Source of the DNA: a virus
Length of the DNA stretch: 64,000 nt
Direction: 5' to 3' (one strand)
Virus record (IMG/VR): IMGVR_UViG_3300027806_000001
Coordinates: 62,001 to 126,000 of that record
Shown here: piece by piece, positions 1 to 64,000 of the stretch
Numbering within the stretch: the first letter of the stretch is position 1
Layout: each line of letters begins with the position of its first letter
The notes under the pieces: model-generated
Told to the model about the DNA's origin: nothing
Database searches by the model: none
Seen by the model: only the letters and a program-made list of their open reading frames with translations
Translations under genes and position numbers: made by a program

Positions 1-63
1 GATCGAAGCCGGAAACAGGGCCTGCATGATGTTGAGGGAGGCGGTGTTCGTCAGGGAACCCAT
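1..63 (-). CDS. Start of an unidentified protein, cut by the window edge
   Basis: Only the first 21 residues are visible, beginning MGSLTNTASLNIMQALFPAS. The ATG is preceded by GGAG about ten bases upstream and by a good promoter 28 nt away, so this is the first gene of a new transcription unit rather than an operon continuation. Too little is present to name a function. Confidence 0.6.
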   Translation of the reverse strand, partial: MGSLTNTASLNIMQALFPASI

Positions 64-91
64 GTGGTGTCAACTCCAGGTTTGGAACTCG

Positions 92-120
92 ATTCTAGCA
101 AAAGGTGCCCCGGCGGGCAA
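92..120 (-). promoter_or_regulatory. Sigma70-like promoter TTGCCC-N17-TAGAAT
   Basis: On the minus strand TTGCCC (115-120) and TAGAAT (92-97) are separated by 17 nt, with an extended -10 TGC just before TAGAAT. It resembles the TTTGCTATAAT element in front of the RNA polymerase gene and should start the transcript of the truncated gene at 1-63. Confidence 0.65.
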
Positions 121-167
121 CTGAAGGCGGACAAAGGAGAAATCAACGTGATCCAGGGACCTGACGG

Positions 168-200
168 CTAAGAAAAAGGCCAGGGCCCCGAAGGGCCCCG
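168..200 (-). terminator. Intrinsic terminator with UUCG tetraloop
   Basis: The minus strand reads GGGGCCC-TTCG-GGGCCC followed by TGGCCTTTTTCTTAGC. A GC stem capped by a UUCG loop and a T tract is a standard intrinsic terminator; it ends the long accessory operon that finishes with the gene at 213-587. The trailing TTAGC recurs after several terminators in the window. Confidence 0.8.
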
Positions 201-212
201 ACCCGGAGGAAA

Positions 213-587
213 TCACGCTTTCCTGAACCCGCGCTCCCGGAGGACCCGGGCGACGGCCTCGAGGGACGCCTCGACGTTCCGCTCCATGGCCTTGCTGTCC
301 TGCAGCTGCTTGCGCGCCGCCGCCGCCAGCACCGGGTCTTCCTGCTCCATCGCCAGGGCCACGTTGACCAGGGACAGAGATCCACTGACCTGGTTCAGCA
401 GGGCGTAGCAGGCCAGCAGGTCGTTGAACCGCTGCAGGTACGCCCACTCGGCCGTCACCGGCCTGAGGTGCAGCTCCAGCAGGACGGTCAGCTCCGGCCG
501 GCCCGAGACCTCCTCGATCCTTCCGTCCTTGAGGACCACGGTGCAGTCCTCCTGTGCGCCCTTGGGCAGTTTCTTCGTCCTCGGCAT
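213..587 (-). CDS. Hypothetical helical protein, 124 aa
   Basis: The start MPRTKKLPKG has GGAG seven bases upstream; a longer reading of the frame runs through the neighbouring genes and is not coding-like. The protein is mostly alpha-helical, with leucine-rich segments around residues 40-80 and a basic C-terminus (ARVLRERGFRKA). No family recognised. Last gene of its operon, directly before an intrinsic terminator. Confidence 0.7.
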   Translation of the reverse strand: MPRTKKLPKGAQEDCTVVLKDGRIEEVSGRPELTVLLELHLRPVTAEWAYLQRFNDLLACYALLNQVSGSLSLVNVALAMEQEDPVLAAAARKQLQDSKAMERNVEASLEAVARVLRERGFRKA

Positions 588-673
588 TCCAGCTCCAATC
601 CGAATTCCACGATCATCTCGTCCATGTGCTCGGCCAGCGCGGCGTGCAGCCCCTCGAGATCCTCGGTCATCAT
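488..673 (-). CDS. Possible small overlapping protein, 61 aa
   Basis: ATGATG preceded by AAGGGGG makes a good initiation site. The first ~30 residues (MMTEDLEGLHAALAEHMDEM...) look like an acidic amphipathic helix, but the rest overlaps the start of the next gene by about 100 nt and is arginine-rich, like a shadow frame. Either the gene is real with a long overlap, or only its initiation region has meaning as a coupler. Confidence 0.4.
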   Translation of the reverse strand: MMTEDLEGLHAALAEHMDEMIVEFGLELECRGRRNCPRAHRRTAPWSSRTEGSRRSRAGRS

Positions 674-697
674 AGCCCCCTTGGTTGAAAAGTCCAG

Positions 698-1024
698 TCA
701 CGCGTTCGAACCCTTGGACGGCCCTCCCCGACGCAGGGCGCCGTCCGCCAGCTTCCACTTGACGAACTCCTGGATCATCCGCTCGGCCCGGACCAGATGG
801 TCGGCCTGGGCCTGCGGCTCCAGGGCGTGGAATGGCACGAAGAGCTTCCTGAGGGGCTCGACGTACTCCTTCGCGATCACGCCCTGGTCGATCATCGAGG
901 CCGCCCACTCGGCCCACATGCCGTGGATCTCCGCGGCGACGGTCTGCCTGAGGATGTCGTGCTGCAGCCTGTCCCGGACATGGGGATCCCTGGGGTCGTA
1001 GAGGTCCTTCGGATCATGCTTCAT
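698..1024 (-). CDS. Hypothetical protein, 108 aa
   Basis: An acidic/basic helical protein beginning MKHDPKDLYDPRDPHVRDRL, with WAEW around residue 38 and a central segment rich in leucine and glutamate. Its tail reads EFVKWKLADGALRRGG. Its start overlaps the end of the zinc-ribbon gene upstream by 11 nt. Function unknown. Confidence 0.7.
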   Translation of the reverse strand: MKHDPKDLYDPRDPHVRDRLQHDILRQTVAAEIHGMWAEWAASMIDQGVIAKEYVEPLRKLFVPFHALEPQAQADHLVRAERMIQEFVKWKLADGALRRGGPSKGSNA

Positions 1025-1286
1025 CCGGCGATCCCCCTGCCATCCGCTGAACCGCGGCCATCGACCGCTCCGGAGTCATGCCGCCGAACGGGTCGGGCGT
1101 GGCTCCGCTGTCGGCGAACTGGTAGCCCTGCCTCTGCGGCGAGTACGAGGGAGTCCTGCCCTGCAGGCCCTCCGTCCAGATGCAGCCGCAGCACGCGCAC
1201 CTGTAGGCCCGCCGTCCATCGGTGGCCCTGCCCTTGTCGTAGGACCTGGCCCGGCACTGCCCGCAACTCCGCCTATCGCTCGTCAT
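1014..1286 (-). CDS. Small zinc-ribbon protein, 90 aa
   Basis: Two cysteine knuckles, CGQC near residue 8 and CACC near residue 30, surround a short basic segment (YDKGRATDGRRAYR), a four-Cys zinc ribbon. The remaining ~50 residues are low-complexity and probably disordered. It overlaps the phosphoesterase gene by 14 nt, so the two are probably translated together. A DNA- or RNA-binding or adaptor role is inference only. Confidence 0.75.
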   Translation of the reverse strand: MTSDRRSCGQCRARSYDKGRATDGRRAYRCACCGCIWTEGLQGRTPSYSPQRQGYQFADSGATPDPFGGMTPERSMAAVQRMAGGSPDEA

Positions 1287-1851
1287 TCGTCCTCTCCTTT
1301 CGAAACGGCTTGAAGTCCTTCCCCGCCATGATCTGCCGCACCTTGGCCAGAGACACCGGGGCGTAGCCGTTGCAGTCGACCCCGACGTCCCAGGACAGAG
1401 CCTGGGGATCGTCAGGCAGCCTGCCGTGGCTGTGCCCGTACAGGTGCCAGGAGCCGTAGTGGGACTTGTTCCACCTGCGCATGGCGTAGTGGCACAGCAC
1501 CACCGGCTGCCGCCTGCCGTCGACCGTCAGGTTCCGCTCGACCAGGGGGCAGACCTCCGTGAACAGCCCGGCGAAGGCCTTGCCCCTCGAGTTGCCCGCC
1601 GGCCACGGATCGTGGTTGCCGGGCACCAGCACGATGTTTCGGCACCGGATCCTGTTCCGGTAGTCCGCGGCCTGCTCCGGCCTGAAGCAGAAGTCGCCCA
1701 GGTGGAACAGCACGTCCTCCTCCCTGACGGACCTGTTGATCGAGTCGATCAGCGCGGCGTCCATCTCCTCTGCCGACGTCCACGGCCTCGAGCAGTGCCT
1801 CAGGATGTTGGCGTGACCGAAGTGCGTGTCCGCTGTGAACCAGTAGGCCAT
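1273..1851 (-). CDS. Calcineurin-like metallophosphoesterase
   Basis: 192 aa with the whole metallophosphoesterase signature: ADTHFGH (D8, H10), LGDF (D53), GNHD (78-81), a histidine at 121 in CHYAMRRW, and GHSHG (139-143). This is the compact single-domain phage/bacterial type that hydrolyses phosphomono- or diesters with two bound metals; the substrate (nucleotide, cyclic nucleotide or RNA/DNA end) cannot be read from sequence. RBS AAGGAGG lies 11 nt before ATG. First gene after the inverted-repeat region at 1892-2006. Confidence 0.92.
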   Translation of the reverse strand: MAYWFTADTHFGHANILRHCSRPWTSAEEMDAALIDSINRSVREEDVLFHLGDFCFRPEQAADYRNRIRCRNIVLVPGNHDPWPAGNSRGKAFAGLFTEVCPLVERNLTVDGRRQPVVLCHYAMRRWNKSHYGSWHLYGHSHGRLPDDPQALSWDVGVDCNGYAPVSLAKVRQIMAGKDFKPFRKERTNDER

Positions 1852-1891
1852 GGGTGCAGTGTACCTCCTTCGAACCCGGCTCGAAACCGTG

Positions 1892-1911
1892 CTATTTCTT
1901 TTAAGAAATAG
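1892..1911. repeat. Perfect 20-bp palindrome
   Basis: CTATTTCTT-TT-AAGAAATAG forms a 9-bp stem with a two-base loop in an AT-rich pocket between two genes. No clean T tract follows on either strand, so an operator or RNA hairpin in the phosphoesterase leader is as likely as a terminator. Confidence 0.6.
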
Positions 1912-1922
1912 GCCTCGACTCC

Positions 1923-2006
1923 TGCGTACGTTAGATGGCCTCTATATACCTAGGGGTTCTACCTATGGGTATACCTATTAGGTTAAACAATCATCTAACG
2001 TACGCA
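1923..2006. promoter_or_regulatory. 15-bp perfect inverted repeat around an AT-rich core
   Basis: TGCGTACGTTAGATG (1923-1937) returns as its exact reverse complement at 1992-2006. The 54-nt core has three ACCTA-type direct repeats (acctagg, acctatg, acctatt) and nested palindromes. It is the only clearly AT-rich intergenic region in the first 20 kb. It could be an operator, a replication or recombination site, or a cruciform-forming element. Confidence 0.65.
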
Positions 2007-2010
2007 ACAG

Positions 2011-2691
2011 TCAGGGGGTCGCCACGACGGTCTTGGAGGTCGCCTGCAGGTACCAGTCCGGGGGCTGCGCGCCCCACTTCCAGGTGGCGAAGGGCTTGCA
2101 CTCCACGTAGAACTTCCGGTAGGCCTCCACGGGGTCGATCCCGTGGAACCGCTCCGGCATCCCCATGTAGAACGGCGTCCGCGGCCCCTTCGGGATGTTG
2201 GCCGGCGGCTCGCTCAGGTGGGACTTGATCAGCTTGCCGGCCTTGTGCGGCTTGCCGCGGCGCCGGGTGAACTCCACGGCCATCTCGAGGCCGTGCTCCG
2301 CCAGCCAGCGGTAGTTCGCGTCCGACGCCCTGGCCCAGACGGTGCAGCCGTGGTTGAGGTGGGTGGTCTTGTACAGGATCTTGTCCAGCGGGTCCGGCAG
2401 GACGAACTCGACCTTCCAGCGGCCGGTCTTGGTCAAGGTCTTGACCGGCTGGCCGGCCAGGACCCGGTGGGCCACGGACAGCATCTGCGCCGTCTCGGTG
2501 ATCATCTTGTTCACGTGCTCGTCGCAGAGGGACCGGGCGGCCTCCCTGGGATCGTCGTCGACCGCGAAGATGTTGAAGTGCATGAACTCCCGCACTTTGT
2601 CGGGATCGATCCACAGGCGGTGGAGCATGTCGCCGATGCAGATGATGGTGGTGTTGCCTGTCCCGCCCAGGAGGATGTCCGTAGGCTTCAC
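2011..2691 (-). CDS. Conserved phage protein of unknown function, 226 aa
   Basis: Contains a pattern seen in many large phages: LCDEHVNKMITETAQML (residues ~55-71), a THLNHGCTVWARAS core, and an FATWKWG...PDWY ending. The homologous region begins at MHFNIFAVDDDP, so an internal ATG about 36 codons in, with CGGGAG upstream, may be the true start; the longer GTG start is coupled by a GTGA overlap to the gene before it. The conserved His and Glu residues hint at an enzyme, but no activity is established that I can name. Confidence 0.75.
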   Translation of the reverse strand: MKPTDILLGGTGNTTIICIGDMLHRLWIDPDKVREFMHFNIFAVDDDPREAARSLCDEHVNKMITETAQMLSVAHRVLAGQPVKTLTKTGRWKVEFVLPDPLDKILYKTTHLNHGCTVWARASDANYRWLAEHGLEMAVEFTRRRGKPHKAGKLIKSHLSEPPANIPKGPRTPFYMGMPERFHGIDPVEAYRKFYVECKPFATWKWGAQPPDWYLQATSKTVVATP

Positions 2692-3098
2692 CTCTTCCCC
2701 GCTTCCAGGATCGGCAGCCCGGCCTCCGTCGGGATGTAGATGACGGAGTTGTTGCCCTTGTCCAGATTTTCGATCCAGAGCCAGCGCAGGTAGGACTCGT
2801 TGTCCTTCAGGCTGTTACCGATGATCTTGTTGGCCTGGGCCACGCCCTCGGCCCGCTTGATCTCGGCCTGCGCCAGGTGGGTGGCGGCGTCCAGCTTGGC
2901 CTGAGCCTCGAGCACGGTGATGCGGCGGTTGCCTTCGGCCTGGGCCAGCTGAGCCTGGCCTTCCTTTTCGGCCGACCAAACGCGGTAGATTGGCGCAAAG
3001 AGCAGCCAGCCTCCGACCACCACCACAATGGCCATCAAAACGATGCCTGCCAGAAAGAGAAACGCCACTTCTGTCTTCTTATCATTGCTGTTGTACAT
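2688..3098 (-). CDS. Mini band-7/SPFH-like membrane protein
   Basis: 136 aa: a short polar N-terminus, one membrane segment (about residues 11-34, FLFLAGIVLMAIVVVVGGWL), then an Ala/Gln/Glu-rich coiled coil (LAQAEGNRRI ... AQAEIKRAEGVAQANKII) and the typical band-7 tail with SYLRWLWIENL and GLPILEAGK. The globular SPFH domain itself is missing; only the anchor, coiled coil and tail remain. Such proteins oligomerise on membranes. RBS AAAGGAATG precedes the ATG. Confidence 0.75.
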   Translation of the reverse strand: MYNSNDKKTEVAFLFLAGIVLMAIVVVVGGWLLFAPIYRVWSAEKEGQAQLAQAEGNRRITVLEAQAKLDAATHLAQAEIKRAEGVAQANKIIGNSLKDNESYLRWLWIENLDKGNNSVIYIPTEAGLPILEAGKR

Positions 3099-3111
3099 GT
3101 TTTCATTCCTT

Positions 3112-3735
3112 TCAGAGATTCATCAGAATTCCGTCGTGCACCGCGCGGTACCGACGGTCGAGCATCGACGCGTTGACCAGGACGGACTTGCCGCGCTGGT
3201 AGTGTCCCCTGGCCTCGTGGATGTGGCCAAAGACGTGCAGCTTCGGCTGGACCCTGTCCAAGGCCCCTAGGAGCTCATTACAGCCGACCTCTTCGCCCTC
3301 TTGCGTACGGTCCCCCAGACCGAACGGCGGGCCGTGCGTGACCAGGACGTCGATCCCTGAGGGAATCAGATCCCACTTGGCCTTCAGGGCCTCGCCACGC
3401 GGCAGGTTGAACGCCCAGTCGTTGAACCACGGTTGCCAGGGCGAACCCCAGATCCTCAGACCCTCGACCGTCACTTCCTCGTCCTGCAGGTAGTGGATGC
3501 CTGCGTCCTTGAACCACTTCGTTGCCGGGTCGCCGTTTTGAAGGCAGAAGTCGTGGTTGCCGGCGATGACCACCTTGTGCGGATGCGGCAACGACTCCAG
3601 CCAGGCCACGGCCTGGGCCATCTCCGACAGTTTGCCTTCCATGGTCAGGTCCCCTGCATGGATCAGCAGGTCGCCGTCGGGCACGAACGAGCCCTCGCAT
3701 CTGTTGTGCGTATCGGAAATCAGGACCACCCTCAT
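3112..3735 (-). CDS. Calcineurin-like metallophosphoesterase (second)
   Basis: 207 aa with SDTH (D8, H10), AGDL (D29), GNHD (59-62), THGPP (131-135) and GHIH (168-171), all metal ligands present. The THGPP and GHIHEARG motifs place it in the small-phosphoesterase group typified by Rv0805/MPPED-like enzymes, distinct from the enzyme at 1273-1851. It overlaps the upstream zinc protein by an ATGA junction. Substrate unknown. Confidence 0.92.
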   Translation of the reverse strand: MRVVLISDTHNRCEGSFVPDGDLLIHAGDLTMEGKLSEMAQAVAWLESLPHPHKVVIAGNHDFCLQNGDPATKWFKDAGIHYLQDEEVTVEGLRIWGSPWQPWFNDWAFNLPRGEALKAKWDLIPSGIDVLVTHGPPFGLGDRTQEGEEVGCNELLGALDRVQPKLHVFGHIHEARGHYQRGKSVLVNASMLDRRYRAVHDGILMNL

Positions 3736-3932
3736 TGCGACATCCCTCCGTAGTTCTTCTTCAAGTCCTCCAGCTGCCGCAGCCTGGCCAGCACGCAGTC
3801 CGTGCAGACCGTCAGCGGCTTTCCAGGTCTGGCTCGGTCAACCGGCAACCTCAGCGGCCACCTGCCGGGGTTGCCGGCAAGTTTGCAGGTCGGATCGCCG
3901 CAGTAGAAGCAGTCTCCGTCTTTGACGTCCAT
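3732..3932 (-). CDS. Small cysteine-rich zinc-binding protein, 66 aa
   Basis: CFYC near residue 8, a Cys at 16, and CTDC near residue 43 make a plausible zinc site; the C-terminus is a short helix (LARLRQLEDLKKNYG). The ATG directly follows the TGA of the GX-repeat gene upstream, whose last codons supply the AAGGAGGAA ribosome-binding site. Function unknown. Confidence 0.7.
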   Translation of the reverse strand: MDVKDGDCFYCGDPTCKLAGNPGRWPLRLPVDRARPGKPLTVCTDCVLARLRQLEDLKKNYGGMSQ

Positions 3933-4250
3933 TCAGCTTCCTCCTTGGCCGTTGCCGTAGTCGTCGCCGGTGCCGTAGCCTGTGCCCCTGCCGTCGCCAT
4001 AACCCCTGCCGTTGCCCATGCCGTAGCCCTTGCCCCCACCGCAGCCGTTGCCGTTGCTGCCGCCGTTGCCCATGCCGCCGCCCCAGCCCATGCCGCTGCC
4101 GCTATCACAGCTGCCGCCCCAGCCGTAACCTCTGCCGGTGCCTTCGCCGCCGCCAATGCCATTGCCGCTGCCGTAGCCGCTGCCATCGCCGTCGCCGTAG
4201 CCGCTGCCGTTACCCCTATGGATGTCCCTCGTTTTGTCCTTGTAGCTCAT
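3933..4250 (-). CDS. GX-repeat glycine-rich protein 1 (105 aa)
   Basis: After a charged leader (MSYKDKTRDIHR) almost every second residue is glycine and the partners are N, S, Y, D, R, W, M, C, K, T. Period-2 glycine rules out collagen (GXY). The last codons (GQGGS) encode the AAGGAGG site of the next gene, and TGA is followed at once by ATG. First of 22 such genes in the window; function unknown. Confidence 0.85.
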   Translation of the reverse strand: MSYKDKTRDIHRGNGSGYGDGDGSGYGSGNGIGGGEGTGRGYGWGGSCDSGSGMGWGGGMGNGGSNGNGCGGGKGYGMGNGRGYGDGRGTGYGTGDDYGNGQGGS

Positions 4251-4637
4251 TCAATTTCCTCCTTGGCCGTTGCCGTAGCCCGCGCAGGTGCCGTAGCCTG
4301 TGCCCTTGCCCTTGCCGTCGCCTCTGCCGTGGCCGCCGCCGCAGCCGTCGCCGGAGCCGCTGCCGCCGCCGCAGCCGCCGCCGCTGCCATCCCAGCCGCT
4401 GCCCCAGCCGTAACCTCTGCCGGTGCCATCGCCGCGACCAATGCCGTACTTTAAGTTGCCTACACCGTAGCCCCTGCCGTCGCCGTAGCCGCTGTCCTGA
4501 TTGCTGCCCCAGCCTCCTCCTTTGCCGTTGCCGTCTCCGCGACCGGTGCCATTGCCGCAGCTGCCCCGGCCCTCACCTGTGCCGTTGCCGAATCCGGCGC
4601 CGCTGCCACAGCCGTAGCCACTGCCTTTGTCGCTCAT
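4251..4637 (-). CDS. GX-repeat glycine-rich protein 2 (128 aa)
   Basis: Starts MSDKGSGYGCGSG at an ATGA overlap with the upstream gene; a longer reading of the frame is arginine/proline shadow. Contains the block AGFGNGTGEG that recurs in the GX gene at 20278-20625. Ends GQGGN, again encoding the ribosome-binding site of the following GX gene. Cysteines and aromatics (Y, W, F) are spaced through the repeat. Confidence 0.85.
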   Translation of the reverse strand: MSDKGSGYGCGSGAGFGNGTGEGRGSCGNGTGRGDGNGKGGGWGSNQDSGYGDGRGYGVGNLKYGIGRGDGTGRGYGWGSGWDGSGGGCGGGSGSGDGCGGGHGRGDGKGKGTGYGTCAGYGNGQGGN

Positions 4638-4984
4638 TGCATCCTGCCTTTCTTGGCCGTTGCGCAGGCCCGGCACGCCGGTCGGCGCAGTCCCAGCCCC
4701 GCTCCTTCGTACCCGCACTCCGCGCAGACCTTCCTGGACCGTTCGGCGTACGCCCGCAGCAGTCCGGAGACGTCCTCGGGCCGGAACCTGCCGGCCAGGG
4801 CCATCGCCAGGCCGTCGCTGGAGGCGAACACCTGGGTGACCTGGAAATTCTTGCCCAGGATGCCCTTGGTCCGCATCTCGTCCAGCTCGTGCAGCAGGCC
4901 GGACACCAGCGTCGTCCAGCCGGGCGGCACGCGGTACACGGTGTCCCTGTTGATCTCGTAGTCGGGATATCCTCCTCGGGTCAT
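4634..4984 (-). CDS. Hypothetical protein with C-terminal zinc knuckles, 116 aa
   Basis: The N-terminal ~85 residues are a mixed helical domain (LVSGLLHELDEMRTKGILG). The C-terminus has CAECG and CRAC about 17 residues apart, a small zinc ribbon, then a basic tail (ATAKKGRMQ) that carries the ribosome-binding site of the next gene. ATGA overlaps on both sides. Function unknown. Confidence 0.75.
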   Translation of the reverse strand: MTRGGYPDYEINRDTVYRVPPGWTTLVSGLLHELDEMRTKGILGKNFQVTQVFASSDGLAMALAGRFRPEDVSGLLRAYAERSRKVCAECGYEGAGLGLRRPACRACATAKKGRMQ

Positions 4985-5172
4985 CGCACCTCCACGCCGA
5001 CGGCGAGCCGCTTGCGCAGCACGAAGTGCTTGATCTCGAGCAGGGTGCGCCGGCTCACCCCTGGGTGCGGATCGGTGTGGCTGAGGACCAGCAGGAGCAT
5101 GTCCTTGTGGTCCTCGAGCTCTCGCTCCAGGGCGGACACCTCGGCCAGGGCCTGCTCGAGCAGCCCTCTCAG
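4981..5172 (-). CDS. Short coiled-coil protein with probable CTG start, 63 aa
   Basis: The plausible coding part runs RGLLEQALAEVSALERELED... to LRKRLAVGVEVR. No ATG, GTG or TTG lies at its beginning; the best candidate is CTG overlapping the preceding TGA (CTGA), mirroring the ATGA junctions used elsewhere. Upstream parts of the frame are shadow sequence of the neighbouring gene. An internal ATG (MLLLVLSHTD) is the alternative. Confidence 0.5.
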   Translation of the reverse strand: MRGLLEQALAEVSALERELEDHKDMLLLVLSHTDPHPGVSRRTLLEIKHFVLRKRLAVGVEVR

Positions 5173-5675
5173 TATGGCCGCGTCCCCGCGGGGTTGTCCA
5201 GGAGCTGCTCGACGCTCGTCAGGACCGTCTCCATCGCCGTCAGCCAGCCGTGTCCCTCCAGTATCCACCCCGCCCTGTTGAAGAGGGAGGTGCGGCACTC
5301 CGTCCCAAGCCTGCGGATCACCGGCCTGCACCGGTGCTTCAGGTCCGCCTGCGCCGAGTGCTGGCTGATCATGGACAGCCTGTCCAGGGCGGCCAAGGCC
5401 GCGGTCCTCGTCTCCGGCGTGACGCGGGGGGAGGCATGCAGCTTCTCCGCCCGCTCCCTCAGGTCCCGGATCCTGCACGTCGTCCAGTCCATCCTGGTCC
5501 TGGCGACCTTTCTCAGCCCCCGCAACAGCTGCGTCGCCTCCCATACGTCCTCCGGGATGGTCACATGCTCCGTCTGCGTCCCCCGCTCTGGCGACCAGTC
5601 GGTCACCGCCATCGTCGTAAACTCCGGGTCCATGCATGGTTCCTGCCTTTTTCGTTCAAGGTTCAAAGCCTTCAT
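5169..5675 (-). CDS. Hypothetical helical protein, 168 aa
   Basis: Begins MKALNLERKR at a TGATG overlap with GGAGGAG just upstream; a second start, MDPEFTTMAV, 14 codons in, also has an AGGCAGGA site. The body is helical and basic (TQLLRGLRKVARTRMDW, LAALDRLSMISQHSAQ). No known domain. Sits in a run of coupled small genes. Confidence 0.7.
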   Translation of the reverse strand: MKALNLERKRQEPCMDPEFTTMAVTDWSPERGTQTEHVTIPEDVWEATQLLRGLRKVARTRMDWTTCRIRDLRERAEKLHASPRVTPETRTAALAALDRLSMISQHSAQADLKHRCRPVIRRLGTECRTSLFNRAGWILEGHGWLTAMETVLTSVEQLLDNPAGTRPY

Positions 5676-6298
5676 CACTCCTCCAGGCCCTCGATGATGC
5701 GGTCCAGGAGGGACTCCTTCGAGTAGCCCGAGCGGTTCCTGCCCCAGCGGCGCCGGACGTGGTAGCTGTCCGGAGGGGCCGTCATCCTCTGCCCCATGCG
5801 CTGCGGCGGCAGGAACGTCCTCAGGGCGAAGCCGAGGCCCAGCCTTCGCATGAAGATGCCTGCCGGCACCAGCAGCTCGGGCTGGCCTCCCCGGCCGCGC
5901 CGCGGCGTCAGCCAGTGCGCAGGCAGCAGGGACGCCCAGAGCTCCTCCTCGTTCATCGTGGCCAGGTCCCTGCGGCGCAGGTCCCTCGCGTCCAGCCGGC
6001 ACGCCTCGCACACCGGCGGATCCTCGAACACCAGGTTCCAGCGGCCGCACCTGGCGTTCACCAGCTGCGGTTTGGCAGGAGGGCGCACGGTGGCCGTGCA
6101 GCGGCGCCAGCCCGGCACGGGGTGCAGCTCCCCGGCCGTGGCGAAGAAGCACGGCTCCCGAAGCCTGCGCCCGTCGCGCCGGCAGTCGGCCAGCGCCCTG
6201 ACGTAGGCGTGCAGCGGATCGGGGTCGGCGCAGAACTCTTCCTTCAGCAGCCGGTCGAACGAGCAGACGCGGTTCTCGATCATCTTCATCCAGCTCAT
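5675..6298 (-). CDS. Hypothetical protein, 207 aa
   Basis: Arginine-rich protein with a Cys pair in CEACR (about residue 96) and the segment LLVPAGIFMRRLGLGFALR. The phrase P-x-GIF recurs in the protein at 59754-60437 (PMPTGIF), and both have tryptophan/arginine-rich surroundings, so distant homology is possible but weak. It ends in LDRIIEGLEE, whose codons carry GGAGGAG for the next gene. Confidence 0.7.
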   Translation of the reverse strand: MSWMKMIENRVCSFDRLLKEEFCADPDPLHAYVRALADCRRDGRRLREPCFFATAGELHPVPGWRRCTATVRPPAKPQLVNARCGRWNLVFEDPPVCEACRLDARDLRRRDLATMNEEELWASLLPAHWLTPRRGRGGQPELLVPAGIFMRRLGLGFALRTFLPPQRMGQRMTAPPDSYHVRRRWGRNRSGYSKESLLDRIIEGLEE

Positions 6299-6480
6299 GC
6301 CTTGCTTCCTTTCTGCCTGGGCGCCTCGGGGTCGAGGTCAGGCACCTCCCTCGGGGACGGCCGTCGAAGCTCACTCTGACTCATGCCCCAGGCGCCCAAG
6401 GGCACCAGTACGGCCTGCACGTACAGCCGGTCTTTTTCGTCGAGGAACTCGACGTGCTCGATCATGACCAAGCGGGTCAC
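6295..6480 (-). CDS. Small hypothetical protein with GTG start, 61 aa
   Basis: GTG at a GTGA overlap gives MTRLVMIEHVEFLDEKDRL..., a beta-rich start followed by a proline-rich tail (RRPSPREVPDLDPEAP). The longer frame upstream is shadow. The final codons encode the AAAGGAAGCAAGGC site of the next ATG. No function assigned. Confidence 0.65.
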   Translation of the reverse strand: MTRLVMIEHVEFLDEKDRLYVQAVLVPLGAWGMSQSELRRPSPREVPDLDPEAPRQKGSKA

Positions 6481-6833
6481 ACCGCCTCCAGGTCGATCAC
6501 GGTCATGCGGTCCTTGACCCGAGTCTCCCGGATCTTCTCCTCCATGCGGTTCAGCACCTCCTGCAGGTCGGCGATCTTGCAGTAGCAGGAGACCGTCCTG
6601 TCGTGGGGCTCGCCGAACGAAACCGACAGCCATGGCTGCGATGCGTGCGCTATCGCCCTCCGCAGCCGGGCGTCGAAGCCGCAGCCCAGGACGACGTGCA
6701 GGTTTTCGAGCTCCGGGCCGTGCCTCACCTGCCACTTGCCGTCCTGCTCGTGCAGGAACAGCGTGCCGCCGGAAGGGACCTCGTCCTTCGACGGCAACCT
6801 CCAGAACACCTTCAGCTTGCTTTTTCCTGCCAT
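6477..6833 (-). CDS. Hypothetical protein, 118 aa
   Basis: A compact alpha/beta protein starting MAGKSKLKVFWRLPSKDEVP with an AAGGAAGAAG-type RBS. The C-terminal third is a charged helix (LQEVLNRMEEKIRETRVKDR). No recognised family. It opens a coupled group with the 61-aa gene after it. Confidence 0.7.
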   Translation of the reverse strand: MAGKSKLKVFWRLPSKDEVPSGGTLFLHEQDGKWQVRHGPELENLHVVLGCGFDARLRRAIAHASQPWLSVSFGEPHDRTVSCYCKIADLQEVLNRMEEKIRETRVKDRMTVIDLEAV

Positions 6834-6834
6834 G

Positions 6835-6951
6835 TCATCTTCTTCCTTTCCGGATCCTCTTGATCAGCCAGTCGGTGATCTTTCCGGCGATCTCACCCAG
6901 GAGCGCCCCGATGATGATCCCCGAGACGGCGGCCAGCACGTACACGCTCAT
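6835..6951 (-). CDS. Single-TM micro-protein, 38 aa
   Basis: MSVYVLAAVSGIIIGALLGE has a membrane segment with small residues (GxxxG-like), followed by IAGKITDWLIKRIRKGRR, a basic amphipathic tail. Coupled by ATGA to the two-TM gene upstream. Size and topology (short TM plus basic tail) would fit a holin or pinholin accessory, but this is only an analogy. Confidence 0.65.
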   Translation of the reverse strand: MSVYVLAAVSGIIIGALLGEIAGKITDWLIKRIRKGRR

Positions 6952-7157
6952 TTCCGACGCTCCAAAATCAGTTTCAGCAAAAAGCCGGTCACGTGCAGCA
7001 AGATCAACGGGGCCACGAGCATGGCCGCAGGCAGCAGCACCAACCACCACGACCAGTCGATTGTTCCTGCCAGCTTCAGCAACAGCAGCGGGAACGCCAG
7101 GAAAAACATGACGAACATGTACGGCGAGCACCCCGGGTTCGAATCGCCGCGGTTCAC
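6948..7157 (-). CDS. Two-TM membrane protein, 69 aa
   Basis: Two hydrophobic segments, about residues 14-30 (FVMFFLAFPLLLLKL) and 38-62 (WLVLLPAAMLVAPLILLHV), with a basic C-terminus LERRK. With the neighbouring 38-aa TM protein and the coiled-coil protein upstream it makes a three-gene set that recalls a lysis cassette (holin, antiholin, spanin-like). No lytic enzyme is adjacent, so this remains a guess. Confidence 0.65.
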   Translation of the reverse strand: MNRGDSNPGCSPYMFVMFFLAFPLLLLKLAGTIDWSWWLVLLPAAMLVAPLILLHVTGFLLKLILERRK

Positions 7158-7387
7158 TGCTGCACCTCCTTCCTGTCAAGCTCGGCGACCCCCAGGGCGT
7201 CGAAGGCCGACCGGTTGATCGCCCGCAGCACGCCGCGCAGCTGCTTGACCTGGGCCTCGAGTTCAGCAATGCGGGCCCTCTGCTGAATGACCTGGTTGGT
7301 CAGCGTTTTGATGAAGTCCGTCGCGTCGGCCACTGCTTCGCGATGCCTCTTGTTCTGCTCCTCTATCGTGACGTTCATGTCTTCCAT
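7154..7387 (-). CDS. Coiled-coil protein, 77 aa
   Basis: MEDMNVTIEEQNKRHREAVA leads into a heptad-like stretch (VIQQRARIAELEAQVKQLRG). The chosen ATG has GCAGGAG seven bases upstream; an ATG six codons earlier lacks an RBS. The final codons GACAGGAAGGAGGTGCAG are the ribosome-binding site of the next membrane gene. Confidence 0.65.
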   Translation of the reverse strand: MEDMNVTIEEQNKRHREAVADATDFIKTLTNQVIQQRARIAELEAQVKQLRGVLRAINRSAFDALGVAELDRKEVQQ

Positions 7388-7472
7388 GGGTTTCTCCTGC
7401 TGCATGTGTTTTTCTCGAACAACGGCCCGTCGATCGCTCCGCTCTGCCGCTCCTGGACCCGGGCAGGTCCGT

Positions 7473-8069
7473 TCAGGGTCCGCGCGCCAGGCTGCCCAAG
7501 GCGGCGCTCCAAGGATGCAGGGCCTTGCCCACCCTGGGCCACGGATCGGTCCTGTTGTACGCCGGCAACAGCTCCTTGCGCTCGCCGGGGCGCAGGCACA
7601 GCGCCTGGAGGAGGTTGTCCTGCAGCTTCCAGTAGTCGAACAGATGGCGAAGCTGTTCGGCCGGGATCTCGTTGATCATGAAGTCGCGCCTGGCGCGCCG
7701 CTCCAGGGAGGCCCGCCAGTCCGCCGCCCCGACCGCCCCTACGATCACCTCCCTGGAGCAGACCAGGCGCCCGTCCGCCGGTAGCTGCATGCCCGGGAGG
7801 TCGTACTCCCTCATGGCCCGGCTCACCGACTTGGCGTGCAGGTCCAGGCTCTCCTGCACGTCCCCCGAGAGGTTTTGCAGGTACCCTCCGTCCTGCAGGT
7901 TCCTGGTGCGCTGGGCCAGGGCCGCGACCAGGTCCGGCGAGTCGACCAGGTGCGTCACCCTCCACGCCTGGAGCAGGGCCTTGCCCACGTCGCGCCTCAT
8001 TCCTCTCGATGTCGTCGCAGCGTAGCTGTCCGCGACAGCCTCCCCGTACTTGTCTTCCAAAGACGCCAT
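7473..8069 (-). CDS. Hypothetical helical protein, 198 aa
   Basis: Starts MASLEDKYGEAVADSYAATT with AAGGGAG nine bases upstream. The protein is long-helical with many Leu/Arg pairs and ends in LHPWSAALGSLARGP. It is the first gene after a TAAACA-N16-GAGAAT promoter and has a GC hairpin (GACGG...CCGTC) in its leader, so it is independently transcribed. Function unknown. Confidence 0.75.
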   Translation of the reverse strand: MASLEDKYGEAVADSYAATTSRGMRRDVGKALLQAWRVTHLVDSPDLVAALAQRTRNLQDGGYLQNLSGDVQESLDLHAKSVSRAMREYDLPGMQLPADGRLVCSREVIVGAVGAADWRASLERRARRDFMINEIPAEQLRHLFDYWKLQDNLLQALCLRPGERKELLPAYNRTDPWPRVGKALHPWSAALGSLARGP

Positions 8070-8109
8070 GCATACTCCCTTCTCGACGGCGGCCGGGAGG
8101 CCGTCGTGT

Positions 8110-8137
8110 ATTCTCACACGAGGCAGGACGCTGTTTA
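8110..8137 (-). promoter_or_regulatory. Phage promoter TAAACA-N16-GAGAAT
   Basis: -35 TAAACA (8132-8137), exactly 16 nt, then TGT-GAGAAT (8110-8115). The TAA of the -35 box is the stop codon of the gene at 8135-8488. One of eleven copies with the same spacing. Confidence 0.8.
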
Positions 8138-8488
8138 CAGGCCCTTCCACTCGTCCCGGTGCTCGAACACCGGGTCGATTCCGGGCCTCGTGCCCAGGTG
8201 CAGGGCATGCTTCCACCTGGCGTCGAGCGCCACGGTCACCAGGTCCTGCCTGCGCTCGAACATGGCGTAGCACCAGGTGCCGCGGCGCCGCCAGTACCGC
8301 TCCCGCAGGGAGGTCGGATCGTCCCCAAGGGCCGAGTACGTGTGCGTCTTGTGCAGAGGCACTCCGTTGAGCTGCATGAACTCCAGGGCCTGCCTCCAGT
8401 CCCTGAACCGGTACCTGACGAACTGCCCCGGCTGCACGGACGACAGGAGGGTCCAGCCTTCCGGCACCTGCTCAGAGGTCTTCGGCAT
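8135..8488 (-). CDS. Hypothetical protein, 117 aa
   Basis: Begins MPKTSEQVPEGWTLLSSVQP and is rich in Trp, Arg and Tyr (YRFRDWRQALEF, RERYWRRRGTWCYAMF), like a small alpha/beta fold. Its TAA stop is the first half of the downstream promoter. It overlaps the membrane gene upstream by 17 nt. No family recognised. Confidence 0.7.
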   Translation of the reverse strand: MPKTSEQVPEGWTLLSSVQPGQFVRYRFRDWRQALEFMQLNGVPLHKTHTYSALGDDPTSLRERYWRRRGTWCYAMFERRQDLVTVALDARWKHALHLGTRPGIDPVFEHRDEWKGL

Positions 8489-8633
8489 CGGAGTCCCTCC
8501 CCTTCTCGGGCAGCTCCCTCAGCAGGCACATTATGCCGATCGCCGACCCTATGCAGATCATGGACGACACCGCCAGGATCACGAACTGAATCTCGCTTAT
8601 CTCGATCACGAACTGAATCTCGCTTATCTCCAT
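8472..8633 (-). CDS. Single-TM protein with duplicated N-terminus, 53 aa
   Basis: The start has AAAGGAGCGAGG upstream. The N-terminus contains EISEIQFVI twice in a row, from an exact 27-bp tandem duplication, and runs into a membrane segment (LAVSSMICIGSAIGIMCLL) and an acidic tail. The duplication lengthens the pre-membrane region by nine residues. Function unknown. Confidence 0.7.
   Translation of the reverse strand: MEISEIQFVIEISEIQFVILAVSSMICIGSAIGIMCLLRELPEKGRDSDAEDL
8577..8630 (-). repeat. Exact 27-bp tandem duplication inside a gene
   Basis: The units at 8577-8603 and 8604-8630 are identical and keep the reading frame, adding nine residues to the small membrane protein. Complete identity suggests a recent event or an assembly artefact. 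Confidence 0.9.
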
Positions 8634-8647
8634 TCCTCGCTCCTTTG

Positions 8648-8773
8648 TCAGAATCCAAGCCACAGCAGGGCCAGGGCCGTCAGCCCGATCATCAGGACCG
8701 CCGCGGCGCCGAAGATCAGCGCGGACAGCGCGGCCTCCCGCCAGGGCCTGGCCTCGAACGGATCACGTCGCAT
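8648..8773 (-). CDS. Single-TM micro-protein, 41 aa
   Basis: MRRDPFEARPWREAALSALI continues into a long hydrophobic helix (FGAAAVLMIGLTALALLWLG) and stops two residues later. It overlaps the end of the 215-aa gene upstream by 11 nt. A tail-anchored membrane micro-protein; function unknown. Confidence 0.6.
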   Translation of the reverse strand: MRRDPFEARPWREAALSALIFGAAAVLMIGLTALALLWLGF

Positions 8774-9410
8774 GCCCGGCCTCCCCTCTCGACACGCTCA
8801 GCCGCCACAGCACGTCCCTGGCCATCTCGAGGACCGTCGGCATGGCGTCCCTGGCCTTCGGCGCACCGCACAGCATGCAGGACCTCCACATGGAGTACGC
8901 CTGCATCACGAGCCAGCCTGGAAGCCGGCCGTCCTTCTCCAGGAAGTGCGCGCAGCAGGCGACCGTGCGGACCAGCGACGCCGCCGAGATGGCCTCCGAC
9001 CAGGTCGCGTTGAACGCCAACGCGGCCCCCGGCTCCATCGTCGACCAGACCGACATCTCCCTGTACTGCGCCACGGTGCCGTCCAGGCCGTCGTCGGCCG
9101 TCCGCAGGATCGCCTTGGCCCCCTGGCGGTCCCGCATGCGCTCGTCGTCGGTCATGGGGGTGCGGCGCCACTCGTGCGTCTTCCAGGCCAGGTACGCGTC
9201 CACCTTCCGCAGGGCCTCGACGGACGAATCGTGCACCAGCAGCGGCTCGACCTCCTCGGTCAGCCTGCGCAGGATCCCCATCTGCCTGAGGGCGGCGTTC
9301 TCGTCCCTGTTCCCCGCATCCAGCCGGTCGGCGATCCTGCCCTCGATCTCCAGCACCTCGATCAGCAGTTTGGCCCTCTGCTCCTCCCAATCTGCATCCT
9401 GCCCGGTCAT
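8763..9410 (-). CDS. Hypothetical helical protein, 215 aa
   Basis: Start MTGQDADWEEQRAKLLIEVL follows an ATGA overlap, with GGAAGGGGG upstream encoded by the previous gene. All-helical, with a CCAHF motif near residue 150 and CMLCG near residue 184, four cysteines that could bind metal. A longer reading of the frame is shadow. No known family. Confidence 0.72.
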   Translation of the reverse strand: MTGQDADWEEQRAKLLIEVLEIEGRIADRLDAGNRDENAALRQMGILRRLTEEVEPLLVHDSSVEALRKVDAYLAWKTHEWRRTPMTDDERMRDRQGAKAILRTADDGLDGTVAQYREMSVWSTMEPGAALAFNATWSEAISAASLVRTVACCAHFLEKDGRLPGWLVMQAYSMWRSCMLCGAPKARDAMPTVLEMARDVLWRLSVSRGEAGHAT

Positions 9411-9829
9411 CGGACCCCCTTCCTGGCGCTCTTGAGCTTCGCCGCGGCCGCGACGTTTCGTAGGAACCTCGACATGGCCGCAACGCTTCGGGCCAGCACC
9501 TTTGCACTGCTGTTTCCAGACTCCATGGCCAGCGCCGCCTCGTCGAATCCGCGCCTCAGGCATTCTATCAGCAGCCTGTCGTGCTCCCACGACCGCCTGT
9601 CGACCTCCTGGTCCTGCTGATCTACCACGTCACCGAGCGCGTCCGAGGCCGTGTCCAGGCTGTCCGCAAAGTCCCGCACCATGCTTCGCAGCGCCATCGC
9701 CTCGTCCTTAGGTGCCTCCGCCACCTTGTCGAACACCTTGGTCAGCCGGCGCAGCTCGGAATCCAGGTCCCTTGACGCAGGGCGGCGCTTCCCGGGTGCG
9801 GCCTTCTTCTTCGTCTTCTTCTTTGCCAT
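9407..9829 (-). CDS. Basic-headed helical protein, 140 aa
   Basis: A lysine-rich N-terminus (MAKKKTKKKAAPGKRRP) resembles a nucleic-acid-binding tail; the rest is helical and heptad-like (LRRLTKVFDKVAEAPKDEAM, LDTASDALGDVVDQQ). ATGA-coupled to the 215-aa gene downstream. Candidate DNA/RNA-associated protein, by composition only. Confidence 0.7.
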   Translation of the reverse strand: MAKKKTKKKAAPGKRRPASRDLDSELRRLTKVFDKVAEAPKDEAMALRSMVRDFADSLDTASDALGDVVDQQDQEVDRRSWEHDRLLIECLRRGFDEAALAMESGNSSAKVLARSVAAMSRFLRNVAAAAKLKSARKGVR

Positions 9830-9838
9830 GTGTCGCTC

Positions 9839-10039
9839 CTAGTTCCCGTCGTCGACGGGACAGTCCAGATATTGGTCCAGCGCGTCCTTGATCTGGAGGT
9901 ACAGCGTGTCGCTCCGGGAGCCGACCGGAGGATCGTCCGGCACCAGCCCCTCGAGGACGAGCACGTTGTAAAGCGCGTTCGTCATGCGGTTCCTAATGGC
10001 GATGCGCTCGCGGTTGTTCAGCTTGATCAGATCCTTCAT
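9839..10039 (-). CDS. Hypothetical protein, 66 aa
   Basis: MKDLIKLNNRERIAIRNRMT suggests a helical N-terminus; the C-terminal half is acidic (YLQIKDALDQYLDCPVDDGN). It starts at a short overlap with the GX-repeat gene upstream, whose codons give GGGAGGGG as RBS. Function unknown. Confidence 0.65.
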   Translation of the reverse strand: MKDLIKLNNRERIAIRNRMTNALYNVLVLEGLVPDDPPVGSRSDTLYLQIKDALDQYLDCPVDDGN

Positions 10040-10287
10040 CCCCTCCCCCTGCCGTCGCCGCTGCCCGTGCCGCCGCCAGTGCCGCAGCCGTAACCGCCGC
10101 CGCAGCCGTCGCCCTTGCCGCCCGCCGTCACGCCGCCGGCGTTGCCGCCGCCCATGCCTCTGCCGTTGCCGTTGCCGCTGCCCTCGCCGCTGCCGTAGCC
10201 GCCGCCGGCGTTGCCGTAGCCGTAGCCCATGCCGTAGCCGTCTCCTCTTCCGCTGGCCGTTCCGCTGCCAGGTTGAATGCCGCTCAT
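10036..10287 (-). CDS. GX-repeat glycine-rich protein 3 (83 aa)
   Basis: Head MSGIQPGSGTASGRGDGYG, then GX alternation with a break at NAGGVTAGG. The phrase GSGEGSGNGNGRGMGGG is shared with the GX gene at 44956-45261, 34 kb away. Coupled by ATGA to the 74-aa gene upstream. Function unknown. Confidence 0.83.
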   Translation of the reverse strand: MSGIQPGSGTASGRGDGYGMGYGYGNAGGGYGSGEGSGNGNGRGMGGGNAGGVTAGGKGDGCGGGYGCGTGGGTGSGDGRGRG

Positions 10288-10508
10288 GCAGTCACCTCCT
10301 TGGGCTCTTCCTCGTCCTTGTAGATCTCGACCCTGTACTCCGTGCCCGTCTTCGTGACCTTGGTCGCGACGTCGTTCAGCCAGTCCGCATCCTCCTGCGC
10401 CTTGGCCCTGGAGTCGTAGATGCAGGGCTTGCCGACGCCCTCGTTGAGCAGGCCGCGGTCGTCCTTGTCCTTCATCAGGCGGACGCACCATCTGCGCTTG
10501 GCCTTCAT
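10284..10508 (-). CDS. Hypothetical protein between GX genes, 74 aa
   Basis: An ordinary small alpha/beta protein, MKAKRRWCVRLMKDKDDRGL..., ending EEEPKEVTA whose codons carry the GGAGGTGAC site of the next GX gene. It begins at a TGATG overlap with the GX gene at 10508-10873. It resembles short phage proteins that report on arguments such as IYDSRAKAQEDADWLN (DUF-type), but no family is certain. Confidence 0.7.
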   Translation of the reverse strand: MKAKRRWCVRLMKDKDDRGLLNEGVGKPCIYDSRAKAQEDADWLNDVATKVTKTGTEYRVEIYKDEEEPKEVTA

Positions 10509-10873
10509 CAGTCCCCCCTTCCGGCGCCGTTGCCGAAGCCTTGGCCGCAGCTCATGCCCCAGCCCCTGCCACTGCCGTTGCCGTTGCCGCCACCATAGGC
10601 AGTGCCGCAGCCGTAGCCGCCGCCGCCAGAGCCGACGCTGCAGCCATAATCACCGCCGTGGCCGTTTGCGCTGCCGTGGCCGAAGCCGCCGCCCCTGCCG
10701 CTGCCTTTGCCATCGCCCCAGCCGCTGCCATCGCCATAGCCCCTGCCGTTGCCGCTGCCACAGCCACTGCCGTAGCCATAGCCGGTGCCATCGCCCCAGC
10801 CGCTGCCGTAGCCGTTGCCCCTGCCGTCTCCCATGCCGCTGGCTGTTCCGTTGCTCTGTCGGTTGTCGCTCAT
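10508..10873 (-). CDS. GX-repeat glycine-rich protein 4 (121 aa)
   Basis: Head MSDNRQSNGTASGMGDG. Its N-terminal half (GYGYGSGCGSGNGRGYGDGS and flanks) matches the GX gene at 43996-44319 nearly base for base, except for one 24-bp unit duplicated there. First gene of its unit, just after a GC hairpin. Function unknown. Confidence 0.85.
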   Translation of the reverse strand: MSDNRQSNGTASGMGDGRGNGYGSGWGDGTGYGYGSGCGSGNGRGYGDGSGWGDGKGSGRGGGFGHGSANGHGGDYGCSVGSGGGGYGCGTAYGGGNGNGSGRGWGMSCGQGFGNGAGRGD

Positions 10874-10922
10874 TTCAGTCCTCCTGCGCCCTGCAGGCTT
10901 TCACAGCTAAGCGCAATGGAAA

Positions 10923-10954
10923 GCAGGGGCCCGGGTGCAGGCCCGGGCCCCTGC
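10923..10954 (-). terminator. Strong GC hairpin, probable terminator
   Basis: GCAGGGGCCCGGG and its complement form a 13-bp stem with a short loop; on the minus strand TGCTTTCC follows. The T tract is poor, so termination may be partial and the hairpin could also protect the 3-prime end of the abundant-looking DUF6948 transcript. Confidence 0.6.
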
Positions 10955-10971
10955 CTCCTGGCGAGACGATG

Positions 10972-11439
10972 TCAGGCCGCTTCGCGAATGGTCTGCACGG
11001 CCTCGTCGGTGCACGGGATGCACTCGATCACGCCGTGGACGTAGATGTCCACCTCGGCGTCGATCTTGCTGTTCTTGGCATTGACGCCGTGCTTGGCGAC
11101 GCCCGACAGGGCGACGCCCTTCTTGCCCGCGGTGATCTCCCACGACCACAGCCGGCGGCCGTGAAGCAGGTAGTACTCGCCGCCCTGGCGGCCGACCATG
11201 AATCCGAAGTGCACGCCCGACTCACCGGAGCGCACGAGGACCCACCTGCCGGCGAACGGGTGCGGCTGCCAGGCGATGCTGGCGATCTCCGGGGCGATCT
11301 CCGGCTTCGAGGTCAGCGAAACGGCCGGGGCGCACTTGAGGCCCTTGACGGCCTTGGCGACCTCGCCGGGCACGACTTCCTTCACCACGTCGGTGATGGC
11401 GGGGCGGAGGGCGTCGACGATTGGATTGCTGCTGCTCAT
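10972..11439 (-). CDS. DUF6948-like phage protein, 155 aa
   Basis: The central WVLVRSGESGVHFGFMVGRQ, LLHGRRLWSWE and the C-terminal IYVHGVIECIPCTDEA match the pattern of DUF6948, small phage proteins that often follow a strong promoter. Here too it has its own TAAACA-type promoter, a 140-nt leader and a 3-prime hairpin, which suggests high expression. Biochemical role unknown. The N-terminal 45 residues are a helical extension. Confidence 0.75.
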   Translation of the reverse strand: MSSSNPIVDALRPAITDVVKEVVPGEVAKAVKGLKCAPAVSLTSKPEIAPEIASIAWQPHPFAGRWVLVRSGESGVHFGFMVGRQGGEYYLLHGRRLWSWEITAGKKGVALSGVAKHGVNAKNSKIDAEVDIYVHGVIECIPCTDEAVQTIREAA

Positions 11440-11500
11440 GTGTCTGTCCTTTTCTCAACTTAGATTTCAATCGGTCCTTGGCGATGGCCAGGACCCTGGC

Positions 11501-11526
11501 TCCGAACATCCGAACATCCGAACCTC
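11501..11526. repeat. Triple CCGAAC(A/C)T direct repeat in a leader
   Basis: tccgaacat, ccgaacat and ccgaacct follow one another in the untranslated leader of the DUF6948-like gene. They could be protein or RNA contact sites; nothing more can be said. Confidence 0.5.
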
Positions 11527-11584
11527 GATGCAACATGACAGGACCCGGTCGTCCCGGCGGAAGGGCGAAACGGCGTGTCAGTCT

Positions 11585-11612
11585 ATTATCACACGCCTGT
11601 GCTGCTTGTTTA
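11585..11612 (-). promoter_or_regulatory. Phage promoter TAAACA-N16-GATAAT
   Basis: -35 TAAACA at 11607-11612, 16-nt spacer ending CGTGT, -10 GATAAT at 11585-11590. The TAA is the stop of the gene at 11610-12272. Drives the DUF6948-like gene. Confidence 0.82.
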
Positions 11613-12272
11613 GCATCCCCTCCGGCGGAATCCCTCGACGATCACCCACAGCGCATGGGGCGCAAACCCCAGGCACGCCACGAGGATGCCGCCGGCGGGG
11701 TTGTCGAAGTAGGTTATGTAGCCCAGCAGCAGGAACAACGGCGTGAGCAGCAGGGTGATCCCCAGCAGGTCGGACCTCAGCGTAGGCTCGACGACGCACG
11801 CTCGGACCCCGAGGGCCGTCCAGACGAACGGCGCCGCGGCGGCCTTGGGGATGCGGACCCACCACGGCCGCCTGCGCAGTCGATCCAGGTTCCACCGTCC
11901 GTCAAAATGGCCTGCGAACCTGGTCATGCAGCTGACGACGTGATCGCACGTATACCCGTCGCCGCGCTCCCTCTGCGCCTCAACCACCCTGAACAGGTCG
12001 ACTCTTCCCGAGGCGTACCGGCGAAGCAGGTAGTCGCCGGCTCTCGGTCGCGGCTCGCCGTCGTCGCAGCTGTAGACGAAGTGGAAGAAGGTGCCGCAGG
12101 TAAGCCCCGCCCCCAGGTGGCCAGGCCCCAGGCCCTGGACGAACACCTTGCCGGCAGGGGCCTGCACCTTGGCCAGCTCCTCCTGCACCTCCTTGACCAG
12201 CTCCACCAGTTCCTCCGGTCCCTGGGTCAGCCCGATGTACCTCTGCAGCCACTGATGACTGTCCTCGCTCAT
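11610..12272 (-). CDS. Membrane protein with cytoplasmic head, 220 aa
   Basis: Residues 1-150 are soluble, with an N-terminal helix (PEELVELVKEVQEELAKVQA) and Cys/His residues; two membrane helices follow (about 170-190, LLGITLLLTPLFLLLGYITY, and 192-212). The tail is FRRRGC. Last gene of its operon, its stop codon embedded in the next promoter. Function unknown. Confidence 0.72.
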   Translation of the reverse strand: MSEDSHQWLQRYIGLTQGPEELVELVKEVQEELAKVQAPAGKVFVQGLGPGHLGAGLTCGTFFHFVYSCDDGEPRPRAGDYLLRRYASGRVDLFRVVEAQRERGDGYTCDHVVSCMTRFAGHFDGRWNLDRLRRRPWWVRIPKAAAAPFVWTALGVRACVVEPTLRSDLLGITLLLTPLFLLLGYITYFDNPAGGILVACLGFAPHALWVIVEGFRRRGC

Positions 12273-12282
12273 GGTTCCTCCT

Positions 12283-12783
12283 CTATGCCTCGGTCAGGCC
12301 CTTGAGCCTCAGCCAGCCCTTGGTGGGAAACCTCTTGGTGGCGATGTCGATGTACAGCTGCATCGCCTTTTTTCGCTCACCAGGAGGAAAATCCCGCTCC
12401 ATGCCCGCGTCGTCGTTGCCCCAGACCGCCACCCTCCACCCGGCGTCTTCCGTAAGGCACAGAAACATGACGCACACGAATCTCGTGTCAGGGTACCTGG
12501 CGTCGTCCACCAGCTTGAAGTTGCCGTACCAGTCCTCCTGCACTGCCACGAAGGCCTCCAGCTTTAGCCCCGGTATGCCGGCAGGATCGCGGTTCAGGCA
12601 CTGCTGCAGCTTCTCGGAGGTGTCGCACTCAGCGGCAAGTGCGTGAGTCGCCTCGTTCAGGCGTTCTTCGAGGAGGGCGTTCTTGCCCTCCAGCCGGTGC
12701 AGCTCGAGTTGAAGCTCGCCGGCCTGCTTGGCCAGACCCTCGGTCTTCATCTGCTCGAGTTTCTCGAGTTTCTCTTTATCCAT
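12283..12783 (-). CDS. Coiled-coil protein, 166 aa
   Basis: MDKEKLEKLEQMKTEGLAKQ begins a ~60-residue coiled coil; the C-terminal part is a globular alpha/beta domain ending KRFPTKGWLRLKGLTEA. The ATG overlaps the end of the TM gene upstream. Its central WYGNFKLVDDARYPDTRFV has no recognised relative. Confidence 0.7.
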   Translation of the reverse strand: MDKEKLEKLEQMKTEGLAKQAGELQLELHRLEGKNALLEERLNEATHALAAECDTSEKLQQCLNRDPAGIPGLKLEAFVAVQEDWYGNFKLVDDARYPDTRFVCVMFLCLTEDAGWRVAVWGNDDAGMERDFPPGERKKAMQLYIDIATKRFPTKGWLRLKGLTEA

Positions 12784-13090
12784 CAGTCGGCTCCTCCGGC
12801 TTTTCTTCACCGAACCTCTGCACGGTCTCCGAGTCGATGACCACCGTCGGAGCGCCCGTCAGGACGACCCTCCGGTTGTCCACCGTGTAGACGACCCAGT
12901 TCGGCTCGTCGTTCGTGGGGGCTCGGAGCAGGCTGGCCGGGTACGAGGACCCGGACGCCGACACCACGGTCATAGACCCCCTCACCTCCACCACCTTGGC
13001 CGGGGTACCTATTATGGCAAAAACTATGACCAACCCTATGACGACCAACGATGCCGCTGCAATAACTGGACCTACCCCATCGTCACGCAT
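12776..13090 (-). CDS. Membrane-anchored protein, 104 aa
   Basis: One N-terminal membrane segment (residues ~8-30, VIAAASLVVIGLVIVFAI) and a beta-rich exported or cytoplasmic domain (VVYTVDNRRVVLTGAPTVVI) with an acidic tail. Overlaps genes on both sides. Function unknown. Confidence 0.7.
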   Translation of the reverse strand: MRDDGVGPVIAAASLVVIGLVIVFAIIGTPAKVVEVRGSMTVVSASGSSYPASLLRAPTNDEPNWVVYTVDNRRVVLTGAPTVVIDSETVQRFGEEKPEEPTDG

Positions 13091-13574
13091 CTGGTTTCTC
13101 CTCGTTCATGTTGTCCGGCTTCTCCGGGGTGTGCGGCGGATCCTCGGGATGAGGCATCCACCACCTGGGATTGGACCCGTCGTTTCCCCATCCCAGGTGG
13201 TCCGTAGCCCAGTACGAAGACGCCGGTTCGTATCCGTTCGGGCTGTTCATGCCGGGGTCCTCCACCCAGCAAGCCGAGTAGACGCACTCGTTGACGTCGT
13301 CCCACAGCAGGACGTACGTTCCATCCCTGGGGGCCGTCTCGATCGGCTGCCACGACTTGGCCTGCAGGGCCTCGTCGCGCTGCTTCTCCAACTTCACGAT
13401 GGTTTCGATGAACTCGCCCTGCTGCTTCCCGAGAGCCTCGTTCTCATTGACATGGGCGGCGAGTTCGGCGCGGAGGCGCTTGTTTTCTTCGACCATTCGC
13501 TCGATGTTGGGGTAGTGCCACTTCGTGCCGTTCCACTCCCTCGCAGCAAGTAGTTCGATTGGCATGTCACTCAT
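13083..13574 (-). CDS. DUF551-like protein with coiled coil, 163 aa
   Basis: An N-terminal coiled coil (IERMVEENKRLRAELAAHVN) is joined to a C-terminal domain with WQPIETAPRDGTYVLLW and PRWWMPHPEDPP, the signature of the phage DUF551 family. Those domains are common in phage accessory regions; their role is unknown. Start MSDMPIE at an ATGA overlap. Confidence 0.75.
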   Translation of the reverse strand: MSDMPIELLAAREWNGTKWHYPNIERMVEENKRLRAELAAHVNENEALGKQQGEFIETIVKLEKQRDEALQAKSWQPIETAPRDGTYVLLWDDVNECVYSACWVEDPGMNSPNGYEPASSYWATDHLGWGNDGSNPRWWMPHPEDPPHTPEKPDNMNEEKPDA

Positions 13575-13933
13575 TGCTCCCCCTTCCGCATCGCGGCGAG
13601 CGTTGCATCGGCAACAGCGACAACCTCGGCTGCCATTGCATCTGGCGACATCCATCCCTCCAGACTCGATGCGCCCGTCAGCGCCGCGCGCACAAGCCGC
13701 TCGCGCAGTTTGCGGTCGCGGTCGGCGGGCGGGTTCTTGGGCGGGATGTAGAAGGCGGTCTTCTCAAGTTCCGCAACGCGCTGCTTCAACCCGTTCCGCT
13801 CCGCGACGAGCGCGGTGAGGGAGGCGTGGTAGTTCCCCGCGACATCGCTTGGGAGCGTGTGACAGGAGTAGCGGTCGGCGCATATGCTCAGATACCCGAG
13901 CAGCGCGTCGATGTCCTTGGTGGGGTCGGTCAT
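13571..13933 (-). CDS. Paralogous coiled-coil protein A, 120 aa
   Basis: Shares LTALVAERN, LRERLVRAAL and the C-terminal ATLAAMRKGE with the genes at 14234-14719 and (more distantly) 14984-15322. The repeated C-terminal AMRK(G/E)E is partly forced by the embedded RBS of the next gene (CGGAAGGGGGA). Part of a local paralogous family with unknown role. Confidence 0.72.
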   Translation of the reverse strand: MTDPTKDIDALLGYLSICADRYSCHTLPSDVAGNYHASLTALVAERNGLKQRVAELEKTAFYIPPKNPPADRDRKLRERLVRAALTGASSLEGWMSPDAMAAEVVAVADATLAAMRKGEQ

Positions 13934-14244
13934 TCGTCCCCCTTCCGTATCGCGGCGTACCTAGAACGCCACCACTCGTCAAACTCCTGATCCGTCATGC
14001 GCTTGCGGTTCCATTCCCGAAGACACGCATGCATGCCGATGCGGGCTTGGATCGCATCCATGATGTATCCGCGTCGGCTGCGCCTTTGGTACTTCGGCGA
14101 TTCCGGCTCGCCAAGTCCGTTGCTCGGCCACTCCCATCGGTTCAGCGTGCACCACCAGACCGCCAGAGTTTGATCGCTCGCAGCCGCAATCGCCTTGCGG
14201 TCGTCGTCGGTGATTGCCGTCGTGCGTTCCGTGTCACTCTCCAT
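13930..14244 (-). CDS. Hypothetical protein, 104 aa
   Basis: Tryptophan-rich helical protein (LAVWWCTLNRWEWPSNG, EFDEWWRSRYAAIRKGDE). It also ends in an IRKGDE tail whose codons make the ribosome-binding site of the downstream gene. ATGA-coupled on both sides. Confidence 0.7.
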   Translation of the reverse strand: MESDTERTTAITDDDRKAIAAASDQTLAVWWCTLNRWEWPSNGLGEPESPKYQRRSRRGYIMDAIQARIGMHACLREWNRKRMTDQEFDEWWRSRYAAIRKGDE

Positions 14245-14719
14245 TCGCCTCCTCCTTCCGCATCGCGGCGAGCGTTGCGTTGGCTATACCTACGACATGG
14301 TCTGCGATAGCCTCTTGAGACACCCAGCCATCCTGACTGCAAGCGCCCTCAAGCGCCGCGCACACCAGCCGCTCGCGCAGGTTGCTGGCGGCTGGTGGCT
14401 GCGCCTCCAGTTCCGCCACGCGCTTCCGCAGTTCGACCATATCCCACACCCGATCCGCCTCCTCATCCTGATGCGCCTTGCACCGAGACCTGAGTGCGTT
14501 GTTTTCCTCCTGCAGCGCGTTCCGCTCCGCGATGAGATCCTTGATCGTCTCGGAATCGAAGCGCCTGCTGCATTGCGCCTTCAGCGCGTTCCGCTCCGCG
14601 ACGAGCGCGGTGAGGGCGGCGTGGTGTCGCTTCAAATCTGCAGTGTGGATGATCCCGCCAAACCGCTTCGGGTCTAAGGCGCGCAACAGCGCGTCGATGT
14701 CGTTCGTGATATCAGCCAT
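14234..14719 (-). CDS. Paralogous coiled-coil protein B, 161 aa
   Basis: An extended version of the 13571-13933 protein: same head (DIDALLRAL), LTALVAERNALK, then an inserted second coiled coil (LIAERNALQEENNALRSRCK) and the shared tail (LRERLVCAALEGACSQDGW, ATLAAMRKEE). The insertion repeats the AERNAL phrase, so the gene probably grew by internal duplication. Confidence 0.72.
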   Translation of the reverse strand: MADITNDIDALLRALDPKRFGGIIHTADLKRHHAALTALVAERNALKAQCSRRFDSETIKDLIAERNALQEENNALRSRCKAHQDEEADRVWDMVELRKRVAELEAQPPAASNLRERLVCAALEGACSQDGWVSQEAIADHVVGIANATLAAMRKEEANGE

Positions 14720-14987
14720 TCGTGTCCTCCTCGATCATCTCGACCACGATCGGGGTGCGAGGCCCGAGCCAGCCGCCCTCGATGTTCACGGAGCAGAACT
14801 CTGAGGCCTGCTCCTCGGTCATGCCGTCACGCTCGACCAGGAGGCGGACGATCCGCCCCCGGTCGTAGACCACCACCGCGGGCTCGCCGCATCGGACCCC
14901 CATGCCGACGACAGCGGCGTCGAGTCCGTCGAACATCACGGCCTCGTCGTCGCGCTCGGCGATCCACTCTCGTGTGCGGTCACTCAT
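14712..14987 (-). CDS. Conserved phage protein, 91 aa
   Basis: The pattern FDGLDAAVVGMGVRCGEP, VVYDRGRIVRLLVERDGMT and NIEGGWLGPRTPI is common in phages of high-GC hosts and in prophage regions; the fold appears alpha/beta with a conserved Asp-Gly-x-Asp. No function has been established that I know of. Overlaps both neighbours. Confidence 0.75.
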   Translation of the reverse strand: MSDRTREWIAERDDEAVMFDGLDAAVVGMGVRCGEPAVVVYDRGRIVRLLVERDGMTEEQASEFCSVNIEGGWLGPRTPIVVEMIEEDTNG

Positions 14988-15322
14988 GCGCCACCTCTCT
15001 TCCGCATCGCGGCGATGGCGGCATCGGCTGCCTCAACGCCTTTCTCGATGTACGAACTGAGTTCATATCGCTCTGCAGGCACGGTGTCATTCCAGCTTGC
15101 CAGCATCACGGGAAACGCCCCCACGACCAGCCGCTCGAAAAGTTCGCGCCGTTGCTTTTCGAGCACTTTGTTCATCGCTTCGCGCTGAAGCTTGCACTCC
15201 TCCTTGTATTTATCCCGATCCTCGACGAGCCTGCGGATGGCTTTAGCCCATCGGAGATCGGCGGACAGACTGCCGTCCAAGTATTCCAGCGCCGCCTCGA
15301 TGTGGATGTCGTTGTCGCTCAT
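14984..15322 (-). CDS. Paralogous helical protein C, 112 aa
   Basis: MSDNDIHIEAALEYLDGSLS followed by a basic helix (KYKEECKLQREAMNKVLEKQ) and a tail (VEAADAAIAAMRKRGG) that echoes proteins A and B. Probably the divergent third member of this family. Function unknown. Confidence 0.7.
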   Translation of the reverse strand: MSDNDIHIEAALEYLDGSLSADLRWAKAIRRLVEDRDKYKEECKLQREAMNKVLEKQRRELFERLVVGAFPVMLASWNDTVPAERYELSSYIEKGVEAADAAIAAMRKRGGA

Positions 15323-15720
15323 TCGTCCTCCTCCGGCGCGGTCACGGCCTTGCCCTCGTCGAACGACATGAGGCGCTCGCCGCAGCAGCCCCACTCGGCC
15401 ACCCACATCGGGGTGGACTCGCTCATGGTGAAGTCCCCGCCCTTGTAGCCCTGCAGGGTCCGGCCCATGACGTCCCTGCACTCCTGCAGGAGCTCCGAGG
15501 CCGGGCGGGTGCCCGCGCCCCGGGAGAACGCCAGGTCCGAGTAGTAGCCCCGGTAGCTGTGCCTGGCGCACAGGTTGTCCACCTGGGCGTCGCCCGGCAT
15601 CTTCTCGAGCACCTCGATCAGCTTGCCGAGGGTCATCTGGGTCCTGGACCTGTCGACGCGGCCCGCCTCGCTCATCGCGTCCACCAGCGCCTGAAGGGGG
15701 CTGATTTTTCCGTTGTTCAT
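15319..15720 (-). CDS. Conserved phage protein, 133 aa
   Basis: MTLGKLIEVLEKMPGDAQVD, HSYRGYYSDLAF, GYKGGDFTM and WGCCGERLMSF form a pattern found in phages, mostly of high-GC hosts. Two cysteines in GCCG may bind metal. Role unknown. A longer reading of the frame upstream is shadow. Confidence 0.78.
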   Translation of the reverse strand: MNNGKISPLQALVDAMSEAGRVDRSRTQMTLGKLIEVLEKMPGDAQVDNLCARHSYRGYYSDLAFSRGAGTRPASELLQECRDVMGRTLQGYKGGDFTMSESTPMWVAEWGCCGERLMSFDEGKAVTAPEEDE

Positions 15721-16214
15721 TCCTTGTTCTCCTTGGCAGGGTCCTTCCCCTGCGATTCGATGAATTCTCCAAACACGTCCTTGTCCTCCGGCCACACCTC
15801 CTCGACCGGCCAGCCCGCCGCCATCCTGGCCTCCTTCAACCGCTCCCGGAGCTCCTCGATCTCTGCGGCATCTCCCTCGCACTTGACCCAGGCTCCCTCC
15901 TGGTAGCCCTGGGCATCCACCGACCGGGACCACTCCCACCGGTACCCCATGCTCTGCAGCTTCTCCACTGCAGCCTCGCCGACGATGTCGCCGCCGTCGG
16001 ACCAGATTGCGATCTCGTCGCCATCCAGGGACCGCCCGTAGACGGCCTTGGGGTTCCTCATGGGGTGGTCCGGATCCGAACCCTCGTCCACGGCCTCCTG
16101 GGCCTTCTCGACGACGCACCTGTAGGTCGCCACCAGCGTGCCGGACGGGGCGGTCCACGCCACCCCGTCGCAGCAGCCTCCGTCCGCACCGTGGGTTTCG
16201 CGCTGCTCGTTCAT
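15717..16214 (-). CDS. Hypothetical acidic protein, 165 aa
   Basis: Begins MNEQRETHGADGGCCDGVAW. A beta-rich middle (AIWSDGGDIVGEAAVEKLQS) is followed by a charged helix (AAEIEELRERLKEARMAAG). The tail PAKENKE carries AAGGAGAACAAGGA for the next start. No family recognised. Confidence 0.68.
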   Translation of the reverse strand: MNEQRETHGADGGCCDGVAWTAPSGTLVATYRCVVEKAQEAVDEGSDPDHPMRNPKAVYGRSLDGDEIAIWSDGGDIVGEAAVEKLQSMGYRWEWSRSVDAQGYQEGAWVKCEGDAAEIEELRERLKEARMAAGWPVEEVWPEDKDVFGEFIESQGKDPAKENKE

Positions 16215-16900
16215 GCTTCCTCCTTTTCTTCGGGTTCCGACGAGGTGTCGAGCTCGTCGTCATCGGCCAGGGGCACGATCGCCAGGTCCCGCCTGGAGGC
16301 CGCCCAGACGATCCGCAGGCAGGGCTGCTCCTTGCCCTCGCCGTCCTCGAAGGTGCCGTCCTCGAGGTGGGCGCCGAGTCCGTGGGCCAGTTCCCAGATG
16401 ACCTCCGCCAGGGTCTTCTTGGAGAGCTTGCTGAGGATCCGCGGCTTCTCCGCCAGCGGCTCGACCGCGGCCTCCTCCTCCAGCATCCCCACCTTGCTCC
16501 TCAGGATGTTCAGGATGCGCTTGGCCTCCAGGCCGCGCGCCTCGTCGGTCATGCCCTGAGGGAAGGCCAGGTCCCGCCGGCCGAGCATGAGGGCGACGTA
16601 GCCGCGCATGCCCGACTCGCGCACCTGGGCCTCCAGGGAGGCCTTGCTCTCCTCGTCCAGCTCGAGCTCGTGGAGCATGATCGTCCGGGCGACCTGGTCC
16701 TGGACGACCAGCTCGATCACGTGCAGCATGGCCTTGTCCATCTGCTCGAGGGCGGCCTTGTGCCGGGCCGTCAGGATACGGGCCTCGAGCAGGACCTTGT
16801 CCACGTCGAAGAACCTGGTCTCGAAGGGCAGCTTGGCCCGCACCTGCCCGATCTCCGCCCTCAGTCCGTCCATCTCCGTCTTGGGATCCTGTGGCTTCAC
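16211..16900 (-). CDS. Hypothetical helical protein, 229 aa
   Basis: Long helices throughout (ALEQMDKAMLHVIELVVQDQ, KILSKL-type segments) and an acidic C-terminus (DDDELDTSSEPEEKEEA). The last codons encode GAAAAGGAGGAAGC, the site for the next gene. Size and composition would suit a structural or scaffold-like role, with no direct evidence. Confidence 0.68.
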   Translation of the reverse strand: MKPQDPKTEMDGLRAEIGQVRAKLPFETRFFDVDKVLLEARILTARHKAALEQMDKAMLHVIELVVQDQVARTIMLHELELDEESKASLEAQVRESGMRGYVALMLGRRDLAFPQGMTDEARGLEAKRILNILRSKVGMLEEEAAVEPLAEKPRILSKLSKKTLAEVIWELAHGLGAHLEDGTFEDGEGKEQPCLRIVWAASRRDLAIVPLADDDELDTSSEPEEKEEA

Positions 16901-17232
16901 TTCTTCCTGCCTTTCTTGTTGGTCTGCTTCCTGGGTGGAAGGATGGTACGCCTCTCAAAACACTCGATCATCTGCCTGACGATCTCGTAGTCCTCCTTCT
17001 TGGTCTTGCCGGGAAGCTCTTCCTCGGGCAGGTCGGCCAGCCAGTTGCGCGCACAAGAGTGAGAACTCTTGGCGATCACGTTCCATTTGTTTGGATCGTC
17101 GATAAGGCTCAGCTTGCTGCCCGTCTCCGGATACCTGAGGTACGTGCCAGACCCTCGGCACCGGAGTAGGTGGTAGAAGTGCACGAAGCTCTTCCTGATC
17201 TTTCCGTCTGACTTCCTGTGTCGCCTGCCCAT
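16897..17232 (-). CDS. Basic protein with KKGRKK tail, 111 aa
   Basis: MGRRHRKSDGKIRKSFVHFY is strongly basic; the middle has WNVIAKSSHSCARNWLADLP. The tail QTNKKGRKK is encoded by AAGAAAGGCAGGAAG, which doubles as the ribosome-binding site for the next gene; the same tail recurs in two genes downstream of the adjacent TM protein. Possible nucleic-acid binder. Confidence 0.68.
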   Translation of the reverse strand: MGRRHRKSDGKIRKSFVHFYHLLRCRGSGTYLRYPETGSKLSLIDDPNKWNVIAKSSHSCARNWLADLPEEELPGKTKKEDYEIVRQMIECFERRTILPPRKQTNKKGRKK

Positions 17233-17235
17233 GTG

Positions 17236-17517
17236 CTACTCCTTGCGCTCGAGCGCGTCTTCCATGCGGAACACCTCGCGCCCCTCGGCGTCGAGGTACA
17301 CGGTCCGGGTGACCTCGTAGGTGCGCACCGTCAGGCCCTCCACCGTCAGTCCGTCCAGCAGGACGCCGGACGTCACGGTGTTGTCCCGGACGTACTGCTC
17401 CTGCCGCTCGTCCTCGGCCTTACGGACCAAGACTATGGCGATCATGCCGCCCATGACCGCGATCACCAGGATCAGCACGAGCACCCCCTGCGACCACTCC
17501 TTGAATTCCTTTTTCAC
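17236..17517 (-). CDS. Single-TM protein, 93 aa
   Basis: A short basic head (MKKEFKEWSQ), a membrane segment (residues ~11-32, GVLVLILVIAVMGGMIAIVL) and a beta-rich domain (DGLTVEGLTVRTYEVTRTVY). Topology fits an inner-membrane protein with its C-terminus outside. Function unknown. Confidence 0.7.
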   Translation of the reverse strand: MKKEFKEWSQGVLVLILVIAVMGGMIAIVLVRKAEDERQEQYVRDNTVTSGVLLDGLTVEGLTVRTYEVTRTVYLDAEGREVFRMEDALERKE

Positions 17518-17819
17518 TTCTTCCTGCCTTTCTTCTTAGCCTGCTTCTTTTTGGACTTCCGGGGTCTGGGGGCGGTCGCCTTTCCGCCACCCTTGGCGTC
17601 GATGCCTCCAAGGGAGTCCGCGACGATCATCCCCGCGGACTCGACATCGTCCAGAGCCTCATCGATCGCGTCGTGCACCTGCTCGAACTTGTGATTGCCG
17701 AGCTCGGCAGCCTGATCGTCGGTCAGAAGCCGGTCGAACGCCAGGAGGGACGTGGTACCTTTGTGCTCCGCCTTGAGCTGCTTCAGCGCGGAGATGTACT
17801 CGTTGATGGTGAGGATCAC
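17514..17819 (-). CDS. Hypothetical protein with GTG start and lysine-rich tail, 101 aa
   Basis: GTG in a GTGA overlap gives a helical domain (INEYISALKQLKAEHKGT, VHDAIDEALDDVESAG) and a long basic tail (PRKSKKKQAKKKGRKK). The tail codons contain the AAGAAAGGCAGGAAG ribosome-binding site of the next gene. The longer frame upstream is shadow. Confidence 0.68.
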   Translation of the reverse strand: MILTINEYISALKQLKAEHKGTTSLLAFDRLLTDDQAAELGNHKFEQVHDAIDEALDDVESAGMIVADSLGGIDAKGGGKATAPRPRKSKKKQAKKKGRKK

Positions 17820-18148
17820 TGCTTCCTGCCTTTCTTCTTGGTCTGCTTGGCCGCATTCTCGCGGCGGTGGATCTCGCTCCATAGACGTGGGCCGCCCGTC
17901 CAGGTCCTGCCCTGGAGCTCGATGTACGCATCCTCGATCAGGGCGGCCAGCTTGGGCGCGTTGCCGGTGAAGGTCTTGGCGTAGAAGTAGCCGTCCCAGT
18001 CGTAAAGAGTCATGCTGGCCGCGGCAATCCTGCGCTCTAGATCCTTGATGCGTTTCTGCGCCTTGAGCAGCTCCGAGGTCGCACACCCGCACGTCGCAGG
18101 CTTGGCCTTGGAGGATCCCGTCTTACGACTCTTTGCCTGCTTGCTCAT
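17816..18148 (-). CDS. Hypothetical protein with basic ends, 110 aa
   Basis: MSKQAKSRKTGSSKAKPATC has a CGC motif, then a coiled coil (LLKAQKRIKDLERRIAAASM) and a mixed domain with YDWDGYFYAKTFTG. Ends KQTKKKGRKQ, the same RBS-encoding tail as its neighbours. ATGA-coupled to the long GX array upstream. Confidence 0.7.
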   Translation of the reverse strand: MSKQAKSRKTGSSKAKPATCGCATSELLKAQKRIKDLERRIAAASMTLYDWDGYFYAKTFTGNAPKLAALIEDAYIELQGRTWTGGPRLWSEIHRRENAAKQTKKKGRKQ

Positions 18149-18447
18149 CCTGCCCCCTTTCCGTTGCCATCGCCATAGCCGTAGCCGCTGACGTAGCCAA
18201 AGCCATAGCCACTGCCGTAGCCGCAGCCTCTGCCGCAGCCGTAGCCTGTGCCATCGCTGCTGCCAGATCCAGTGCCACGGCCGTTGCCCCAGCCGTAGCC
18301 ACTGCCGGTGCCGTGGCCACTGCCCCTGCCATCGCCGAACTCGCCGCCGCACTTGCCGAAGCCTACGCCTCTGCCGGAGCCATCGCCCTCGCCGCAGCCA
18401 CTGCCGCTGCCGTCGCCATTGCAGTACTCGATGTTCTGCGTGCTCAT
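18145..18447 (-). CDS. GX-repeat glycine-rich protein 5 (100 aa)
   Basis: Head MSTQNIEYCNGDG; GX repeat rich in Tyr, Cys, Ser and Arg (CGYGSGYGFGYVSGYGYG). Ends DGNGKGAG, encoding GGAAAGGGGGCAGG plus ATGA for the next gene. Last member of an eight-gene GX array (18145-20696). Function unknown. Confidence 0.86.
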   Translation of the reverse strand: MSTQNIEYCNGDGSGSGCGEGDGSGRGVGFGKCGGEFGDGRGSGHGTGSGYGWGNGRGTGSGSSDGTGYGCGRGCGYGSGYGFGYVSGYGYGDGNGKGAG

Positions 18448-18764
18448 CCTGTCCCCCTTCCGTTGCCATCGCCCTCGCCCCTGCCGTAGCCCCTGCCGTA
18501 GCCTGTGCCGTTGCCCATGCCGCGGCCATAGCCAAAGTCGCCGCCTGCGCCGCCTACTCCGCCACCCACTCCGCTGCCATCGCCCCTGCCGTTACCCCAG
18601 CCTCTGCCGCAGCCGTAGCCTGTGCCATCGCCGTCGCCCCTGCCTTCCGCCCTGCCGCAGCCTGTACCGAGGTATTCGCGGTTGCCATGGCCCCAGCCCC
18701 AGCCGCTGCCGAAGCCTTGGCCGGCAATTGCTCCGCAGCCGTACTCGATCCTCTGCTTGCTCAT
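18444..18764 (-). CDS. GX-repeat glycine-rich protein 6 (106 aa)
   Basis: Head MSKQRIEYGCGAIAGQG, including the phrase NREYLGTG that interrupts the repeat; the following Gly-rich part holds VGGGVGGAGGDFGYG. ATGA overlaps on both sides. Function unknown. Confidence 0.86.
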   Translation of the reverse strand: MSKQRIEYGCGAIAGQGFGSGWGWGHGNREYLGTGCGRAEGRGDGDGTGYGCGRGWGNGRGDGSGVGGGVGGAGGDFGYGRGMGNGTGYGRGYGRGEGDGNGRGTG

Positions 18765-19162
18765 CCTGCCCCCTTTCTGCGGCCATTGCCCCAGCCGCGG
18801 GCCGTGCCGCAACCGTGACCTCTGCCCATGCCGTCGCCGTAGCCGCTGCCCTGGCCGTCTCCAGCAAAGAAGTACGGGCCGCCGCCGGAGCCCTGACCAT
18901 TGGTGTAGCTGGGGCCGAAGAAGCTTGTAGTGCCGTAGCCTGTGCCGTCGCCGCAGCCCTTGCCGTCGCCGTCTCCATAGCCATCGCCGCGGCCATCGCC
19001 ACCAAAGACAAAGCCATGCGCCGAGCCGTGGCCGTAGCCTGTGCCGTCGCCGCAGCCCTTGCCGCTGCCGCTGCCCCAGCCTGCGCCCCAGCCGTCGCCG
19101 TCCGCGTCGCCGCGGCCTGTGCCGAGGCTATTGCAGTTGCCTAAGTTGCGTTTCTTGCTCAT
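18761..19162 (-). CDS. GX-repeat glycine-rich protein 7 (133 aa)
   Basis: Head MSKKRNLGNCNSLGTGRG. Two islands break the repeat: GHGSAHGFVFGGDG and TTSFFGPSYTNGQGSGGGPY. The first lies in a 59-bp stretch (18982-19040) identical to one inside the GX gene at 43583-43999. ATGA-coupled to genes on both sides. Function unknown. Confidence 0.86.
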   Translation of the reverse strand: MSKKRNLGNCNSLGTGRGDADGDGWGAGWGSGSGKGCGDGTGYGHGSAHGFVFGGDGRGDGYGDGDGKGCGDGTGYGTTSFFGPSYTNGQGSGGGPYFFAGDGQGSGYGDGMGRGHGCGTARGWGNGRRKGAG

Positions 19163-19497
19163 CCTGCCCCCTCCCCGTTGCCGGCGCCCAGGGTTGCACC
19201 CCCGCCATTGCCAGTGCCGTTGCCGTTGCCCCTGCCGTTGCCCTGGGCTAAGCCGCCGGTCCAGTTCCGGCCATCGCCGTAGCCATAGCCGCCGCCAGTG
19301 CCGTAGCCGCCGCAGTTGCCGCCGCCGTAGCCGCTGCCACTGCCGTCGCCGTCGCCGCCGTAGCCGGTGCCGCGGCCTTGGCCGCGGCCGCAGCCCTCGC
19401 CGCTGCCGCTGCCCCTGCCCCAGCCTGCGCCCCAGCCGCTGCCGTCGCCATGGCCGGAGGCCGTGCCCTTGCCGTACTCGATGTTCTGCGTGCTCAT
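19159..19497 (-). CDS. GX-repeat glycine-rich protein 8 (112 aa)
   Basis: Head MSTQNIEYGKGTASGHGDG; the repeat includes RNWTGGLAQG and ends GGGATLGAGNGEGAG, a tail nearly shared with the next gene upstream (GETLGAGNGEGTG). Same cassette design with an embedded ribosome-binding site. Function unknown. Confidence 0.86.
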   Translation of the reverse strand: MSTQNIEYGKGTASGHGDGSGWGAGWGRGSGSGEGCGRGQGRGTGYGGDGDGSGSGYGGGNCGGYGTGGGYGYGDGRNWTGGLAQGNGRGNGNGTGNGGGATLGAGNGEGAG

Positions 19498-19856
19498 CCT
19501 GTTCCCTCCCCGTTGCCGGCGCCCAGGGTTTCACCATGGCCGCTGCCACTGCCCATGCCGTTGCCCTTGCCATCGCCCCTGCCGTCGCCGCCGCCGCAGC
19601 CGCTGCCACTGCCCATGCCGTTGCCCTTGCCATCGCCCCTGCCGTCGCCGCCGCCGCAGCCGTTGCCACGGCCTGAGCCGTCGCCACTGCCGTCGCCGAA
19701 CCCGGCGCTGCCGCCGCCGTAGTTGTTGCCATCTCCCCAGCACCGGCCGTAGCCTTGGCTATCGCCGCAGCCTGAGCCGCTGCCGTAGCCCCCGCCTCTG
19801 CCGCAACCGTGGCCGGAGGCCGTGCCGTAGCCGTACTCGATCCTCTGCTTGCTCAT
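19494..19856 (-). CDS. GX-repeat glycine-rich protein 9 (120 aa)
   Basis: Head MSKQRIEYGYGTASGHG. Contains a direct duplication of about 20 residues (GCGGGDGRGDGKGNGMGS twice in tandem), visible as a 60-bp repeat at about 19545-19665. This shows array growth by unequal exchange or slippage. Function unknown. Confidence 0.86.
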   Translation of the reverse strand: MSKQRIEYGYGTASGHGCGRGGGYGSGSGCGDSQGYGRCWGDGNNYGGGSAGFGDGSGDGSGRGNGCGGGDGRGDGKGNGMGSGSGCGGGDGRGDGKGNGMGSGSGHGETLGAGNGEGTG

Positions 19857-20281
19857 CCTGCCCCCTTTCCGTTGCCGTCGCCCATACCTCTCTGAAACCC
19901 GTGGCCATAGCCGCAGCCCCTGCCGTCGCCCTGGCCCCGGCCCCTGACCTGAGCCGACGGGCTACCGTAGGGAAACAGAAGCCCTCCGCAACCGTGACCT
20001 CTGCCCATGCCGTCGCCGTGACCTTGGCCGTAGTCCGGCTGACTGGACTTGACCGTCCTGACCAGAGGCCCGCAACCGTCGCCAGTTCCGTTGCCGTCGC
20101 CGTGGCCACTGCCCCAGGGGGAGTAGCCTTCGTCGCCGCCGTAGCCGTTGCCACAGCCGGCGGTCGACCTGCTCCTGCCGGTGCTCCAGCCCCGGCCTTT
20201 GCCATCGCCTTGGCCTGCGCCATCGCCAAAGCCGCTGCCGCGGCGTGCAAGCGCCTCGGCTGAAAATTCATCGTTGCTCAT
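19853..20281 (-). CDS. GX-repeat glycine-rich protein 10 (142 aa)
   Basis: The most diverged copy: head MSNDEFSAEALARRGSG, with non-GX islands (STGRSRSTAG, GPLVRTVKSSQPDYG, LLFPYGSPSAQVRG). It is still ATGA-coupled with an RBS-encoding GNGKGAG end. The islands could be functional loops or decaying repeat. Function unknown. Confidence 0.82.
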   Translation of the reverse strand: MSNDEFSAEALARRGSGFGDGAGQGDGKGRGWSTGRSRSTAGCGNGYGGDEGYSPWGSGHGDGNGTGDGCGPLVRTVKSSQPDYGQGHGDGMGRGHGCGGLLFPYGSPSAQVRGRGQGDGRGCGYGHGFQRGMGDGNGKGAG

Positions 20282-20625
20282 TTCTTCCCCTTTCCGTTGC
20301 CTCGACCTTGGCCGTTGCCGCTGCCGCAACCATCACCAGAGCCGTTGCCGTTGCCGTCACCGTTAGCGGTTCCGCTGCCGAAACCGAAGCCGCGGCCGTC
20401 GCCCATGCCGCAACAGCAACCACGGCCCATGCCATCGCCGCTGCCGCTGCAATAGCCGGAGCCGCTGCCGTTGCCGCTGCCGATGCCACTGCCGTTGCCA
20501 TAGCCCCAGCCGCTGCCAGTGCCGTTGCCGTAGCCCTCACCTGTGCCGTTGCCGAACCCGGCGCCGCTGCCACTGCCGTAGCCCCTGCCGCTGCCGTCGC
20601 CATAATCGATCCTCTGCGTGCTCAT
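20278..20625 (-). CDS. GX-repeat glycine-rich protein 11 (115 aa)
   Basis: Head MSTQRIDYGDGSGRG; a regular GX repeat with GAGFGNGTGEG (also in the gene at 4251-4637) and GYCSGSG (also in genes at 43583 and 44645). Ends GRGNGKGKK, encoding AAAGGGGAAG for the next start. Function unknown. Confidence 0.86.
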   Translation of the reverse strand: MSTQRIDYGDGSGRGYGSGSGAGFGNGTGEGYGNGTGSGWGYGNGSGIGSGNGSGSGYCSGSGDGMGRGCCCGMGDGRGFGFGSGTANGDGNGNGSGDGCGSGNGQGRGNGKGKK

Positions 20626-20696
20626 CCTGCCCCCTTTCCGTTGCCGTCGCTGCCACCCTGCGCCGAGCCGTGGCCCATGCCGTTGCCTTGAGTCAT
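20622..20696 (-). CDS. Mini GX-repeat protein 12 (24 aa)
   Basis: MTQGNGMGHGSAQGGSDGNG then KGAG and stop. It is flanked by ATGA overlaps on both sides and keeps the family head-to-tail cassette, so it looks like a collapsed or seed copy of the GX gene. The shortest member in the window. Confidence 0.65.
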   Translation of the reverse strand: MTQGNGMGHGSAQGGSDGNGKGAG

Positions 20697-20827
20697 TCGA
20701 AGTCCTCCGTCTCGTGGGGCTCCAGGATCGGGCACCCTGCGCCGACCCAGGAGTCCATGCATTTGTGGCACCACGGCCACGACTCGTTCTCGTCGTATTC
20801 CCGCTTGCAGTTATCGCACTCGGCCAT
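20693..20827 (-). CDS. Zinc-ribbon micro-protein heading the GX operon, 44 aa
   Basis: MAECDNCKREYDENESWPWC continues HKCMDSWVG..., giving CxxC and CxxC knuckles 12 residues apart, a one-zinc ribbon, and an acidic tail (EPHETEDFE). GGGGGC lies upstream of ATG. It is the first cistron after a TAAACA promoter and a 17-bp leader hairpin, and it is ATGA-coupled to the eight GX genes that follow. It could be their regulator or RNA/DNA-binding partner. Confidence 0.7.
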   Translation of the reverse strand: MAECDNCKREYDENESWPWCHKCMDSWVGAGCPILEPHETEDFE

Positions 20828-20846
20828 AAAGCCCCCTTTCAACGGT

Positions 20847-20888
20847 GCAGGGAGGTCCTCCGCCTGATGGCGCGGAGGACCTCCCTGC
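20847..20888 (-). promoter_or_regulatory. 17-bp leader hairpin of the GX operon
   Basis: GCAGGGAGGTCCTCCGC and its exact complement form a 17-bp stem with an 8-nt loop, at the very 5-prime end of the transcript starting near 20883. It may stabilise the mRNA or control translation of the zinc-ribbon start. Confidence 0.7.
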
Positions 20889-20889
20889 T

Positions 20890-20917
20890 ATTCTCACACG
20901 CGCGCCCCCGCTGTTTA
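20890..20917 (-). promoter_or_regulatory. Phage promoter TAAACA-N16-GAGAAT
   Basis: -35 at 20912-20917, -10 at 20890-20895 with TGT before it. The TAA is the helicase stop codon. Drives the zinc-ribbon/GX operon 18145-20827 and probably the genes beyond. Confidence 0.83.
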
Positions 20918-22864
20918 GCGGGTGGATTGCGGGGCCCAGACGCCCACGCAGTTCTCCGCGATCCACGTGAACAGCTCGGCCTTGAGGTCGGACTGGCTGC
21001 TCATGAGCCTGCGGAGCTCCTCCCACTGCGCCTGGGCGATCTCGTCGGTGCCGTAGAGGATCGACCCCGAGGCCAGCTCCTCGTCGAGGATCCGGAGCTT
21101 GTCGAAGTCGCCGCGGATGAACGAGACGTCGATGCCCATCTCCCTGAGCCTGGGGCTGATCATGCGCGCGGCCCGGACGGCGTAACCGTCGCGGATGTCC
21201 TCGAGCTTGTACTCCTCGCCCAGGAGCTCCTGGTCGACGCCTTGCTCCTCCAGGACGGACGAGACGATCGCCTGCAGCTGCTCCAGCCGGGTCTGGCCCG
21301 AGGCCGGATCCAGGGGCACGGCCAGCGCCTCGACCAGGGACGCGTGGATCGCCTGATGCACGGCCGGGCCAAGCACCTGGTCGAGCGGCACGGCCTTGCC
21401 CTCCGCCTCCGGCTGCTTGCCCTTGCGGGAGCTCTTGCCGGTGGCCTTGGGGAACGCCGTGACCAGGATGGGATCGGCCATGTCGTTGATCTGCATCAGG
21501 ATCAGCAGGCAGTTCGTCCTGTCGGTCAGGAACTCCCGCTTGTCCAGCTCCTGGCCCTCCACGGGGTCGGGCAGCATGGGCACGTAGTAGTCGACCTTGA
21601 CGCTATTCTTCAAGGATATGTTGTCCGCGGTTACGAACTTGCGGAATGCACGGCCGATCGTCTGCACGGCTAGGGACGAGCTGCCCTCGGGCGACGTGTG
21701 GTGAATGCGGGAGCAGGGGCACCAGTCGGTGCCCTCGCGGCCCAGCATGCACGTGACCACGACGTCGAACTTGGAATCGCCGTCCTCGGGCTTCTTGGGC
21801 TCCTGCAGCAGCAGGGCCTTGTGAGCGTCCTGGGTGGCCCGGGTGACCAGGTCCAGGATCCGGACGCCGGGCCAGGCCGCCCGGATGTCGTCCATGAGGG
21901 CGCGGATCTGGCCGGTCTCGTCCTGGCCCTTGCCGGCCTTGTCCTCGGTGCGCCACTTCTGGCCGATCGACGGAACGATGACCAGGTGCTTCTGGTCCTG
22001 CTCGCTGGCGATCGCCTGGACGACGTCGACCAGCGGGCCCTGCTCGTGCTCGTACTCGAGGAACTGCACCCGGAAGTCCGCGATCTTCAGAGTCTTCCAG
22101 TGGTCGATCCAGTCGCGCCAGTAGGTCGTGAAGCGGCCCTTGATGGAGTCGTCCAGGATCGCCGTCTGGTCGCCGCGGAACGGCGTGGCGGTCGTCAGCT
22201 GCAGCCGGGCCGAGTCCGCGGCCGGACGGCTAAGGACGAAGTTGCAGATCTTGCCCAGCTTGACCGACTCCTCCGTGCCCTCCTTTTCCGTGACGCCGTT
22301 GACGTGGTGCGCCTCGTCGATGCGGATCGTCAGGTTGCGCACCGCCTGGGCGCGCTCCGTGGCGTCCAGCTCCGACCAGAGGCGGGCCAGGGCGGCGTGG
22401 GAGGTGACCGCCGAGACCAGGCCCGAGCCGTCGGACTGGCGGAGGAGCCAGCGCTTCAGGTCGGCCATGATGGTCGGCGAGGAGGTGTTGCAGAAGTCGT
22501 GGCGGATGGCCCAGGTGAGGGTCTCCCACGTGGTGCGGATCTGGACCTCGGCGCCGTCGTCCCACTTGCTGAAGCCGCCGGAGATGTGGCTCTGCGGCAC
22601 GACGATGAGCTGCCGCTGGCGGAACCTCGTGTGCTCGGCCTCGTAGGCCGCGAGGGCGCACTGCAGGGTGGACTTGCCCGCGCCGCAGGGGGCGACGAGG
22701 AAGCTGTGCTCCGCGAGGTGCAGCTTGAGGAAGGCGTCGGGCTGCCAGTCCCGGAGCTCGCGGACGCCGGAGACGGCCTTGGGCTCGAGGACGATGGTGC
22801 TCCAGGTCGGGTTGGTGCCCGAGGTCGAGAGACGTGAGTTGCTGCGTGTCTTGGTCTTGTTCAT
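20915..22864 (-). CDS. Superfamily 2 DNA/RNA helicase (DEAH)
   Basis: 649 aa. Walker A APCGAGKS (58-65), DEAH (183-186), motif III TATPFR (225-230), motif V GREGTDW (375-381) and motif VI QTIGRAFR (401-408) are all present, so the ATPase is intact. The order and spacing fit the type III restriction/UvrB-like SF2 group. The 240 residues after the helicase core are helical and unassigned (KKGKQPEAEG-like linker near 470). Start ATG overlaps the stop of the last repeat protein (ATGA), placing it at the end of an operon with three modular-repeat proteins. Candidate roles are replication/recombination or a DNA-targeting complex. Confidence 0.92.
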   Translation of the reverse strand: MNKTKTRSNSRLSTSGTNPTWSTIVLEPKAVSGVRELRDWQPDAFLKLHLAEHSFLVAPCGAGKSTLQCALAAYEAEHTRFRQRQLIVVPQSHISGGFSKWDDGAEVQIRTTWETLTWAIRHDFCNTSSPTIMADLKRWLLRQSDGSGLVSAVTSHAALARLWSELDATERAQAVRNLTIRIDEAHHVNGVTEKEGTEESVKLGKICNFVLSRPAADSARLQLTTATPFRGDQTAILDDSIKGRFTTYWRDWIDHWKTLKIADFRVQFLEYEHEQGPLVDVVQAIASEQDQKHLVIVPSIGQKWRTEDKAGKGQDETGQIRALMDDIRAAWPGVRILDLVTRATQDAHKALLLQEPKKPEDGDSKFDVVVTCMLGREGTDWCPCSRIHHTSPEGSSSLAVQTIGRAFRKFVTADNISLKNSVKVDYYVPMLPDPVEGQELDKREFLTDRTNCLLILMQINDMADPILVTAFPKATGKSSRKGKQPEAEGKAVPLDQVLGPAVHQAIHASLVEALAVPLDPASGQTRLEQLQAIVSSVLEEQGVDQELLGEEYKLEDIRDGYAVRAARMISPRLREMGIDVSFIRGDFDKLRILDEELASGSILYGTDEIAQAQWEELRRLMSSQSDLKAELFTWIAENCVGVWAPQSTR

Positions 22865-23736
22865 GGTTTCTTCGCTTTCTTGTTGGTTGTGCGTGAGTTT
22901 CTTAGCTGTGTGGAACGAGTGAACCAGTCCGGCCTCAAGGACCGGAGCTCCTGGTCGAACACCGGGTCGTAACTGTCGGACTTGGAGTTGGTGTAATCGC
23001 AGAGAGGATGGCCCAGCGGGTGCTTTTTCGCATTAGGCCTAGACTCCTCCCTCAGGGCCATGGCCTTGAGCTCGGCCTTGTTTAGTGCGGCAGTGTCCAG
23101 GAACCAATCGGGCCTGAGGGCCCGGATCTCCTGATCGAAGGAAGGGTCGTAGTTGTTGGACTTGGGGTTGGTGTAACGGCAGAGCGCTCCGCCCATCGGA
23201 TGCTTTTTCTGATTAGGCCTAGACTCCTCCCTCAGGGCCATGGCCTTGAGCTCGGCCTTGTTTAGTGCGGCAGTGTCCAGGAACCAATCGGGCCTGAGGG
23301 CCCGGATCTCCTGATCAAAAACCTGGTCGTAGCAAGCCCGAGAGGGGTGAGTGTACTCGCAGAGAGGATGGCCCAGTGGGTGCTTTTTCTTGCCGTTTTT
23401 TGAAGGCCTTGGATCGCCCCGCAGAGCCATGGCCTTGAGTTCGGCCTTTTTGCTTGTTGAGTCCTTGTCGCCCCACCACTGTGGTGCAACCGCCCTCAAC
23501 CTGGCCTCGAACTCAGGTTTATAGCTCGAGCTGCTTGGGTTCTTGTAGTTGTGCAGCGCACTCTTCAGCTGCTGCACCTTGAACCCCGTGGCCTCCGCCA
23601 CGGCCTCCCACAGCTTCCTGCTGTTGCCCTCGCCCCACTGCACCTCCGGCAGCTGCTCCGGGGCGATGCCGAGCTTCCCGCAGATGGCCTCGGTGACGGC
23701 CTTAATCTTCTCCCCTGTCAGGTGCCTGAGGTGCAT
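22861..23736 (-). CDS. Modular-repeat protein C (three repeats), 291 aa
   Basis: An N-terminal domain (1-~95) with ICGKLGIAPEQLPEVQWGEG and SALHNYKNPSSSSYKPEF, then three ~57-residue repeats with consensus KAELKAMALRxExRP-xx-KHPLGxxLCxYT-x4-YDPxFDQEIRALRPDWF. Two of the repeats are almost identical, including LDTAALNKAELKAMALRE twice, which shows recent duplication. Basic tail. RBS AAGGAGCAGGC is coded by the end of the preceding gene. Likely a DNA- or protein-recognition solenoid; family not recognised. Confidence 0.8.
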   Translation of the reverse strand: MHLRHLTGEKIKAVTEAICGKLGIAPEQLPEVQWGEGNSRKLWEAVAEATGFKVQQLKSALHNYKNPSSSSYKPEFEARLRAVAPQWWGDKDSTSKKAELKAMALRGDPRPSKNGKKKHPLGHPLCEYTHPSRACYDQVFDQEIRALRPDWFLDTAALNKAELKAMALREESRPNQKKHPMGGALCRYTNPKSNNYDPSFDQEIRALRPDWFLDTAALNKAELKAMALREESRPNAKKHPLGHPLCDYTNSKSDSYDPVFDQELRSLRPDWFTRSTQLRNSRTTNKKAKKP

Positions 23737-24440
23737 GCCTGCTCCTTCTTCTTCTTGGCGCGTGTTTTCCTGCGCTTGTCGGATCGTGTGAACCAGTCCG
23801 GCCTTAGGGCCCGGATCTCCTGGTAGAACACGGGGTCGTAGGACTTGGAACTGGGGTCGGTGTAGTTGCTGAGCACCCTGCCCAGGGGGTGCTTGTTCTT
23901 GCCTTTGGACACTGGCCTCGGCTCTCCCCTCAGGGCCATGGCCAGGAGCTCGGCCTTCTTAATGTCGGCTTTCTCAGATTGCGAGACAAACCAGTCCGGC
24001 CTCAAGGCCCGGATTTCCTGGTCGAACACCGGGTCGTAGGACCTGGACGAGCGGATGGTGTAGAGGACGAGCGCGTGCCCCAACGGGTGCTTGTCTCCAG
24101 CAGGCCTCGGCTCTCCCCGCAGGGCCATGGCCAGGAGCTCGGCCTTCTTGCCCTCCGGGTCGGCACTGCTCCACCACTGCGGCGCAACCACCTTCCACCT
24201 GGCGGCGAGCGCAGGCCTATAGGAGCAGTGGCTAGGGGTCTTGTAGCTACTCAACGCAGTGCTCAGCTGCTTTTCCGGGAATCCCACGACCTCATGGGCG
24301 ACGCTCCAGACGACCTTGGACCTGTCACGGTTCCAGTCGACCTTCCCTCCCTGGAGATCCTCCACGGTCACCCCCAGCCTGGAGCACATGAGCTCCAGCA
24401 TCCGGCTCTTTATTCCCTCCGTCAGACTGTTCCTAGGCAT
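23718..24440 (-). CDS. Modular-repeat protein B (two repeats), 240 aa
   Basis: Same N-terminal domain (SLTEGIKSRMLELMCSRLGV, KVDWNRDRSKVVWSVAHEVV) and two ~60-residue repeats (KKAELLAMALRGEPRP ... FDQEIRALRPDWF). One repeat has FYQEIRAL in place of FDQEIRAL. Start MPRNSLTEG, with AAGAAGGAGCAGGC upstream. Ends KKKKEQACTSGT, running 19 nt into the next gene, so its last residues are set by that gene's ribosome-binding site and start. Confidence 0.8.
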   Translation of the reverse strand: MPRNSLTEGIKSRMLELMCSRLGVTVEDLQGGKVDWNRDRSKVVWSVAHEVVGFPEKQLSTALSSYKTPSHCSYRPALAARWKVVAPQWWSSADPEGKKAELLAMALRGEPRPAGDKHPLGHALVLYTIRSSRSYDPVFDQEIRALRPDWFVSQSEKADIKKAELLAMALRGEPRPVSKGKNKHPLGRVLSNYTDPSSKSYDPVFYQEIRALRPDWFTRSDKRRKTRAKKKKEQACTSGT

Positions 24441-25504
24441 GCCTGCTCCTTCTTCTTGGCTGCGCGCGAGTTTTTGAGCTTGTCGGATCGCGTGAACCAC
24501 TGCGGGGCCAGGGCCCGGATCTCCTGATCGAACACAGGGTCGTAGCACTTGGAACCGGAGTTGGTGTAGTTGTAAAGCGCCCTGCCCAGCGGATGCTTGC
24601 CTGCAACAGGCTTGGGCTCACCCCGCAGGGCCATGGCCAGGAGTTCGGCCTTGTTCAGGTTAGCTTTCTCAGATTGCGAGACAAACCAGTCCGGCCTGAG
24701 GGCCCGGATCTCCTGGTCGAACACGGGGTCGTAAGAATCGGACGAGGGGTTGGTGTAGTCGCAGAGCACCGCACCCAGCGGGTGCTTGCCTGCAACAGGC
24801 TTGGGCTCACCCCGCAGGGCCATGGCCTTGATCTCAGCCTTCTTCAGGTCGGCTTTGTCAGATTTTGAGACAAACCAGCTTGGAGCCAGGGCCCGGATCT
24901 CCTGGTCGAACACGGGGTCGTAAGAATCGGACGAGGGGTTGGTGTAGTTCTTGAGCACCGCACCCAGCGGGTGCTTGCCTGCAACAGGCTTGGGCTCACC
25001 CCGCAGGGCCATGGCCTTGAGTTCAAGCTTGTTCTGAGCCGCGGTATCGACGAACCAGTCCGGTCTGGCGGCGCGAATCTCTTTGTCGAACACCGGGTCG
25101 TAGGAGTTGGACGAGAGGTTGGTGTACATGCAGAGCACCGCACCCAGCGGGTGCTTCTTATTTGGCCTCGGCTCGCCCCTCAGGGCCATGGCCAGGAGCT
25201 CGGCCTTCCTACCCTCCGGGTCGGCCGTGCTAAACCACTGCGGCGCAACCACCCTCAACCTGGCCTCGAACTTAGGTCGATATGTGTCCCTGTTGCTCGG
25301 ATTCTTGTAGTTGTGCAGCGCATTCTTCAGCTGCCCCTCCGAGAATCCCACCACCTCATGGGCCACGCTCCACACGGCCTTGGACTTGTCCCGGTTCCAG
25401 TCGACCTTCCCTCCGCGGAGATCCTCCACGGTCACTCCCAGCCTGGAGCACATGAGCTCCAGCATCCGCTGCTTCATGCCCTCCGTCAGGTTGTTCCTGT
25501 TCAT
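24422..25504 (-). CDS. Modular-repeat protein A (four repeats), 360 aa
   Basis: N-terminal domain (MNRNNLTEGMKQRMLELMCS...SVAHEVVGFSEGQLKNALHN) that ends in a half-repeat (YRPKFEARLRVVAPQWF), then four full repeats, e.g. KLELKAMALRGEPKPVAGKH and PLGAVLCDYTNPSSDSYDPV. Repeats 2, 3 and 4 are nearly identical (EPKPVAGKHPLG), and variable positions cluster at the LC(D/M)YT and SSxSYD sites. With B and C this gives 4, 2 and 3 units in consecutive genes, a copy-number pattern typical of modular recognition arrays. Function inferred, not shown. Confidence 0.8.
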   Translation of the reverse strand: MNRNNLTEGMKQRMLELMCSRLGVTVEDLRGGKVDWNRDKSKAVWSVAHEVVGFSEGQLKNALHNYKNPSNRDTYRPKFEARLRVVAPQWFSTADPEGRKAELLAMALRGEPRPNKKHPLGAVLCMYTNLSSNSYDPVFDKEIRAARPDWFVDTAAQNKLELKAMALRGEPKPVAGKHPLGAVLKNYTNPSSDSYDPVFDQEIRALAPSWFVSKSDKADLKKAEIKAMALRGEPKPVAGKHPLGAVLCDYTNPSSDSYDPVFDQEIRALRPDWFVSQSEKANLNKAELLAMALRGEPKPVAGKHPLGRALYNYTNSGSKCYDPVFDQEIRALAPQWFTRSDKLKNSRAAKKKEQACLGTV

Positions 25505-26120
25505 TCTTCTTTCCTTTCTTCAGAATGTACGTCGTCATGGTCAGCTTGGACCCTGAGTTCAGATAGGTAAAACACTCGATCGCGCCCCGGAGGCCCCACT
25601 GAGAGCACTCCCGTTCCGAAAGGTGCGAGTCGATGCGGTTCAGCATGTCCAGGGTCTTCCTGCTGCGCGGGTCCCTGGTGATGGCGTTCACGAACACCGG
25701 CACCCCGTCGGGCACCCTCGTCATCGTCGCCCGGACCAGCCGGGCCAGCTCTGGGCTGCCCGAGTGGCACATCGTGTCCAGGTTGACCACCGCCGGCCTG
25801 AACTCCCCGGCCAGCACCGCGGCGTTCAGCACGTCCTCCCAGTCGCCCTCGTGCCAGTGCGCCGAGGGATGGACCCGGAGGTTGGCCCGGACGACCTTGG
25901 CGTTCCGGTCGACCCCGTGGAACTGCTCCGGCTTCAGGAAGCCTGCCCTCGAGAGCTGCCCGAGCTCGGACCTGGGCGACGCGTCCTGGACGCTGCACAG
26001 GGTCCAGTACTGCAGGTCCCGGGGAACCGAGGGTCCGCCCAGGATCCGCCTCGCCCGCTGCACCAGCTCCACCCGGGACAGGACCTTCTGGTCCGCCGAC
26101 TTGCCGCCGAACTCCGTCAT
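25356..26120 (-). CDS. Possible Rossmann-type methyltransferase-like protein, up to 254 aa
   Basis: Start ATG with GGAGGAACATC upstream. Features: a helical head (LVQRARRILGG), HGVDRNAKVVRANL, VVNLDTMCHSGSPELARLV, VPVFVNAITRDPRSRKTLD and a final strand TMTTYILKKGK. The Asp-rich strand after a helix and the DTMC motif suggest a class I SAM-dependent methyltransferase fold, but the glycine-rich SAM motif is not clear. The last ~50 residues lie in the shadow frame of the following gene, so the real C-terminus may be read-through of low value. First gene of the helicase operon. Confidence 0.55.
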   Translation of the reverse strand: MTEFGGKSADQKVLSRVELVQRARRILGGPSVPRDLQYWTLCSVQDASPRSELGQLSRAGFLKPEQFHGVDRNAKVVRANLRVHPSAHWHEGDWEDVLNAAVLAGEFRPAVVNLDTMCHSGSPELARLVRATMTRVPDGVPVFVNAITRDPRSRKTLDMLNRIDSHLSERECSQWGLRGAIECFTYLNSGSKLTMTTYILKKGKKNEQEQPDGGHEAADAGAHVLQAGSDRGGSPRREGRLEPGQVQGRVERGP

Positions 26121-26136
26121 GATGTTCCTCCTGGAA

Positions 26137-26164
26137 CGCCCGTGGTAGGACTCGAACCTGCAAC
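26137..26164 (-). tRNA. Orphan tRNA 3-prime fragment (T-arm and acceptor strand)
   Basis: The minus strand reads GTTGCAGGTTCGAGTCCTAC then CACGGGCG, a T-arm (one mismatch) and a 3-prime acceptor strand. No matching 5-prime half (GCCCGTG) is found nearby. It is likely a tRNA remnant left upstream of the helicase operon. Confidence 0.5.
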
Positions 26165-26213
26165 TTGAGGTATACTAGGTGTGACTCTAAACCTTTAAGT
26201 ATCGGATCTATAC

Positions 26214-26747
26214 ATGCGCCTGTGCCAAAAGTGCAACTCCTGCATACCGAGCCGAGCTCTCGTGAACGGAGTGGTGAAGGGCCTGAACACCAGGAAGTTC
26301 TGCTTATCCTGCTCTCCTTTTGGCGGCCGCAACAATCGCAATCTTTGCATTCCGAAAGACAAAAACGGGCTGCCCGAGAAGAAGACATGCGCCATGTGCG
26401 GCTTCGTCAAGCCCAGTTCTAATTTCTATAAAAGACGAAACAGGTCAACTCTCCTGTCTTACTGCAAAAGTTGCGTGGCGGCGCAGTCCAAGAGCCGCTC
26501 AGTCAAGCTAAAAGCCGATTGTGTCAAACACAAAGGCGGAAAATGCTCTCTGTGCGGATACTCCAAGTGCCTTGCTGCCTTGGAGTTTCATCACATAGAT
26601 CGGAGTAAAAAGCAATTTGGCGTAGGTGGAAAAAGGTCCACGACTTTCGAGAACCTCAAGGAGGAACTGGAAAAGTGCGTTTTGCTGTGCGCCAACTGCC
26701 ACAGGGAGGTGGAATACGGAACTTCTGCAATTCCGGACTCCGTCTAA
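26214..26747 (+). CDS. HNH endonuclease, free-standing homing type
   Basis: 177 aa on the plus strand, opposite to almost everything. N-terminal zinc fingers (CQKCNSC, CLSC, CAMCG, CKSC), then a C-terminal HNH with CSLCGY, LEFHHIDRSKK, a conserved Asn/Leu run and LLCANCHREVEY. The base composition is visibly lower in GC than its neighbours, so it has probably been transferred. It ends one base before the 3-prime end of the tRNA-Arg gene on the other strand, a position typical of homing endonucleases beside tRNAs. No Shine-Dalgarno is obvious at ATG. Confidence 0.85.
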   Translation: MRLCQKCNSCIPSRALVNGVVKGLNTRKFCLSCSPFGGRNNRNLCIPKDKNGLPEKKTCAMCGFVKPSSNFYKRRNRSTLLSYCKSCVAAQSKSRSVKLKADCVKHKGGKCSLCGYSKCLAALEFHHIDRSKKQFGVGGKRSTTFENLKEELEKCVLLCANCHREVEYGTSAIPDSV

Positions 26748-26748
26748 G

Positions 26749-26822
26749 CGTCCGCACCAGGACTTGAACCTGGAACCGCCTCGTTAGGACCGAGATGCGC
26801 TATCCAATTGCGCCATGCGGAC
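26749..26822 (-). tRNA. tRNA-Arg (anticodon CCT)
   Basis: Complete cloverleaf: acceptor GTCCGCA/TGCGGAC fully paired, D-arm GCGC/GCGC, anticodon loop GTCCTAA (anticodon CCT, T33 present), T-arm CCAGG-TTCAAGT-CCTGG, discriminator G. CCA is not encoded. It would read AGG, rare in many high-GC hosts. Confidence 0.92.
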
Positions 26823-26835
26823 AACAAGCTTTCAT

Positions 26836-26859
26836 TCTATCCAGCTGAGCTAAGAGGGC
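26836..26859 (-). tRNA. Orphan tRNA 5-prime fragment
   Basis: GCCCTCTTAGCTCAGCTGGA then TAGA gives a 5-prime acceptor strand and most of a D-arm, after which tRNA similarity stops. No partner AGAGGGC strand occurs near. It lies just upstream of tRNA-Arg in the same orientation. Confidence 0.55.
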
Positions 26860-26866
26860 AAAACCC

Positions 26867-26891
26867 CTGGCGGCCCGGATGAAGCCGCCAG
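26867..26891 (-). terminator. 8-bp GC hairpin before the tRNA region
   Basis: CTGGCGGC and GCCGCCAG enclose nine bases; on the minus strand GGGGTTTTG follows. It sits between the promoter at 26952-26979 and the tRNA, so it may be an attenuator or a processing signal rather than a full terminator. Confidence 0.5.
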
Positions 26892-26951
26892 AGGCAGAAA
26901 AGAAAAGCGCGCCCGCATGCAACCTTGACGGCTACGCGCGGTGCGCACTTT

Positions 26952-26979
26952 ATTCTAACCTGCGAGGTGGGGTTGTTTA
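26952..26979 (-). promoter_or_regulatory. Phage promoter TAAACA-N16-TAGAAT
   Basis: -35 at 26974-26979, -10 TAGAAT at 26952-26957, spacer 16. The TAA is the stop of the gene at 26977-27687. Its downstream product is the tRNA-Arg region and perhaps the helicase operon. Confidence 0.78.
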
Positions 26980-27687
26980 GCCCTTCTTCTTGTTCTTCTT
27001 TTTGCCCTTGGACTGCGCCCTGGCCAGCTCGGCCGCCTGCACCTTGTCATAGGCGCGGGTTCCGTAGTAGCCCAGCGGAAGTCCGGCGGCGATCAACCCT
27101 CCGGCGATGTCTCCGCCCACGGCGGCAAAGGGCTTGAAGCCGTATTCGCTGGCCTCCTCGGGATCGATCCGACCCTTCATGGCCTCGATGGCCTTGGCCC
27201 GGCCGAGGTCGTGGGATCCGCCCAAAAAGAACAAAGACGAACTGGGCTCGAAGGCCTGCGGCTTCTTGGATCGAGCCTTGTCGAACTTCGCGGCGATGTC
27301 GTGCATCTTGTTGCGACGGATGGCCGACGCGATGAGATGGCCCAGGAACGCGCCGGCGACGCCTCCCCCGATCGCTCCCAGGCCCTGGACGTCGGGATCG
27401 CCGCTTGCCAGGTTGCCTATGCCATAGCCGGCCCCTGCGCCGAGGGCTATTCCCGGCAAGGTCATCAGGGCTCCGCTGGTCAGCGGGTTCTTGACGAAGA
27501 AGCCTGGATCCTCGCCGATGGCCTCGGCCATGGCGGTGGCCCGGCCTGGCCTGGACTCGAAGGCCGTGTTCCAGCCGGCAGGCCCCCAGTAGTCGCTGAA
27601 CAGACCTCCGCCCGAATCCATGTCGAGCAGTTCCTTGGCCTTGAGGGCCTGCTTGTAGCCAGGGAGATGGTGGAAGTAGTATGACAT
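26977..27687 (-). CDS. Virion-like glycine-zipper membrane protein, 236 aa
   Basis: Starts MSYYFHHLPGYKQ, one of five proteins here with a Y-Y-x-H-H/P head. Glycine/alanine-rich segments around residues 72-115 (LPGIALGAGAGYGIGNLA, AIGGGVAGAFLGHLIASA) and 185-205 (VGGDIAGGLIAAGLPLG) look membrane-active. Basic tail KGKKKNKKKG. Position directly behind the RNA polymerase suggests an internal head or ejection protein, as inference. Confidence 0.75.
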   Translation of the reverse strand: MSYYFHHLPGYKQALKAKELLDMDSGGGLFSDYWGPAGWNTAFESRPGRATAMAEAIGEDPGFFVKNPLTSGALMTLPGIALGAGAGYGIGNLASGDPDVQGLGAIGGGVAGAFLGHLIASAIRRNKMHDIAAKFDKARSKKPQAFEPSSSLFFLGGSHDLGRAKAIEAMKGRIDPEEASEYGFKPFAAVGGDIAGGLIAAGLPLGYYGTRAYDKVQAAELARAQSKGKKKNKKKG

Positions 27688-27690
27688 GGT

Positions 27691-28182
27691 TTAGCCCTTG
27701 ACCTGAGCCTTGCTCTTCTGCTTCTTCTTACCTATCGAGTCGATGAGCTTGTCCGCGAGGAGGTAGCCGCCGAGGCCGCCTGCGCCTGCACCGAGGAGAC
27801 CTCCTCCGCCCAGCCCAAGGAGGGCGGAGCCGCCGGCGCCTGCCGCTTCGTCCATGTTGTGCCTCATCATGGCATCGGCTTCTTCGGCGGACCGAGCCTG
27901 CGTGGGGTCGACGCCGTCGAATCCATGGGCCTTGACTCCGGTGTACGCGCCAAGGCTTGCGCCCGTCAGGCCGCCCAGGATCATGCCCAGGTCCGCGCCC
28001 ATGCCCTTGCCTGCGCCGCGGAGGATCTCCCTGAAGATCGGCTCGTCGTCGTCCGCCGCGGCTCCGTGGATGAGCGCGCTGACGGTGGTGCCGATGAGGG
28101 CCTGCTTGCTGCGGGTCTGCTCGCCGTAGAGGCGCTCGAGGTTGGCTGCGATCTTGATCATGGGTGTTCCGGGATAGGTCAC
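27691..28182 (-). CDS. Virion-like glycine-rich protein, 163 aa
   Basis: GTG start in a GTGA overlap (MTYPGTPMIK...), or ATG at MIKIAANLE seven codons in. Contains ILGGLTGASLGAYTG and a striking LLGLGGGGLLGAGAGGLGGY stretch near residue 122-142, then a basic tail (KKKQKSKAQVKG). Glycine zippers of this kind insert in membranes. Inferred virion or ejection role. Confidence 0.72.
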   Translation of the reverse strand: MTYPGTPMIKIAANLERLYGEQTRSKQALIGTTVSALIHGAAADDDEPIFREILRGAGKGMGADLGMILGGLTGASLGAYTGVKAHGFDGVDPTQARSAEEADAMMRHNMDEAAGAGGSALLGLGGGGLLGAGAGGLGGYLLADKLIDSIGKKKQKSKAQVKG

Positions 28183-28628
28183 CGCTGGAGCGGCATGTTT
28201 TGAATTCCTCGGGCATCGGCGAGCGACTGAGCGCCCGGCCGGAGGTTGGCTCCAAGGAGCTCAGCCTCGACCAGGCCCCTAGCCGCCTGATTCATCTCGG
28301 GAGTGTTGGGGTTGCGAGGATCATTCATGAGGGTGTCCACCAGGCCGAGCAGCGCCTGGCGCTTCCTGTCGGCTCCGGTCATCTGGCCGTAGGCTGCGCC
28401 GAGGCCGGCGCCCGCCAGGCCTCCGATGCCTCCGCCGACCATGGCGTCGTTGAGCCTGTAGTCGGTTCCGACGATGCCGGTCGCCTGTCGTCCCAGAGGA
28501 AGCAGCGCTGAATTCATGGAGTTGATTTCGTTTGCGGCAGCCTGATTAGCGGCCCGCCCGGCCTGGGCGATCTGATCCTGGATGCCTGCGCGCTTGGTGC
28601 GGGGAAGGGGGTGGGAGTAGTAGGCCAT
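28179..28628 (-). CDS. Virion-like protein with YYSHP head, 149 aa
   Basis: MAYYSHPLPRTKRAGIQDQI, then an Ala-rich helix (AGRAANQAAANEINSMNS), a glycine-rich middle (MVGGGIGGLAGAGLGAAYG) and a helical tail. RBS GAGGACACC precedes ATG; a TATAAT -10 box lies 34-39 nt upstream. Shares its N-terminal motif with four neighbours. Confidence 0.75.
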   Translation of the reverse strand: MAYYSHPLPRTKRAGIQDQIAQAGRAANQAAANEINSMNSALLPLGRQATGIVGTDYRLNDAMVGGGIGGLAGAGLGAAYGQMTGADRKRQALLGLVDTLMNDPRNPNTPEMNQAARGLVEAELLGANLRPGAQSLADARGIQNMPLQR

Positions 28629-28636
28629 GGGTGTCC

Positions 28637-29269
28637 TCAGCTGAAGCGTTCGTAGCGTCGGATTATATCGGCAAATCGCTTATCGCTCTTTGCGCGGTTC
28701 CTGGCGATGGCATGGCCCGCGAGGCCGCCCAGCAGGGCGCCCAAGGTGCCCGCGCCTCCGGCCTCGAGCACCGGGGTCAGCGTCGGGCCGAACTTGTCGT
28801 GGCCCGCGGCGTAGGCGCCGGCGCCCGTGCCCAGGGCGGCCAGCAGGCCCGAGACGACGGCCCACCTGGTGGAGGTGCCGCTGATGTCGTCCAGCAGCTC
28901 GCGCTCCCTGGGGGTGAAGGACTCCTCGGCCTCCTCGAGGCGTCCCTTTTCCTTGGAGTAGAGATGGGTCTGGCCCATGAGCTTGCCGATGGCCAGGCCG
29001 GCCAGGGCGCCCGGCAGGCCTCCCCCGAGGTAGTACCCGGCTGCCGCGCCCGGCACCGCGTAGGCGCCCTGGTAGAGGGCCGTGTCGCCGAGCTCGAGCA
29101 GGCGCTCCTTGTTCATCAGCGACGGGCCGAAGTACTGCTGCTTCAGGTCCTCGTAGCCCCGCAGCGGGGTCTGTCCGCGATCGGCCTTGCCGACGGTGAC
29201 CCGCTCGACCGCGGTGCCGGGCAGCGAGGCGACGTCCTGGATGTTGCGCAGGTAGGGATCGGCCGGCAT
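28637..29269 (-). CDS. Virion-like protein with repeated glycine zippers, 210 aa
   Basis: Head MPADPYLRNIQDVASLPG. Segments YAVPGAAAGYYLGGGLPGAL (residues ~70-90), VSGLLAALGTGAGAYAAGH and GAGTLGALLGGLAGHAIA are hydrophobic and glycine-rich; between them is an acidic linker (EEAEESFTPRERELLDD). Likely membrane-interacting; exact role unknown. Confidence 0.74.
   Translation of the reverse strand: MPADPYLRNIQDVASLPGTAVERVTVGKADRGQTPLRGYEDLKQQYFGPSLMNKERLLELGDTALYQGAYAVPGAAAGYYLGGGLPGALAGLAIGKLMGQTHLYSKEKGRLEEAEESFTPRERELLDDISGTSTRWAVVSGLLAALGTGAGAYAAGHDKFGPTLTPVLEAGGAGTLGALLGGLAGHAIARNRAKSDKRFADIIRRYERFS
28662..28667 (-). promoter_or_regulatory. -10 box TATAAT before a virion-like gene
   Basis: TATAAT inside the last codons of the upstream gene, 34 nt before the ATG at 28628. 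No convincing -35, so a weak or activator-dependent internal promoter. Confidence 0.4.
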
Positions 29270-29272
29270 TCG

Positions 29273-29782
29273 TCACCTCTTCAACTGGCCGTACAACTCG
29301 AACGGATCGACCACGCCGCGCATCGGATTTCGCTCGCTGTTCCACCGGTTGTAGGCATCGACGGCCATGGTCGGCCCCTGGCGCCGCGCGATGGAGGAGG
29401 CGCTGTCCGAGATGCTCTGGCCCAGGTGGCCGGCCTGAGCAGACTGCTTCCCAAGGCCTGACAGCGAGTGGCCGTAGGGCTGGTTGCTCAGGTAGAAGGG
29501 GGCCTGGGAGACAGGCGGAGGAACGGCTGCGGCAGGCAGGTCGGCCGGCGCAGGAGGTCCCACGAAGTCAGGATGGCCGTAGGAGATCACAGGACTGGCG
29601 GCCGGATGACGCAGGGAGTCGCGGGCTGGATTGTACGCGACCGGCTTGTTGAACTTGGTGAGGTTCTTCGCGGCCATGAACGGAGAGCTTCTGGTGGTCC
29701 GGCTGACCGCCTCGAGGAATTTGGCCACGCCGTCGGCCGGGCCTGCCGAGGACTTCACATGGTGGGAGTAGGGTCGGGTCAT
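29273..29782 (-). CDS. Virion-like protein with PYSHHVK head, 169 aa
   Basis: MTRPYSHHVKSSAGPADGVA matches the head of the 635-aa protein (MPKPYDHHVKSAQGPGPG) over 16 positions. The rest is Pro/Ala/Ser-rich and probably disordered (PPAPADLPAAAVPPPVSQAP). ATGA-coupled to the RNA polymerase gene. Suggests co-packaging with the polymerase. Confidence 0.73.
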   Translation of the reverse strand: MTRPYSHHVKSSAGPADGVAKFLEAVSRTTRSSPFMAAKNLTKFNKPVAYNPARDSLRHPAASPVISYGHPDFVGPPAPADLPAAAVPPPVSQAPFYLSNQPYGHSLSGLGKQSAQAGHLGQSISDSASSIARRQGPTMAVDAYNRWNSERNPMRGVVDPFELYGQLKR

Positions 29783-32700
29783 TCCAGGATCCTGACCGTG
29801 TCGGTCGCCGACACCTCGCCGCGGTTGAACGCCTTGATGGCGTCCTCGCGGGTGCGGAAGGTCTTGGCCACGTTCTTGTCGGCCTTCTGCCGGCTGGCCA
29901 GGTACAGGCCGTAGAGGAACTCGTTCTTGATGAAGGGCTGCGCCTGGAAGGTCGCCGCCGAGAGCAGGTTGCGGCTAGGCAGCATCTTGCGGTAGGCCTC
30001 GTCGACCGCGGCCTGGGTGCTGGGCACGTGCAGGCGCATCTGGTCGCCGTCGAAGTCCGCGTTGAAGCCGACGACGACCGACGGGCTCAGCCTAAGGGTC
30101 GGCCCCGCGGTGAGCACCGGCCTGGCCGCCATGAAGTTGTACTTGTGCAGCACGGGCGCGCGGGTGATCATCACCGGGCGCCGCTGCATCTCGGCCAGCA
30201 GGGCGCGGTTGGCGGTGGGCGTCCTGGACTCCACCTGCTTCATGGCCTCGAGGGGCGACGCCCCGCTGGCCACCAGGGCGCGCACCACGTACGGCCTGAA
30301 GACCGAGTAGGCCATGTCCTCGGGCACGCCCACGTGGTCCATGTCCAGGGACGGATCCGGGGTGATGACCGCGTTGCCGACGCCCTCGACGGTCGAGGAC
30401 AGCACCTTGCGCTGGAACATCGAGAACTTGGGGTTGCTGCCCAGGATGTGCCGGATCAGGCCGTTGACGTTCTTCTGGCGCAGCTTGGCGCTGGCGGGAT
30501 CCGCCAGGCCGACCGTGGCCTTGACCATGTTGTACAGCGCCAGGCGCTCCTTGCCGGACGCCTCCTGGCCGAGCTCGCCCTGCAGGTCCTTCAGGTTGCG
30601 GTTCATGCCGAAGAGCTCCTTGTACAGGTAGTTCATGTCGGCGACCATCTGCATGTTGCCCGTGTCGGTGATGGGCCGGAACCGCGGCGGCAGCACCGGC
30701 ATGTCCTCCCAGAGGAAGTCCGACGGCTTGAGGTTCCGCTTCGTCATGCCCTCGAGGTACGAGAGCCTCGAGATGGCGTTGCTGCGGCGCTGGCCCCTGG
30801 CGGTGGCGATCTCCTTGCGGGCCATCTCGGCCTCGGCCTTGAGGTCCATGCCGCCGAGGCGCTGCTCCAGGCCCGCCATGCCGTCCACGCCCTTGACCTT
30901 CTCGCCTGAGATGACCCGCTCGAGGTCCTTCTTGGTGAAGCCCATGAGCGACCTGACGGCGTCCTCCATGACGGGGTTGACCACCTTGGCCGCCAGGGGG
31001 AAGTGGCCGAACTTCGACTGGTTGGTGCCGAAGATCTTGTCGTCGAAGAAGCCGCCGTCGTAGGCCTTGCCGGTGCGGAAGTCGATGTCCCGCGGATCCT
31101 GGATCTCGCCGCCCGAGAGCTTCTTGACGTCGGAGCCGGTCATGCCATAGATGTTCACGGCGCCGCCCTGGCGCTCGACGTTGACGCCGGCGCCCTTCAG
31201 CTGGGAGACGAACTTGTCCCAGACGAACGGCACGTTGACCGCGGGGACGGGGGTGCCCATCTTGACCGCGCGCCAGTACTCGTCGTTCTTCTGGCCCCGG
31301 ACCAGGCGGGCGTCCTTGATGACGTCGATCGCGCCGTGGGCCAGCAGGGCGTTGATGTCGCTGATGGAGATGCGCTTGGCGCCCTCCTCGCCGCCCTTCA
31401 CGGGGGCCTCCTCGGTGCTGTAGCCTCCGAGGTCGCGGGCCGTGAGCTTCTTCTCCGCCTGGTGGTGCAGGTTCATGAAGTAGCGGTTGCCGGTGAAGAT
31501 GCCCTCGATGTTCCGGCCGAGCCTGGGATCGAACAGCGTCTCGGTGTCGGTCAGGCCGTTCTTCTTCAGCTCGCGCTGGGCCATGTCGATGTAGGACTCG
31601 TCGACGAAGGCCGGCAGCTTGTAGGGCACCCCGGTCTTCACCGCGATCTTGCCCAGGGCGGCCTCGACGGCCTGCACCGGGTTGACGCGGCTGGTGAGCG
31701 CCAGCGGGTTGAAGGCGATCTCGTAGGGGTTGCCGTCCTTGTCCTGCGGCATGTCCTTGTCGTCGACCACGGCCGAGACGACGCCCTTGTCGCCGTACCT
31801 GCCGACGAGCTTGTCGCCGACGCCCATGGGCTTGTAGCTCTTGATGGCCACCTGCCAGCCGCTGCGGGTGCGGGTGACGTCGGTGACGACGCCGGGCTGG
31901 CTGTGGTCCCAGGTCTGCGCCCGGTTGCTGTACGCCGGGCGGGTGCGCTTGACCAGGCCGAAGGTGTCGCCCTGGCGCTCGCCGACGCCCAGGATGACCG
32001 GGTCGCCGGGATTGACCATGGTGCCGACCTTGACGACGCCGGACCCGGCGTCGATGGCCTTGAGCTGCTCCTGGGAGTAGACGCCTGGGAACAGCGAGAC
32101 GAACCGGGAGTAGTCGGCCGAGTAGTCGTCCTTGGAGTCGTAGCCGATGGTGTACATGTGCTCCGAGGACATCTTCTCGGCCGCGGTCTTGGACATCACC
32201 ACGCCGTCCTCGAAGTTGGCGCCGCCGAGCTCCGGGTCGCCCCACACCGTGTAGGCCACGCGCAGGTTCTTGCCCATGGCGAGCCGGCCCTTGTCGTCGG
32301 TGTAGTTCGACTTGGCCAGGAGCTGCCCCGGCTGCACCTGGTCGCCCACCTTGACCATCGCCGTGTTGTGCAGGAACGTGTTGTGAATGACCAGGCCGCA
32401 GTTCACGGCGAAGACGTGGCTGTTGGCCACGGTGAAGTCGTAGACCCGCTCCTCGGCAGGCGCCTCGACGACCTCCTCGACGATGTCCCACATGACGTCG
32501 GACTTCGCCCAGGCCTCGAACGGACCCCTGGCGTTTTGGCGCGACACCTTTCCTGCGGATGCGTCCTTGTAGGCGCGCATCGGAACATCGTGCTCAAACC
32601 CGGCATAGACCAGCTGCCTGCTCTTGGCCGGCAGCGGTATGAACTCGAACACGGAGGTTCGGTAGGAAGAAGACCTCAACGACGAAAGTTTGAGGTTGCG

Positions 32701-35700
32701 GTCGGAATAGAGGAACCACTTGTCCAGCTTGGCCAGATGCGTCGAGATGACCCTGAGGCCGTAGGCATCCGCCCAATTCGGATTAGTGGAACTGAGCTGC
32801 CTGTCGGAAAGAACCGTGGAGAACACCCCGAGGCCGGACAGAAGATCGATGAGAGCGTCACGCATGGCGCGGGAAGTGGTCCATGCTTCCAATTGAACCG
32901 CGCCATTCGAGTCCTCGTGCAGGCATCCGTCGCCTGCGAAATAGCCTGCGACAAGGCCATGCCTGAACGCTTCGGAGCGGTCGAAGGCTCTTTCGGACGG
33001 ACACTTGTGAGCGCTGCCGTGGCCAAATTCAGCCACCAGCCACGACGCCACTTCGGAGGAGGTAAAGCTGACCTTGCCGGCGTCCGCCTTGTTGTCGTGA
33101 GGCTTCAAGCCCAGTTGAACAATCAGTTGCTCGAGTTCAGCCCTGCGAGAAGCATCCTTCACCGCGAGGATGACCATGTTCGGCTGCGAAGGCGGAACAT
33201 GGCCCTCGGCCAGGTAGATGCCGGCCAGAAGACCCCATTCGTGGGAATCGCGTTTATCGACGGAGTCCTTCGGATTGTCCATTGCGCATACCGGCAGTCG
33301 AGTCGTGCCGACCACGCACTCGTCCGGGTACAGGGGCACCAGCTTTCCGTCCTCTCCCATGGTGACCAGGGAGTGGTCCTCGGTGACGACCACGGTCCTG
33401 CCACCGCGGGTGCGCACCTGGACCATCCTGCGGTCGTTGGTCAGCTCGACGAAGGCCGTCACGGGCTCCCACGAGGACCTGCAGGTCTCCGGATCGATCG
33501 AGCGGATGAGGTCTCCTGCCGCGAAGGCGTACTGGTCCGCGCGCACGTGCATCCTGCGGTCACCCCGCAGAATCCACACCTTGGTGGACCCCTTGACGCA
33601 CTTCCTGTTGAACGGGAAGTTGTTGTAGGTCTCGTACCTGCGCTTCGTCTTGCCGTGCTTCACCTCGACGAAGTCCGGGTCGACCGCGGTGACGACGCCG
33701 GGGCCCAGCTCCTTCTCCGCCGTCACGGCCGCCAGGGCCGACTGCAGCTGCTCCTCGTAGGCGCGGCCCTCGGGATCCTCGGAGTCGAGGCCCTGCACCA
33801 GGGGCGACTCGGCGTCCCGCACCGGCAGGGCCTGGGTGAAGTACTTGCTGCCCATCAGCAGGCGGCCGCCCTTGATGCCCGACACGCCGGGCACGAGGTT
33901 CGAGTTCACGTTGAACATCGCGTTGTGCGACGGCAGCTCGAACTGCACCGCCTTGGGGTCGACGTAGGAGATCTCGCCGCCGACCATGGCGCGGACCATG
34001 TCGCCGGTCTTGGCGGCCTTGGCCAGTTCGCCCGGGAAGGCCACGATGGAGTCGGTCACCTGGCGCGCGGGCACGGGCTTGACCTCGCCGGTCCTCGGGT
34101 CGCGCAACCTGGAGTAGAGCTGGCCGTCGGTGCCCTTGATGGCGCCCACGGTGAGGCGGAGGTCGACGCCGACGCTGGAGCTCTCGGGCGTTCGAACGGG
34201 ATCGATGAACCCGAAGTGCGACGGCTGCACCGACCGGCTGTCGATGGGAATGCCGTGGGCGCCCGAGGAGATGCCGCCCTCGCCGGTGCGGATGACGCGC
34301 ATGTTCTGGTCGAGGATCTCCATGGGGTTCACCTCCTCGATCGGAGCGCCAAGGCCGGAGCCCATGAGCACGCCGTTGAGGGCCGGGGTGAACACGCCGT
34401 TCTTCAGCGGCTCGAGGTTGCCGCGGTTGGTCGCCTTGAACAGGGCCGTCCGCAGGATGCCGCCGGCGTCCTTCTCGATGCGCTCCGAGAAGAAGTCCTC
34501 CGGGCCGAGGAACTTCTGGTAGGCCAGGCTGTCGCGGTCGTCCTGGTCCTCGAGGCCCTTCTGAGCGTTGAGGATCTTCTGGCTGGCCCTCAGCAGGGTG
34601 CGGCCCGAGATCTTGCCGAAGTCGTCGTCCGTGAGATCGACCGGGGTCATCGGCCCGATCTCCACCGGGGCGGCCTCCTTGGTCTCCATCAGGGTGTTGA
34701 GGTCGGCCGCGGCCTTGACCCCGACCGACAGGCGGAATCCGCCGCGCGGCTTGGGGTCGAGCAGCAGGCTGCGACGGAGCTGCTCCAGCTCGGGGCACTC
34801 GATCTCGACGCAGTACTCGCCGCTCATCGGCGGCAGCACCTTGACCAGGTCGTAGGTGAAGCGGCGGCCGGAGCCGCAGGTCGCCTCGAAGTCCTTGCGG
34901 AAGACCTTGCGCAGCTTCTTGATCTCGTCCGCCTCGATGACGGTCAGCCTGCCGTCGCCCTTGGCGATGCCGGGAGCCTTGTCCGAGTCCCTGAGGGCGT
35001 AGTACACGCCGTCGATCAGGCCGGATGGAACCGTGATGTAGCCCTCGGAGTCGATGCGCAGGGTGCCGCGGATGGGCACGGAGGCGGCCTTGGCGCGGTA
35101 GCCCAGCGTGCGCCGCGTCACCTCGGGGTCGAGCACCGTGGACTCGAGGGCGGTGCGGATGCCGGAGTAGATCGTGTTCTCGTCGAGGTCCTTGGACGGC
35201 TCGTTGGTCAGGCGCTCGTAGATGCGCCCTGCGTCGTAGGCCGAGCCTTCCTTGCTGGACGCCAGCAGGTCCTTGCCCCACGTCTTTTCAAGTTCATCAT
35301 CGGTGACGCCCAGGGCGCGGAACATGGGGTAGGCCGGGGCGACGGACTGGCCGATCTCCACGACGAACTTGCCGGTGTCCGGCATGAGGGCCATGCGGAA
35401 GCCGCGGCCCTTGCCCGGCAGGGTGTTGAAGTGAGCCTCGTACTCGCCCGACTTCCTGCGGCGGACGAACGGGCCCGGCAGGAGGCGGGACTGGTTGGTC
35501 ACCACGTACTCGCTGCCGTTGGAGATGAAGGTGCCGCGCGGGGTGAGGTACGGCACGCGGGCCAGGGTGACCGGCTTGTCGGTCTGATCGATGACCGCCC
35601 CGGTGGCGTTGTCCTTCATGACCAGGTGCCCGCGCAGCGGGGTGTACAGGCTCTGGCCCTGCATGAGGGCCTTCTGCTGGTCCTTCAGGGTGTACTCGGG

Positions 35701-35883
35701 GGCGCCGGCGTAGTCGACGTCGGCGGCCTCGACCGTGTACCGGGAGTTGGACAGGGGGAACCTTGCGGCGACGGCCTTCCGGACGCCGTCCAGGATGTTC
35801 CGGCGGATCGTGGAGTAGTCGTCGAAGCGCCGCATCTCGGGCTGGGCGGGGGCCAGCAACGAGTTCAGGTCCTGGGGAGGCAT
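29779..35883 (-). CDS. Fused RNA polymerase beta / beta-prime (N-terminal part) with intein
   Basis: 2034 aa. Beta: GTFISNGSEYVV (118-129), FGFIDPVRTPESSSVGVDLR (557-576), GKNLRVAYTVW and NFEDGVVMS after the intein, GDKLVGRYGDKGVV (1356-1369) and FNPLALTSRVNPVQ (1391-1404). Beta-prime begins near 1594 with IQDPRDIDFRTGKAYDGGFF and reaches NADFDGDQM (1941-1949), the three metal-binding Asp of the catalytic loop. The beta-prime zinc-binding segment after KIFG is deleted. The protein stops ~85 residues past the active site, so bridge helix and trigger loop must lie in another gene, not in this window. An intein occupies 762-1168. A -10 box exactly 6 nt before ATG predicts a leaderless mRNA. Surrounding virion-like genes suggest a packaged (virion) RNA polymerase, as in phiKZ-type phages. 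Confidence 0.95.
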   Translation of the reverse strand: MPPQDLNSLLAPAQPEMRRFDDYSTIRRNILDGVRKAVAARFPLSNSRYTVEAADVDYAGAPEYTLKDQQKALMQGQSLYTPLRGHLVMKDNATGAVIDQTDKPVTLARVPYLTPRGTFISNGSEYVVTNQSRLLPGPFVRRRKSGEYEAHFNTLPGKGRGFRMALMPDTGKFVVEIGQSVAPAYPMFRALGVTDDELEKTWGKDLLASSKEGSAYDAGRIYERLTNEPSKDLDENTIYSGIRTALESTVLDPEVTRRTLGYRAKAASVPIRGTLRIDSEGYITVPSGLIDGVYYALRDSDKAPGIAKGDGRLTVIEADEIKKLRKVFRKDFEATCGSGRRFTYDLVKVLPPMSGEYCVEIECPELEQLRRSLLLDPKPRGGFRLSVGVKAAADLNTLMETKEAAPVEIGPMTPVDLTDDDFGKISGRTLLRASQKILNAQKGLEDQDDRDSLAYQKFLGPEDFFSERIEKDAGGILRTALFKATNRGNLEPLKNGVFTPALNGVLMGSGLGAPIEEVNPMEILDQNMRVIRTGEGGISSGAHGIPIDSRSVQPSHFGFIDPVRTPESSSVGVDLRLTVGAIKGTDGQLYSRLRDPRTGEVKPVPARQVTDSIVAFPGELAKAAKTGDMVRAMVGGEISYVDPKAVQFELPSHNAMFNVNSNLVPGVSGIKGGRLLMGSKYFTQALPVRDAESPLVQGLDSEDPEGRAYEEQLQSALAAVTAEKELGPGVVTAVDPDFVEVKHGKTKRRYETYNNFPFNRKCVKGSTKVWILRGDRRMHVRADQYAFAAGDLIRSIDPETCRSSWEPVTAFVELTNDRRMVQVRTRGGRTVVVTEDHSLVTMGEDGKLVPLYPDECVVGTTRLPVCAMDNPKDSVDKRDSHEWGLLAGIYLAEGHVPPSQPNMVILAVKDASRRAELEQLIVQLGLKPHDNKADAGKVSFTSSEVASWLVAEFGHGSAHKCPSERAFDRSEAFRHGLVAGYFAGDGCLHEDSNGAVQLEAWTTSRAMRDALIDLLSGLGVFSTVLSDRQLSSTNPNWADAYGLRVISTHLAKLDKWFLYSDRNLKLSSLRSSSYRTSVFEFIPLPAKSRQLVYAGFEHDVPMRAYKDASAGKVSRQNARGPFEAWAKSDVMWDIVEEVVEAPAEERVYDFTVANSHVFAVNCGLVIHNTFLHNTAMVKVGDQVQPGQLLAKSNYTDDKGRLAMGKNLRVAYTVWGDPELGGANFEDGVVMSKTAAEKMSSEHMYTIGYDSKDDYSADYSRFVSLFPGVYSQEQLKAIDAGSGVVKVGTMVNPGDPVILGVGERQGDTFGLVKRTRPAYSNRAQTWDHSQPGVVTDVTRTRSGWQVAIKSYKPMGVGDKLVGRYGDKGVVSAVVDDKDMPQDKDGNPYEIAFNPLALTSRVNPVQAVEAALGKIAVKTGVPYKLPAFVDESYIDMAQRELKKNGLTDTETLFDPRLGRNIEGIFTGNRYFMNLHHQAEKKLTARDLGGYSTEEAPVKGGEEGAKRISISDINALLAHGAIDVIKDARLVRGQKNDEYWRAVKMGTPVPAVNVPFVWDKFVSQLKGAGVNVERQGGAVNIYGMTGSDVKKLSGGEIQDPRDIDFRTGKAYDGGFFDDKIFGTNQSKFGHFPLAAKVVNPVMEDAVRSLMGFTKKDLERVISGEKVKGVDGMAGLEQRLGGMDLKAEAEMARKEIATARGQRRSNAISRLSYLEGMTKRNLKPSDFLWEDMPVLPPRFRPITDTGNMQMVADMNYLYKELFGMNRNLKDLQGELGQEASGKERLALYNMVKATVGLADPASAKLRQKNVNGLIRHILGSNPKFSMFQRKVLSSTVEGVGNAVITPDPSLDMDHVGVPEDMAYSVFRPYVVRALVASGASPLEAMKQVESRTPTANRALLAEMQRRPVMITRAPVLHKYNFMAARPVLTAGPTLRLSPSVVVGFNADFDGDQMRLHVPSTQAAVDEAYRKMLPSRNLLSAATFQAQPFIKNEFLYGLYLASRQKADKNVAKTFRTREDAIKAFNRGEVSATDTVRILE
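32380..33600 (-). mobile_element. LAGLIDADG intein in the beta part of the polymerase
   Basis: 407 aa, Cys1 (residue 762) to His-Asn (1167-1168) with Thr as +1 residue. Block A CVKGSTKVWI, block B VVVTEDHSLV, LAGLIDADG helices GLLAGIYLAEGH (884-895) and GLVAGYFAGDG (976-986), then VYDFTVANSHVFAVNCGLVI before HN. It splits the highly conserved FNRK / TFLHNTAMV region that precedes GDQVQPGQLLA. Splicing residues are all present, so both splicing and homing activities look intact. Confidence 0.93.
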
Positions 35884-35889
35884 TCCCGG

Positions 35890-35895
35890 ATTATA
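35890..35895 (-). promoter_or_regulatory. Extended -10 promoter TGCTATAAT of the RNA polymerase gene
   Basis: TTTGC-TATAAT lies six bases from ATG (CCGGGA between), so transcription should begin at or beside the start codon. The upstream -35 region has no good match. Confidence 0.7.
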
Positions 35896-35912
35896 GCAAA
35901 GTCAGGCAGGGC

Positions 35913-36938
35913 TCAGAGCTTGAACTTGACGTTGCCGTCCTGCTCCTCGAGGTCGATGCCGGAGTGCAGCACCTCCTCGCCGGTCTGGCGCCGAAGCAGC
36001 GCGTTGAGCTCCTTGAGCTTGCGCCGCTCCGGGTCCTCCTTCATGCTCTCGTTCATGAGCTTCCAGCCGACCAGGCCTCCGATGCCCACGGGCAGGCCCA
36101 TGAGCAGGTAGCTGAGGTTGCCGGGGAAGTTCGTCAGGCCGTGGGCTTCCACAGGCGGCCTTTCCTTGATGACCGCGACGCTCGGATCCAGGCCAGGCAC
36201 CGCGCGAACGCCGTCCTCGGCCTGCTTGACCGAATCGGCCAGCTCGTCGAGCGCCGAGGAGATCTTCGAGGTGGGCTCGTTCAGCGCCGCCTCGAACTCG
36301 CGCTTGGCCTTCTTCAGCTCGTCGTCGATGCGCTGCTTGCGCCGCATGTCCACCAGGCGCGTGCCCAGGATGTACGTCGCGACGCCGGGGGCGATGGCCG
36401 CGATGGGCCACGCCGCTCCTGCCAGGACCGGCCCCGTGAGCCATCGGTCGATGGCGCCGTCCTCGGACTGCTTGAGGGAGGATTCGTTCCCCATGTCCTC
36501 CATCTCCTCGCCGGAGAGGCCGGACTGCTCGGACTTCCCCTCGGGCAGCATCTTGTCGGCCTCGGGAGGCTGCTCCTCGACCGACTTGCGGCTGCGTGGG
36601 ATCTGCACGCGCTTGCGGTACTTGTTCTTCCTGATCTCGTCCAGCTCGCTCAGGTCGCGCAGCTCCTTGGCCCCGCCGTAGCCGGCCGAGAGGGCCAGGC
36701 CGCCCAGGGCGCTGGTGCCGGCCAGGGCGGCCAGCACGGCGGCATCCGCCGAGCTGAGGCCCAGGGCGGACTTCTTCTCGGGCAGGCCCTTCCGCGGCGT
36801 GGAGGCGAAGTCGGTCACGTCCTTGCCGGACATGCTCGAGGCGGCCTCGCGGGCCTTGGACGATCCGGTGGCCTTGCCCTCCTGGATCGCCTTGACGAGG
36901 CCGAAGAACCGCTGCTGCTTCTTGCTGGTGGATGGCAT
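35913..36938 (-). CDS. Virion-like protein with DUF3008-type head, 341 aa
   Basis: MPSTSKKQQRFFGLVKAIQE, SMSGKDVTDFAST and GLPEKK form the short DUF3008-type motif found at the N-terminus of many phage and prophage proteins. Then Ala/Gly membrane-like stretches (AVLAALAGTSALGGLALSAG; LAGAAWPIAAIAPGVATYIL; LLMGLPVGIGGLVGWKLM). Acidic linker at ~120-160. GGAGC sits upstream of the chosen ATG. Probably a virion inner-membrane or ejection component. Confidence 0.75.
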   Translation of the reverse strand: MPSTSKKQQRFFGLVKAIQEGKATGSSKAREAASSMSGKDVTDFASTPRKGLPEKKSALGLSSADAAVLAALAGTSALGGLALSAGYGGAKELRDLSELDEIRKNKYRKRVQIPRSRKSVEEQPPEADKMLPEGKSEQSGLSGEEMEDMGNESSLKQSEDGAIDRWLTGPVLAGAAWPIAAIAPGVATYILGTRLVDMRRKQRIDDELKKAKREFEAALNEPTSKISSALDELADSVKQAEDGVRAVPGLDPSVAVIKERPPVEAHGLTNFPGNLSYLLMGLPVGIGGLVGWKLMNESMKEDPERRKLKELNALLRRQTGEEVLHSGIDLEEQDGNVKFKL

Positions 36939-36952
36939 CGCGCTGCTCCTGG

Positions 36953-37525
36953 TCAACCGCCTGAATTGTTGTTCTCGAACGGACGCCAGTCCCAGTCAAC
37001 CGGACGGTTGCCTTGCTCGTAGTACGGCTTGGGAGCCTCTCCGCCGAACATGGAGTCCCACGCCGTGCGGTTGATGGCCGCATCGGCCACGGCGCCCTGG
37101 TGGACCAGCTGCTCGACCGTTCCCTTGTGCTCGGGACTCTTGCTGAGCGTCTGTGCGGCGGTGCCGTACTGCTCGGGATTGTCGAAGTACTGCGCCTCGT
37201 CTGCAAGGCGCGAGTTGACGAAGTAGCGGCCGCCGAGGCCAAGACCAAGGCCGGCCAGGGCTCCGATGCCTCCAAGGCCCGACTCGCCGCGGCGACGGCC
37301 GCGCAGGCGGTCCAGGATGGAGCCGACGCCGTAGCCCAGCAGGGCGCCGCCGGCGCCGTAGAGCAGGTTGTTGCCCAGGCCGCTGTCGGCTCCGAACGGA
37401 TTGACGAATCCGTGCAGGTCCCTGGCGTTCCACTGGCCAGGCGCAGCCGCAGCGTAGTAGGGCGTGTCCGCCTGCTTGCTCTCGGTTTCGGCCCGCTTCT
37501 GCATGTGGTGGGAGTAGTAGGCCAT
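36953..37525 (-). CDS. Virion-like protein with YYSHH head, 190 aa
   Basis: MAYYSHHMQKRAETESKQAD, then two glycine zippers (LLYGAGGALLGYGVGSILD; GIGALAGLGLGLGGRYFV) and an acidic C-terminus with many Asn (PFENNNSGG). RBS AAGGAAT is present and a TACAAT -10 lies ~35 nt upstream. Inferred virion protein. Confidence 0.76.
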   Translation of the reverse strand: MAYYSHHMQKRAETESKQADTPYYAAAAPGQWNARDLHGFVNPFGADSGLGNNLLYGAGGALLGYGVGSILDRLRGRRRGESGLGGIGALAGLGLGLGGRYFVNSRLADEAQYFDNPEQYGTAAQTLSKSPEHKGTVEQLVHQGAVADAAINRTAWDSMFGGEAPKPYYEQGNRPVDWDWRPFENNNSGG

Positions 37526-37527
37526 GG

Positions 37528-37923
37528 TCAGGATTCCTTGGGGCTGCAGGAAATGCGCATTGTATCAAGGTCGCCCAGGTACTGGGGCAGCTCCTCGGCG
37601 GGGATGGTCAGGTTGACGGCGTACTTGATCCAGGAGATCCAGTTCTCCTTCGCGGGTATGAACTCCGACTCCTCGGTGAACTGGCACCAGCCGCGGCTCT
37701 GCCACTTGACCAGCACGTCGTTCAGCTTGTTGTACTCCTCGAGGTCCTCTTCGTTCCACAGGCGGAACTGCCGGCTGCGGAAGAAGGGAATCTCCTGGGG
37801 CAGCGACTGGGGAGGATCGGTCGGCTTGATGATCGGCCGGACGGATCCCATGAAGGGCGCCCCGTCGCCGAGCTGCGAGAAGCCTCCGAGCATGATGCTG
37901 GCGGGTCCCAGGGGGTCGCTCAC
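37528..37923 (-). CDS. Hypothetical protein in the virion block, 131 aa
   Basis: Soluble, Trp-rich protein (LVKWQSRGWCQFTEESEFIP, ENWISWIKYAVNLT) with a proline-rich start (IIKPTDPPQSLPQEIP). ATGA-coupled to the KEKAK-tail gene upstream. It could be a small head or neck component, but no family is recognised. Confidence 0.7.
   Translation of the reverse strand: MSDPLGPASIMLGGFSQLGDGAPFMGSVRPIIKPTDPPQSLPQEIPFFRSRQFRLWNEEDLEEYNKLNDVLVKWQSRGWCQFTEESEFIPAKENWISWIKYAVNLTIPAEELPQYLGDLDTMRISCSPKES
37559..37564 (-). promoter_or_regulatory. Extended -10 TGATACAAT
   Basis: TTGA-TACAAT, within the end of the preceding gene, 34 nt before the ATG at 37525. Similar placement to the TATAAT in front of the YYSHP gene. 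No clear -35. Confidence 0.45.
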
Positions 37924-38231
37924 TTGGATTCTCCCTTGGCCTTTTCCTTGGCCTTTTCCTTAGCCTTCTCGCCCAGGTCCAAGGCCCTGGCGTTGCCCTC
38001 GGCCGTCCTCTTGGCGATGTCCTCCGGGGTGGTCGGCGCATCGGGCGCCGCGTCCCACTGCTGCTTGGCCTTTGCGGATCCGTAGCCCAAGCCTCCGCCC
38101 AGGCCGGCGCCTCCCAGGCCCATCATGACCGCGGCCAGCTCGTCGTTCGGCTTGACCAGCTTGCCGAGGCCGTAGCCACTGGTGCCGCCGATGCCTGCGC
38201 CGAGCAGGGCCCAGAGCAGTTCCTGGTTCAT
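37920..38231 (-). CDS. Glycine-zipper membrane protein, 103 aa
   Basis: Two zippered helices (LLWALLGAGIGGTSGYGLGK, VMMGLGGAGLGGGLGYGSAK) and a long charged tail ending KAKEKAKEKAKGESK; the KEKAK repeats come from short DNA repeats at 37930-37970. Likely inserts in membranes with a cytoplasmic or capsid-facing tail. Confidence 0.73.
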   Translation of the reverse strand: MNQELLWALLGAGIGGTSGYGLGKLVKPNDELAAVMMGLGGAGLGGGLGYGSAKAKQQWDAAPDAPTTPEDIAKRTAEGNARALDLGEKAKEKAKEKAKGESK

Positions 38232-38617
38232 GCCAGTCCCTTTCGAACCTCGTTGGTCGCCTGGCGGTACTTGGCCAGCAGGTGCAGCTTCTTGGCCTCG
38301 TCGGCCTCCGAGAACTCGGGCAGGATCTGGCCCTCGGGATCGACCACGTCGGTGCCCTTGTTGTACATCCAGTTGGCGCCGGCTCCGGCGATGCCGCCGC
38401 CCACGAGGCCCAGCGCGGCCAGGGTCAGCGCCAGGTTGACGGCGCCCTGTCCAGTGTTGACGGCCTTCTCGCCTGCGCCGAACGTCTTGGAGGCCACGTC
38501 GGAGACGGCGTCAAAGAATCCCTGCTTGCACATGAGCAGTTCCGACGGAGTGAATCCCAGCTCGGCCGCCCTGGTGCAGAACCCGACCTTGAACCGCATT
38601 TTCGCTGCTTCGTCCAT
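38228..38617 (-). CDS. Virion-like TM protein, 129 aa, leaderless
   Basis: KVGFCTRAAELGFTPSELL is a motif of small phage structural proteins. One membrane segment (LALTLAALGLVGGGIAGAGA, ~60-80), then VVDPEGQILPEFSEADEAKK. TAGACT with TTGAGC at 17-nt spacing lies so close that the transcript should start at ATG. Function unknown. Confidence 0.73.
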   Translation of the reverse strand: MDEAAKMRFKVGFCTRAAELGFTPSELLMCKQGFFDAVSDVASKTFGAGEKAVNTGQGAVNLALTLAALGLVGGGIAGAGANWMYNKGTDVVDPEGQILPEFSEADEAKKLHLLAKYRQATNEVRKGLA

Positions 38618-38623
38618 CGCAGT

Positions 38624-38652
38624 AGTCTACCTTATGCGGAGCCTAGGCTCAA
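38624..38652 (-). promoter_or_regulatory. Promoter TTGAGC-N17-TAGACT for a leaderless mRNA
   Basis: -35 at 38647-38652 (inside the preceding gene), -10 at 38624-38629, six bases (ACTGCG) to ATG. Confidence 0.6.
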
Positions 38653-39860
38653 ATGCCGAGTTTTCCAAGGTTGATGAGAGTGCCTAGCGCGGCGCCGGTG
38701 CCTTGCATGACGCGCTGCTCGGTCGGGCTGATGTTCATGAAGAGGCCGATGCCCTTGGCGGCCACTGTGCCTGCCAGCGCTCCGGCCCCAGCGCCGACCG
38801 CGGCATGCGCCACGTCCCGCACGGTGAACCACGGCTTGTCCGGCCGGGCCCGGCCCGCGCTGTTCATCAGGCCCAGCGCCTGGGCGTAGGTGATCTGGCC
38901 GTCCTGCCACTGCTCGGCCAGAGTGTCGGCCAGGTGCGCCTTGGAGAGCTGCAGGCTCAGGGGGATGGCGGAGTTGGCCTTGACGGTGTGCTCCGGCTCC
39001 GGGTCGCCCGGCACCACGGCGTTGCGGTTGATCCTGGCTATGGTGGCCCGGGACCTGGCGGCCTGGTCGGCCTGCATCTCCGGGGTGTAGTCCTCGTTCT
39101 TGACGGCGCCCAGCCTCGAGAGATCGGACACCGTGCCAGGGAAGGTGGCCAGCCATGGGGCGCTCATGCCGGCCAGCACGGCCAGCGCGCCCAGCGCCTT
39201 GCCCTTGCGCTGGAACCTCTCGGGGAAGAAGTACTGCAGGGCCGGCACCGCGGCCAGGCCCAGGGCGGACAGTCCCGCCCCGGTCACCACGTTGCCGATG
39301 CGCCTCTGGGCGTCGGCCGAGTACTGGCCCTCTCCGTACCAGGCGCCGGGGGAGTACCCCAGGTACTTCTGCAGGTCGCCCACGGTCGCGCCCTGCTTCA
39401 TGCCCGGCTGAGCCTGGGGCTGCGCCTTGCGAGCCTGGAACTCCCTGGTGGCCTTGAACATGTCGCGCATGGGGTCGGCGGCCGGGGCGGCCGCGGCGTC
39501 GCCCTCGGGCTTGGCCTTCAGAGTGTCGTTGGTCAGCTTGCCCTTGAGCCTGGAGGTGGGCCTGGTCATCTTTGAGACGGTGCCGCCCGGGGTCGGCATG
39601 CCGAAGCCCGCCCCGATCGCGGCGGGAGCCGCGGCCTTGACCCTGGACTCCAGCTCCAGGCCATGCACCACCTCGCGCGGGACGTGGATGCGGAACCCGG
39701 TGGGCTGGTGGGTCAGCCCCACGATGCCGCCCTGCTCGGAGTCGATGTAGAACTCCGCGGGAGCCTGGCGCACCAGCTGGTTGACCAGCGAGTGCTTGGC
39801 GCCGTACTGCCGCACGTCGGAGTAGCCCTTGGCCTGCTTGAGGTCCGAGACGTTCGCCAT
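38649..39860 (-). CDS. Virion-like protein, 403 aa
   Basis: MANVSDLKQAKGYSDVRQYG, with FYIDSEQGGIVGLTHQPTGF, a Pro/Ala linker (KAKPEGDAAAAPAADP), a membrane-like region (VVTGAGLSALGLAAVPALQY; ALAVLAGMSAPWLATFPGT) and a C-terminal zipper (VGAGAGALAGTVAAKGIGLF). Long protein with several hydrophobic stretches, as expected of an ejection protein. GAGGACC before ATG; one base after the preceding stop. Confidence 0.74.
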   Translation of the reverse strand: MANVSDLKQAKGYSDVRQYGAKHSLVNQLVRQAPAEFYIDSEQGGIVGLTHQPTGFRIHVPREVVHGLELESRVKAAAPAAIGAGFGMPTPGGTVSKMTRPTSRLKGKLTNDTLKAKPEGDAAAAPAADPMRDMFKATREFQARKAQPQAQPGMKQGATVGDLQKYLGYSPGAWYGEGQYSADAQRRIGNVVTGAGLSALGLAAVPALQYFFPERFQRKGKALGALAVLAGMSAPWLATFPGTVSDLSRLGAVKNEDYTPEMQADQAARSRATIARINRNAVVPGDPEPEHTVKANSAIPLSLQLSKAHLADTLAEQWQDGQITYAQALGLMNSAGRARPDKPWFTVRDVAHAAVGAGAGALAGTVAAKGIGLFMNISPTEQRVMQGTGAALGTLINLGKLGI

Positions 39861-39861
39861 G

Positions 39862-41769
39862 TCAGTTGGTCCTCGTGGCGTAGTTCCCGTAGGGGGACCG
39901 GCCCTGGTCAGGTGGTCCAAGGACGGCCTGCAGCAGGGCGGGATCGTTCAGCAGCATCGTCATCGTGGCCGGATCGACCGCCTGGCTCAGCCTTCTGGAG
40001 GCATCGACGGTAGGCGCAGGGGACTGCAGAGCTTCCTCCCGGCTCCTGTACCAGTTGGCCAGGGTCTGGTAGGCCTGGGGATCGGAAGCGGCCAGCTCGC
40101 CAAGTTCCGCCTGGGTGCGGGAGTTCTCCGGAATCGCTCCGTAGATCGAGTCCCTGAGTTCCGGACTGACCCTCTGCAGCACATCCATGACGGCCTGCGG
40201 CGACTGGCCCAGGCCCACCAGCCTCTGGGTCAGTTCGGAGCCCAGGCCCTGCCGGTTCAAGGCTGCCTGCTCGCGGTCGAACTCGGCCCTGGCCTTGCGC
40301 TGGGAGTAGGTCTCGAGCCCCTTGAACGGAGCCGAGGCCTCCATGGCGCCGGTGGCCAGGCGGACAAATGCGTTGTCCGGAATGTCCTGCTCGAGCTGAG
40401 AGCGGATCACGTCGAGTTCCTTGGTGTCGGGATAGCTGACGTTGCCGTACTGATCCACGGGAACCCCCTGTTCGGTCGCGGATCGCAGCACATTCTCCCG
40501 GAGAGGGGCTTTGGAGAGAAGGGAGGCGGGAATGGTAAAGGCCTGCGCGGTGTTCGGGAGGCCGGTCATGCGCTGGGCCGGACCCACGGCGAGCTCCCTT
40601 GCGACTTCGCCAAAGGACGCGTTCGGATTGTCGCCCAGCAGCTCGCCTGCCGAGGAGAGGCCTGCCTCCGCACCCTGGGCGAAGTTGCCCAACCCCCAGC
40701 CGCGGCCCAGGGATCCTAAGGCGAACTGCGTCAGTTGACCCGGCACCGTCGCCGTCGCCCCGGAGCCGGAGAGGACTGCCGGAGCCATCCTGGAGCCGGA
40801 GATGGACCAGAGGGGATTGAGCGCGCTGCCGAAGGCGTTGAAGACTCCCTTGGCCCCTTGTTCACCGAACCCTGCAACCGTGCGCAAGGCGCCGGGGGAG
40901 AGCTTGGAGGAGAACTGAGGCAAGGCGAACGCCCCCTCGTACAAAGCCTTGGGGACGACCCTGCCTGCGGAGCTGACCGCCTGGCCTGCCCGGGCGACGA
41001 CCGGAGCCACCTTGGCCGGCACCGCGGACATGATTTTGCCTCCGGCGGCGGTGACGAGGTTGCCTGCCCGGGATGCCAAAGAGGGCAGCACCGCCTTGGT
41101 TGCTCCGGCTCTGCCGGCGTTGGCGACAAGGGCGGCGTTTCCCTGCCCGCCGGTGGCTGCCGCGGTCAGGGCGTGGGCTCCTGTAGCAAGTGAGGTGCCT
41201 GCCCAGTTCTGCAAGGAATTACGCGCGAGCACGGGATCCCGCTCCATGGCGTCGTACATCAGGAAGGAGTTGACGCCCGCCTTGCCTGCGTCGGGCAGGT
41301 ATTTGGTGTAGTAGGCGCCCTGATCCTCCAGGCCTTCCTGGACGGCCTGCTGGTTGTCTGTCATGTAGTTGTAGGCGATGCCTGGCCAGCTCATGTTCCA
41401 CGCCGCGCTGGCGTACGGCTGCACGGTGTCCCGCCAGAACTCCCTTGGCCTCGCGTTCCTGACGTAGGCCGGAGGCAGCAGGTCCTCCTCGGTCATCCTG
41501 CGGCCCATGATCGGAACGACCGCCGGCACGGCCTGACGACCAGGCTGATCGTAGATGCCGCCGGCGGCCCGGGAGCTGGACGCGGCGCCGGGCCGCGGCT
41601 CAGGCAGGGACGCCCCCACCGGTTCCGGTTGCCGAGTCCTTGCGTTCGACTGGACGCGGCCTGCCGGCGACATCATGCCCATCAGGTTCTGGTTCTGGAT
41701 GCTCTCCAGGGAGTTGCCGGGACCTGGGCCCTGCGCTGACTTGACGTGATGGTCGTATGGCTTGGGCAT
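39862..41769 (-). CDS. Large virion-like protein with PYDHHVK head, 635 aa
   Basis: MPKPYDHHVKSAQGPGPGNS, almost the same head as the 169-aa protein next to the polymerase. A Pro/Arg/Ser-rich region (1-100) is followed by long Ala/Gly/Val-rich parts (AGTSLATGAHALTAAATGGQ; AGNLVTAAGGKIMSAVPAKV) and a charged helical C-terminus (ETYSQRKARAEFDREQAALN). First gene of the leftward virion block; its leader has a TACAAT box and CAGGACC RBS. Candidate internal virion/ejection protein. Confidence 0.74.
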   Translation of the reverse strand: MPKPYDHHVKSAQGPGPGNSLESIQNQNLMGMMSPAGRVQSNARTRQPEPVGASLPEPRPGAASSSRAAGGIYDQPGRQAVPAVVPIMGRRMTEEDLLPPAYVRNARPREFWRDTVQPYASAAWNMSWPGIAYNYMTDNQQAVQEGLEDQGAYYTKYLPDAGKAGVNSFLMYDAMERDPVLARNSLQNWAGTSLATGAHALTAAATGGQGNAALVANAGRAGATKAVLPSLASRAGNLVTAAGGKIMSAVPAKVAPVVARAGQAVSSAGRVVPKALYEGAFALPQFSSKLSPGALRTVAGFGEQGAKGVFNAFGSALNPLWSISGSRMAPAVLSGSGATATVPGQLTQFALGSLGRGWGLGNFAQGAEAGLSSAGELLGDNPNASFGEVARELAVGPAQRMTGLPNTAQAFTIPASLLSKAPLRENVLRSATEQGVPVDQYGNVSYPDTKELDVIRSQLEQDIPDNAFVRLATGAMEASAPFKGLETYSQRKARAEFDREQAALNRQGLGSELTQRLVGLGQSPQAVMDVLQRVSPELRDSIYGAIPENSRTQAELGELAASDPQAYQTLANWYRSREEALQSPAPTVDASRRLSQAVDPATMTMLLNDPALLQAVLGPPDQGRSPYGNYATRTN

Positions 41770-41800
41770 GCAGGGTCCTGTTCAGGCGGTCAATCTGGAA

Positions 41801-41806
41801 ATTGTA
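41801..41806 (-). promoter_or_regulatory. -10 box TACAAT heading the virion block
   Basis: Leftward TACAAT 32-37 nt before the ATG of the 635-aa protein; back to back with the rightward box at 41866-41871. No convincing -35 seen. Confidence 0.45.
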
Positions 41807-41865
41807 CCTGCTGGTCCGCTCGGCTGCATCTTCGCAGGCCAAGGTCGGTCCTCGGCGATTTCCTG

Positions 41866-41871
41866 TAGAAT
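41866..41871 (+). promoter_or_regulatory. -10 box TAGAAT, six bases before ATG (leaderless)
   Basis: TAGAAT-TCCGGC-ATG repeats the 6-nt distance seen at the RNA polymerase gene and at 38617. The -35 region is weak. Confidence 0.55.
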
Positions 41872-41877
41872 TCCGGC

Positions 41878-42591
41878 ATGAACACGCGCGTCGACTACAG
41901 CCCCCTTCGCCAACATCTCATGGAGAAGACGGCCTTCCTGGGCGATCTGCTTGGATCAAGCAAGTACGAGCCGCAGATTCTGGAGGACGTACCGTCGATT
42001 GACGACTTCGATCCTATGACCCAGGACTACGAGCAGGCCCTGGACAAATACTGGAAGAGCCTGGGCTACTCGGACGTGCGGCGGCACGACTACGCCCCAT
42101 CAGGAACTCCGTACACCATGAAGGGCCCCGACGGCCGCTACTACGAGGCCGCCATGAACGAGGACCTGGGCAAGTGGGAGCTGACTCCCATGGGCGGTCC
42201 TCAGCACGACATGGCCGAGCACCCCGACGATCTGCCGGATACCTACAACCGCAAGGGTCCGAGCCTGGGCAGGGACAAGAACTCCATGGACTACAGCCTC
42301 CTTCGCCAGCACCTCATGGAGAAGATCGCAGCCTCTCCGGCCTGGACCAGGGCCGAGGGCAAGAACCCCGAGGGCGGCCTCAACGCCAAGGGCCGGGCCA
42401 GCTACAAGGCGCAGACGGGCGGCACCCTGCGTCCGCCGGTCACCAAGGATCGCGCCGACAAGAGCCCCAAGGACGCCAAGCGCCGGGCCAGCTTCTGCGC
42501 TCGAAGCGCAGGCCAGATGAAGATGTGGCCGGAGGCCGCCAAGGATCCGGAGAGTAGGCTCAGGAAGGCCCGCCGGGCCTGGGACTGCTGA
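41878..42591 (+). CDS. DUF6321-like protein with duplicated head motif, 237 aa
   Basis: Only plus-strand virion-area gene. Two copies of a head motif: VDYSPLRQHLMEKTAF at residue 5 and MDYSLLRQHLMEKIAA near 138. The C-terminal part (AEGKNPEGGLNAKGRASYKA, KRRASFCARSAGQMKMW, SRLRKARRAWDC) matches DUF6321, found in phage and marine viral proteins. An internal ATG before the second motif could yield a separate ~100-aa product. Ends before a bidirectional terminator. Leaderless start. Confidence 0.75.
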   Translation: MNTRVDYSPLRQHLMEKTAFLGDLLGSSKYEPQILEDVPSIDDFDPMTQDYEQALDKYWKSLGYSDVRRHDYAPSGTPYTMKGPDGRYYEAAMNEDLGKWELTPMGGPQHDMAEHPDDLPDTYNRKGPSLGRDKNSMDYSLLRQHLMEKIAASPAWTRAEGKNPEGGLNAKGRASYKAQTGGTLRPPVTKDRADKSPKDAKRRASFCARSAGQMKMWPEAAKDPESRLRKARRAWDC

Positions 42592-42600
42592 GCCTCCGAC

Positions 42601-42648
42601 AGCTAAAAGAAAGACCCTCGGTTTTGGCCGGGGGTCTTTCTTTTAGCT
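42601..42648. terminator. Bidirectional intrinsic terminator
   Basis: AGCTAAAAGAAAGACCC and its exact complement (17 bp each) flank a 14-nt loop; both strands end with CTTTCTTTTAGC. It separates the plus-strand gene from the GX array on the minus strand. Confidence 0.9.
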
Positions 42649-42671
42649 GCTCACTCTCACTCATCGCATGC

Positions 42672-42959
42672 TCATTCGGAGACTCCTTTGCCGTCGCCGC
42701 GGCCGCTGCCACCGCCCATGCCGCTGCCGCAGACGCTGCCGTAGCCCCAGCCTCTGCCATTGCCGTCGCCGCGGCCGCTGCCACCGCCCATGCCGCTGCC
42801 GCAGACGCTGCCGTAGCCCCAGCCTGTGCCGCTGCCATCGCCGCCGCCGCTGCCGCCGCTGCTGTGGTCCCAGCCTCTGCCGTCGCCGTTGCCTCTGCCG
42901 TTGCCGCCGCCCTTGCCCCTGCCATCGCCATCACCGTGGCCATTACCTGGGTTGCTCAT
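42672..42959 (-). CDS. GX-repeat glycine-rich protein 13 (95 aa)
   Basis: Head MSNPGNGHGDGDG. Carries an internal duplication (GWGYGSVCGSGMGGGSGRGD twice). Last copy of the second large GX array; after it the frame ends VSE with an ATGA into a 4-codon ORF and then the terminator. Function unknown. Confidence 0.86.
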   Translation of the reverse strand: MSNPGNGHGDGDGRGKGGGNGRGNGDGRGWDHSSGGSGGGDGSGTGWGYGSVCGSGMGGGSGRGDGNGRGWGYGSVCGSGMGGGSGRGDGKGVSE

Positions 42960-43240
42960 GATGAACCTCCTTCGCCGTTGCCACTGCCGTTGCCATCGCC
43001 GCTGCCGGCGCCGTCGCCGTAGCCCCTGCCGTTGCCGTAACCTTTGCCGTTGCCCCGGCCTTCGCCATCGCCGCCGCCGTTGCCGCTGCCCCAGCCTGTG
43101 CCGTGGCCGCAGCCTGTGCCGCGGCCTATGCCGTAGCCCATGCCGCTGCCCTCGCCGTCACCCGAGCCGCTGCTCCAGCCCTTGCCGTCCCCCATGCCGT
43201 TGCCCTCGCCCTCGCCATGGCCATTACCTGGGTTGCTCAT
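42956..43240 (-). CDS. GX-repeat glycine-rich protein 14 (94 aa)
   Basis: Head MSNPGNGHGEGEGNGMGDG, then a regular GX repeat with no interruptions longer than one residue. Ends GEGGSS, encoding GAAGGAGGTTCATC plus ATGA for the next gene. Function unknown. Confidence 0.86.
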   Translation of the reverse strand: MSNPGNGHGEGEGNGMGDGKGWSSGSGDGEGSGMGYGIGRGTGCGHGTGWGSGNGGGDGEGRGNGKGYGNGRGYGDGAGSGDGNGSGNGEGGSS

Positions 43241-43586
43241 TCGAAACCTCCTTCGGCATCCTCGAGTAGATCGGCTCGCGCAGCCTGAGGATGTAGTGGT
43301 CGCCCTCGCTCTGAGGCCCGACCTCCACGTCTATCATGGCCGCCTGCACCAGGTCGCACATCAGGGGGTGCACGTCCCTGAGGCGCAGCCTGAACATACC
43401 GGCCACGTCGCGCAGCTGGACGCCCGCCGGCCCCGCGGCCGACACCAGGGCCATCACGGCCTTCCTGCGGTCCGCCGAGCGCAGCAGCCGCCGGCCGGGG
43501 CCTGCCGCCTTGCGCCGGACCCTGTGCCGCTCGGCAAGCTGCTCGGCAAGCATGCGGAGCCTCGTGTCGATCGCCGGACCGCTCAT
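43224..43586 (-). CDS. Winged-helix-like protein inside a GX array, 120 aa
   Basis: Not glycine-rich. A basic N-terminal helix (LAERHRVRRKAAGPGRRLLR) is followed by a winged-helix-like unit (AVMALVSAAGPAGVQLRDVA, DLVQAAMIDVEVGPQ, HYILRLREP). The C-terminus (MPKEVSNEQPR) reads 17 nt into the next GX gene, set by its ribosome-binding site. The only ordinary protein in this array; a possible DNA-binding regulator. Confidence 0.72.
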   Translation of the reverse strand: MSGPAIDTRLRMLAEQLAERHRVRRKAAGPGRRLLRSADRRKAVMALVSAAGPAGVQLRDVAGMFRLRLRDVHPLMCDLVQAAMIDVEVGPQSEGDHYILRLREPIYSRMPKEVSNEQPR

Positions 43587-43999
43587 GCCGAGCCTCCTTT
43601 GCCGTTGCCCTTGCCGTTGCCGTAACCTTTGCCGTCGCCCCGGCCTTCGCCATCGCCGCGGCCATCGCCACCAAAGACAAAGCCATGCGCCGAGCCGTGG
43701 CCGTAGCCTTTGCCGTTGCCGTAGCCCCTGCCGCTACCGCTGCCATAGCCGCGGCCGTAACCCCTGCCGTTGCCGCTGCCGTCGCCATCACCGTGGCCCT
43801 CGCCGAAGCCGCTGCCGAGTCCATTGCCTGCGTTGCCATGGCCGCCGCCGTCACCCGTGCCATCGCCCCAGCCGCTGCCGTAGCCATGGCCGTCGCCCAT
43901 GCCGCTGCCGCGGCCGCTGCCTTCACCGCTGCCGCTGCAATAGCCGGAGCCGCTGCCGTTGCCCTCGCCGCTGCCGTTGCCGTTACCTGGGTTGCTCAT
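43583..43999 (-). CDS. GX-repeat glycine-rich protein 16 (138 aa)
   Basis: Head MSNPGNGNGSGEGNGSGSG. Contains GHGSAHGFVFGGDGRGDG on a 59-bp segment (43650-43708) identical to one in the GX gene 25 kb away at 18761-19162, plus HGNAGNGLGSGFG shared with the next gene. Longest GX copy in this array. Function unknown. Confidence 0.87.
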   Translation of the reverse strand: MSNPGNGNGSGEGNGSGSGYCSGSGEGSGRGSGMGDGHGYGSGWGDGTGDGGGHGNAGNGLGSGFGEGHGDGDGSGNGRGYGRGYGSGSGRGYGNGKGYGHGSAHGFVFGGDGRGDGEGRGDGKGYGNGKGNGKGGSA

Positions 44000-44319
44000 T
44001 CGGAACCTCCTTTGCCGTTGCCCACGCCGCTGACGCTGCCGAAGCCGCTGCCGAGTCCATTGCCTGCGTTGCCATGGCCGCTGCCGTAGCCCCCGCCGTC
44101 ACCCGTGCCATCGCCCCAGCCGCTGCCGCTGCCTTTGCCATCGCCCCAGCCGCTGCCATCGCCATAGCCCCTGCCGTTGCCGCTGCCATAGCCCCTGCCG
44201 TTGCCGCTGCCACAGCCACTGCCGTAGCCATAGCCGGTGCCATCGCCCCAGCCGCTGCCGTAGCCGTTGCCCCTGCCACAACCGTGGCCGTTGCCGTTGC
44301 CACTACCTGGGTCGCTCAT
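43996..44319 (-). CDS. GX-repeat glycine-rich protein 17 (107 aa)
   Basis: Head MSDPGSGNGNGHGCG. About 44127-44276 matches 10699-10824 in the GX gene at 10508, but with one extra 24-bp unit (GSGNGRGY repeated). Shares HGNAGNGLGSGFG with its neighbour. Function unknown. Confidence 0.87.
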   Translation of the reverse strand: MSDPGSGNGNGHGCGRGNGYGSGWGDGTGYGYGSGCGSGNGRGYGSGNGRGYGDGSGWGDGKGSGSGWGDGTGDGGGYGSGHGNAGNGLGSGFGSVSGVGNGKGGSE

Positions 44320-44648
44320 TCGGAACCTCCTTTGCCGTTGCCCCATCCGTAGCCGGTGCCCCATCCGTAGCCGGTGCCCCAGCCGCTGCCATCGCCGCTG
44401 CCGTTACCCCAGCCGGTGCCGTAGCCATAGCCGGTGCCATCGCCCCAGCCGATGCCATGGCCGTAGCCGTCGCCGCTGCCGTCGCCGTTGCCCCAGCCGT
44501 TGCCGCTGCCCGTGCCGCCGCCGTCGTTTTGGCCAAAACCGCCGCCGAAGCCCCTGCCGTCGCCATCGCCCCTGCCGCTGCCGTAGCCGCTGCCGCAGCC
44601 ATGGCCGCGGCCGCTGCCCTCACCCTGGCCGTTACCTGGGTTGCTCAT
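44316..44648 (-). CDS. GX-repeat glycine-rich protein 18 (110 aa)
   Basis: Head MSNPGNGQGEGSGRG. Unusually rich in Trp and Tyr toward the end (WGTGYGWGTGYGWGNG), encoded by three near-perfect 18-bp repeats at 44340-44385. Contains GFGGGFGQNDG, shared with the next gene. Function unknown. Confidence 0.86.
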   Translation of the reverse strand: MSNPGNGQGEGSGRGHGCGSGYGSGRGDGDGRGFGGGFGQNDGGGTGSGNGWGNGDGSGDGYGHGIGWGDGTGYGYGTGWGNGSGDGSGWGTGYGWGTGYGWGNGKGGSE

Positions 44649-44959
44649 TCGGAGCCTCCCTTGCCGTTGCCCATGCCGCCGCCAGTGCCGCAGCCGTAGC
44701 CGCCGCCGTCTCCTCTTCCGCCGCATTTGCCAAAGCCATGGCCGGTGCCGTCACCGAAGCCCTTACCTCTGCCGAAGCCCTTACCGTTGCCCCAGCCGCT
44801 GCCTTTGCCATCGCCCCAGCCGTAGCCGTCAGCGCTGCCCATGCCGCGGCCGCCGCCGTAGCCGCTGCAATAGCCGGAGCCGCTGCCGTCGTTTTGGCCA
44901 AAACCGCCGCCGAAGCCCCTGCCGCTGCCGTTGCCATTGCCACTACCTGGGTCGCTCAT
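44645..44959 (-). CDS. GX-repeat glycine-rich protein 19 (104 aa)
   Basis: Head MSDPGSGNGNGSGRGFGGGF, with QNDGSGSGYCSGYGG and Lys/Phe-rich KGFGRGKGFGDG. Shares blocks with GX proteins 11, 16 and 18. ATGA-coupled on both sides. Function unknown. Confidence 0.86.
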   Translation of the reverse strand: MSDPGSGNGNGSGRGFGGGFGQNDGSGSGYCSGYGGGRGMGSADGYGWGDGKGSGWGNGKGFGRGKGFGDGTGHGFGKCGGRGDGGGYGCGTGGGMGNGKGGSE

Positions 44960-45261
44960 TCGGAGCCTCCTTTGCCGTTGCCACTGCCGTCGCCGATGCC
45001 GTAGCCCTCGCCGAAGCCCTTGCCATTGCAGTAGCCCCAGCCGAAGCCCCAGCCACTGCCATCGCCGTAGCCTCTGCCGAAGCCATCGCCGCCGCCGCTG
45101 CCGCGGCCGTTGCCGAGGCCCTCGCCGTTGCCGCTGCCGCCGCCCATGCCTCTGCCGTTGCCGTTGCCGCTGCCCTCGCCGCTGCCGCTGCCCATGCCTC
45201 CGCCCCTGCCGTTGCCGTCGCCATCACCCTGGCCGCTACCTTGTAAGTAGTTACCCATCAT
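44956..45261 (-). CDS. GX-repeat glycine-rich protein 20 (101 aa)
   Basis: Head MMGNYLQGSGQGDGDGNG, different from the MSNPGNG heads, as expected for the first copy of the array. Contains NGNGRGMGGGSGNGEG, close to the GX gene at 10036. Overlaps the TM gene upstream by 11 nt. Function unknown. Confidence 0.85.
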   Translation of the reverse strand: MMGNYLQGSGQGDGDGNGRGGGMGSGSGEGSGNGNGRGMGGGSGNGEGLGNGRGSGGGDGFGRGYGDGSGWGFGWGYCNGKGFGEGYGIGDGSGNGKGGSE

Positions 45262-45463
45262 GCCTCCTCATGTGCCGAGCGTTGAGGAAGAGCAGGGCCA
45301 GCACCCAGATAACCGAGGCCAGACAGGCGGCCACCCACACGACGGTGACCCATCCGGGACTGTTGGCGCCGTCAGCCTTGAGGACCAGGTTGGTCAGGAG
45401 CCCACTCCCTGTGAGAACAAGGCACGACCGCGCCCAAATGTATTCGTACTTTCTGGTTTTCAT
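45251..45463 (-). CDS. Two-TM membrane protein, 70 aa
   Basis: Head MKTRKYEYIWARS, two hydrophobic segments (CLVLTGSGLLTNLVL, ~14-29; VTVVWVAACLASVIWVLALL, ~39-59) and a basic tail HMRRHDG. It precedes the GX array. Function unknown. Confidence 0.68.
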   Translation of the reverse strand: MKTRKYEYIWARSCLVLTGSGLLTNLVLKADGANSPGWVTVVWVAACLASVIWVLALLFLNARHMRRHDG

Positions 45464-46170
45464 GGCTTCTCCTTCACTTTCTCCAGCAGCTGCTGGTACC
45501 TGGCATGCGCCGAGGCAAGGCACGAGTGGTGCTCCGCGCTCAGGAGATGCGACAACTTCGCGTCGAAGCCGCACCTGTACCGGGCGGTTGTCTTGATACG
45601 CTGCGGGTCGCTCCCGTCGCGTGGCGCAGCTCGGACTGCCGACATGGATTCGATCAAGGATCCGCTGACGATCGTCGGCTGGGGTCCGGAGATGGTCATA
45701 CGGAACCCCGTCACCCAGCCGTTCCTGGACCAGACCTCTTCCGTCAGCTCCTCGGGCTTGGCCTCTTCCTCGCCTTCCAGGATCTTCCACCGGTCATGCC
45801 TGGGCTTCAGCAGCCACCAGGTGCTGCCCCAGAGGTAGCAGACCGTGCGCTCCTCCGTGCCTCCGAACGGCAGCTGCAAGGACGTCAGCCGCAGCTGCGG
45901 ATTGACAGACACCGACCACTCCTTCCTGTCGAAGACGATCGCCTGGTCCCCGATGTACCTGAGGGTCAACGTCTTGAAGACTAGCTTGCTGAAGGTGTCG
46001 TGGCAGGTGCCGACGACATCTCCGACCTTGAGCCCCCACTTGCGGGCATGCTCGGCGTCCGACCCGCGGTTGCCTGGCCTTTCGGTGGAAGCAGTTTCGG
46101 GAGCCGCCAGACGGACCGACTCGTAGCCCAGGTTGTGGAAAACCTTCTCAGCGCATTCTTCCGACCTCAT
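45460..46170 (-). CDS. Hypothetical protein, 236 aa
   Basis: Contains KWGLKVGDVVGTCHDTF, a phrase shared with the protein at 47796-48518 (TWGLKVGDVISGVERYT), and further WLLKPRHDRWKILEG. The C-terminus is a long helix (SCLASAHARYQQLLEKVKEK). The two proteins probably descend from one ancestor. No known domain. Confidence 0.7.
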   Translation of the reverse strand: MRSEECAEKVFHNLGYESVRLAAPETASTERPGNRGSDAEHARKWGLKVGDVVGTCHDTFSKLVFKTLTLRYIGDQAIVFDRKEWSVSVNPQLRLTSLQLPFGGTEERTVCYLWGSTWWLLKPRHDRWKILEGEEEAKPEELTEEVWSRNGWVTGFRMTISGPQPTIVSGSLIESMSAVRAAPRDGSDPQRIKTTARYRCGFDAKLSHLLSAEHHSCLASAHARYQQLLEKVKEKP

Positions 46171-46571
46171 TGTGCCTCCTGTCCGGCCGTCACGCCGTAG
46201 GTAAAGGTGCTGACCTTCATGTTTTTATTCTCGTCGATCTCGACGCTCCTGACGATCCTGCCCTCGGAATCGAACCGCTCCTCCTTGGAGGACAGCTCGA
46301 CGGCGTCCCTGCCCCACTCAGGGTCGCTGCGAATCAGCACGGCCTTCCTGCAGACCAGCCTTTCATCGCGGTCGTAGACCTCCGTGGTGGTCCACCTGCA
46401 ATGCAGCCCTGGACCCGGGGTCTTGCAGACCACTTCGCAACCGCCCAGGACATTCCAGGTCTCAGTTCGGTTCGCGCCCATGACCAGCCGGACATGCCCG
46501 TTGGGGTAGAGGACGATGCTCTCGCCCGGACGGTACTTGCAGTGCATTGTCCTGATCGCGTTATTGCTCAT
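46167..46571 (-). CDS. Hypothetical beta-rich protein, 134 aa
   Basis: Many short strands (RPGESIVLYPNGHVRLVMG, YDRDERLVCRKAVLI, DSEGRIVRSVEIDENKNM) give a beta-sandwich look, similar in style to the second half of the 47796-48518 protein (HARDGSCKTTSRYVDGDSL). Starts MSNNAIRTMH at an ATGA overlap. Function unknown. Confidence 0.7.
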   Translation of the reverse strand: MSNNAIRTMHCKYRPGESIVLYPNGHVRLVMGANRTETWNVLGGCEVVCKTPGPGLHCRWTTTEVYDRDERLVCRKAVLIRSDPEWGRDAVELSSKEERFDSEGRIVRSVEIDENKNMKVSTFTYGVTAGQEAQ

Positions 46572-46885
46572 TTGTCCTCCTTGGTTTGCTGTTTCTTAAA
46601 CAGGTGGTTCCAGCCTCTTTCGGCGGCGACACCTTCGGGCGTGTTCACTTCGTGTCCGGTTTCGTACCGCCGCATTGCATCGTCGTAGCAAATATCCTCC
46701 TGAGCCTCGTCGCGCTGCTCGATCGCGGCGGCAAGTTCGGCGCGGAGGTGTTCTACCTCGCGCATTCCCTGCCGCAGCATGTCGCCCTCACGGCTGTTGG
46801 GCCATGCGTAGGTTCCATCCGTCTGCGCATATGCGTGGTGCAGATTCAGGAGGAAAATCGACCCTGTCTGCTTGCCGTTGCTCAT
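46568..46885 (-). CDS. KEDR-tail family protein A, 105 aa
   Basis: Coiled-coil middle (LRAELAAAIEQRDEAQEDI) and C-terminus RGWNHLFKKQQTKEDK, matching the tails of two genes further upstream (GWGYLYNEQETKEDR; GWGYLYNQREAKEDR). The KEDR/K end is forced by AAGGAGGACA ribosome-binding sites, but the GWxxLY part is real homology. Function unknown. Confidence 0.72.
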   Translation of the reverse strand: MSNGKQTGSIFLLNLHHAYAQTDGTYAWPNSREGDMLRQGMREVEHLRAELAAAIEQRDEAQEDICYDDAMRRYETGHEVNTPEGVAAERGWNHLFKKQQTKEDK

Positions 46886-47190
46886 TCGGAACCTCCCTGG
46901 CCGTTGCCAAAGCCGAAGCGATAGCCATGGCCATAGCCATGGCCAACGCCATTGCCATGGTCGCCACCATAGGCGAGGCCGTAGCCGCAGCCATGGCCGC
47001 TGCCCCAGCCCCTGCCGTTTCCGCTGCCGCGACCAATGCCGTGACCAAAACCGTTGCCCTTGCCCTCGCCGTAACCCTCGGCATTGCCGCCGCCGTAGCC
47101 GCGGCGCCTGCCATCGCCGCTGCCTTGCGCAGTGCCGCCGCCGTAGCCGCTGCCGTCGCCGAAACCGGGGTCATTACTCGGGTTGCTCAT
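46882..47190 (-). CDS. GX-repeat glycine-rich protein 21 (102 aa)
   Basis: Head MSNPSNDPGFGDGSGYGGG. Includes GDGRRRGYGGGNAEGYGEG and a Tyr/His/Phe-rich end (GHGYGHGYRFGFG). Coupled to the KEDR-tail gene after it (GQGGSE encodes CAGGGAGGTTCCGA). Function unknown. Confidence 0.86.
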   Translation of the reverse strand: MSNPSNDPGFGDGSGYGGGTAQGSGDGRRRGYGGGNAEGYGEGKGNGFGHGIGRGSGNGRGWGSGHGCGYGLAYGGDHGNGVGHGYGHGYRFGFGNGQGGSE

Positions 47191-47498
47191 TAGGAACCTC
47201 CTTTGCCATTGCCCATGCCATTGCCCATGCCGCTGCCATAGCTGCTGCCGCTGCCATCGCCGTTGCCCTCGCCGTATCCATCGCCACTGCTACGGCCACG
47301 GCCGTGGCCGTAGCCCCCGCCGTTGCCGCAGCCGTTGCCTTCACCTTCGCCGTGGCCTCGGCCGTAGCCGCCTCCGCTGACATTACCATGGCCACTACCC
47401 CTGCCATCTCCAAAGCCGCCGCCGTTGCCCCTGCCCATGCCGTTGCCCCTGCCGTCACCACCACCATCGCCCCTACCTGGGTTGCCCGGGTTGCTCAT
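47190..47498 (-). CDS. GX-repeat glycine-rich protein 22 (102 aa)
   Basis: Head MSNPGNPGRGDGGGDGRG. Here the stop is TAA sharing one base with the following ATG (TAATG), a slight variation of the ATGA cassette. Gly/Arg/Asp-rich with NVSGGGYGRGHG. Function unknown. Confidence 0.86.
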   Translation of the reverse strand: MSNPGNPGRGDGGGDGRGNGMGRGNGGGFGDGRGSGHGNVSGGGYGRGHGEGEGNGCGNGGGYGHGRGRSSGDGYGEGNGDGSGSSYGSGMGNGMGNGKGGS

Positions 47499-47812
47499 TC
47501 GGAACCTCCTTTGCCGTTGCCGTAGCCATTACCCCGGCCATCGCCGTAGCCCCTGCCATCGCCGTGGCCTACGCCTATGCCTGCACCGTAGCCCTGACCG
47601 TAACCGCTGCCATTGCCGCTGCCACTGCCCCAGCCACCGCCATCGCAGCCCCTGACGATGCCATCGCCGCAGCCACTGCCGTTGCCATTGCCCTGGCCAT
47701 CGCCCCGGCCGTAGCCCCTGCCACCGCCCCAGCCGCCACCTGAGCCGCCTGCGCTGCCCTCGCCACAGCCTCGACCGTTGCCATTACCTTGGCCATTACC
47801 TGGGTTGCTCAT
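47495..47812 (-). CDS. GX-repeat glycine-rich protein 23 (105 aa)
   Basis: Head MSNPGNGQGNGNGRGCGEG, with one interruption DGIVRGCDGGGWG. First copy of the three-gene GX run; its start lies inside the end of the 240-aa gene upstream, which supplies GGAGGACAG as RBS. (This is the 22nd family gene; number 15 in the series is the non-GX gene at 43224.) Function unknown. Confidence 0.86.
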   Translation of the reverse strand: MSNPGNGQGNGNGRGCGEGSAGGSGGGWGGGRGYGRGDGQGNGNGSGCGDGIVRGCDGGGWGSGSGNGSGYGQGYGAGIGVGHGDGRGYGDGRGNGYGNGKGGSE

Positions 47813-48518
47813 CTGTCCTCCTGCTGCTTGATCGCTCCACCGTGGTGGTGGTGACGGAGTCCCCTACGGTGATGACCTCCTTGACCATCTTGTCGTCCCG
47901 GTCGAGCCAGGTCTCGATGGTGTTGCCGCTGATCGCGGCGATGGCCAGCTTCTGCGTGCTGAGCAGTTCGCCGGAGGGGGACCAGAGGCGGGTGGTCACC
48001 GTGGTGAGAGAATCCCCGTCCACGTATCTGGAGGTAGTCTTGCAGCTTCCATCCCGGGCGTGGAGATGCGTCGTTCCATTGGAATCCTCGAGCTCGACGT
48101 CGCCGTTCTCACGCAGGGTCACCTTGAGGACGCTCATGCCCCTGGCGTGGATGACGCGGTCCTTGGCCGGCTCCGCCTTCGGCTCCGGGATCCGCTCCAT
48201 GAGGCGCCAGTGCCTGCAGGACAGGGAGTACGACGAGGTCTCGGGACACGTTCTGCAGGCTTTGGAGTCCACGTCGTCGGCAAAGAAGTCGTACATCTGC
48301 TCCTCCCACAGCACGCACCTCAGCCCGATGTGCAGCACCCGCAGGAAGACGATGTTTCCTACGCCTTTGTCGCAGGCGGTGTAGCGCTCGACTCCGGAGA
48401 TCACGTCCCCTACCTTGAGCCCCCATGTCCTCGCGGTTGCTGCCGGAGGCTCCACCATGTCCCCCCGGCCCAGCTCCCGGACCACCCGGTAGCCGTTCAC
48501 TTCCTGGAAATCGCTCAT
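47796..48518 (-). CDS. Hypothetical protein, 240 aa
   Basis: N-terminal part with WGLKVGDVISGVERYTACDK (shared with the 45460 gene), a Cys pair (ACRTC), and a C-terminal beta-rich half (LTTVTTRLWSPSGELLSTQK, GDSVTTTTVERSSS). It looks like a fusion of the two neighbouring genes at 45460 and 46167, with the join near residue 110. RBS AAGGAGGACAG. Confidence 0.72.
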   Translation of the reverse strand: MSDFQEVNGYRVVRELGRGDMVEPPAATARTWGLKVGDVISGVERYTACDKGVGNIVFLRVLHIGLRCVLWEEQMYDFFADDVDSKACRTCPETSSYSLSCRHWRLMERIPEPKAEPAKDRVIHARGMSVLKVTLRENGDVELEDSNGTTHLHARDGSCKTTSRYVDGDSLTTVTTRLWSPSGELLSTQKLAIAAISGNTIETWLDRDDKMVKEVITVGDSVTTTTVERSSSRRTDEQPR

Positions 48519-49003
48519 CTGTCCTCCTTGGTTTCTTGTTCGTTGTACAGGTAGCCCCAGCCGCAGACTTCCGCGACCGACTCGGGAGTCGTGCACTCCA
48601 CCGTCTTCCCGTCGACTCGGCGGTACACGCCACCCATTCGCGCACACAGCTCGCAAACCCGGATCCGCGCCTCGTCGCGCTCCTTGACCGCGTCCAGGAG
48701 TTCCCTGCGCAGGACCAGGATCTCATCGGCCTGGCTCAGGCGCTCTTCGCCCTTCGGAGTTCCGTCCGGGTAGGCCCACTTGTGCCTTGTGGGGTAGTCG
48801 ACCAAGGAGCTCAGGTAGAGGATCCTGCCCTCTTTGGTCGGCTTCCAGATCCGCCTCCAGGCCCCGGTCTCGCCGTGAGACTGGTGGGAGCACGTGGCTA
48901 TGAAGCTCCAAGTACTGCTTCGGGGGTACTGCTCAAGCAGCCACCTGAGCGCAGGCTTGTCCTCCTCTGAAGAGTTTGACTCTATCTCCTTGATGATGCT
49001 CAT
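48515..49003 (-). CDS. KEDR-tail family protein B, 162 aa
   Basis: N-terminal globular region (PALRWLLEQYPRSSTWSFIA), a helix (LVLRRELLDAVKERDEARIR), Cys motif CELCARMGG, and the shared tail GWGYLYNEQETKEDR. Together with A and C it forms a local family that is fused to different N-termini. Function unknown. Confidence 0.72.
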   Translation of the reverse strand: MSIIKEIESNSSEEDKPALRWLLEQYPRSSTWSFIATCSHQSHGETGAWRRIWKPTKEGRILYLSSLVDYPTRHKWAYPDGTPKGEERLSQADEILVLRRELLDAVKERDEARIRVCELCARMGGVYRRVDGKTVECTTPESVAEVCGWGYLYNEQETKEDR

Positions 49004-49317
49004 CTGTCCTCCTTGGCTTCTCGCTGGTTGTACAGGTAGCCCCAGCCGCGGATCCTGGCGTGCCTGGCCGCGTCGTCGATGCTGCCGTTGGAGCTCAGCT
49101 CGCAGACCTCGATCCTGGCGTTGTCCCGCTCCTTGATCAGGGATTCCAGGTTGCGCAGGTGCTCCATTGCGACTTCGTGATGCTGCCTGTTCGCGCCCTT
49201 CATTGCGTCCAGCATCTCGGTGCGAGCCCGTTGCTCGCCCCGTACCGCCACGACGATGAAGATGGAGAACACGATCGAAGAGAAGACGATCGCCGCGCTG
49301 ATCATTGATTCAAACAT
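49000..49317 (-). CDS. KEDR-tail family protein C, membrane-anchored, 105 aa
   Basis: N-terminal membrane segment (MISAAIVFSSIVFSIFIVVA, ~5-24), coiled coil (HLRNLESLIKERDNARIEVC) and GWGYLYNQREAKEDR tail. The KERD-AR-I-VCEL phrase is shared with protein B. Anchors this family to the membrane. Confidence 0.72.
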   Translation of the reverse strand: MFESMISAAIVFSSIVFSIFIVVAVRGEQRARTEMLDAMKGANRQHHEVAMEHLRNLESLIKERDNARIEVCELSSNGSIDDAARHARIRGWGYLYNQREAKEDR

Positions 49318-49735
49318 TCTTTGTCTCCTTGTTCATGAGGTAGTTCCTGATCCGAACCATCTCCTCGCACCGGTAGAACGTGGCCACCCAGATCCTCGTC
49401 TCCCCGTCGTGGGCACTGCTCCGCACGTTGTGGCCGTTCACGGCCATGTAGTCCTCCAGGCCCTTCCTGGTGAGGGAGATCATGACGGTCTCCCACCGGT
49501 CCACGTAGCCGAACTCCTCGATCCCCTCCCGGTCCTCGTCCTCGGGCTCCGGCACCTCCTCGTAGTCGCCGGACAGCATGTCGATCCAGACGGTCTTGCC
49601 GTCGGAGTAGTTGGGGTCGAACCCCCGGTCGCGCACCTTGATCTGCAGGCAGAACATGGGGTCGCGCGTGCCGTGGTCGTTGCTGGCGGCGTCCGCCCTG
49701 AGCCGCTCCGAGATGTCCGAGATGTCGTCAGTCAT
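49310..49735 (-). CDS. Hypothetical acidic protein, 141 aa
   Basis: MTDDISDISERLRADAASND, an acidic linker (EEVPEPEDEDREGIEEFGYV) and a beta/alpha C-terminal part (WVATFYRCEEMVRIRNYLMN). Begins beyond an AAAAGAGGAAAAAAGAA leader. No recognised family. Confidence 0.68.
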   Translation of the reverse strand: MTDDISDISERLRADAASNDHGTRDPMFCLQIKVRDRGFDPNYSDGKTVWIDMLSGDYEEVPEPEDEDREGIEEFGYVDRWETVMISLTRKGLEDYMAVNGHNVRSSAHDGETRIWVATFYRCEEMVRIRNYLMNKETKNV

Positions 49736-49756
49736 TTCTTTTTTCCTCTTTTTCTT

Positions 49757-49975
49757 TCAGAACTTCTTGAGGCAGTACGCCACGATGTCGGTCAAGTCGT
49801 GGACCTTTCTTCGCTCCTCCCCTGCGAGGGTGTGCCACTTGTCGCCGTTCAGCTTGGCACAGTGAAGCTCATGCTCGAGCTGTGCCACCTTGGCCTTCAG
49901 ATCCTTGACCTGCTTCTTCAGGGAATCCGCCTCGCCCGGTTCCAGCTTTTCATTCGGCGTGTTGTTGTTGCTCAT
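49757..49975 (-). CDS. Coiled-coil protein, 72 aa
   Basis: MSNNNTPNEKLEPGEADSLK followed by heptads (KKQVKDLKAKVAQLEHELHC) and a helical end (VHDLTDIVAYCLKKF). ATGA-coupled upstream. Likely a small oligomer or adaptor. Confidence 0.68.
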   Translation of the reverse strand: MSNNNTPNEKLEPGEADSLKKQVKDLKAKVAQLEHELHCAKLNGDKWHTLAGEERRKVHDLTDIVAYCLKKF

Positions 49976-50301
49976 GGCTCGGTCTCCTGCTGCGGCTTGA
50001 TCATCCCCAGCACCTCGAAGATGTCAACCGCCTTGAATTCGATCGGCGTGCGCCCCGCCGCACCCTCATCCGGGCCATCCTTGGTCAGGGGGTGGCTGCT
50101 GTCCGTTCCGGGATTGAGGTCGATCTCGTATTCGTAGAAATCGACCTCCGACGGGTTGTCGCCCGAGTAGTTGTCGAGAATCCACTGCTTCCGCTCCGCC
50201 CTCTTCTCGGCCGAATCGAATGCCTCGGCTCCGGTCTTGAAGACAGTCCAATCCTCCGATGCACCCGTATCCTCGTCCGCGAACAGAATGTACAACTTCA
50301 T
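49972..50301 (-). CDS. Hypothetical acidic protein, 109 aa
   Basis: MKLYILFADEDTGASEDWTV suggests a beta-strand start; a charged helix follows (AFDSAEKRAERKQWILDNYS). The end FEVLGMIKPQQETEP carries CAGCAGGAGACC as RBS. Function unknown. Confidence 0.68.
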   Translation of the reverse strand: MKLYILFADEDTGASEDWTVFKTGAEAFDSAEKRAERKQWILDNYSGDNPSEVDFYEYEIDLNPGTDSSHPLTKDGPDEGAAGRTPIEFKAVDIFEVLGMIKPQQETEP

Positions 50302-50549
50302 GGCTTGGCTCCCTTTCGCTTGGTTTTCTTCCTCTTGGCCGGCAGCAGGTACTCCCAGCCCCGCTGCTTTAGCTCCTGCCTCAGTTCCCGGGCGGACCAG
50401 CGCTCCCGCCAGCAGGCGATCAGCTCCGCCCTGGAGGCATCGCGCTCCTGCTCGATCATGGCGGACACCTCGGCAGGCACCGCCTTGACGTCACCCAGCC
50501 AGCACAGGGCGTGGAACGTGTTCTCGGATGTCCTAGTGGTCCTGGTCAT
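50298..50549 (-). CDS. Hypothetical basic protein, 83 aa
   Basis: Helical (VSAMIEQERDASRAELIACW, RERWSARELRQELKQRGWEY) with a lysine-rich tail (PAKRKKTKRKGAKP). The RGWEYL phrase recalls the RGWxYL element of the KEDR family. Overlaps the next gene upstream by 17 nt. Confidence 0.68.
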   Translation of the reverse strand: MTRTTRTSENTFHALCWLGDVKAVPAEVSAMIEQERDASRAELIACWRERWSARELRQELKQRGWEYLLPAKRKKTKRKGAKP

Positions 50550-50928
50550 TCTCCGCCTCCTTGAGTCCGGAGGTCAGCTCCTCGGGCCTGCGCGACAGGG
50601 CGAGCGCCCTGCGCATCAGCTCGCCTGCGCGGGCCGACTGCCCATTGAAGTAGTAGGCGGCGGAGGCATGCCCCTTCCACACCTTCCTCAGCAGGGCATG
50701 CAGGCGGTGCAGCTCGTCCGCGGCCTGCGCATGGGTCCGCGCCCTCTCCAGCAAATCGAGGGTCTCCGTTATATCGACGTGCAGCTTGTCCAGCTCCTTC
50801 AGCACCCCCGTCACCCTGCTGTCCGGCAGGGCGGCATAGGCAGCCTGCTCCTTGAGCGACCGCAGCGGCGGCACGGGCACGCCGTCCACCCACATGTCCG
50901 GGGCCAGCCGCTTCCTCTTCTTAGCCAT
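50533..50928 (-). CDS. Hypothetical helical protein, 131 aa
   Basis: MAKKRKRLAPDMWVDGVPVP then helices (ALLRKVWKGHASAAYYFNGQ, ELMRRALALSRRPEELTSGL) that resemble TPR-like pairs. RBS AAAGGAGAATC. It starts just downstream of a double hairpin, so it opens a transcription unit or is separated from the gene before it. Confidence 0.68.
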   Translation of the reverse strand: MAKKRKRLAPDMWVDGVPVPPLRSLKEQAAYAALPDSRVTGVLKELDKLHVDITETLDLLERARTHAQAADELHRLHALLRKVWKGHASAAYYFNGQSARAGELMRRALALSRRPEELTSGLKEAENDQDH

Positions 50929-50984
50929 CCGATTCTCCTTTCATTGCTAAAGGACGCGCATGGGCGCACGTCCTGGGCGCAAAA

Positions 50985-51021
50985 GCCCGGCCGGGGGGTC
51001 GGGTGTACCCCCCGGCCGGGC
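50985..51021 (-). terminator. Intrinsic terminator
   Basis: GCCCGGCCGGGGGGT...CCCCCCGGCCGGGC folds to a 13-14-bp stem, followed on the minus strand by TTTTGCGCCC; a second hairpin (GGACGTGCGCCCATGCGCGT-CC) ends in TTTAGC at 50946. They end the transcript of the winged-helix gene at 51037. Confidence 0.75.
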
Positions 51022-51036
51022 AAGCGTGTCCCGGGC

Positions 51037-51489
51037 TCAGCCCTGGGACTTGATGGAGACGGACACGATGCGTCCGTTTCCGTTCTTCGTGACCACGAGG
51101 CCCAGCTCGCGGTCCGCGGCGAGGTGCCGCAGGTTCTGGCCGACGCGCTGGCCGCTGGCGCGGAGGCGGCTGGCCAGCTTGACGGCCGTGATGCCGTCCT
51201 CGCCGGCCTCCTTGACCAGGGCGAGGATCTGGTCCTTCAGCGCCTTGCGGCGCTCGAGGAGGACCGGGTAGGACACCCGGCGCTTGCGGCGGACCTTGCG
51301 GGGCTTGGCCTTGGGCGCGGCCTCGAGGTCGGCCTCGGCGACCGAGTTCTTCGAGCGCTTGTCGCCGGCCGGCACCAGGCTGACCTGCAGGTCGAAGCCC
51401 GCCACCTCGGCGAGGCCGCGGGCCTGCTCGACCATTGCGATGATGCCAGCCATGGGGCCGTACACGTTGCTGCTGTTCTTGTTCTTCAT
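51037..51489 (-). CDS. DNA-binding winged-helix-like protein, 150 aa
   Basis: N-terminal helical part, basic linker (KAKPRKVRRKRRVSYP) and a C-terminal winged helix (QILALVKEAGEDGITAVKLA; SRLRASGQRVGQNLRHLAAD; LVVTKNGNGRIVSVSIK). It has its own strong leader hairpin, RBS AAAGGG, and a double terminator, so it is probably an abundant transcript. Likely a nucleoid-like or regulatory DNA-binding protein. Confidence 0.77.
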   Translation of the reverse strand: MKNKNSSNVYGPMAGIIAMVEQARGLAEVAGFDLQVSLVPAGDKRSKNSVAEADLEAAPKAKPRKVRRKRRVSYPVLLERRKALKDQILALVKEAGEDGITAVKLASRLRASGQRVGQNLRHLAADRELGLVVTKNGNGRIVSVSIKSQG

Positions 51490-51543
51490 ATCTGAACCCT
51501 TTCTTGCCGGACGGTCTCCGGCGGGACACGCTTGCTGACTGAC

Positions 51544-51566
51544 GGCCCGGGGAACACCCCCGGGCC
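51544..51566 (-). promoter_or_regulatory. Leader hairpin of the winged-helix gene
   Basis: GGCCCGGGGGTGTTCCCCGGGCC (10-bp stem) sits ~55 nt upstream of the ATG, in a leader with further palindromes (CCGGAGACCGTCCGG). No promoter was recognised here; it may be processed from the upstream transcript. Confidence 0.55.
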
Positions 51567-51586
51567 TGCCTGACATCCTGCGCGGG

Positions 51587-52165
51587 CTACACCCGCTCGC
51601 GCCGGATCCGCCTGAGCCTCGCCTTGAGGATCAAGCCCTGTTCCCACGACAGGTGGGGCCATGGCCCCTCCTCGTCGCCCTGTAACGTCCTGGCCGTGGC
51701 CAGGGCCTGCTCAGGGCTCACCGGCGACGCCACGCCGTCGGTGAGCACCCAGCCTCCCGGCCACCACTCGGGGCACGTATTGAGCGCCTCGGGCGGGCAC
51801 ATCTCCCGCAGCTCCTGGGCGTCGTCCCCCTGCGCCAGGCCGATGCGGCCGTGGGCGGGCAGCACGACCTTGACCAGCGGGGTGGCCAGCGCGACACGGA
51901 TGTCCCGCTCCCACATCCAGACATGGCCGGCCGGATGCGGGCCCTCCCCGTGATGGACCACCAGCATCTCGTGGCCCGTGCCCGTCCACGAGAGGAGGTA
52001 CTCGTAGAGGCTCTCCATCGCCAGCACCTGCCGCTGGTCCATGCCGGACGGATCCCGCATGGCGTGGAGCAGATCCGAGATGACCAGCAGGCACTGCTGC
52101 TCGGAGAGCGTCCACGGGCAGATCGTCTGGTACTTGGACCAGATCTCCAAGGCCTTCGCCTTCAT
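51587..52165 (-). CDS. Hypothetical protein, 192 aa
   Basis: A mixed alpha/beta protein (MKAKALEIWSKYQTICPWTL, EQQCLLVISDLLHAMRDPSG, HEMLVVHHGEGPHPAGHVWM) with a basic end (LILKARLRRIRRERV). Starts in an ATGA overlap with the transglycosylase-like gene. No family recognised. Confidence 0.68.
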   Translation of the reverse strand: MKAKALEIWSKYQTICPWTLSEQQCLLVISDLLHAMRDPSGMDQRQVLAMESLYEYLLSWTGTGHEMLVVHHGEGPHPAGHVWMWERDIRVALATPLVKVVLPAHGRIGLAQGDDAQELREMCPPEALNTCPEWWPGGWVLTDGVASPVSPEQALATARTLQGDEEGPWPHLSWEQGLILKARLRRIRRERV

Positions 52166-52641
52166 GCCCTTTCCTTTCTGGCCTTCGCGGCCTTGAGCAC
52201 CTTGGCCCAGTAGGCCTTGGTGCCCTGCTTGGAGTGGCCCTTTGGACCACCGTTGTGGATTCTGGCCAGGTCCTCCCAGGTGGCGCCCTTGGGGGCGTAC
52301 CTGGTCAGGTAGGCCTTGACGACCTCCCGGGCATACGCCCGGTTGGTCACGGCAGAGTAGCCTTGAGCCTTCAGGTCAGGCCTGCGCTCGACAGCGTCGA
52401 GCCAGTAGACACGCCAGATCTGAAAAGCCCCTAGCGCCTTGCCTCCGTCTCCGACGGCTTGGTCAGGGTTCGACTCTCCTCCGGACTCCACGGCCTGGAG
52501 CGCGTCCAGGAACGTGTCCCAGTCGAGGTCGACCCCTCCTACATCGCGGACATCCTGTCCACGGAGTTCGCCCTTGGCGAATGCCTCGGGCTGGCTGGCC
52601 GCCACGAGGGCGGCCACGATGAGAATGAGAACGGTCTTCAT
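52162..52641 (-). CDS. Exported lysozyme/transglycosylase-like protein, 159 aa
   Basis: Signal peptide MKTVLILIVAALVAASQPEA (cleavage near AFA-K). The mature domain has WDTFLDALQAVESGGESNP with the catalytic-type Glu52, GAFQIWRVYW, TNRAYAREVVKAYLTRYAP and LARIHNGGPKG, the layout of SLT-type muramidase folds in phage. It would cut peptidoglycan after secretion by the host Sec system; an endolysin or an infection-stage cell-wall enzyme. First gene behind a TAAACA promoter with a leader hairpin. Confidence 0.8.
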   Translation of the reverse strand: MKTVLILIVAALVAASQPEAFAKGELRGQDVRDVGGVDLDWDTFLDALQAVESGGESNPDQAVGDGGKALGAFQIWRVYWLDAVERRPDLKAQGYSAVTNRAYAREVVKAYLTRYAPKGATWEDLARIHNGGPKGHSKQGTKAYWAKVLKAAKARKERA

Positions 52642-52729
52642 TGAAGTTCCTTCCTCACCCTTCTCTCCTCCGTGCCGGGCTACGCCGCCCGGCAGGTCAT
52701 CCTGGGAATGCTACGGGCATCCCCGTCTT

Positions 52730-52757
52730 ATTGTCACACGGGCACGCCCCGTGTTTA
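52730..52757 (-). promoter_or_regulatory. Phage promoter TAAACA-N16-GACAAT
   Basis: -35 at 52752-52757, -10 GACAAT at 52730-52735, CGTGT before it. TAA is the stop of the gene at 52755. The leader contains the hairpin TGCCGGGC-GGCGTA-GCCCGGCA. Confidence 0.83.
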
Positions 52758-53177
52758 GCACCTGACGTCGTCCTCCGGGGGAGGCTTGGACACCGAGGCC
52801 TGCTGCTTGGCCTCGCGGCTCTTGCGAATCCGATCCGCCGTCGCCTGCTCCTCCTCGGGGGTCATGCCGACGGTGACGAACTTCCGGGCCAGGCCCAGGC
52901 TCATCCCCGAGCTGTCGGCGATCTCCCTGGCCTCCCGCTCGGTCCGCTCCTTCTGCAGCAGGGCCTTGACCCGGACCTCAAGCTCGTCCAGGCGGGCGTC
53001 TATGGCCTCAATCAGCGCCTGCCTGAGGCGATCCTCGGCCTCGTCGCAGGCCTTGTCGAACTCGTAGCCGCTGTAGCCCCAGCAGTATCCACCGTTCTTG
53101 ATGTGCTTGCGCAAGGCCTCATCCCGCTCCTGCTCGCGCTTCAGCGACTCTCGCAGCGCCTTGATCAGGTCCTTCAT
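52755..53177 (-). CDS. Charged helical protein, 140 aa
   Basis: Long helices with strong heptad character (MKDLIKALRESLKREQERDE; LRQALIEAIDARLDELEVRV; KALLQKERTEREAREIADSS) and a C-terminal EEEQATADRIRKSREAKQQA. A GYCWGYSGYEF aromatic patch lies at ~30-40. ATGA-coupled to the gene upstream. Function unknown. Confidence 0.7.
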   Translation of the reverse strand: MKDLIKALRESLKREQERDEALRKHIKNGGYCWGYSGYEFDKACDEAEDRLRQALIEAIDARLDELEVRVKALLQKERTEREAREIADSSGMSLGLARKFVTVGMTPEEEQATADRIRKSREAKQQASVSKPPPEDDVRC

Positions 53178-53440
53178 GGCTTGGCCTGCCCTTCTTCTGC
53201 CGCCCTCAGGGCCAGCATGCGGGAGCTGGCGAACGCGAGCGCCTCGGCGAGATCGCGGTGCTGCTTCAAGTCCGCGATGTCGGACAAGGCCTCCACACCG
53301 GTGTCTACGCCGGGATGCAGGAACGCGACCGACGTTTTCGTCCTGCTCGCCGTGCTGGTCACGTACACGTCCACGAGGGAGGACGTGTGCACGATCCTGA
53401 TGTCCCCTTCCTGGGTCTCTATTGTGGTGAACATGTGCAT
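53174..53440 (-). CDS. Hypothetical beta-rich protein, 88 aa
   Basis: MHMFTTIETQEGDIRIVHTS then VDVYVTSTASRTKTSVAFLH, and a helical tail (DLAEALAFASSRMLALRAAE). Preceded by GAGAGGAATGC and a GC-rich leader hairpin at ~53462-53497. Function unknown. Confidence 0.68.
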   Translation of the reverse strand: MHMFTTIETQEGDIRIVHTSSLVDVYVTSTASRTKTSVAFLHPGVDTGVEALSDIADLKQHRDLAEALAFASSRMLALRAAEEGQAKP

Positions 53441-53503
53441 TCCTCTCAGTTGTCGTCCCGGCGGGATCCAGGCTACGCCGCCCGTATCCCGCCGCGGTAC
53501 TCG

Positions 53504-54097
53504 TCATGCATCCCGGTCGGGCTGCCTGTCCTTGTCCTGGCCGCCCACGTACCGCAGGAACCCCTCTCGGAGCTCCTGCTCCCCCATGATCACGTCCATG
53601 GTGGCGTCGAAGTCCGACAGGACCTCCGCGAGGTCGCGGCCGACGACCACGTTCCGGAAGTCGTGGTACGCCTGGCCCACCACCTGACCTTCCTTGGAGT
53701 AGAAGAACGACACTCCGGTGATCCGGCTGTTCAGGTGGTTCAGGAACTTGAGGGCCTTGGGGTCCTCCGCGTTCCCCGGCAGCCCGCGCCACATGGCCGA
53801 GACGACGATGCGGTCGAGCCCCTTCGGCACCATCTGGACGTCGAGGATGATCACGGGCTTGAACCTGGGCTCGGCATCGGCCGTCCGGTCGAGGACGAGC
53901 ATGCCATCCTGCTCCGAGAGCCACGTGGTCTCCCAGTCGCTGGAGATCCCCTGCAGGGCCTTCACCAGGAGCCTGCCCCCCTGGGCGTCGTCGGTTCCCG
54001 AGTACACGAAGTCCGCGGACTCCGGCGGGGGCGCGGCCCCGGCCATAAGCGTGCATGCCGCCACGGTCACGATCTTGATGCTGTTCCTCACAAGCAT
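53504..54097 (-). CDS. Putative lipoprotein, 197 aa
   Basis: N-terminus MLVRNSIKIVTVAACTLMAG has a lipobox-like VAAC, then a Pro-rich linker. The mature part is alpha/beta (LLVKALQGISSDWETTWLSE; RFKPVIILDVQMVPKGLDRI; FLNHLNSRITGVSFFYS) ending in a charged helix. A surface or periplasmic lipoprotein could serve superinfection exclusion. GGAGG precedes the ATG. Confidence 0.7.
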   Translation of the reverse strand: MLVRNSIKIVTVAACTLMAGAAPPPESADFVYSGTDDAQGGRLLVKALQGISSDWETTWLSEQDGMLVLDRTADAEPRFKPVIILDVQMVPKGLDRIVVSAMWRGLPGNAEDPKALKFLNHLNSRITGVSFFYSKEGQVVGQAYHDFRNVVVGRDLAEVLSDFDATMDVIMGEQELREGFLRYVGGQDKDRQPDRDA

Positions 54098-54126
54098 GCT
54101 TGCCTCCATTGCTAAAAACTGCGTGC

Positions 54127-54155
54127 GGAGGCCCGGGCACGGTGCCCGGGCCTCC
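54127..54155 (-). terminator. Intrinsic terminator in the 54098-54306 gap
   Basis: GGAGGCCCGGGCACCGTGCC pairs with itself (13 bp), followed on the minus strand by GCACGCAGTTTTTAGC. A second hairpin around 54190-54250 (GCCCTGGCCGCC...GGCGGTCGGGGC then TTTCATCTTTT) ends the gene upstream. Nothing else coding-like was seen in this gap. Confidence 0.75.
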
Positions 54156-54306
54156 CTCCTGTCGAAGCCCTGGCCGCACCGCGAGGCACGGCCAGGGCCA
54201 AGGGGAAAAGATGAAAGCCCCGACCGCCTTGGAGGGCGGCCAGGGCCTGGAGGGGGATAGAAAGGCCCACGGCCCCCACCGGGACCGCAGGCCAGGGATG
54301 TATGGG

Positions 54307-54861
54307 TCATGCCTTGACGTCGATCACGGGATCCTTGAGCCGCTGCTCGTTGATCCACTCGATCAGCTTCCTGGCCAGGATGTCGAATTCGCCGAGCTCG
54401 ATGTCCTCGAACTCCGGGGTACTCAAGGCCGGCCAGTGGCCATAGGTGCGGACTGCCCGCCGGAAGGCCACGGCCTTCACCCCTGCGGCCACGTCGTGGG
54501 CCAGATCCCGCAACGTGTCCTTGCGGTAGGTCTCGGCCTGGGTGGGAGAGTCGCAGCACCTGTCGCCCCTGTCCATGTTCTCGAGATCCACCTTGATCTC
54601 CAAGGCCGCGCCCTGCAGCCCCTTCTTCCAGGCGCCCGGCCAGATCTCCATGGCCGCAGAGGGCTCGGCCGGGGGCGGCCAGGTCATCTCGGGCCTGCGC
54701 TGCTCCAGAGGCAGCGCCTCCTCCTGGGCCAGGAGGGTCAGGACCCAGCTGGCTGCCCGGCGGGCCTCCTGCTCGTCCTCTAGGTAGACGGCCAGGGCCT
54801 GGTTGGCCTGGGCCGGGGTGCGTCGAGTCGACCTGGGGGCCATTGGTTGACGTTCTCTCAT
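54307..54861 (-). CDS. Hypothetical protein, 184 aa
   Basis: MRERQPMAPRSTRRTPAQAN, helical central part (NQALAVYLEDEQEARRAASW) and a C-terminal alpha/beta region (FEDIELGEFDILARKLIEWI). AAAAGGAAGG precedes ATG. It is the first gene after the intron-split tRNA. No family recognised. Confidence 0.68.
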   Translation of the reverse strand: MRERQPMAPRSTRRTPAQANQALAVYLEDEQEARRAASWVLTLLAQEEALPLEQRRPEMTWPPPAEPSAAMEIWPGAWKKGLQGAALEIKVDLENMDRGDRCCDSPTQAETYRKDTLRDLAHDVAAGVKAVAFRRAVRTYGHWPALSTPEFEDIELGEFDILARKLIEWINEQRLKDPVIDVKA

Positions 54862-54938
54862 CGTTTCCTTCCTTTTCTCCTGGGTTGCGCCAGGTGTTGA
54901 GTGGACCGGGTGGGATTCGAACCCACGCCTTATCGATT

Positions 54939-55706
54939 CAGGTTTGTGTGACTTTAGTCACTCCCTGGACCATCTCATCGCCTTGGCCTTGAAGGGCTTT
55001 AGGCGTCGGACGCTGACTCCGGTAATTAAGAGGACTTCACCTCTCCGGTGGTCTCTGCACCTTCCGCAGGTGTACCTGCGGCTTGGCTCAGGATTGCCTT
55101 GTGGAGGCGGTAGTGCCGCATCCATTTCCTTACGGCGTTGTCGCTCACGCCGTATTTTCTACCTATGGCAAGAAGGGAGTTTTCAGCAAGATCCTGTGTT
55201 AGATCATGTTTGCTGGGCCTTCTTGATCGGGAGGAGATGGCTTGTTTTCGGCACTGCTCTGAACATGTGGCCTTTTGGGCTCCCTGCAGGGTGGCTTCGC
55301 AGCCTTCACAATATTCAGCCTTTTTCCATTTAGGTTTCCCTGAATTCATCCGATTCGCACCCTCAGCTTTCGCTGAGGGGGCACCGCACGACAGCCAATG
55401 CTCGATCCTGGAATGCTGACCTCTGGTAAGCACCAGCAGGTTAGACAGGCGGTTGTTTGCCTTGTCCCCATCCAGATGATGGGTGACTTCGTCCTCCGTC
55501 AAAGGCCTCTCAAGTGACTGTTCCACCACCAGGATATGCTCGTACACATACCCCTTCCAGTTACTCGAGGTCATTGCAGAAGGATGATCTGGACGGTACA
55601 ACACCCTGTAGCCATTCAAGATTCGAGCTGACTTGTCGCCCATGCTGTGTTCTCCTAAGGGCTGCATTATAGCAGCCTCTCATTTGAACCTAGGTCATGG
55701 GTGCAG
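54939..55706 (-). mobile_element. Group I-like intron in tRNA-Met, with HNH gene
   Basis: 768 nt between anticodon T36 and A37. The 5-prime exon ends in T and the intron ends in G, as required for group I splicing; GAGATGGTCC near the 3-prime end resembles the conserved S element. CTCAT could pair with ATGAG 20-30 nt into the intron (P1). The full P3-P8 core was not folded here. The HNH open frame lies inside. Confidence 0.8.
55026..55643 (-). CDS. Intron-encoded HNH homing endonuclease, 205 aa
   Basis: Start MGDKSARIL, with AGGAG nine bases upstream (a longer start eight codons earlier lacks it). HNH_3 core: YVYEHILVVEQSL, EVTHHLDGDKANNRLSNLLV, LTRGQHSRIEHWL. A second Cys cluster (CEGCEATLQGAQKATCSEQC) and a C-terminal helix-turn-helix (LLAIGRKYGVSDNAVRKWMR) give zinc-finger plus HTH DNA recognition, like phage intron endonucleases of the I-TevIII/I-HmuI type. 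It would cut intronless tRNA-Met and spread the intron. Confidence 0.9.
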   Translation of the reverse strand: MGDKSARILNGYRVLYRPDHPSAMTSSNWKGYVYEHILVVEQSLERPLTEDEVTHHLDGDKANNRLSNLLVLTRGQHSRIEHWLSCGAPSAKAEGANRMNSGKPKWKKAEYCEGCEATLQGAQKATCSEQCRKQAISSRSRRPSKHDLTQDLAENSLLAIGRKYGVSDNAVRKWMRHYRLHKAILSQAAGTPAEGAETTGEVKSS

Positions 55707-55743
55707 ATGAGTCGACGGCTCTGGACCGCTGAGCTACCAGTCC

Positions 55744-55780
55744 GAAAAAAGAGGCCAGGCGGGTTTGACCCCGCCTGGCC
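55744..55780 (-). terminator. Intrinsic terminator of the large non-coding RNA
   Basis: GGCCAGGCGGG-TCAAA-CCCGCCTGGCC followed by TCTTTTTTC. An 11-bp GC stem and six T: the best intrinsic terminator in this region, directly upstream of the tRNA-Met 5-prime exon. Confidence 0.9.
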
Positions 55781-56303
55781 CTTGCATGTATCAATTACGC
55801 TAGCTCCCCTGGACCCGGACATGCAGCCGGCCAGGATCACTCTACGCGACATGCCACGCGCTTTCCATGGCATGAAGGGGGTCGAGGGGAGAATCCAGCC
55901 TTACCCCCTCTCTGTAGGCCCACCCCGAGGGGGCCTGAGCTGCGCCATGGTAGCTGGGCGTACCATGCGCTGAGGCTGCTCAGCCTGCGCTTGCTCCGCA
56001 ATGAAGGACGGCCGGCGCTTTGCCAACCCTGCCGTCCGCTGGCGCCGGTTTGCACCTGGAGAGTCCCAGGTGCGCTCCCCGGCCGGGGAGCCCGGCATCC
56101 AGCCGCGAGAAGAGCAGGGCGGCCCGGGTGGAGCCGCCCTGCCCGATTGCAGGACTCCCAGGCGACATTCGCCTGGGTGCCATATTAGCTCGCCTGGTCA
56201 TTTGCCAGGCTGGTTTCACGCGGTCGCCGCCCTGCCAGCGCCGCAACCGGAGTCCCTGGGGTGCAGGGGCTCGCGGGTTATCCGTGCGTCCGAATGATCG
56301 GAG
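55745..56303 (-). ncRNA. Large multi-hairpin non-coding RNA, about 550 nt
   Basis: No convincing gene lies between the promoter at 56310-56337 and the terminator at 55744-55780. The transcript has at least nine clear hairpins in a row, e.g. CCTGG/CCAGG, CCCAGGCGA/TCGCCTGGG, GCAGGGCGGC/GCCGCCCTGC, GCTCCCCGG/CCGGGGAGC, CACCTGG/CCAGGTG, GCTGAG/CTCAGC, CATGGTA/TACCATG, CATGCCA/TGGCATG. Size, structure and position next to tRNAs recall large phage RNAs such as ROOL and GOLLD, but no family motif was checked. Frames inside lack ribosome-binding sites. Confidence 0.75.
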
Positions 56304-56309
56304 CTAGTA

Positions 56310-56337
56310 ATACTACCCCGAATGACGTCCTTGTTTA
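56310..56337 (-). promoter_or_regulatory. Phage promoter TAAACA-N16-TAGTAT
   Basis: -35 at 56332-56337, -10 at 56310-56315, spacer 16, just behind the stop of the gene at 56342. Drives the large non-coding RNA. Confidence 0.82.
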
Positions 56338-56341
56338 GCCG

Positions 56342-56554
56342 TCAGGAAAGGTCGTCCAGGATGTCGTCGGGGTCGTCCTGGACGGGCGGCAGGGGCTCCG
56401 GCCTGCGGCTGCGGCGCCCGGAGTGCTGGCCCTTGGGCCTTTCCATGGCCGAGGACCAGGCGCGCTGCGCCCGCTCGTACTCGTCCGGCCCGATGTAGGC
56501 CGAACTGACGATGTCCACGTAGGAGAATCCCGCTTCCTTCCGGCGCCTGCCCAT
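56342..56554 (-). CDS. Small basic/acidic protein, 70 aa
   Basis: MGRRRKEAGFSYVDIVSSAY has a basic head; the C-terminus is acidic (QDDPDDILDDLS). Own TAAACA promoter upstream. Role unknown; being encoded between two regulated units suggests a small regulator. Confidence 0.65.
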   Translation of the reverse strand: MGRRRKEAGFSYVDIVSSAYIGPDEYERAQRAWSSAMERPKGQHSGRRSRRPEPLPPVQDDPDDILDDLS

Positions 56555-56606
56555 GGTCCCTGCCTCCGAGCTTCGGTTGAAGGCTCTGATGAACCTTGAT
56601 TACTTC

Positions 56607-56634
56607 ATTGTAACCGGGTATCCGTCCTTGTTTA
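56607..56634 (-). promoter_or_regulatory. Phage promoter TAAACA-N16-TACAAT
   Basis: -35 at 56629-56634 (TAA is the phosphoesterase stop), -10 TACAAT at 56607-56612, spacer 16. Drives the 70-aa gene. Confidence 0.8.
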
Positions 56635-57384
56635 GCCGCGCTTCGAGCGGCCCTTGCGGCGCCTCGAGGCCTTGCGGACGGAGTGCTTGACGCCGTCCAC
56701 CGCGGCGAACGACTTTCGAATGGCAGCCAGGTCCATGGTCTCGATGTACGGCTCCCCGTCGATGACCACTCCGCAGGCCACGATGGGCTTCTTGAGGTAC
56801 GCCGAGCCGTACTGCATGAACAGATGGTTGCGGTCCACGCCGCAGCCGACGTTCATGCCCCAGACCTTGGCCGTGGGACCTGCCTGGTAGGCGATGCCGC
56901 AGGCGCTGTGGTAGTGCCCGATGACCGTGGGCTGCATGCGCATCTTGGCGGCGTTGAACGCGGGGTGCTGCCCTCCGCAGCCCTCGCCGTGGTAGTAGTA
57001 GACGCCGTCGATCTCGACGTAGTCCTTCCACTTCCAGCTGTCCGTGCCGTACAGCTCGTTGAAGCCCTTGAGGTACAGCGATGGGATGCCGGCCTTGGCG
57101 TTCAGGCGCATGACCCGGCGGTCGTGGTTGCCGATGGTGATCTCCAGGTCGGGGAAGGCCTGGTGCAGGGCCTGCACCTGGGCGCAGGCGTTGCGGTACT
57201 CGTCGACTGCGCCCATGCTGTCGGGGTGCTTCTCGTGGAAGCTGATGCAGTGGTGGTCGACCACGTCCCCGATGTGCACGTTGCGGTCGGTGCGGTACTT
57301 GGACTGGACCCGGGCCAGCTGCCTGATGTAGTGCCTGTGCATGGCCGGCGCGTGGGTATCCCCTAGCACTAGTACTCTGGACAA
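56632..57384 (-). CDS. Calcineurin-like metallophosphoesterase (third)
   Basis: 250 aa, TTG start with AGGAGG four bases upstream. LGDTH (D9, H11), IGDVVDHH (D40), GNHD (85-88) and GHYH (156-159) give a complete active site. The insertion between GNHD and GHYH is larger than in the other two copies and includes YHGEGCGGQHPAF. Basic tail (SRRRKGRSKRG). Sequence class suggests a phage DNA- or nucleotide-processing phosphoesterase; substrate unknown. It has a consensus-like promoter. Confidence 0.92.
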   Translation of the reverse strand: MSRVLVLGDTHAPAMHRHYIRQLARVQSKYRTDRNVHIGDVVDHHCISFHEKHPDSMGAVDEYRNACAQVQALHQAFPDLEITIGNHDRRVMRLNAKAGIPSLYLKGFNELYGTDSWKWKDYVEIDGVYYYHGEGCGGQHPAFNAAKMRMQPTVIGHYHSACGIAYQAGPTAKVWGMNVGCGVDRNHLFMQYGSAYLKKPIVACGVVIDGEPYIETMDLAAIRKSFAAVDGVKHSVRKASRRRKGRSKRG

Positions 57385-57411
57385 GTTGCCTCCTGCGCAA
57401 AGCGCAGGTGA

Positions 57412-57439
57412 AGCCTAGTGCCTTGCCGCGGGATGTCAA
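57412..57439 (-). promoter_or_regulatory. Consensus -35 promoter TTGACA-N16-TAGGCT
   Basis: TTGACA (57434-57439) is a perfect host sigma70 -35; -10 TAGGCT (57412-57417) is weaker, spacer 16 like the phage-type promoters. A CCTGCGC...GCGCAGG hairpin (57392-57408) starts the leader, overlapping the RBS. Serves the phosphoesterase gene. Confidence 0.65.
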
Positions 57440-57590
57440 GCCCGAAAGCGCGACAGCTAAGAAAAGGGGCGGGCTCGTCGCATTTCACGACGATCCAGGT
57501 CCGTGAGCCCCGACGAGGGGCCGGATGTGGCGCAAGGAGGATACGCCCTGCACCCGCCCCTGCCCCTAGGGGATCGTGCCGCGGCGCCCC

Positions 57591-57623
57591 CCGGGCCAGG
57601 CGGAAACGTTCCGCCTGGCCCGG
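57591..57623 (-). terminator. GC hairpin after the 78-aa gene (non-coding gap 57440-57640)
   Basis: CCGGGCCAGGCGG-AACGTTT-CCGCCTGGCCCGG, a 13-bp stem without T tract. Further down, GGGCTC...GAGCCCGCCCCTTTTCTTAGC (57445-57515) is the likely true terminator. No gene was seen in this ~200-nt gap. Confidence 0.55.
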
Positions 57624-57640
57624 GGTGTCACGAAAGGATG

Positions 57641-57877
57641 CTACTGCACCTCGAGGATGCCGATCCGGGACGCCCCGGACTCACCCTCGAGTACTGCGCT
57701 GTCCCACACGTCCAGGGCCTTGGAGGCCTGGGCCGGCACCTGGGTGCCGACGATGTGGGGGTTGGACAGCCGCCCACGGGCGGCCGCCAGCAGGCCGGCG
57801 ACGTCGCCGGCCTGCAGCTCCAGGGACTGGCCGGTGCGGTTGCCGGCCGGGTCGGTCAGATGGAGGACGCCCTTCAT
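57641..57877 (-). CDS. Small beta-rich protein, 78 aa
   Basis: MKGVLHLTDPAGNRTGQSLE, LQAGDVAGLLAAARGRLSNP and WDSAVLEGESGASRIGILEV. Likely a compact sandwich fold. ATGA-coupled to the two-TM gene upstream. Function unknown. Confidence 0.68.
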   Translation of the reverse strand: MKGVLHLTDPAGNRTGQSLELQAGDVAGLLAAARGRLSNPHIVGTQVPAQASKALDVWDSAVLEGESGASRIGILEVQ

Positions 57878-58509
57878 GAGACCTCCTCCTCTTCCATGGC
57901 CAGGTCGTGCTGGCCTGCGGACGTCTTCGCGGGGGCCTTCGCCCCCCGAGGCTCCCCCGCGGAGGACTTCTCCTCCTGAGGGATGTAGAGGCGCCCTTCG
58001 GAATCCCGGCGCATAGCCTGGACCACCTGAAACACGTTGTTCAGCCTCTGGCGCTGAGCATCTCGGTCGGCCAGCTCGCCGAGCCGACGGTCCTGGGCGT
58101 CGGCCGCGGCCTGCCGCTGGGCCGGCGTGTTGAGCTGCTCCTTGCGGCCGGCCGGGGTCAGGCACGCGGCGATGAGCCACACGCCTCCCAGCACCGCCGC
58201 GACCGTCATGGCGACGGCCGTGAGGCTCATGCTCGTGATCGAGCTGTTGAAGCTCGATGCGACGGCCTGAGCCCCGGCGGACTCAGCGACGAGGACCGCT
58301 GTCTCGGCGGCCTCGGTGGCGCCCCAGGTGCTGGGCGACCACCAGGACTCCTCGATCTTCGGCATCTCGACCTTGGGCATCGCCGGCTTCGTGTCGGCGA
58401 ACATCGCGAGCGCGATCCACATCGGGATCGCGACGGCTGCGGCCATCGGGATGACCACCAGAAGCGCCCATCCGAGCCCTGACTTTCCGCTGTCCTTGAA
58501 GTTTGCCAT
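57874..58509 (-). CDS. Two-TM membrane protein, 211 aa
   Basis: MANFKDSGKSGLGWALLVVI: first TM at ~12-33 (ALLVVIPMAAAVAIPMWIAL), second at ~95-118 (LTAVAMTVAAVLGGVWLIAA), with a ~55-residue loop in between and a long charged C-terminus (RRLGELADRDAQRQRLNNVF). GAAGG RBS. Leader with a GCACCCGGG/CCCGGGTGC hairpin. Function unknown. Confidence 0.72.
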   Translation of the reverse strand: MANFKDSGKSGLGWALLVVIPMAAAVAIPMWIALAMFADTKPAMPKVEMPKIEESWWSPSTWGATEAAETAVLVAESAGAQAVASSFNSSITSMSLTAVAMTVAAVLGGVWLIAACLTPAGRKEQLNTPAQRQAAADAQDRRLGELADRDAQRQRLNNVFQVVQAMRRDSEGRLYIPQEEKSSAGEPRGAKAPAKTSAGQHDLAMEEEEVS

Positions 58510-58586
58510 TTGTCTTTTTCTTCCTTTCTTGAAGGCACCCGGGTCCGGCAACGCGCCTTTCCCGGGTGCTATTGACGTGGCATGTA

Positions 58587-58614
58587 ATACTCACACGCAA
58601 ACGCCCGTTGTTTA
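58587..58614 (-). promoter_or_regulatory. Phage promoter TAAACA-N16-GAGTAT
   Basis: -35 at 58609-58614, -10 GAGTAT at 58587-58592 with CGTGT before it, spacer 16. It lies just after a terminator, so it serves only the two-TM gene operon. Confidence 0.83.
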
Positions 58615-58640
58615 GCCCGCCCCTTGAGGGCTAAAAGAAA

Positions 58641-58666
58641 CCCCCGGCGCCACATGGCGCCGGGGG
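58641..58666 (-). terminator. Intrinsic terminator
   Basis: CCCCCGGCGCC-ATGT-GGCGCCGGGGG followed by TTTCTTTTAGC. Ends the transcript of the Ala/Pro-rich exported protein. Confidence 0.9.
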
Positions 58667-58687
58667 ATCTCGGTGGGGGAACTCAGC

Positions 58688-59323
58688 TCAGCTGTTCCAC
58701 CACCACTTGATCCGGGCGATGATGCCCGGATTCGACATGCTCTCAATCTCGCGCTCGTCCTCCAGACGAGCGCGGATGACCTCCTCGGTCATCTGGATAT
58801 CGCCGCTGATCGCGGCGAGCACCTGCGCCTCGGCGTATGCCGGGACGTGCAACTGATCCTGGCCGAGGGTGTTCTTGATGAACACCTCTCCTCGGACCTC
58901 GGCCGCCTGCAGGCGTCCAGCCTGCAGGTGATCCGGGGAGGACACAGCCTTCGCCGTGTCCTGGACGATGACCGTGCCCGCCAGGGCACGGTCGGTGATC
59001 ACTTCGCCCCGGTAGACCGGGACAAGGTGATTAAGGGTCTGCCCCGCGGTCGGGGCAGTCTCGAGGGACTTGAGGAGGTCGATGACCTCATTCGCCTTCG
59101 ACTCAGCCGCGGCCTTCTTGGCCGCCGCCACCGCCGCGGCCTTCTTGGCCTTGGCGGTCTCCGCGGCCGTAGCCGCGGGAGTGGCGGCCGGAGCCGCCGG
59201 GGTGGTGGCGGCCGGAGCCGCCGCGGGAGTGGCGGCCGGAGCCGCCGGGGTCGTCGCCGTCGCGGCGCTCCCCATGGCCAGGAAGGCGAGCGCGGCGACG
59301 ACGGTACGGATGAGAGTCTTCAT
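58688..59323 (-). CDS. Exported protein with Ala/Pro-rich linker, 211 aa
   Basis: Signal peptide MKTLIRTVVAALAFLAMGSA, then PAAPAATPAAAPAAT-type repeats (to ~50), an Ala/Lys helix (AKAKKAAAVAAAKKAAAESK) and a globular beta-rich domain (HLVPVYRGEVITDRALAGTV; ISGDIQMTEEVIRARLEDER) ending WWWNS. Two tandem promoters and an intrinsic terminator suggest strong expression. An exported or surface-exposed phage protein, perhaps acting in the periplasm. RBS AAAGGAAC. Confidence 0.75.
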   Translation of the reverse strand: MKTLIRTVVAALAFLAMGSAATATTPAAPAATPAAAPAATTPAAPAATPAATAAETAKAKKAAAVAAAKKAAAESKANEVIDLLKSLETAPTAGQTLNHLVPVYRGEVITDRALAGTVIVQDTAKAVSSPDHLQAGRLQAAEVRGEVFIKNTLGQDQLHVPAYAEAQVLAAISGDIQMTEEVIRARLEDEREIESMSNPGIIARIKWWWNS

Positions 59324-59431
59324 TGTGTTCCTTTCGTGAACAGGGTGCCCCCGAGGTCTAGGCAGCCGGCACCCCGGCTGCCAGGAATAGACCTGCAGGC
59401 AACGTGCCAACAGGTATTCCCGACCTATGTA

Positions 59432-59459
59432 TGGATACCACGGAAAGGCACCCTGTTTA
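59432..59459 (-). promoter_or_regulatory. Phage promoter TAAACA-N16-TATCCA
   Basis: -35 at 59454-59459, -10 at 59432-59437, spacer 16, followed by TACATAGG. The proximal of two promoters for the exported protein; its leader has a long hairpin (AGGTCTA...TAGACCT, with GGCAGCCGG...CCGGCTGCC inside). Confidence 0.75.
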
Positions 59460-59487
59460 GGGTGGAACCGGTGCGGACCCACATAGA

Positions 59488-59515
59488 ATAATAACACAAA
59501 AAGGGCCCTTATTTA
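59488..59515 (-). promoter_or_regulatory. Phage promoter TAAATA-N16-TATTAT
   Basis: -35 variant TAAATA at 59510-59515, TATTAT at 59488-59493, spacer 16. Second, upstream promoter of the exported-protein gene. Confidence 0.78.
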
Positions 59516-59540
59516 GCCCCCTCCGGGACCCCCTCCAAGG

Positions 59541-59726
59541 GCTAAAAAAGAGGGTTGGCGCCTGCAGCGCCTGCCTATCCCTCTTAGCCATCATCCGGCC
59601 AGGCTCACCCATTTGGTTACCCGGTGGTATTCCGGGCCCGGCTCATGGTGCCGGGGCTGTCATTGTAAGTCCCTGTTTGTTGGATCCCAGTTGGGCCTCT
59701 GGGCAGGAGCAACTGGTAATTGCTCC
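59541..59726 (-). ncRNA. Probable small non-coding RNA, about 190 nt
   Basis: Runs from the promoter at 59733-59760 to a terminator (GCTAAGAGGG...CCCTCTTTTTTAGC, 59541-59587). It has a GAGCAATTACCAGTTGCTC hairpin at its 5-prime end and an inner GGCGC/GCGCC stem. The only frame inside is a 9-codon ORF without RBS. Could be a small RNA or the leader of the gene below. Confidence 0.6.
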
Positions 59727-59732
59727 TATGTA

Positions 59733-59760
59733 TGGATAACGCAAAACAGGCCCCTATTTA
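59733..59760 (-). promoter_or_regulatory. Phage promoter TAAATA-N16-TATCCA
   Basis: -35 variant at 59755-59760 (TAA is the stop of the 227-aa gene), -10 at 59733-59738 followed by TACATAGG, as in the copy at 59432. Drives the small RNA. Confidence 0.78.
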
Positions 59761-60437
59761 GCCTCCTCCGGGCTGGTCCGGTTCCTGTGCAGGGGCAGGG
59801 GCCAGGGGCACGGAGGCACGTCCTTGCGGACCAGGAACTCCCGGCGGATGGTCCTCCAGTTCAGGCTCCCGGAGTGCTGGTCGCCTTTCGGGGTCCGGGC
59901 CCTGGAGTACCTGCGGTCCTTGGGCCTGGGGCAGCAGGCGTGGTAGGCGCCCAGGTCGAAGTCCTGCGGCAGCTCCACGGCCACGAGCAGCCCTGCCATG
60001 GGGATGGACCTGGACGACAAGAAGATTCCGGTCGGCATCGGCAGCGGAGCCTGGCGGTCCGAGGCCTTGAAGCACAGATCGTAGGCGGGCAGGTTAGGCG
60101 TCCAGTGCATGGGCAGGCACCGCTTCATGACCGCGTGGACGGCGGCCTTCTTCCGGGCGATGATCTCCTCCTCGCGCTTGAGCCCGCGGCGCCGCCTTCG
60201 CCCGGAAGACGTCACCCAGGGCTGCCATTTCTGCAAGGCCCCCGTCCACTGCCCCAGGTCCGCCCACACGGTGTCCCCGTCGTAGTGCAGCAGCGGGTAA
60301 CCGTGCAGCATCAGCACGGAGCCCCTGTCGCCCACCTCCACGTACATGTTCAGGTTGCGGCTGTCGGCGTAGTCGACCGGGCGCATCCAGCAGAAGCCGC
60401 GGCCCAGGTTCGTGATCTTCTCGTCTAGATCGGTCAC
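59754..60437 (-). CDS. Hypothetical protein, 227 aa
   Basis: Trp/Arg/Tyr-rich (RGFCWMRPVDYADSRNLNMY; WTGALQKWQPWVTSSGRRRR), with KEEEIIARKKAAVHAVMKRC and PMPTGIFLSSRSIPM. The last ~30 residues are Pro/Arg-rich. The GIF phrase and composition faintly resemble the 207-aa protein at 5675-6298. RBS AAGGAGGATCGG. Function unknown. Confidence 0.7.
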   Translation of the reverse strand: MTDLDEKITNLGRGFCWMRPVDYADSRNLNMYVEVGDRGSVLMLHGYPLLHYDGDTVWADLGQWTGALQKWQPWVTSSGRRRRRGLKREEEIIARKKAAVHAVMKRCLPMHWTPNLPAYDLCFKASDRQAPLPMPTGIFLSSRSIPMAGLLVAVELPQDFDLGAYHACCPRPKDRRYSRARTPKGDQHSGSLNWRTIRREFLVRKDVPPCPWPLPLHRNRTSPEEAK

Positions 60438-60469
60438 TCCGATCCTCCTTGAGGTTGGTTCATGCTACA

Positions 60470-60501
60470 GCAAGGCCCGGGGTTTTACCCCCGGGCCTTG
60501 C
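60470..60501 (-). terminator. GC hairpin after the portal-like gene
   Basis: GCAAGGCCCGGGGG-TAAAA-CCCCGGGCCTTGC, a 13-bp stem without T tract. Read from the portal-like gene side it could slow or protect the mRNA end; the gene at 59754 follows. Confidence 0.6.
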
Positions 60502-60528
60502 CGAGAAAGGGAAGAGTCCTTGTCGCGG

Positions 60529-62421
60529 TCACTGCGGAGGCGGCACCGGCTGCCTCAGCTGGTCGCGGCCCTGGCCTTCGGCCTGGGCTGTGGCCTGGTC
60601 GAGCATGCTCTTGACGACGGCGTGCATGTTCGGATCCTGGCTCTTGATCTGGTCGAGTATCTGCCTGCGCTGCGGGCTGCCCAGCGGCGCCGTGGCCATG
60701 ATCTCCTGGACCCGGGCGTTGGCGTCCGCGAAGAAGCTGTCGATGTCCCTGGACGGTCCCGCCGCGGTGGGGCCCGCGACGCCGTTCTGAGGCATGGACT
60801 GGGGCGCCGCGGCCGGAGGAGCCCCAGGGCCGCCCATCATGAGGTTCGGCCCGCCGGGCACGCCCTCGCCCGCCATGGCCTGGCCGGGGGCGGCTATGAA
60901 GGCTCCCGGAGGAGCGCCGAGCACCTGCTCGTTCTCCTGGGCCTTCTGCATGCGGTCCATGTAGGCCTTCTCCGCCTTCATCTTGAACTCCTGCTCGGCC
61001 TGGCGCTTCTTGTAGGTGTCCTTCCAGTCCAGGTTGAACAGGTTGAGGACGTCCTGCTCCGCGGCCACGCCCTGCATCATCATCTGGAGCATGATCATGC
61101 GGCGCTCCATGTCGTCGGCGTGCGTCGGGCGGACCAGCCGGGCCTCGCAAGGCAGCCAGCTGAGGATGGCCGAGACGCGGTCGACGATCCAGGAGAGGAC
61201 GTCCTGGATGCCGTGCAGGAAGATGGACTCGCCGGCCTCGAACAGGCGGGCGGCGAAGGGCGCCGTCTGGGCGCTGAGGTTCTTGCGGTAGAGCTCCACC
61301 GGAATGCCGAGGCCGTTCAGGAAGTCCGCCTGGGCGTTCTGGAGCAGCTCGGGGGTGACGAAGTTCTTGCCCTCGCCGCCGAGCAGCTGGTAGTTGACCG
61401 GGGTGGGCAGCCACTGCCAGCCGGTGGGGTCCTTGCGGGCGCGCTCGATCGAGCGGGTCACCTGCTGGCCGAAGCTGCCGATGTTGACGCCCTTCATGAC
61501 GTCGCCGCCCGCACCGACGGACTGGGGGCTGATGAGCCTGATGGGCAGCATGTGGTCGAGGGCGATGCACTCGTTGTTGCGCTTCAGGATCTGCGCCAGG
61601 TAGGCGTCGCGGAAGCCTGCGATGACCGGGGGCAGGCCCCAGGGGCCCAGCTTGATGTCGCTGAGGTTGCCCAGGCTGGTGTGGTGGACCATGCCGGGGC
61701 TGAACTTGAACATCCTGCCCTGGCGGACCGACTGCACGATGCCCCACGGCACCGACTCCAGGTAGGCGCGGTCGGACTTGGAGATGGAGCCGATCTCGGC
61801 CGTGGGTACCTCGTAGTAGTACTCGGGCTGGCCGCCGTAGTCGTGGGCCACGATGCGCATCTGCTTGACGTGCCACCGCTTGAGGTGGACGCGGTTCTCC
61901 TCCCTGGTGGGCATGTCGCTGGGATCCAGGACCTTGACCTCCTGGCCGCACTGGCAGCGGAACCTGAAGCCGTGCTTGAGCTCGAACCTGTAGTCGACCT
62001 GCTCGATAGGGGCCGCAAAGCCGCACTCGGGGCACTGCAGCATGCGCTTGAACGGCGCCAGGACGGAGATGAAGCTGTTGCCGTAGACCTTGACGTCCCT
62101 GCCGATGGAGAACAGGGCCGACTTGAGGGACATCTTCTCGAGCAGGAATTTCTTGTATTCCTGCTGCTTGTCCTCGTCGAGGGAGTCGTTGGCACCGCCG
62201 ATCTCGATGTCGGTGCCGACGAAGTAGGACACGACGTACTCGATGGCCTGGGCGAAGGTCCGGTTGCTGTAGTACATCAGCTCGGCGATCTCGAACGCCT
62301 CGTTGAGGTTGGTCGGCAGGTAGAGGGACGCGTAGTCCAGGAACGGGCTCGGAGCATGCTCGGAGTGCTCCAGCATGCGCTTGCCGCCGCCTCCGGAAGG
62401 GTTCATGGATCCCATCGTCAT
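60529..62421 (-). CDS. Portal-like protein with zinc-finger insertion, 630 aa
   Basis: Start MTMGSMNPSGG with GAGGG upstream; a longer frame start lies in the upstream gene. Sequence features match large-phage portals: LDYASLYLPTNLNEAFEIAE, ALDHMLPIRLISPQS (288-302), FLNGLGIPVELYRKN, a long C-terminal helix/wing (RQAEQEFKMKAEKAYMDRMQ) and a Gly/Pro-rich tail. A CPEC (130-133) and CQC (156-158) pair, an apparent zinc finger, is inserted early in the fold, which is unusual. The portal forms the dodecameric DNA channel of the head. Confidence 0.72.
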   Translation of the reverse strand: MTMGSMNPSGGGGKRMLEHSEHAPSPFLDYASLYLPTNLNEAFEIAELMYYSNRTFAQAIEYVVSYFVGTDIEIGGANDSLDEDKQQEYKKFLLEKMSLKSALFSIGRDVKVYGNSFISVLAPFKRMLQCPECGFAAPIEQVDYRFELKHGFRFRCQCGQEVKVLDPSDMPTREENRVHLKRWHVKQMRIVAHDYGGQPEYYYEVPTAEIGSISKSDRAYLESVPWGIVQSVRQGRMFKFSPGMVHHTSLGNLSDIKLGPWGLPPVIAGFRDAYLAQILKRNNECIALDHMLPIRLISPQSVGAGGDVMKGVNIGSFGQQVTRSIERARKDPTGWQWLPTPVNYQLLGGEGKNFVTPELLQNAQADFLNGLGIPVELYRKNLSAQTAPFAARLFEAGESIFLHGIQDVLSWIVDRVSAILSWLPCEARLVRPTHADDMERRMIMLQMMMQGVAAEQDVLNLFNLDWKDTYKKRQAEQEFKMKAEKAYMDRMQKAQENEQVLGAPPGAFIAAPGQAMAGEGVPGGPNLMMGGPGAPPAAAPQSMPQNGVAGPTAAGPSRDIDSFFADANARVQEIMATAPLGSPQRRQILDQIKSQDPNMHAVVKSMLDQATAQAEGQGRDQLRQPVPPPQ

Positions 62422-62425
62422 CGAA

Positions 62426-62752
62426 TCAGCCCTCGCGGCGCACCCTGGCAAGCAGGTTGGCGCCGAATCCGTTGTTGCCCAGGACCGCCCAGTCGTAGGC
62501 GGTCAGGCCGTCGTGATCCTCTGCCGCGGGATCGAGGTCCCTGGAGGCGATCACATGGAAGGAGATCAGGTAGGTCAGGATGGCGGGGTCGCCGTGGTAG
62601 GCCGCGTGCATGAGCAGGGTGCGACCCTGCTTGTCCCTCAGCGAGAGCAGGCGGGGGAACCTGTTCAGCAGCATGTTGGCGCCGACCAGATCTCCGTCCA
62701 CGAGCGTGCGGACCATCGCCGGGATGGCCTCCTGGATGTTCTTGATGGTCAT
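62426..62752 (-). CDS. Ankyrin-repeat protein, 108 aa
   Basis: At least two ankyrin units: DKQGRTLLMHAAYHGDPAIL (~50-69) and EDHDGLTAYDWAVLGNNGFG (~81-100), with a shorter helical cap before them (ALVRTLVDGDLVGANMLLNR-like). GGAGGCG precedes ATG. Between the portal gene and a Cys-rich gene; phage ankyrins are uncommon and may bind host or virion partners. Confidence 0.8.
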   Translation of the reverse strand: MTIKNIQEAIPAMVRTLVDGDLVGANMLLNRFPRLLSLRDKQGRTLLMHAAYHGDPAILTYLISFHVIASRDLDPAAEDHDGLTAYDWAVLGNNGFGANLLARVRREG

Positions 62753-62937
62753 CGCGCCTCCTGGTCCAGGGCCGCCCTGCGGCAGCCGCACCGGCCGCAG
62801 CAGCCGGCCTTGGGAGGCGGGACCTCCGCAGCGGCCTTGACGGCCTGGTCGGAGTCGGTGACGACTGGCGTCTCCTCGGTCTCCCCCTGCACGACTCCCT
62901 GCTTGATGAAAGGCTCGTTGTTCATGTTTATAATCAA
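62749..62937 (-). CDS. Small Cys-rich protein, 62 aa
   Basis: MNNEPFIKQGVVQGETEETP (ATG at 62925, or TTG at 62937) and a C-terminal cluster GCCGRCGCRR, four cysteines that may bind metal. The upstream AT-rich stretch (TTGATTATAAAC) may hold a promoter. Ends in an ATGA overlap with the ankyrin gene. Confidence 0.62.
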   Translation of the reverse strand: MIINMNNEPFIKQGVVQGETEETPVVTDSDQAVKAAAEVPPPKAGCCGRCGCRRAALDQEAR

Positions 62938-62985
62938 CTTTCGTGGAATTTTTGGCGAAGAGGCCGTTTTTCAGGTCAGAATTTT

Positions 62986-63642
62986 TTACGGGCTAAGTTC
63001 TTTTATCACCCGAAGAACAAGCAGGTATCTTGCCTCGGACCTGTCGAACAGCTCCACGTTGAGCATCTCGCATCGTAGCCGTCGTCCGTGCACCAGGCAA
63101 TCGAATTCCGGCACCGACATTCTACCATCTTCCTCCAGCACCGATACGGGGGGCAGCCAGCCCGGACGGCCCGTGGAGAGGTCCAGCTCCAGCTCCAGCA
63201 TCAGCCAGCCCTGGCCGCCGCGGGACGTGCCCTCGGACTGGAAGACCGCCCTGACGCACGGGATGGACAGCTTGGCTCCGTGCCAGTCGATCTGCACCGT
63301 CACGGATGCAGTCCTCGGCTCCACCCGTGCAGGCCGGGCGACCGGAGCCGCCTGGACCTCGGCATCCTCCTCCGCTTCCTCCTGCCCGGACTCCGGATGG
63401 GCTTCCTGCGGCACGGCCGCCGGAGGGGGCAGGACGCCCCCTCCGACGAGCACAGGCCTGAACCCCAGCGGAGCGCGGAAGTTCCTGAACTGGGAGTCCG
63501 GGGGAACCGCGGTGCCGCGCACCTGCGACCATCCGTCGGAGTTGTCGGTGACCTTCACCGGCTGCTTGCCGGAGGAGGCCCGCATCGCGGGCTTCATTCC
63601 AAGTGGTGCTTCCGGCTTAGGTCTCTTCATGGCAGGTATCAC
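62986..63642 (-). CDS. Hypothetical protein, 218 aa
   Basis: Pro-rich N-terminus (RPKPEAPLGMKPAMRASSGK; GGGVLPPPAAVPQEAHPESG) and a C-terminal domain (VTVQIDWHGAKLSIPCVRAV; WLMLELELDLSTGRPGWLPP; RRLRCEMLNVELFDRSEARY) ending VLRVIKELSP. GTG start in a GTGA overlap. The Pro-rich linker and beta-rich end resemble small head or decoration proteins, without proof. Confidence 0.68.
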   Translation of the reverse strand: MIPAMKRPKPEAPLGMKPAMRASSGKQPVKVTDNSDGWSQVRGTAVPPDSQFRNFRAPLGFRPVLVGGGVLPPPAAVPQEAHPESGQEEAEEDAEVQAAPVARPARVEPRTASVTVQIDWHGAKLSIPCVRAVFQSEGTSRGGQGWLMLELELDLSTGRPGWLPPVSVLEEDGRMSVPEFDCLVHGRRLRCEMLNVELFDRSEARYLLVLRVIKELSP

Positions 63643-64000
63643 TCGTCGTCCGCGGCGGCGCTCGGCGAAAGGTCCGCCTGGCTGAGGGGAGCGAGGATCC
63701 CCTCCTGCGCGATGGCCGTGGACAGCGCCTTCCTGGCCACACTATACCACGACTCCCTGGGCAGGAGCGCCGTGACCAGCGGACCCATTCCGACAGTGAC
63801 GTGCCCGGCCTCCAGCGCCGGATCGTGCTCCTCCAGGGACTTGCCCATCAGGTTCCTGAAGTCCTGTGCGGAGATCAGGCCGCAGGAGTACATGACGACG
63901 CAGGCCACCTTCGGATCGCTGCTGTTGATCTGCTGGGGAGTCAGGCGGCAGTAGAACCTCTCGGTGTTGGAGATCAGGTTGCTCTCGGCCGGCACGAACC
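63639..64000 (-). CDS. C-terminal part of a larger protein (cut by window end)
   Basis: Open frame from the window edge: ...VPAESNLISNTERFYCRL, CRLTPQQINSSDPKVACVV, MYSCGLISAQDFRNLMGK and an acidic end (LSQADLSPSAAADDE). A GTG at 63995 is not a convincing start; the gene likely begins beyond 64000. Function unknown. Confidence 0.6.
   Translation of the reverse strand, partial: FVPAESNLISNTERFYCRLTPQQINSSDPKVACVVMYSCGLISAQDFRNLMGKSLEEHDPALEAGHVTVGMGPLVTALLPRESWYSVARKALSTAIAQEGILAPLSQADLSPSAAADDE

Follow-up and report, generated by a model that had tools for sequence, protein, structure and literature searches.

The proteins SmD1, SmB and LSm4 bear low-complexity tails of the GR/RGG type, and the low-complexity domains of FUS-type proteins are built of [G/S]Y[G/S] units. 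Glycine also alternates with other residues in the plant (GX)n glycine-rich cell-wall proteins and in silk fibroin, whereas in collagen and the GxxG antifreeze proteins it is found at every third residue. The window analysed here, a 64,000-nt stretch of a 183-kb viral record, encodes 22 proteins in which glycine alternates with a second residue, X, and which are accompanied by a member of the DUF6948 family, predicted to form an Sm-like barrel. A barrel of this type with a glycine-alternating low-complexity partner, the two apparently sometimes fused, recalls the Sm/LSm/Hfq proteins. However, a search of PDB sequences gave nothing significant for DUF6948, and the phage "tail" is usually a separate gene, is hypervariable, and has X mostly as Y, S, D or N rather than R. 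The palette of G, S, Y, D, N and R and the spacer-and-sticker appearance are also reminiscent of FUS-type domains, although the GX proteins have a strict period of two, belong to phages and are only putatively condensing. As the earlier note on this DNA had held, they are distinct from collagen, GxxG antifreeze proteins and silk. They differ from the first two in their period, and from silk and the plant (GX)n proteins in that X is not mainly Ala or Ser (1.8% and 14%, respectively, in the window), the heads lack a hydrophobic signal peptide and the surroundings are those of early phage genes. With a probability of about 0.5, we regard the 22 genes as an extreme expansion of a phage cassette that consists of an Sm-like DUF6948 protein and a disordered GX polymer whose function depends on its format.

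All 22 GX genes are real and lie on the minus strand in five arrays, where the earlier note had placed them, and encode 24-142 amino acids. Array 1 comprises genes 1 (3933-4250, 105 aa, head MSYKDKTRDIHRG) and 2 (4251-4637, 128 aa), and array 2 comprises genes 3 (10036-10287, 83 aa) and 4 (10508-10873, 121 aa). Array 3 is made up of genes 5 (18145-18447, 100 aa, head MSTQNIEY), 6 (18444-18764, 106 aa, head MSKQRIEYG, starting at the ATG at 18764), 7 (18761-19162, 133 aa), 8 (19159-19497, 112 aa, head MSTQNIEYG), 9 (19494-19856, 120 aa, head MSKQRIEYG), 10 (19853-20281, 142 aa, the least regular), 11 (20278-20625, 115 aa, head MSTQRIDYG) and 12 (20622-20696, 24 aa). Array 4 contains genes 13 (42672-42959, 95 aa), 14 (42956-43240, 94 aa), 15 (43583-43999, 138 aa), 16 (43996-44319, 107 aa), 17 (44316-44648, 110 aa), 18 (44645-44959, 104 aa) and 19 (44956-45261, 101 aa), and array 5 contains genes 20 (46882-47190, 102 aa), 21 (47190-47498, 102 aa) and 22 (47495-47812, 105 aa). 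As a correction to the earlier note, one gene within array 4 (43224-43586) is not of the GX type.

Glycine accounts for 45.6% of the 2,347 residues of these proteins, and 73% of residue triplets follow strict G-X alternation, compared with 25% in shuffled sequences. The residues between two glycines are most often S (14%), N (12%), D (12%), Y (10%) and R (10%), followed by G, T, W, C, K, H, E, M and F; L, I and V together make up approximately 2%, P is absent, and net charge stays near zero. At the nucleotide level, runs of 16 evenly spaced GG dinucleotides occur 152 times in the window and never in dinucleotide shuffles, and the remaining 119 kb of the record contain nothing like the GX tracts. 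Every gene has an ATG preceded by a purine-rich site resembling a Shine-Dalgarno (SD) sequence. Within arrays this site (for example, AAAGGAGG) forms part of the coding sequence for the conserved tail of the preceding GX gene, NGKGGSE*, which overlaps the following gene as ATGA, and most of the genes are chained in this manner. Because of these start sites and tail overlaps, and because relatives write the same residues with other codons, the frames are genes and not shadows of the opposite strand. Shadow frames without conserved heads, or a lack of homologues combined with a lack of ribosome footprints and peptides, were what the earlier note had named as counting against its proposal, which survives because GX homologues exist elsewhere. 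Its description of a new family is correct in that the family is real, unnamed and multi-copy, but it is not confined to one phage, as GX tracts were retrieved from 145 viral loci.

The DUF6948 (PF22253) gene at 10972-11439 on the minus strand matches its profile at 77.6 bits (E 8.3e-22, positions 2-85 of 85; curated cut-off 27 bits), and the Pfam entry has no described function. GX gene 4 is the next gene downstream, on the same strand and 98 nt away. Between the DUF6948 stop codon and gene 4, a G+C-rich candidate hairpin can be read on the same strand (GGGGCCCGGGCC..ACCCGGGCCCC, 10905-10957), which is possibly an attenuator. This is the single copy of DUF6948 found in the 183-kb record; arrays 1, 3, 4 and 5 lack a DUF6948 gene of their own and are distant from this one, giving one per 22 GX genes. 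These features, like the candidate hairpin before gene 4, count against reading the 22 genes as a cassette with DUF6948. A search with DUF6948 retrieved 80 viral loci, of which 77 have a GX gene directly downstream; thinning at 78% identity leaves 44 of 47. With a DUF6948 seed drawn from GX-bearing loci, these figures may exaggerate the linkage in the family as a whole. A search by the GX pattern alone recovered a DUF6948-like open reading frame (ORF) upstream in roughly 40-50 of 71 contigs. PHROG 18306, an entry of unknown function, covers both GX tracts and DUF6948 and matches them at different parts of one profile. One GX phage (L023/G002) yielded no DUF6948 in the 119 kb examined, which also counts against such a cassette. 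Taken at the level of gene order, these loci establish the pairing across phages. Named phages that carry the pair include PhiPLPE, Taid and its relatives, Setonix, IKEMa6-1 and MW202898, and apparently CV-1-33 as well.

The AlphaFold model of DUF6948 (pLDDT 85.5) has five strands, and its best 50 matches among PDB folds are all Sm/LSm-type assemblies, mostly with probabilities of 0.97-1.00 and with TM scores by target of up to 0.69. As none of these has an E value below 0.001 (the best is 3.5e-3), the predicted assignment as an Sm/LSm-like barrel rests on the consistency of the 50 matches; the DUF6948 profile matched no Sm protein among PDB sequences at E values up to 10. The GX proteins are predicted to have no fold of their own: the model of gene 17 is unfolded, with a pLDDT of 29.6 throughout.

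Across the 145 viral loci, which span 23-74% GC, the make-up of X is independent of GC content (rho about 0 for Y, S and D), while the third-position GC of the X codons rises from 0.35 to 0.97. Since the residues do not follow GC and the third codon positions do, selection acts on the protein, its object being the amino-acid make-up and the glycine grid, not the exact sequence. Unrelated phages share one narrow palette of X. The window proteins are richer in R, K, W, N and C than the usual Y/S/D make-up, a further point against the cassette reading. The gene pair offers a natural example of conserved format and composition with free sequence, which bears on the function and evolution of disordered proteins.

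If the 22 genes are indeed an expanded cassette of this kind, GX would be a disordered, sequence-tolerant polymer whose job is set by its format, in which flexible glycine spacers alternate with polar or aromatic residues. Together with the Sm-like DUF6948 it could build a ribonucleoprotein scaffold or condensate inside the cell early in infection, a role comparable to that of the GR/RGG tails of SmD1, SmB and LSm4. The bodies would vary by in-phase slippage and recombination between hexanucleotide units (GGC NNC); because such exchange keeps frame and phase, diversity and copy number would be cheap, and copy number may act as dosage or mixture. Condensation was among the suggestions of the earlier note and may still apply, in the more definite form given to it by the Sm-like partner, which that note lacked. 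A broader version, that many phages encode a ribonucleoprotein-granule kit of an Sm-like RNA-binding protein and hypervariable GX proteins condensing early, with 22 polymers here, is offered more tentatively. Phages may possess RNA-granule machinery of their own, should the partner prove to be an Sm protein.

The sequences show that the GX heads are fixed and the bodies change fast. Exact blocks shared between copies in the window reach 93 nt and are always in frame: gene 4 shares blocks of 93 and 66 nt with gene 16, 33 kb away, gene 3 shares 53 nt with gene 19, and gene 7 shares 61 nt with gene 15, while genes 9 and 13 contain internal duplications of 64 (exact) and 66 nt. A search with the tail-plus-SD pattern led to one close relative (L143/L277), whereas helicase (20915-22864) and DNA polymerase baits gave no relatives whose DNA extends to the GX arrays. 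Gene 20 has a true orthologue in L143 (10352-10660), but at the gene 14 site, where the body has diverged, 37 of 48 X residues differ and only five of 46 G columns have changed, and arrays 4 and 5 comprise ten GX genes in the window where L143 has five, although the surrounding DNA is mostly 86-96% identical. Similarly, DUF6948 (399 nt) and a 711-nt downstream gene are identical in the phages Ymer and Amona, yet their GX genes (222 and 204 nt) have different bodies, and GX length ranges from 162 to 270 nt across eight relatives. Such divergence amid constant neighbours, with differing copy number, in-frame block exchange and contigs that end within the GX tract in 15 of the 80 DUF6948-retrieved loci (against one just upstream), could mean that diversity itself is the function: GX would face a sensor or defence of the host and be varied in copy number, order and length for escape or as a decoy, with DUF6948 as a constant effector or chaperone. 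We consider this improbable, though less so than the other alternatives, as repeat slippage alone yields the same variation if only format is constrained, the X palette is narrow and shared, and no defence genes were recognised nearby in a search made without the PADLOC library. Residues that vary at set positions, flanked by constant sequence, would also suit targets of a diversity-generating retroelement, but no reverse transcriptase domain (PF00078) was matched in the 183-kb record, length varies, and the bodies are rearranged blocks and not point-mutated templates, making this reading the least credible of all. A selfish or neutral expansion of DNA with incidental translation would explain the hexanucleotide units and the duplications within and between genes, and is very improbable given the same amino acids encoded by different codons, the fixed heads and tails, the SD sites and ATGA coupling, the conserved partner and the balanced charge.

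With strict alternation, the side chains of a strand would all point to the same face, and the conserved glycine grid at the gene 14 site is in keeping with a structural polymer such as a silk-like beta sheet, a polyglycine-II bundle or a virion-associated fibre. Because AlphaFold is weak on low-complexity sequence, beta or polyglycine-II structure may form despite the disordered model. This alternative nonetheless seems unlikely, somewhat more so than a function in diversity: nothing ordered was predicted, the heads lack a signal peptide, and GX is tightly paired with a predicted RNA-binding fold. The recognised neighbours across phages, mostly replication, recombination and partition genes, also argue against a virion-associated form of the fibre suggested by the earlier note, and its proposal of ice binding found no support.

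The pair of one or more GX proteins and a conserved Sm-like-fold DUF6948 is widespread, being carried by cultured phages as well as by hundreds of phage contigs, and is apparently undescribed. The GX genes are unannotated in PhiPLPE and labelled "hypothetical protein" in Taid; in the literature searched, GX motif strings were absent from the phage papers, DUF6948 was unnamed and the pair was not described. The main text of the paper on the Ymer genus does not contain the words "glycine" or "hypervariable" (PMC11445585). The cultured phages (the Ymer genus and PhiPLPE) make the pair testable now. Matches of GX proteins to Pfam, PHROG and NCBIfam profiles (TrAA12, ser_rich_anae_1) were dismissed as weak, compositional and due to low complexity, all but one falling below the cut-off. 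A tblastn search of named phages with one GX protein gave no match, probably because masking removes the query.

In bacterial genomes, a pattern scan returned mostly simple repeats (YGYG, CGCG, GSGS). Two of the diverse GX genes from that scan (L222 and L229) are again located after diverged DUF6948-like ORFs; DUF6948 matched nothing among 297 genomes from the phylum to which L222 belongs, where the controls also matched nothing and absence is thus not proven.

When all six frames of the window (bases 62001-126000 of the 183,468-base IMG/VR virus record) are read, the 22 glycine-alternating (GX) genes that the earlier note placed in five arrays are all recovered, on the minus strand. Glycine accounts for 45.6% of the 2,347 residues of the 22 proteins, and 73% of triplets alternate strictly, versus 25% once residues are shuffled within each protein. 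The window contains 152 runs of 16 evenly spaced GG pairs, where dinucleotide shuffles predict none, and no comparable array is present in the record outside the window. The genes have ATG starts and SD-like sites. Within arrays, each gene's SD is encoded by the tail of the preceding gene (GGC AAA GGA GGT TCC GAA TGA, or GKGGSE*, with an ATGA overlap), and the tail is conserved for that reason. This layout points to translational coupling inside the arrays. The net charge of the proteins ranges from -5 to +2, a narrower spread than under random residue assignment (P 0.00045, only indicative because several copies have sequence blocks in common).

Relatives were sought in viral contigs with a pattern of 13 GGY codons, one codon between each. 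Among the matches listed, GX tracts with a varied X (the residue between glycines) occur in 71 loci, spanning 23-74% GC. In 166 tracts drawn from 145 loci, X is primarily Ser (33%), Tyr (31%) and Asp (20%), followed by Asn (5%). The Y, S and D shares are independent of locus GC (rho about 0), while the third-position G+C of X codons tracks it, from 0.35 in low-GC to 0.97 in high-GC loci; it is therefore at the protein level that the GX pattern is maintained. The window proteins use a wider palette of X than their relatives, including N, R, W, K, C, E, H and M. Multi-gene arrays are also found in loci L030 (four genes), L097 (five) and L023 (five).

In some 40-50 of these 71 loci, the open reading frame (ORF) that stops at the GX start, or shortly ahead of it, resembles a single family, DUF6948 (PF22253). 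Five of ten proteins scanned, the window's among them, pass the PF22253 cut-off, and one more matches weakly. In the reverse search, a DUF6948 alignment matched at least 575 loci in viral contigs; in the best 80, a GX frame lies directly downstream in 77, and thinning at 78% identity leaves 44 of 47, fractions that may be too high for the family as a whole because the search seed came from GX-bearing loci. The PHROG 18306 profile matches GX and DUF6948 in separate parts of its length, which makes fused forms probable. In the window, the sole DUF6948 gene (10972-11439) is directly upstream of GX gene 4 (10508-10873), separated from it by 98 nt and a G+C-rich hairpin-like sequence. The array-3 heads (MSKQRIEYG) are similar to heads that adjoin DUF6948 elsewhere (MSKLIKPEKYG, MSKLNKPMEYG). 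That the GX cassette and its DUF6948 partner are real is near certain.

The pair also occurs in named phages: Iodobacter phage PhiPLPE, where the GX gene (L287, 1161-1409) lacks annotation in the public record, Ymer-genus Pectobacterium phages, Dickeya phage Setonix, Vibrio phage IKEMa6-1 and Caudoviricetes MW202898. In Chlorobiaceae phage CV-1-33 (L290, 2798-3043), the gene after DUF6948 is annotated in what appears to be a shifted frame of a GX gene (MAMALAMA...).

Some phages join the GX tract to other domains, and two gut contigs have a short tract fused in this way. In six loci (L042, L104, L107, L118, L292 and L293), the added domain carries conserved FAHGETL...LTGSCxxGRxxF motifs and adjoins DUF6948; Pfam does not recognise this domain in the four members scanned. 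A second, distinct and conserved C-terminal domain (GTLHAT..P..W..ER.W.VAL.GEV) is found in L058 (3799-4452) and L103 (2-739), at 40% identity between the two. In a further sub-group (L080, L082, L084, L090, L109 and similar loci), heads end in PVG or PIG and basic tails (RTRRR, HRNRR) are frequent. Its upstream partner is a diverged family (AVVVVDRGWIFAGDV...), and Pfam does not recognise DUF6948 in the one member scanned (L090). The 119-kb AT-rich phage contig G002 (L023, 185-715) has at least five GX genes, yet DUF6948 is not detected in it; the upstream gene is RNaseH-like (PF04308).

GX bodies vary far more than their surroundings. Across eight Pectobacterium/Dickeya phages, DUF6948 is constantly 399 nt at 88-100% nucleotide identity, and the 711-nt gene downstream of GX is identical in the six compared, whereas the GX gene ranges from 162 to 270 nt and its residue order differs. 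The head MSKLIKPExYG is unchanged despite this variation, and Ymer and Amona, though identical in DUF6948, differ in their GX bodies. A close relative of the window (L143/L277), mostly 86-96% identical in aligned parts, has five GX genes in arrays 4 and 5, versus ten in the window. Gene 20 (46882-47190) has a true orthologue there; all three changes that touch glycine are non-glycine in the window, the grid being kept in the relative. The gene-20 pair has a dN/dS of 0.79, and small genes nearby span 0.24-0.82. Where the window has gene 14 (42956-43240), the relative carries another body: 37 of 48 X columns differ, against only 5 of 46 G columns. Different window GX genes, some of them 33 kb apart, have exact blocks of 34-93 nt in common; these always match in frame and, with one exception, in GX phase. 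Of the 80 DUF6948 loci, 15 have a contig end in the GX tract, at most 230 nt downstream, versus one with an end in the 230 nt upstream; this is the pattern that a tract difficult to assemble should leave.

AlphaFold yields no structure for 20 GX paralogues (pLDDT 29.6), which is compatible with disorder without proving it. For DUF6948, a model from 66 sequences has a mean pLDDT of 85.5, with most of residues 61-155 above 94, and consists of five strands plus helices. Its 50 nearest PDB chains listed are Sm/LSm-type proteins and assemblies (best E 3.5e-3); archaeal Sm proteins reach a TM of up to 0.69 by target, and chain C of NatC, which we take to be the LSm-like Naa38, is among the matches. 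Some of its viral structural neighbours bear the names Sm-like or Hfq-like. At the sequence level, no Sm relative turns up in a profile search of the PDB. An Sm fold for DUF6948 is likely.

The GX genes are genuine, with a nearly constant partner, a format under protein-level selection and fast turnover; the predicted picture is of an Sm-like barrel beside an unfolded GX protein. It may be that the latter is a sequence-tolerant flexible polymer in the service of an Sm-like, probably RNA-binding, protein, in which glycine would provide flexibility and aromatic and polar residues weak multivalent contacts. Slippage and recombination between GGC-NNC units could drive the turnover while preserving frame. 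A ribonucleoprotein scaffold or condensate is the best of several guesses for the role of the pair, at a probability of about 0.4. The parts are already in databases, as entries without a described function. The literature searched, a scope mostly outside subscription journals, gave no account of the pairing, of its hypervariability, of the Sm-like prediction or of the 22-fold expansion.

The leading recognised functions among 116 ORFs neighbouring DUF6948 loci are DnaB helicase, primase, replication initiators, ParB, Sak4, RecT and UvsX, and head and tail families are absent from the 25 families listed. RecE, Bet, Erf, SSB and XerD are near the pair in named phages, and Ymer-genus phages also have a tail fibre gene beside it, on the opposite strand. 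As the neighbours are chiefly replication and recombination genes, the pair is mostly of the early or replication region.

Elsewhere in the window, five otherwise dissimilar proteins of one minus-strand gene block (26977-27687, 28179-28628, 29273-29782, 36953-37525 and 39862-41769) have in common a short N-terminal motif of Tyr and His-His or His-Pro (MSYYFHHLPGYK, MAYYSHPLPRTK, MTRPYSHHVKSS, MAYYSHHMQKRA, MPKPYDHHVKSA), possibly a shared targeting or cleavage tag. A plus-strand gene (41878-42591) also lies amid minus-strand genes, and its version in L143 is about 130 codons shorter, the difference falling mid-gene.

Follow-up and report, generated by a model that had tools for sequence, protein, structure and literature searches.

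In bacteriophage T4, about ten N-terminal residues suffice for internal proteins to enter the prohead, and the targeting residues precede separable processing residues (PMC9026906). The first 30 residues of phage P1 DarB send a reporter into the capsid (PMC9024508), and gp53 and gp54 of phage SPN3US carry an identical 15-residue N-terminus (PMC5694885). Here we describe short N-terminal peptides, or heads, borne by otherwise unrelated proteins of a large uncultured phage represented by IMG/VR record IMGVR_UViG_3300027806_000001. On sequence evidence and by analogy with these systems, we consider it likely that the heads are capsid-targeting sequences (CTS), removed by the phage's prohead protease at Lys-x-Ala or sometimes Lys-x-Ser.

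The window is the whole stretch of DNA analysed, 64,000 nucleotides corresponding to bases 62001-126000 of the 183,468-bp record; positions are those of the window unless given as genome positions, and relatives and their loci are designated by L numbers. The remaining stretches of the record were fetched, and genes were called record-wide with a simple codon-based script. A first comparison of all genes was swamped by glycine-repeat proteins, which were excluded afterwards; with strongly glycine-repeat genes left out, the N-terminal motif count covers 207 genes of the record. About two dozen small paralogous reading frames with alternating glycines (xGxG) lie at 42672-45261 on the minus strand and elsewhere, for example at 18.1-20.7 kb. 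They are roughly 75-140 residues long, start with MSNPGNGxG or MSTQNIEYG, and are open on the opposite strand too, so that we regard them as putative proteins. Three adjacent minus-strand genes at 22861-25504, apparently repeat-bearing paralogs, contain repeat units reading KAELLAMALRGEPRP...HPLGxxLxxYTNPSSxSYDPVFDQEIRALRPDWF.

A sequence-only reading of the window had singled out five proteins with a common tyrosine/histidine head. The five reading frames and their Tyr-x-His-[His/Pro] N-termini exist as described, except that the positions given for them were the low (stop) ends of minus-strand genes and the heads sit at the high ends (Table 1). Within residues 2-9 the pattern is found in exactly these five of the 207 genes, against 0.06 expected from its frequency elsewhere in the proteins, and a chance origin is rejected. 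The same reading held the bodies behind the heads to be unrelated, and comparison of N-termini bears this out: with similar-body pairs excluded, 10 pairs score at least 50 and 31 at least 40, whereas three control segments yield 1, 0 and 0 pairs at the former threshold and 13, 1 and 4 at the latter. Common ancestry of the whole proteins is rejected as well, since the heads are similar without similarity of the bodies. As in a T4-type CTS, a short N-terminal peptide is common to unrelated bodies. One pair of these H1 heads is near-identical (MTRPYSHHVKSSAGP and MPKPYDHHVKSAQGP) with synonymous codons changed, indicating that the peptide rather than the DNA is conserved and leading us to reject a DNA element as the cause of the similarity. 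The bodies had also been called often glycine-zipper-rich, which fits some of them, such as 26977-27687 with its sub-threshold glycine-zipper match in Pfam, and does not fit 29273-29782 or 39862-41769; for most head proteins the Pfam search returned no family. Gene 36953-37525 keeps its H1 head in a close relative (L015/L028), and at the locus of 39862-41769 the starts in relatives read MIPYSAYIKQA or MTPYSSYIKKA.

Table 1. Heads, other genes of the head-bearing cluster and predicted protease (window positions unless marked genome)
Feature	Position	Strand	Remarks
H1 head MSYYFHHLPGYKQA	27646..27687	-	gene 26977-27687, 236 aa; predicted cut after KQA
H1 head MAYYSHPLPRTKRA	28587..28628	-	gene 28179-28628, 149 aa
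H1 head MTRPYSHHVKSS	29747..29782	-	gene 29273-29782, 169 aa
H1 head MAYYSHHMQKRA	37490..37525	-	gene 36953-37525, 190 aa
H1 head MPKPYDHHVKSA	41734..41769	-	gene 39862-41769, 635 aa
H2 head MIKIAANLERLYGEQTRSKQA	28099..28161	-	gene 27691-28161, 156 aa
Further H2 heads	genome 175443 and 176576		
H3 head, first copy MNTRVDYSPLRQHLMEKTA	41878..41934	+	gene 41878-42591
H3 head, second, internal copy MDYSLLRQHLMEKIA	42286..42330	+	precedes DUF6321 domain
129-aa protein, GFCTRAAELG head (H5-type)	38228..38617	-	relatives: GFCEKAAELG
Conserved cluster protein, 403 aa	38649..39860	-	KQA at residues 8-10; no head family assigned
DUF3008-like protein, no head	35913..36938	-	sub-threshold match
Fused beta-beta' RNA polymerase	29779..35883	-	no head
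Prohead protease (predicted)	genome 44516-45868		

A scan with the polymerase identified seven relatives at 70-97% identity, in which many genes near the polymerase bear heads of the same kind; a scan with the body family of 27691-28161 yielded no contigs beyond those already found. N-termini compared with similar-body pairs excluded fall into at least three head families, namely H1 (PYxHH, also PYSAYIKQA), H2 (MIK[ILV]AxNLxxL) and H3 (YxLLRxYLMQKIA), alongside two smaller groups (LFxSYLxKYA and GFCxKAAELG). H2 and H3, which the sequence-only reading had not reported, are also present in the window phage, whose genome has five H1 heads, three H2 heads and, in a single gene, two copies of H3. 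Several cluster genes lack a head, including 28637-29269, 37528-37923 and 37920-38231, and a tRNA-Arg (cct) at 26748-26822 on the minus strand directly adjoins the cluster. In a 190-kb relative, several proteins near the polymerase (L039:98-9191) bear a repeated head of another pattern, YxxGFxxxCAxxGxDPxxLA.

Heads of different families occur on homologous bodies. For the 27691-28161 protein, the window phage and L011 have an H2 head, whereas the L010 and L013 homologues have H1, and the alignment with these two starts at a common RSKQA. The bodies of L020_1504 (H1) and L024_2473 (H3) are 75% identical starting after KQA, and L022_251 (H2) matches L024_8375 (H1) at 85% over a 34-residue stretch. 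Where heads differ, body homology restarts at or just past Lys-x-[Ala/Ser]. The close relative L015 has at the 41878-42591 locus a single hybrid head, composed of the start of the first H3 copy and the end of the second, which identifies the H3 repeat as a recombination joint. Two further proteins (L020_787 and L022_14914) seem to have two tandem heads, with a later start codon possible.

The sequence-only reading had also proposed that the tag loads the polymerase. This part is unsupported, as neither the fused beta-beta' polymerase (29779-35883) nor a second polymerase-related protein carries a head. The latter is encoded near the capsid genes at genome 53372-55231 (minus strand) and weakly matches the PHROG RNA polymerase beta subunit; Salmonella phage Arash likewise has a second annotated polymerase gene. 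Compared with its L010 and L011 counterparts, the fused polymerase has approximately 400 extra residues, around residues 763-1168, and this stretch, absent from the relatives, is by its sequence a probable intein with a homing-endonuclease-like part.

All five H1 heads end in Lys-x-Ala or Lys-x-Ser, the latter in one case (KSS), and nearly all H1, H2 and H3 heads, different as their sequences are, finish in Lys-x-[Ala/Ser]. Across the close clade, 88 cluster genes show a Lys-x-Ala density per 1000 positions of 25-46 over residues 2-20, which drops to 11 over residues 21-25 and to about 2-7 farther on, with about 2-4 in the bodies, whereas the reversed pattern, Ala-x-Lys, has no N-terminal rise in the same genes. 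Within the window phage genome, 10 of 16 cluster genes have Lys-x-Ala in residues 2-25, compared with 18 of 181 others (Fisher p=3e-6).

The same pair marks the capsid genes. Across four capsid-core proteins of the window phage, Lys-x-Ala is the most over-represented of about 2000 two-residue patterns (39 observed, 13.2 expected); the core was picked partly for its apparent richness in this pair, and relatives and T4 were tested afterwards by the same rule. The pair likewise tops the ranking for the capsid cores of Salmonella phage Arash, Vibrio phage D69 and L031, compared with rank 479 in the other Arash genes, and is not top at some distant polymerase loci that were selected by eye (L029, L035 and L039). 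Scanning with the protease alignment produced 48 loci; at 37 of these loci, some of them near-duplicates, neighbour genes were taken by a fixed rule, and Lys-x-Ala holds first place in 32 and never falls below fifth. When the sites are pooled, the consensus is [M/L/F]-[E/V/T]-K-[Q/T/E/V]-A-[E/S/A], and Pro and Gly are avoided around the pair; the H1 sites match the preference for Leu or Met ahead of Lys less well than do H2, H3 and H4. As controls, the T4 core returned IxE at rank 1 and LxE at rank 4, which is the known gp21 motif, and the processed proteins of phiKZ returned SxE at rank 2 in their N-terminal 160 residues and at rank 11 at full length. The phage's own predicted prohead-protease motif, as read from the capsid core, thus follows the heads, as it does in a T4-type CTS.

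Lys-x-[Ala/Ser] lies shortly before a conserved RxxxRE segment in 36 of 36 major capsid proteins, down to about 26% identity (35 by regular expression, plus L098, which has KVA without the R required by the expression). In nearly all protease members whose N-terminus was inspected, Lys-x-Ala stands just ahead of the catalytic domain, and in many a second one follows just after it. In PHROG the window phage protease matches head maturation protease with E 1.7e-5 (up to 1e-9 in relatives), its alignment has invariant His and Ser, and it sits beside scaffold and capsid genes, so that in both family and position it is gp21-like. In the model of a homolog (L089), residues 45-205 are predicted with confidence, the domain pLDDT being about 80, and both flanks are disordered. 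VIA-align placed T4 gp21 (5jbl) first against this model (Z 10.5, rmsd 2.9 over 132 residues) and herpesvirus proteases next (Z about 6-7.7), while Foldseek alone, with Mla/MCE proteins at the top of its list, found no PDB match at E<=0.001. In its predicted fold, too, the protease is gp21-like.

For the role of the head, the sequence-only reading had suggested a tag for packaging or capsid targeting, or else a protease/maturation signal; the sequence supports such a role well, given the modular, swappable heads, their Lys-x-[Ala/Ser] ends and the presence of the motif in the capsid core, capsid proteins and protease. In the mechanism that we propose, a short N-terminal head would bind to a core or shell component of the prohead, and the tagged protein would be enclosed as the prohead forms. 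The prohead protease would then cut after Lys-x-Ala, sometimes Lys-x-Ser, with the consensus [L/M/F]-[E/V/T]-K-x-A ahead of the cut and [E/S/A] behind it, an exact bond predicted from the sequence pattern, and would release the mature protein inside the head, giving the tagged proteins a virion location. Further substrates of this protease would be the major capsid protein, the scaffold and the protease itself. Recombination near the junction would attach new bodies to heads, and the head families would be interchangeable because the head is discarded.

Largely similar traces would be expected from a cleaved prodomain that plays no part in targeting. Were the heads only such prodomains, serving folding or holding glycine-zipper bodies inactive, with the packaging signals in the bodies, the Lys-x-Ala processing evidence would fit equally well, and glycine-zipper-like bodies could need masking. 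A head common to unrelated bodies, and one body with different heads, are nevertheless better explained by a common destination, and we judge the prodomain explanation unlikely. We think it very unlikely that Lys-x-Ala is a shell- or scaffold-binding motif rather than a cleavage site: the pair does recur through the scaffold, but it flanks the protease domain and precedes the conserved part of the capsid protein, as known prohead cleavage sites do, and the statistic used here, applied to T4, returns the cleavage motif of that phage. Short N-terminal peptides can also bind a chaperone or other assembly factor, or act as host-localisation signals after infection, without being removed; in one cited study, the N-terminus of the T4 capsid protein reportedly directs proteins to GroEL. 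The confinement of Lys-x-Ala to the N-terminus of the cluster proteins, and the restart of homology there, make such retained heads highly improbable. Least credible is the account in which the heads serve as 5' cassettes for recombination or translation initiation, have no protein function and are similar through gene shuffling, because despite the H3 recombination joint and H2 heads almost identical in DNA (28161 and genome 177229), the H1 peptide is kept while synonymous codons change and the differing H1, H2 and H3 nearly all end in Lys-x-[Ala/Ser].

We thus favour protease-removed capsid-targeting sequences. With evenly divided confidence, we extend this reading to a lineage of large phages that would use a set of capsid-loading tags which are unrelated, can be exchanged and stacked, and all end in Lys-x-Ala as a new prohead-protease site, and so maintain an open cargo system that a protein enters by acquiring a head through recombination. 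If this is true, the capsid cargo of uncultured phages could be listed, and the specificity of a prohead protease read, from the genome sequence; capsid-targeting sequences would be known from phages other than T4 and P1, and the loading of proteins into capsids would gain new short tags.

Our small open-access search found no literature on a K-x-A prohead site or on Salmonella phage Arash. The closest parallel is the CTS of T4 internal proteins and Alt, a short N-terminus common to divergent proteins and removed by gp21. The peptide here is another one, the predicted site is K-x-A rather than [I/L]-x-E, and several unrelated head families swap on homologous bodies. Membership in the T4 CTS family itself is rejected, since K-x-A and not [I/L]-x-E is the enriched pair. 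P1 DarB resembles the heads in having an N-terminal capsid signal; that signal is on one large protein, and the paper describes no common head family. In phiKZ and SPN3US many head and ejection proteins are processed, but they are cut after Glu (S/A-x-E in phiKZ), mostly have long propeptides, and have their RNA polymerase subunits split. Herpesvirus assemblin, compared by fold alone, matches the predicted protease fold less closely than T4 gp21 does. The CTS principle is therefore already known; new here are the predicted cleavage site, [L/M]xKxA, and a set of swappable head families.
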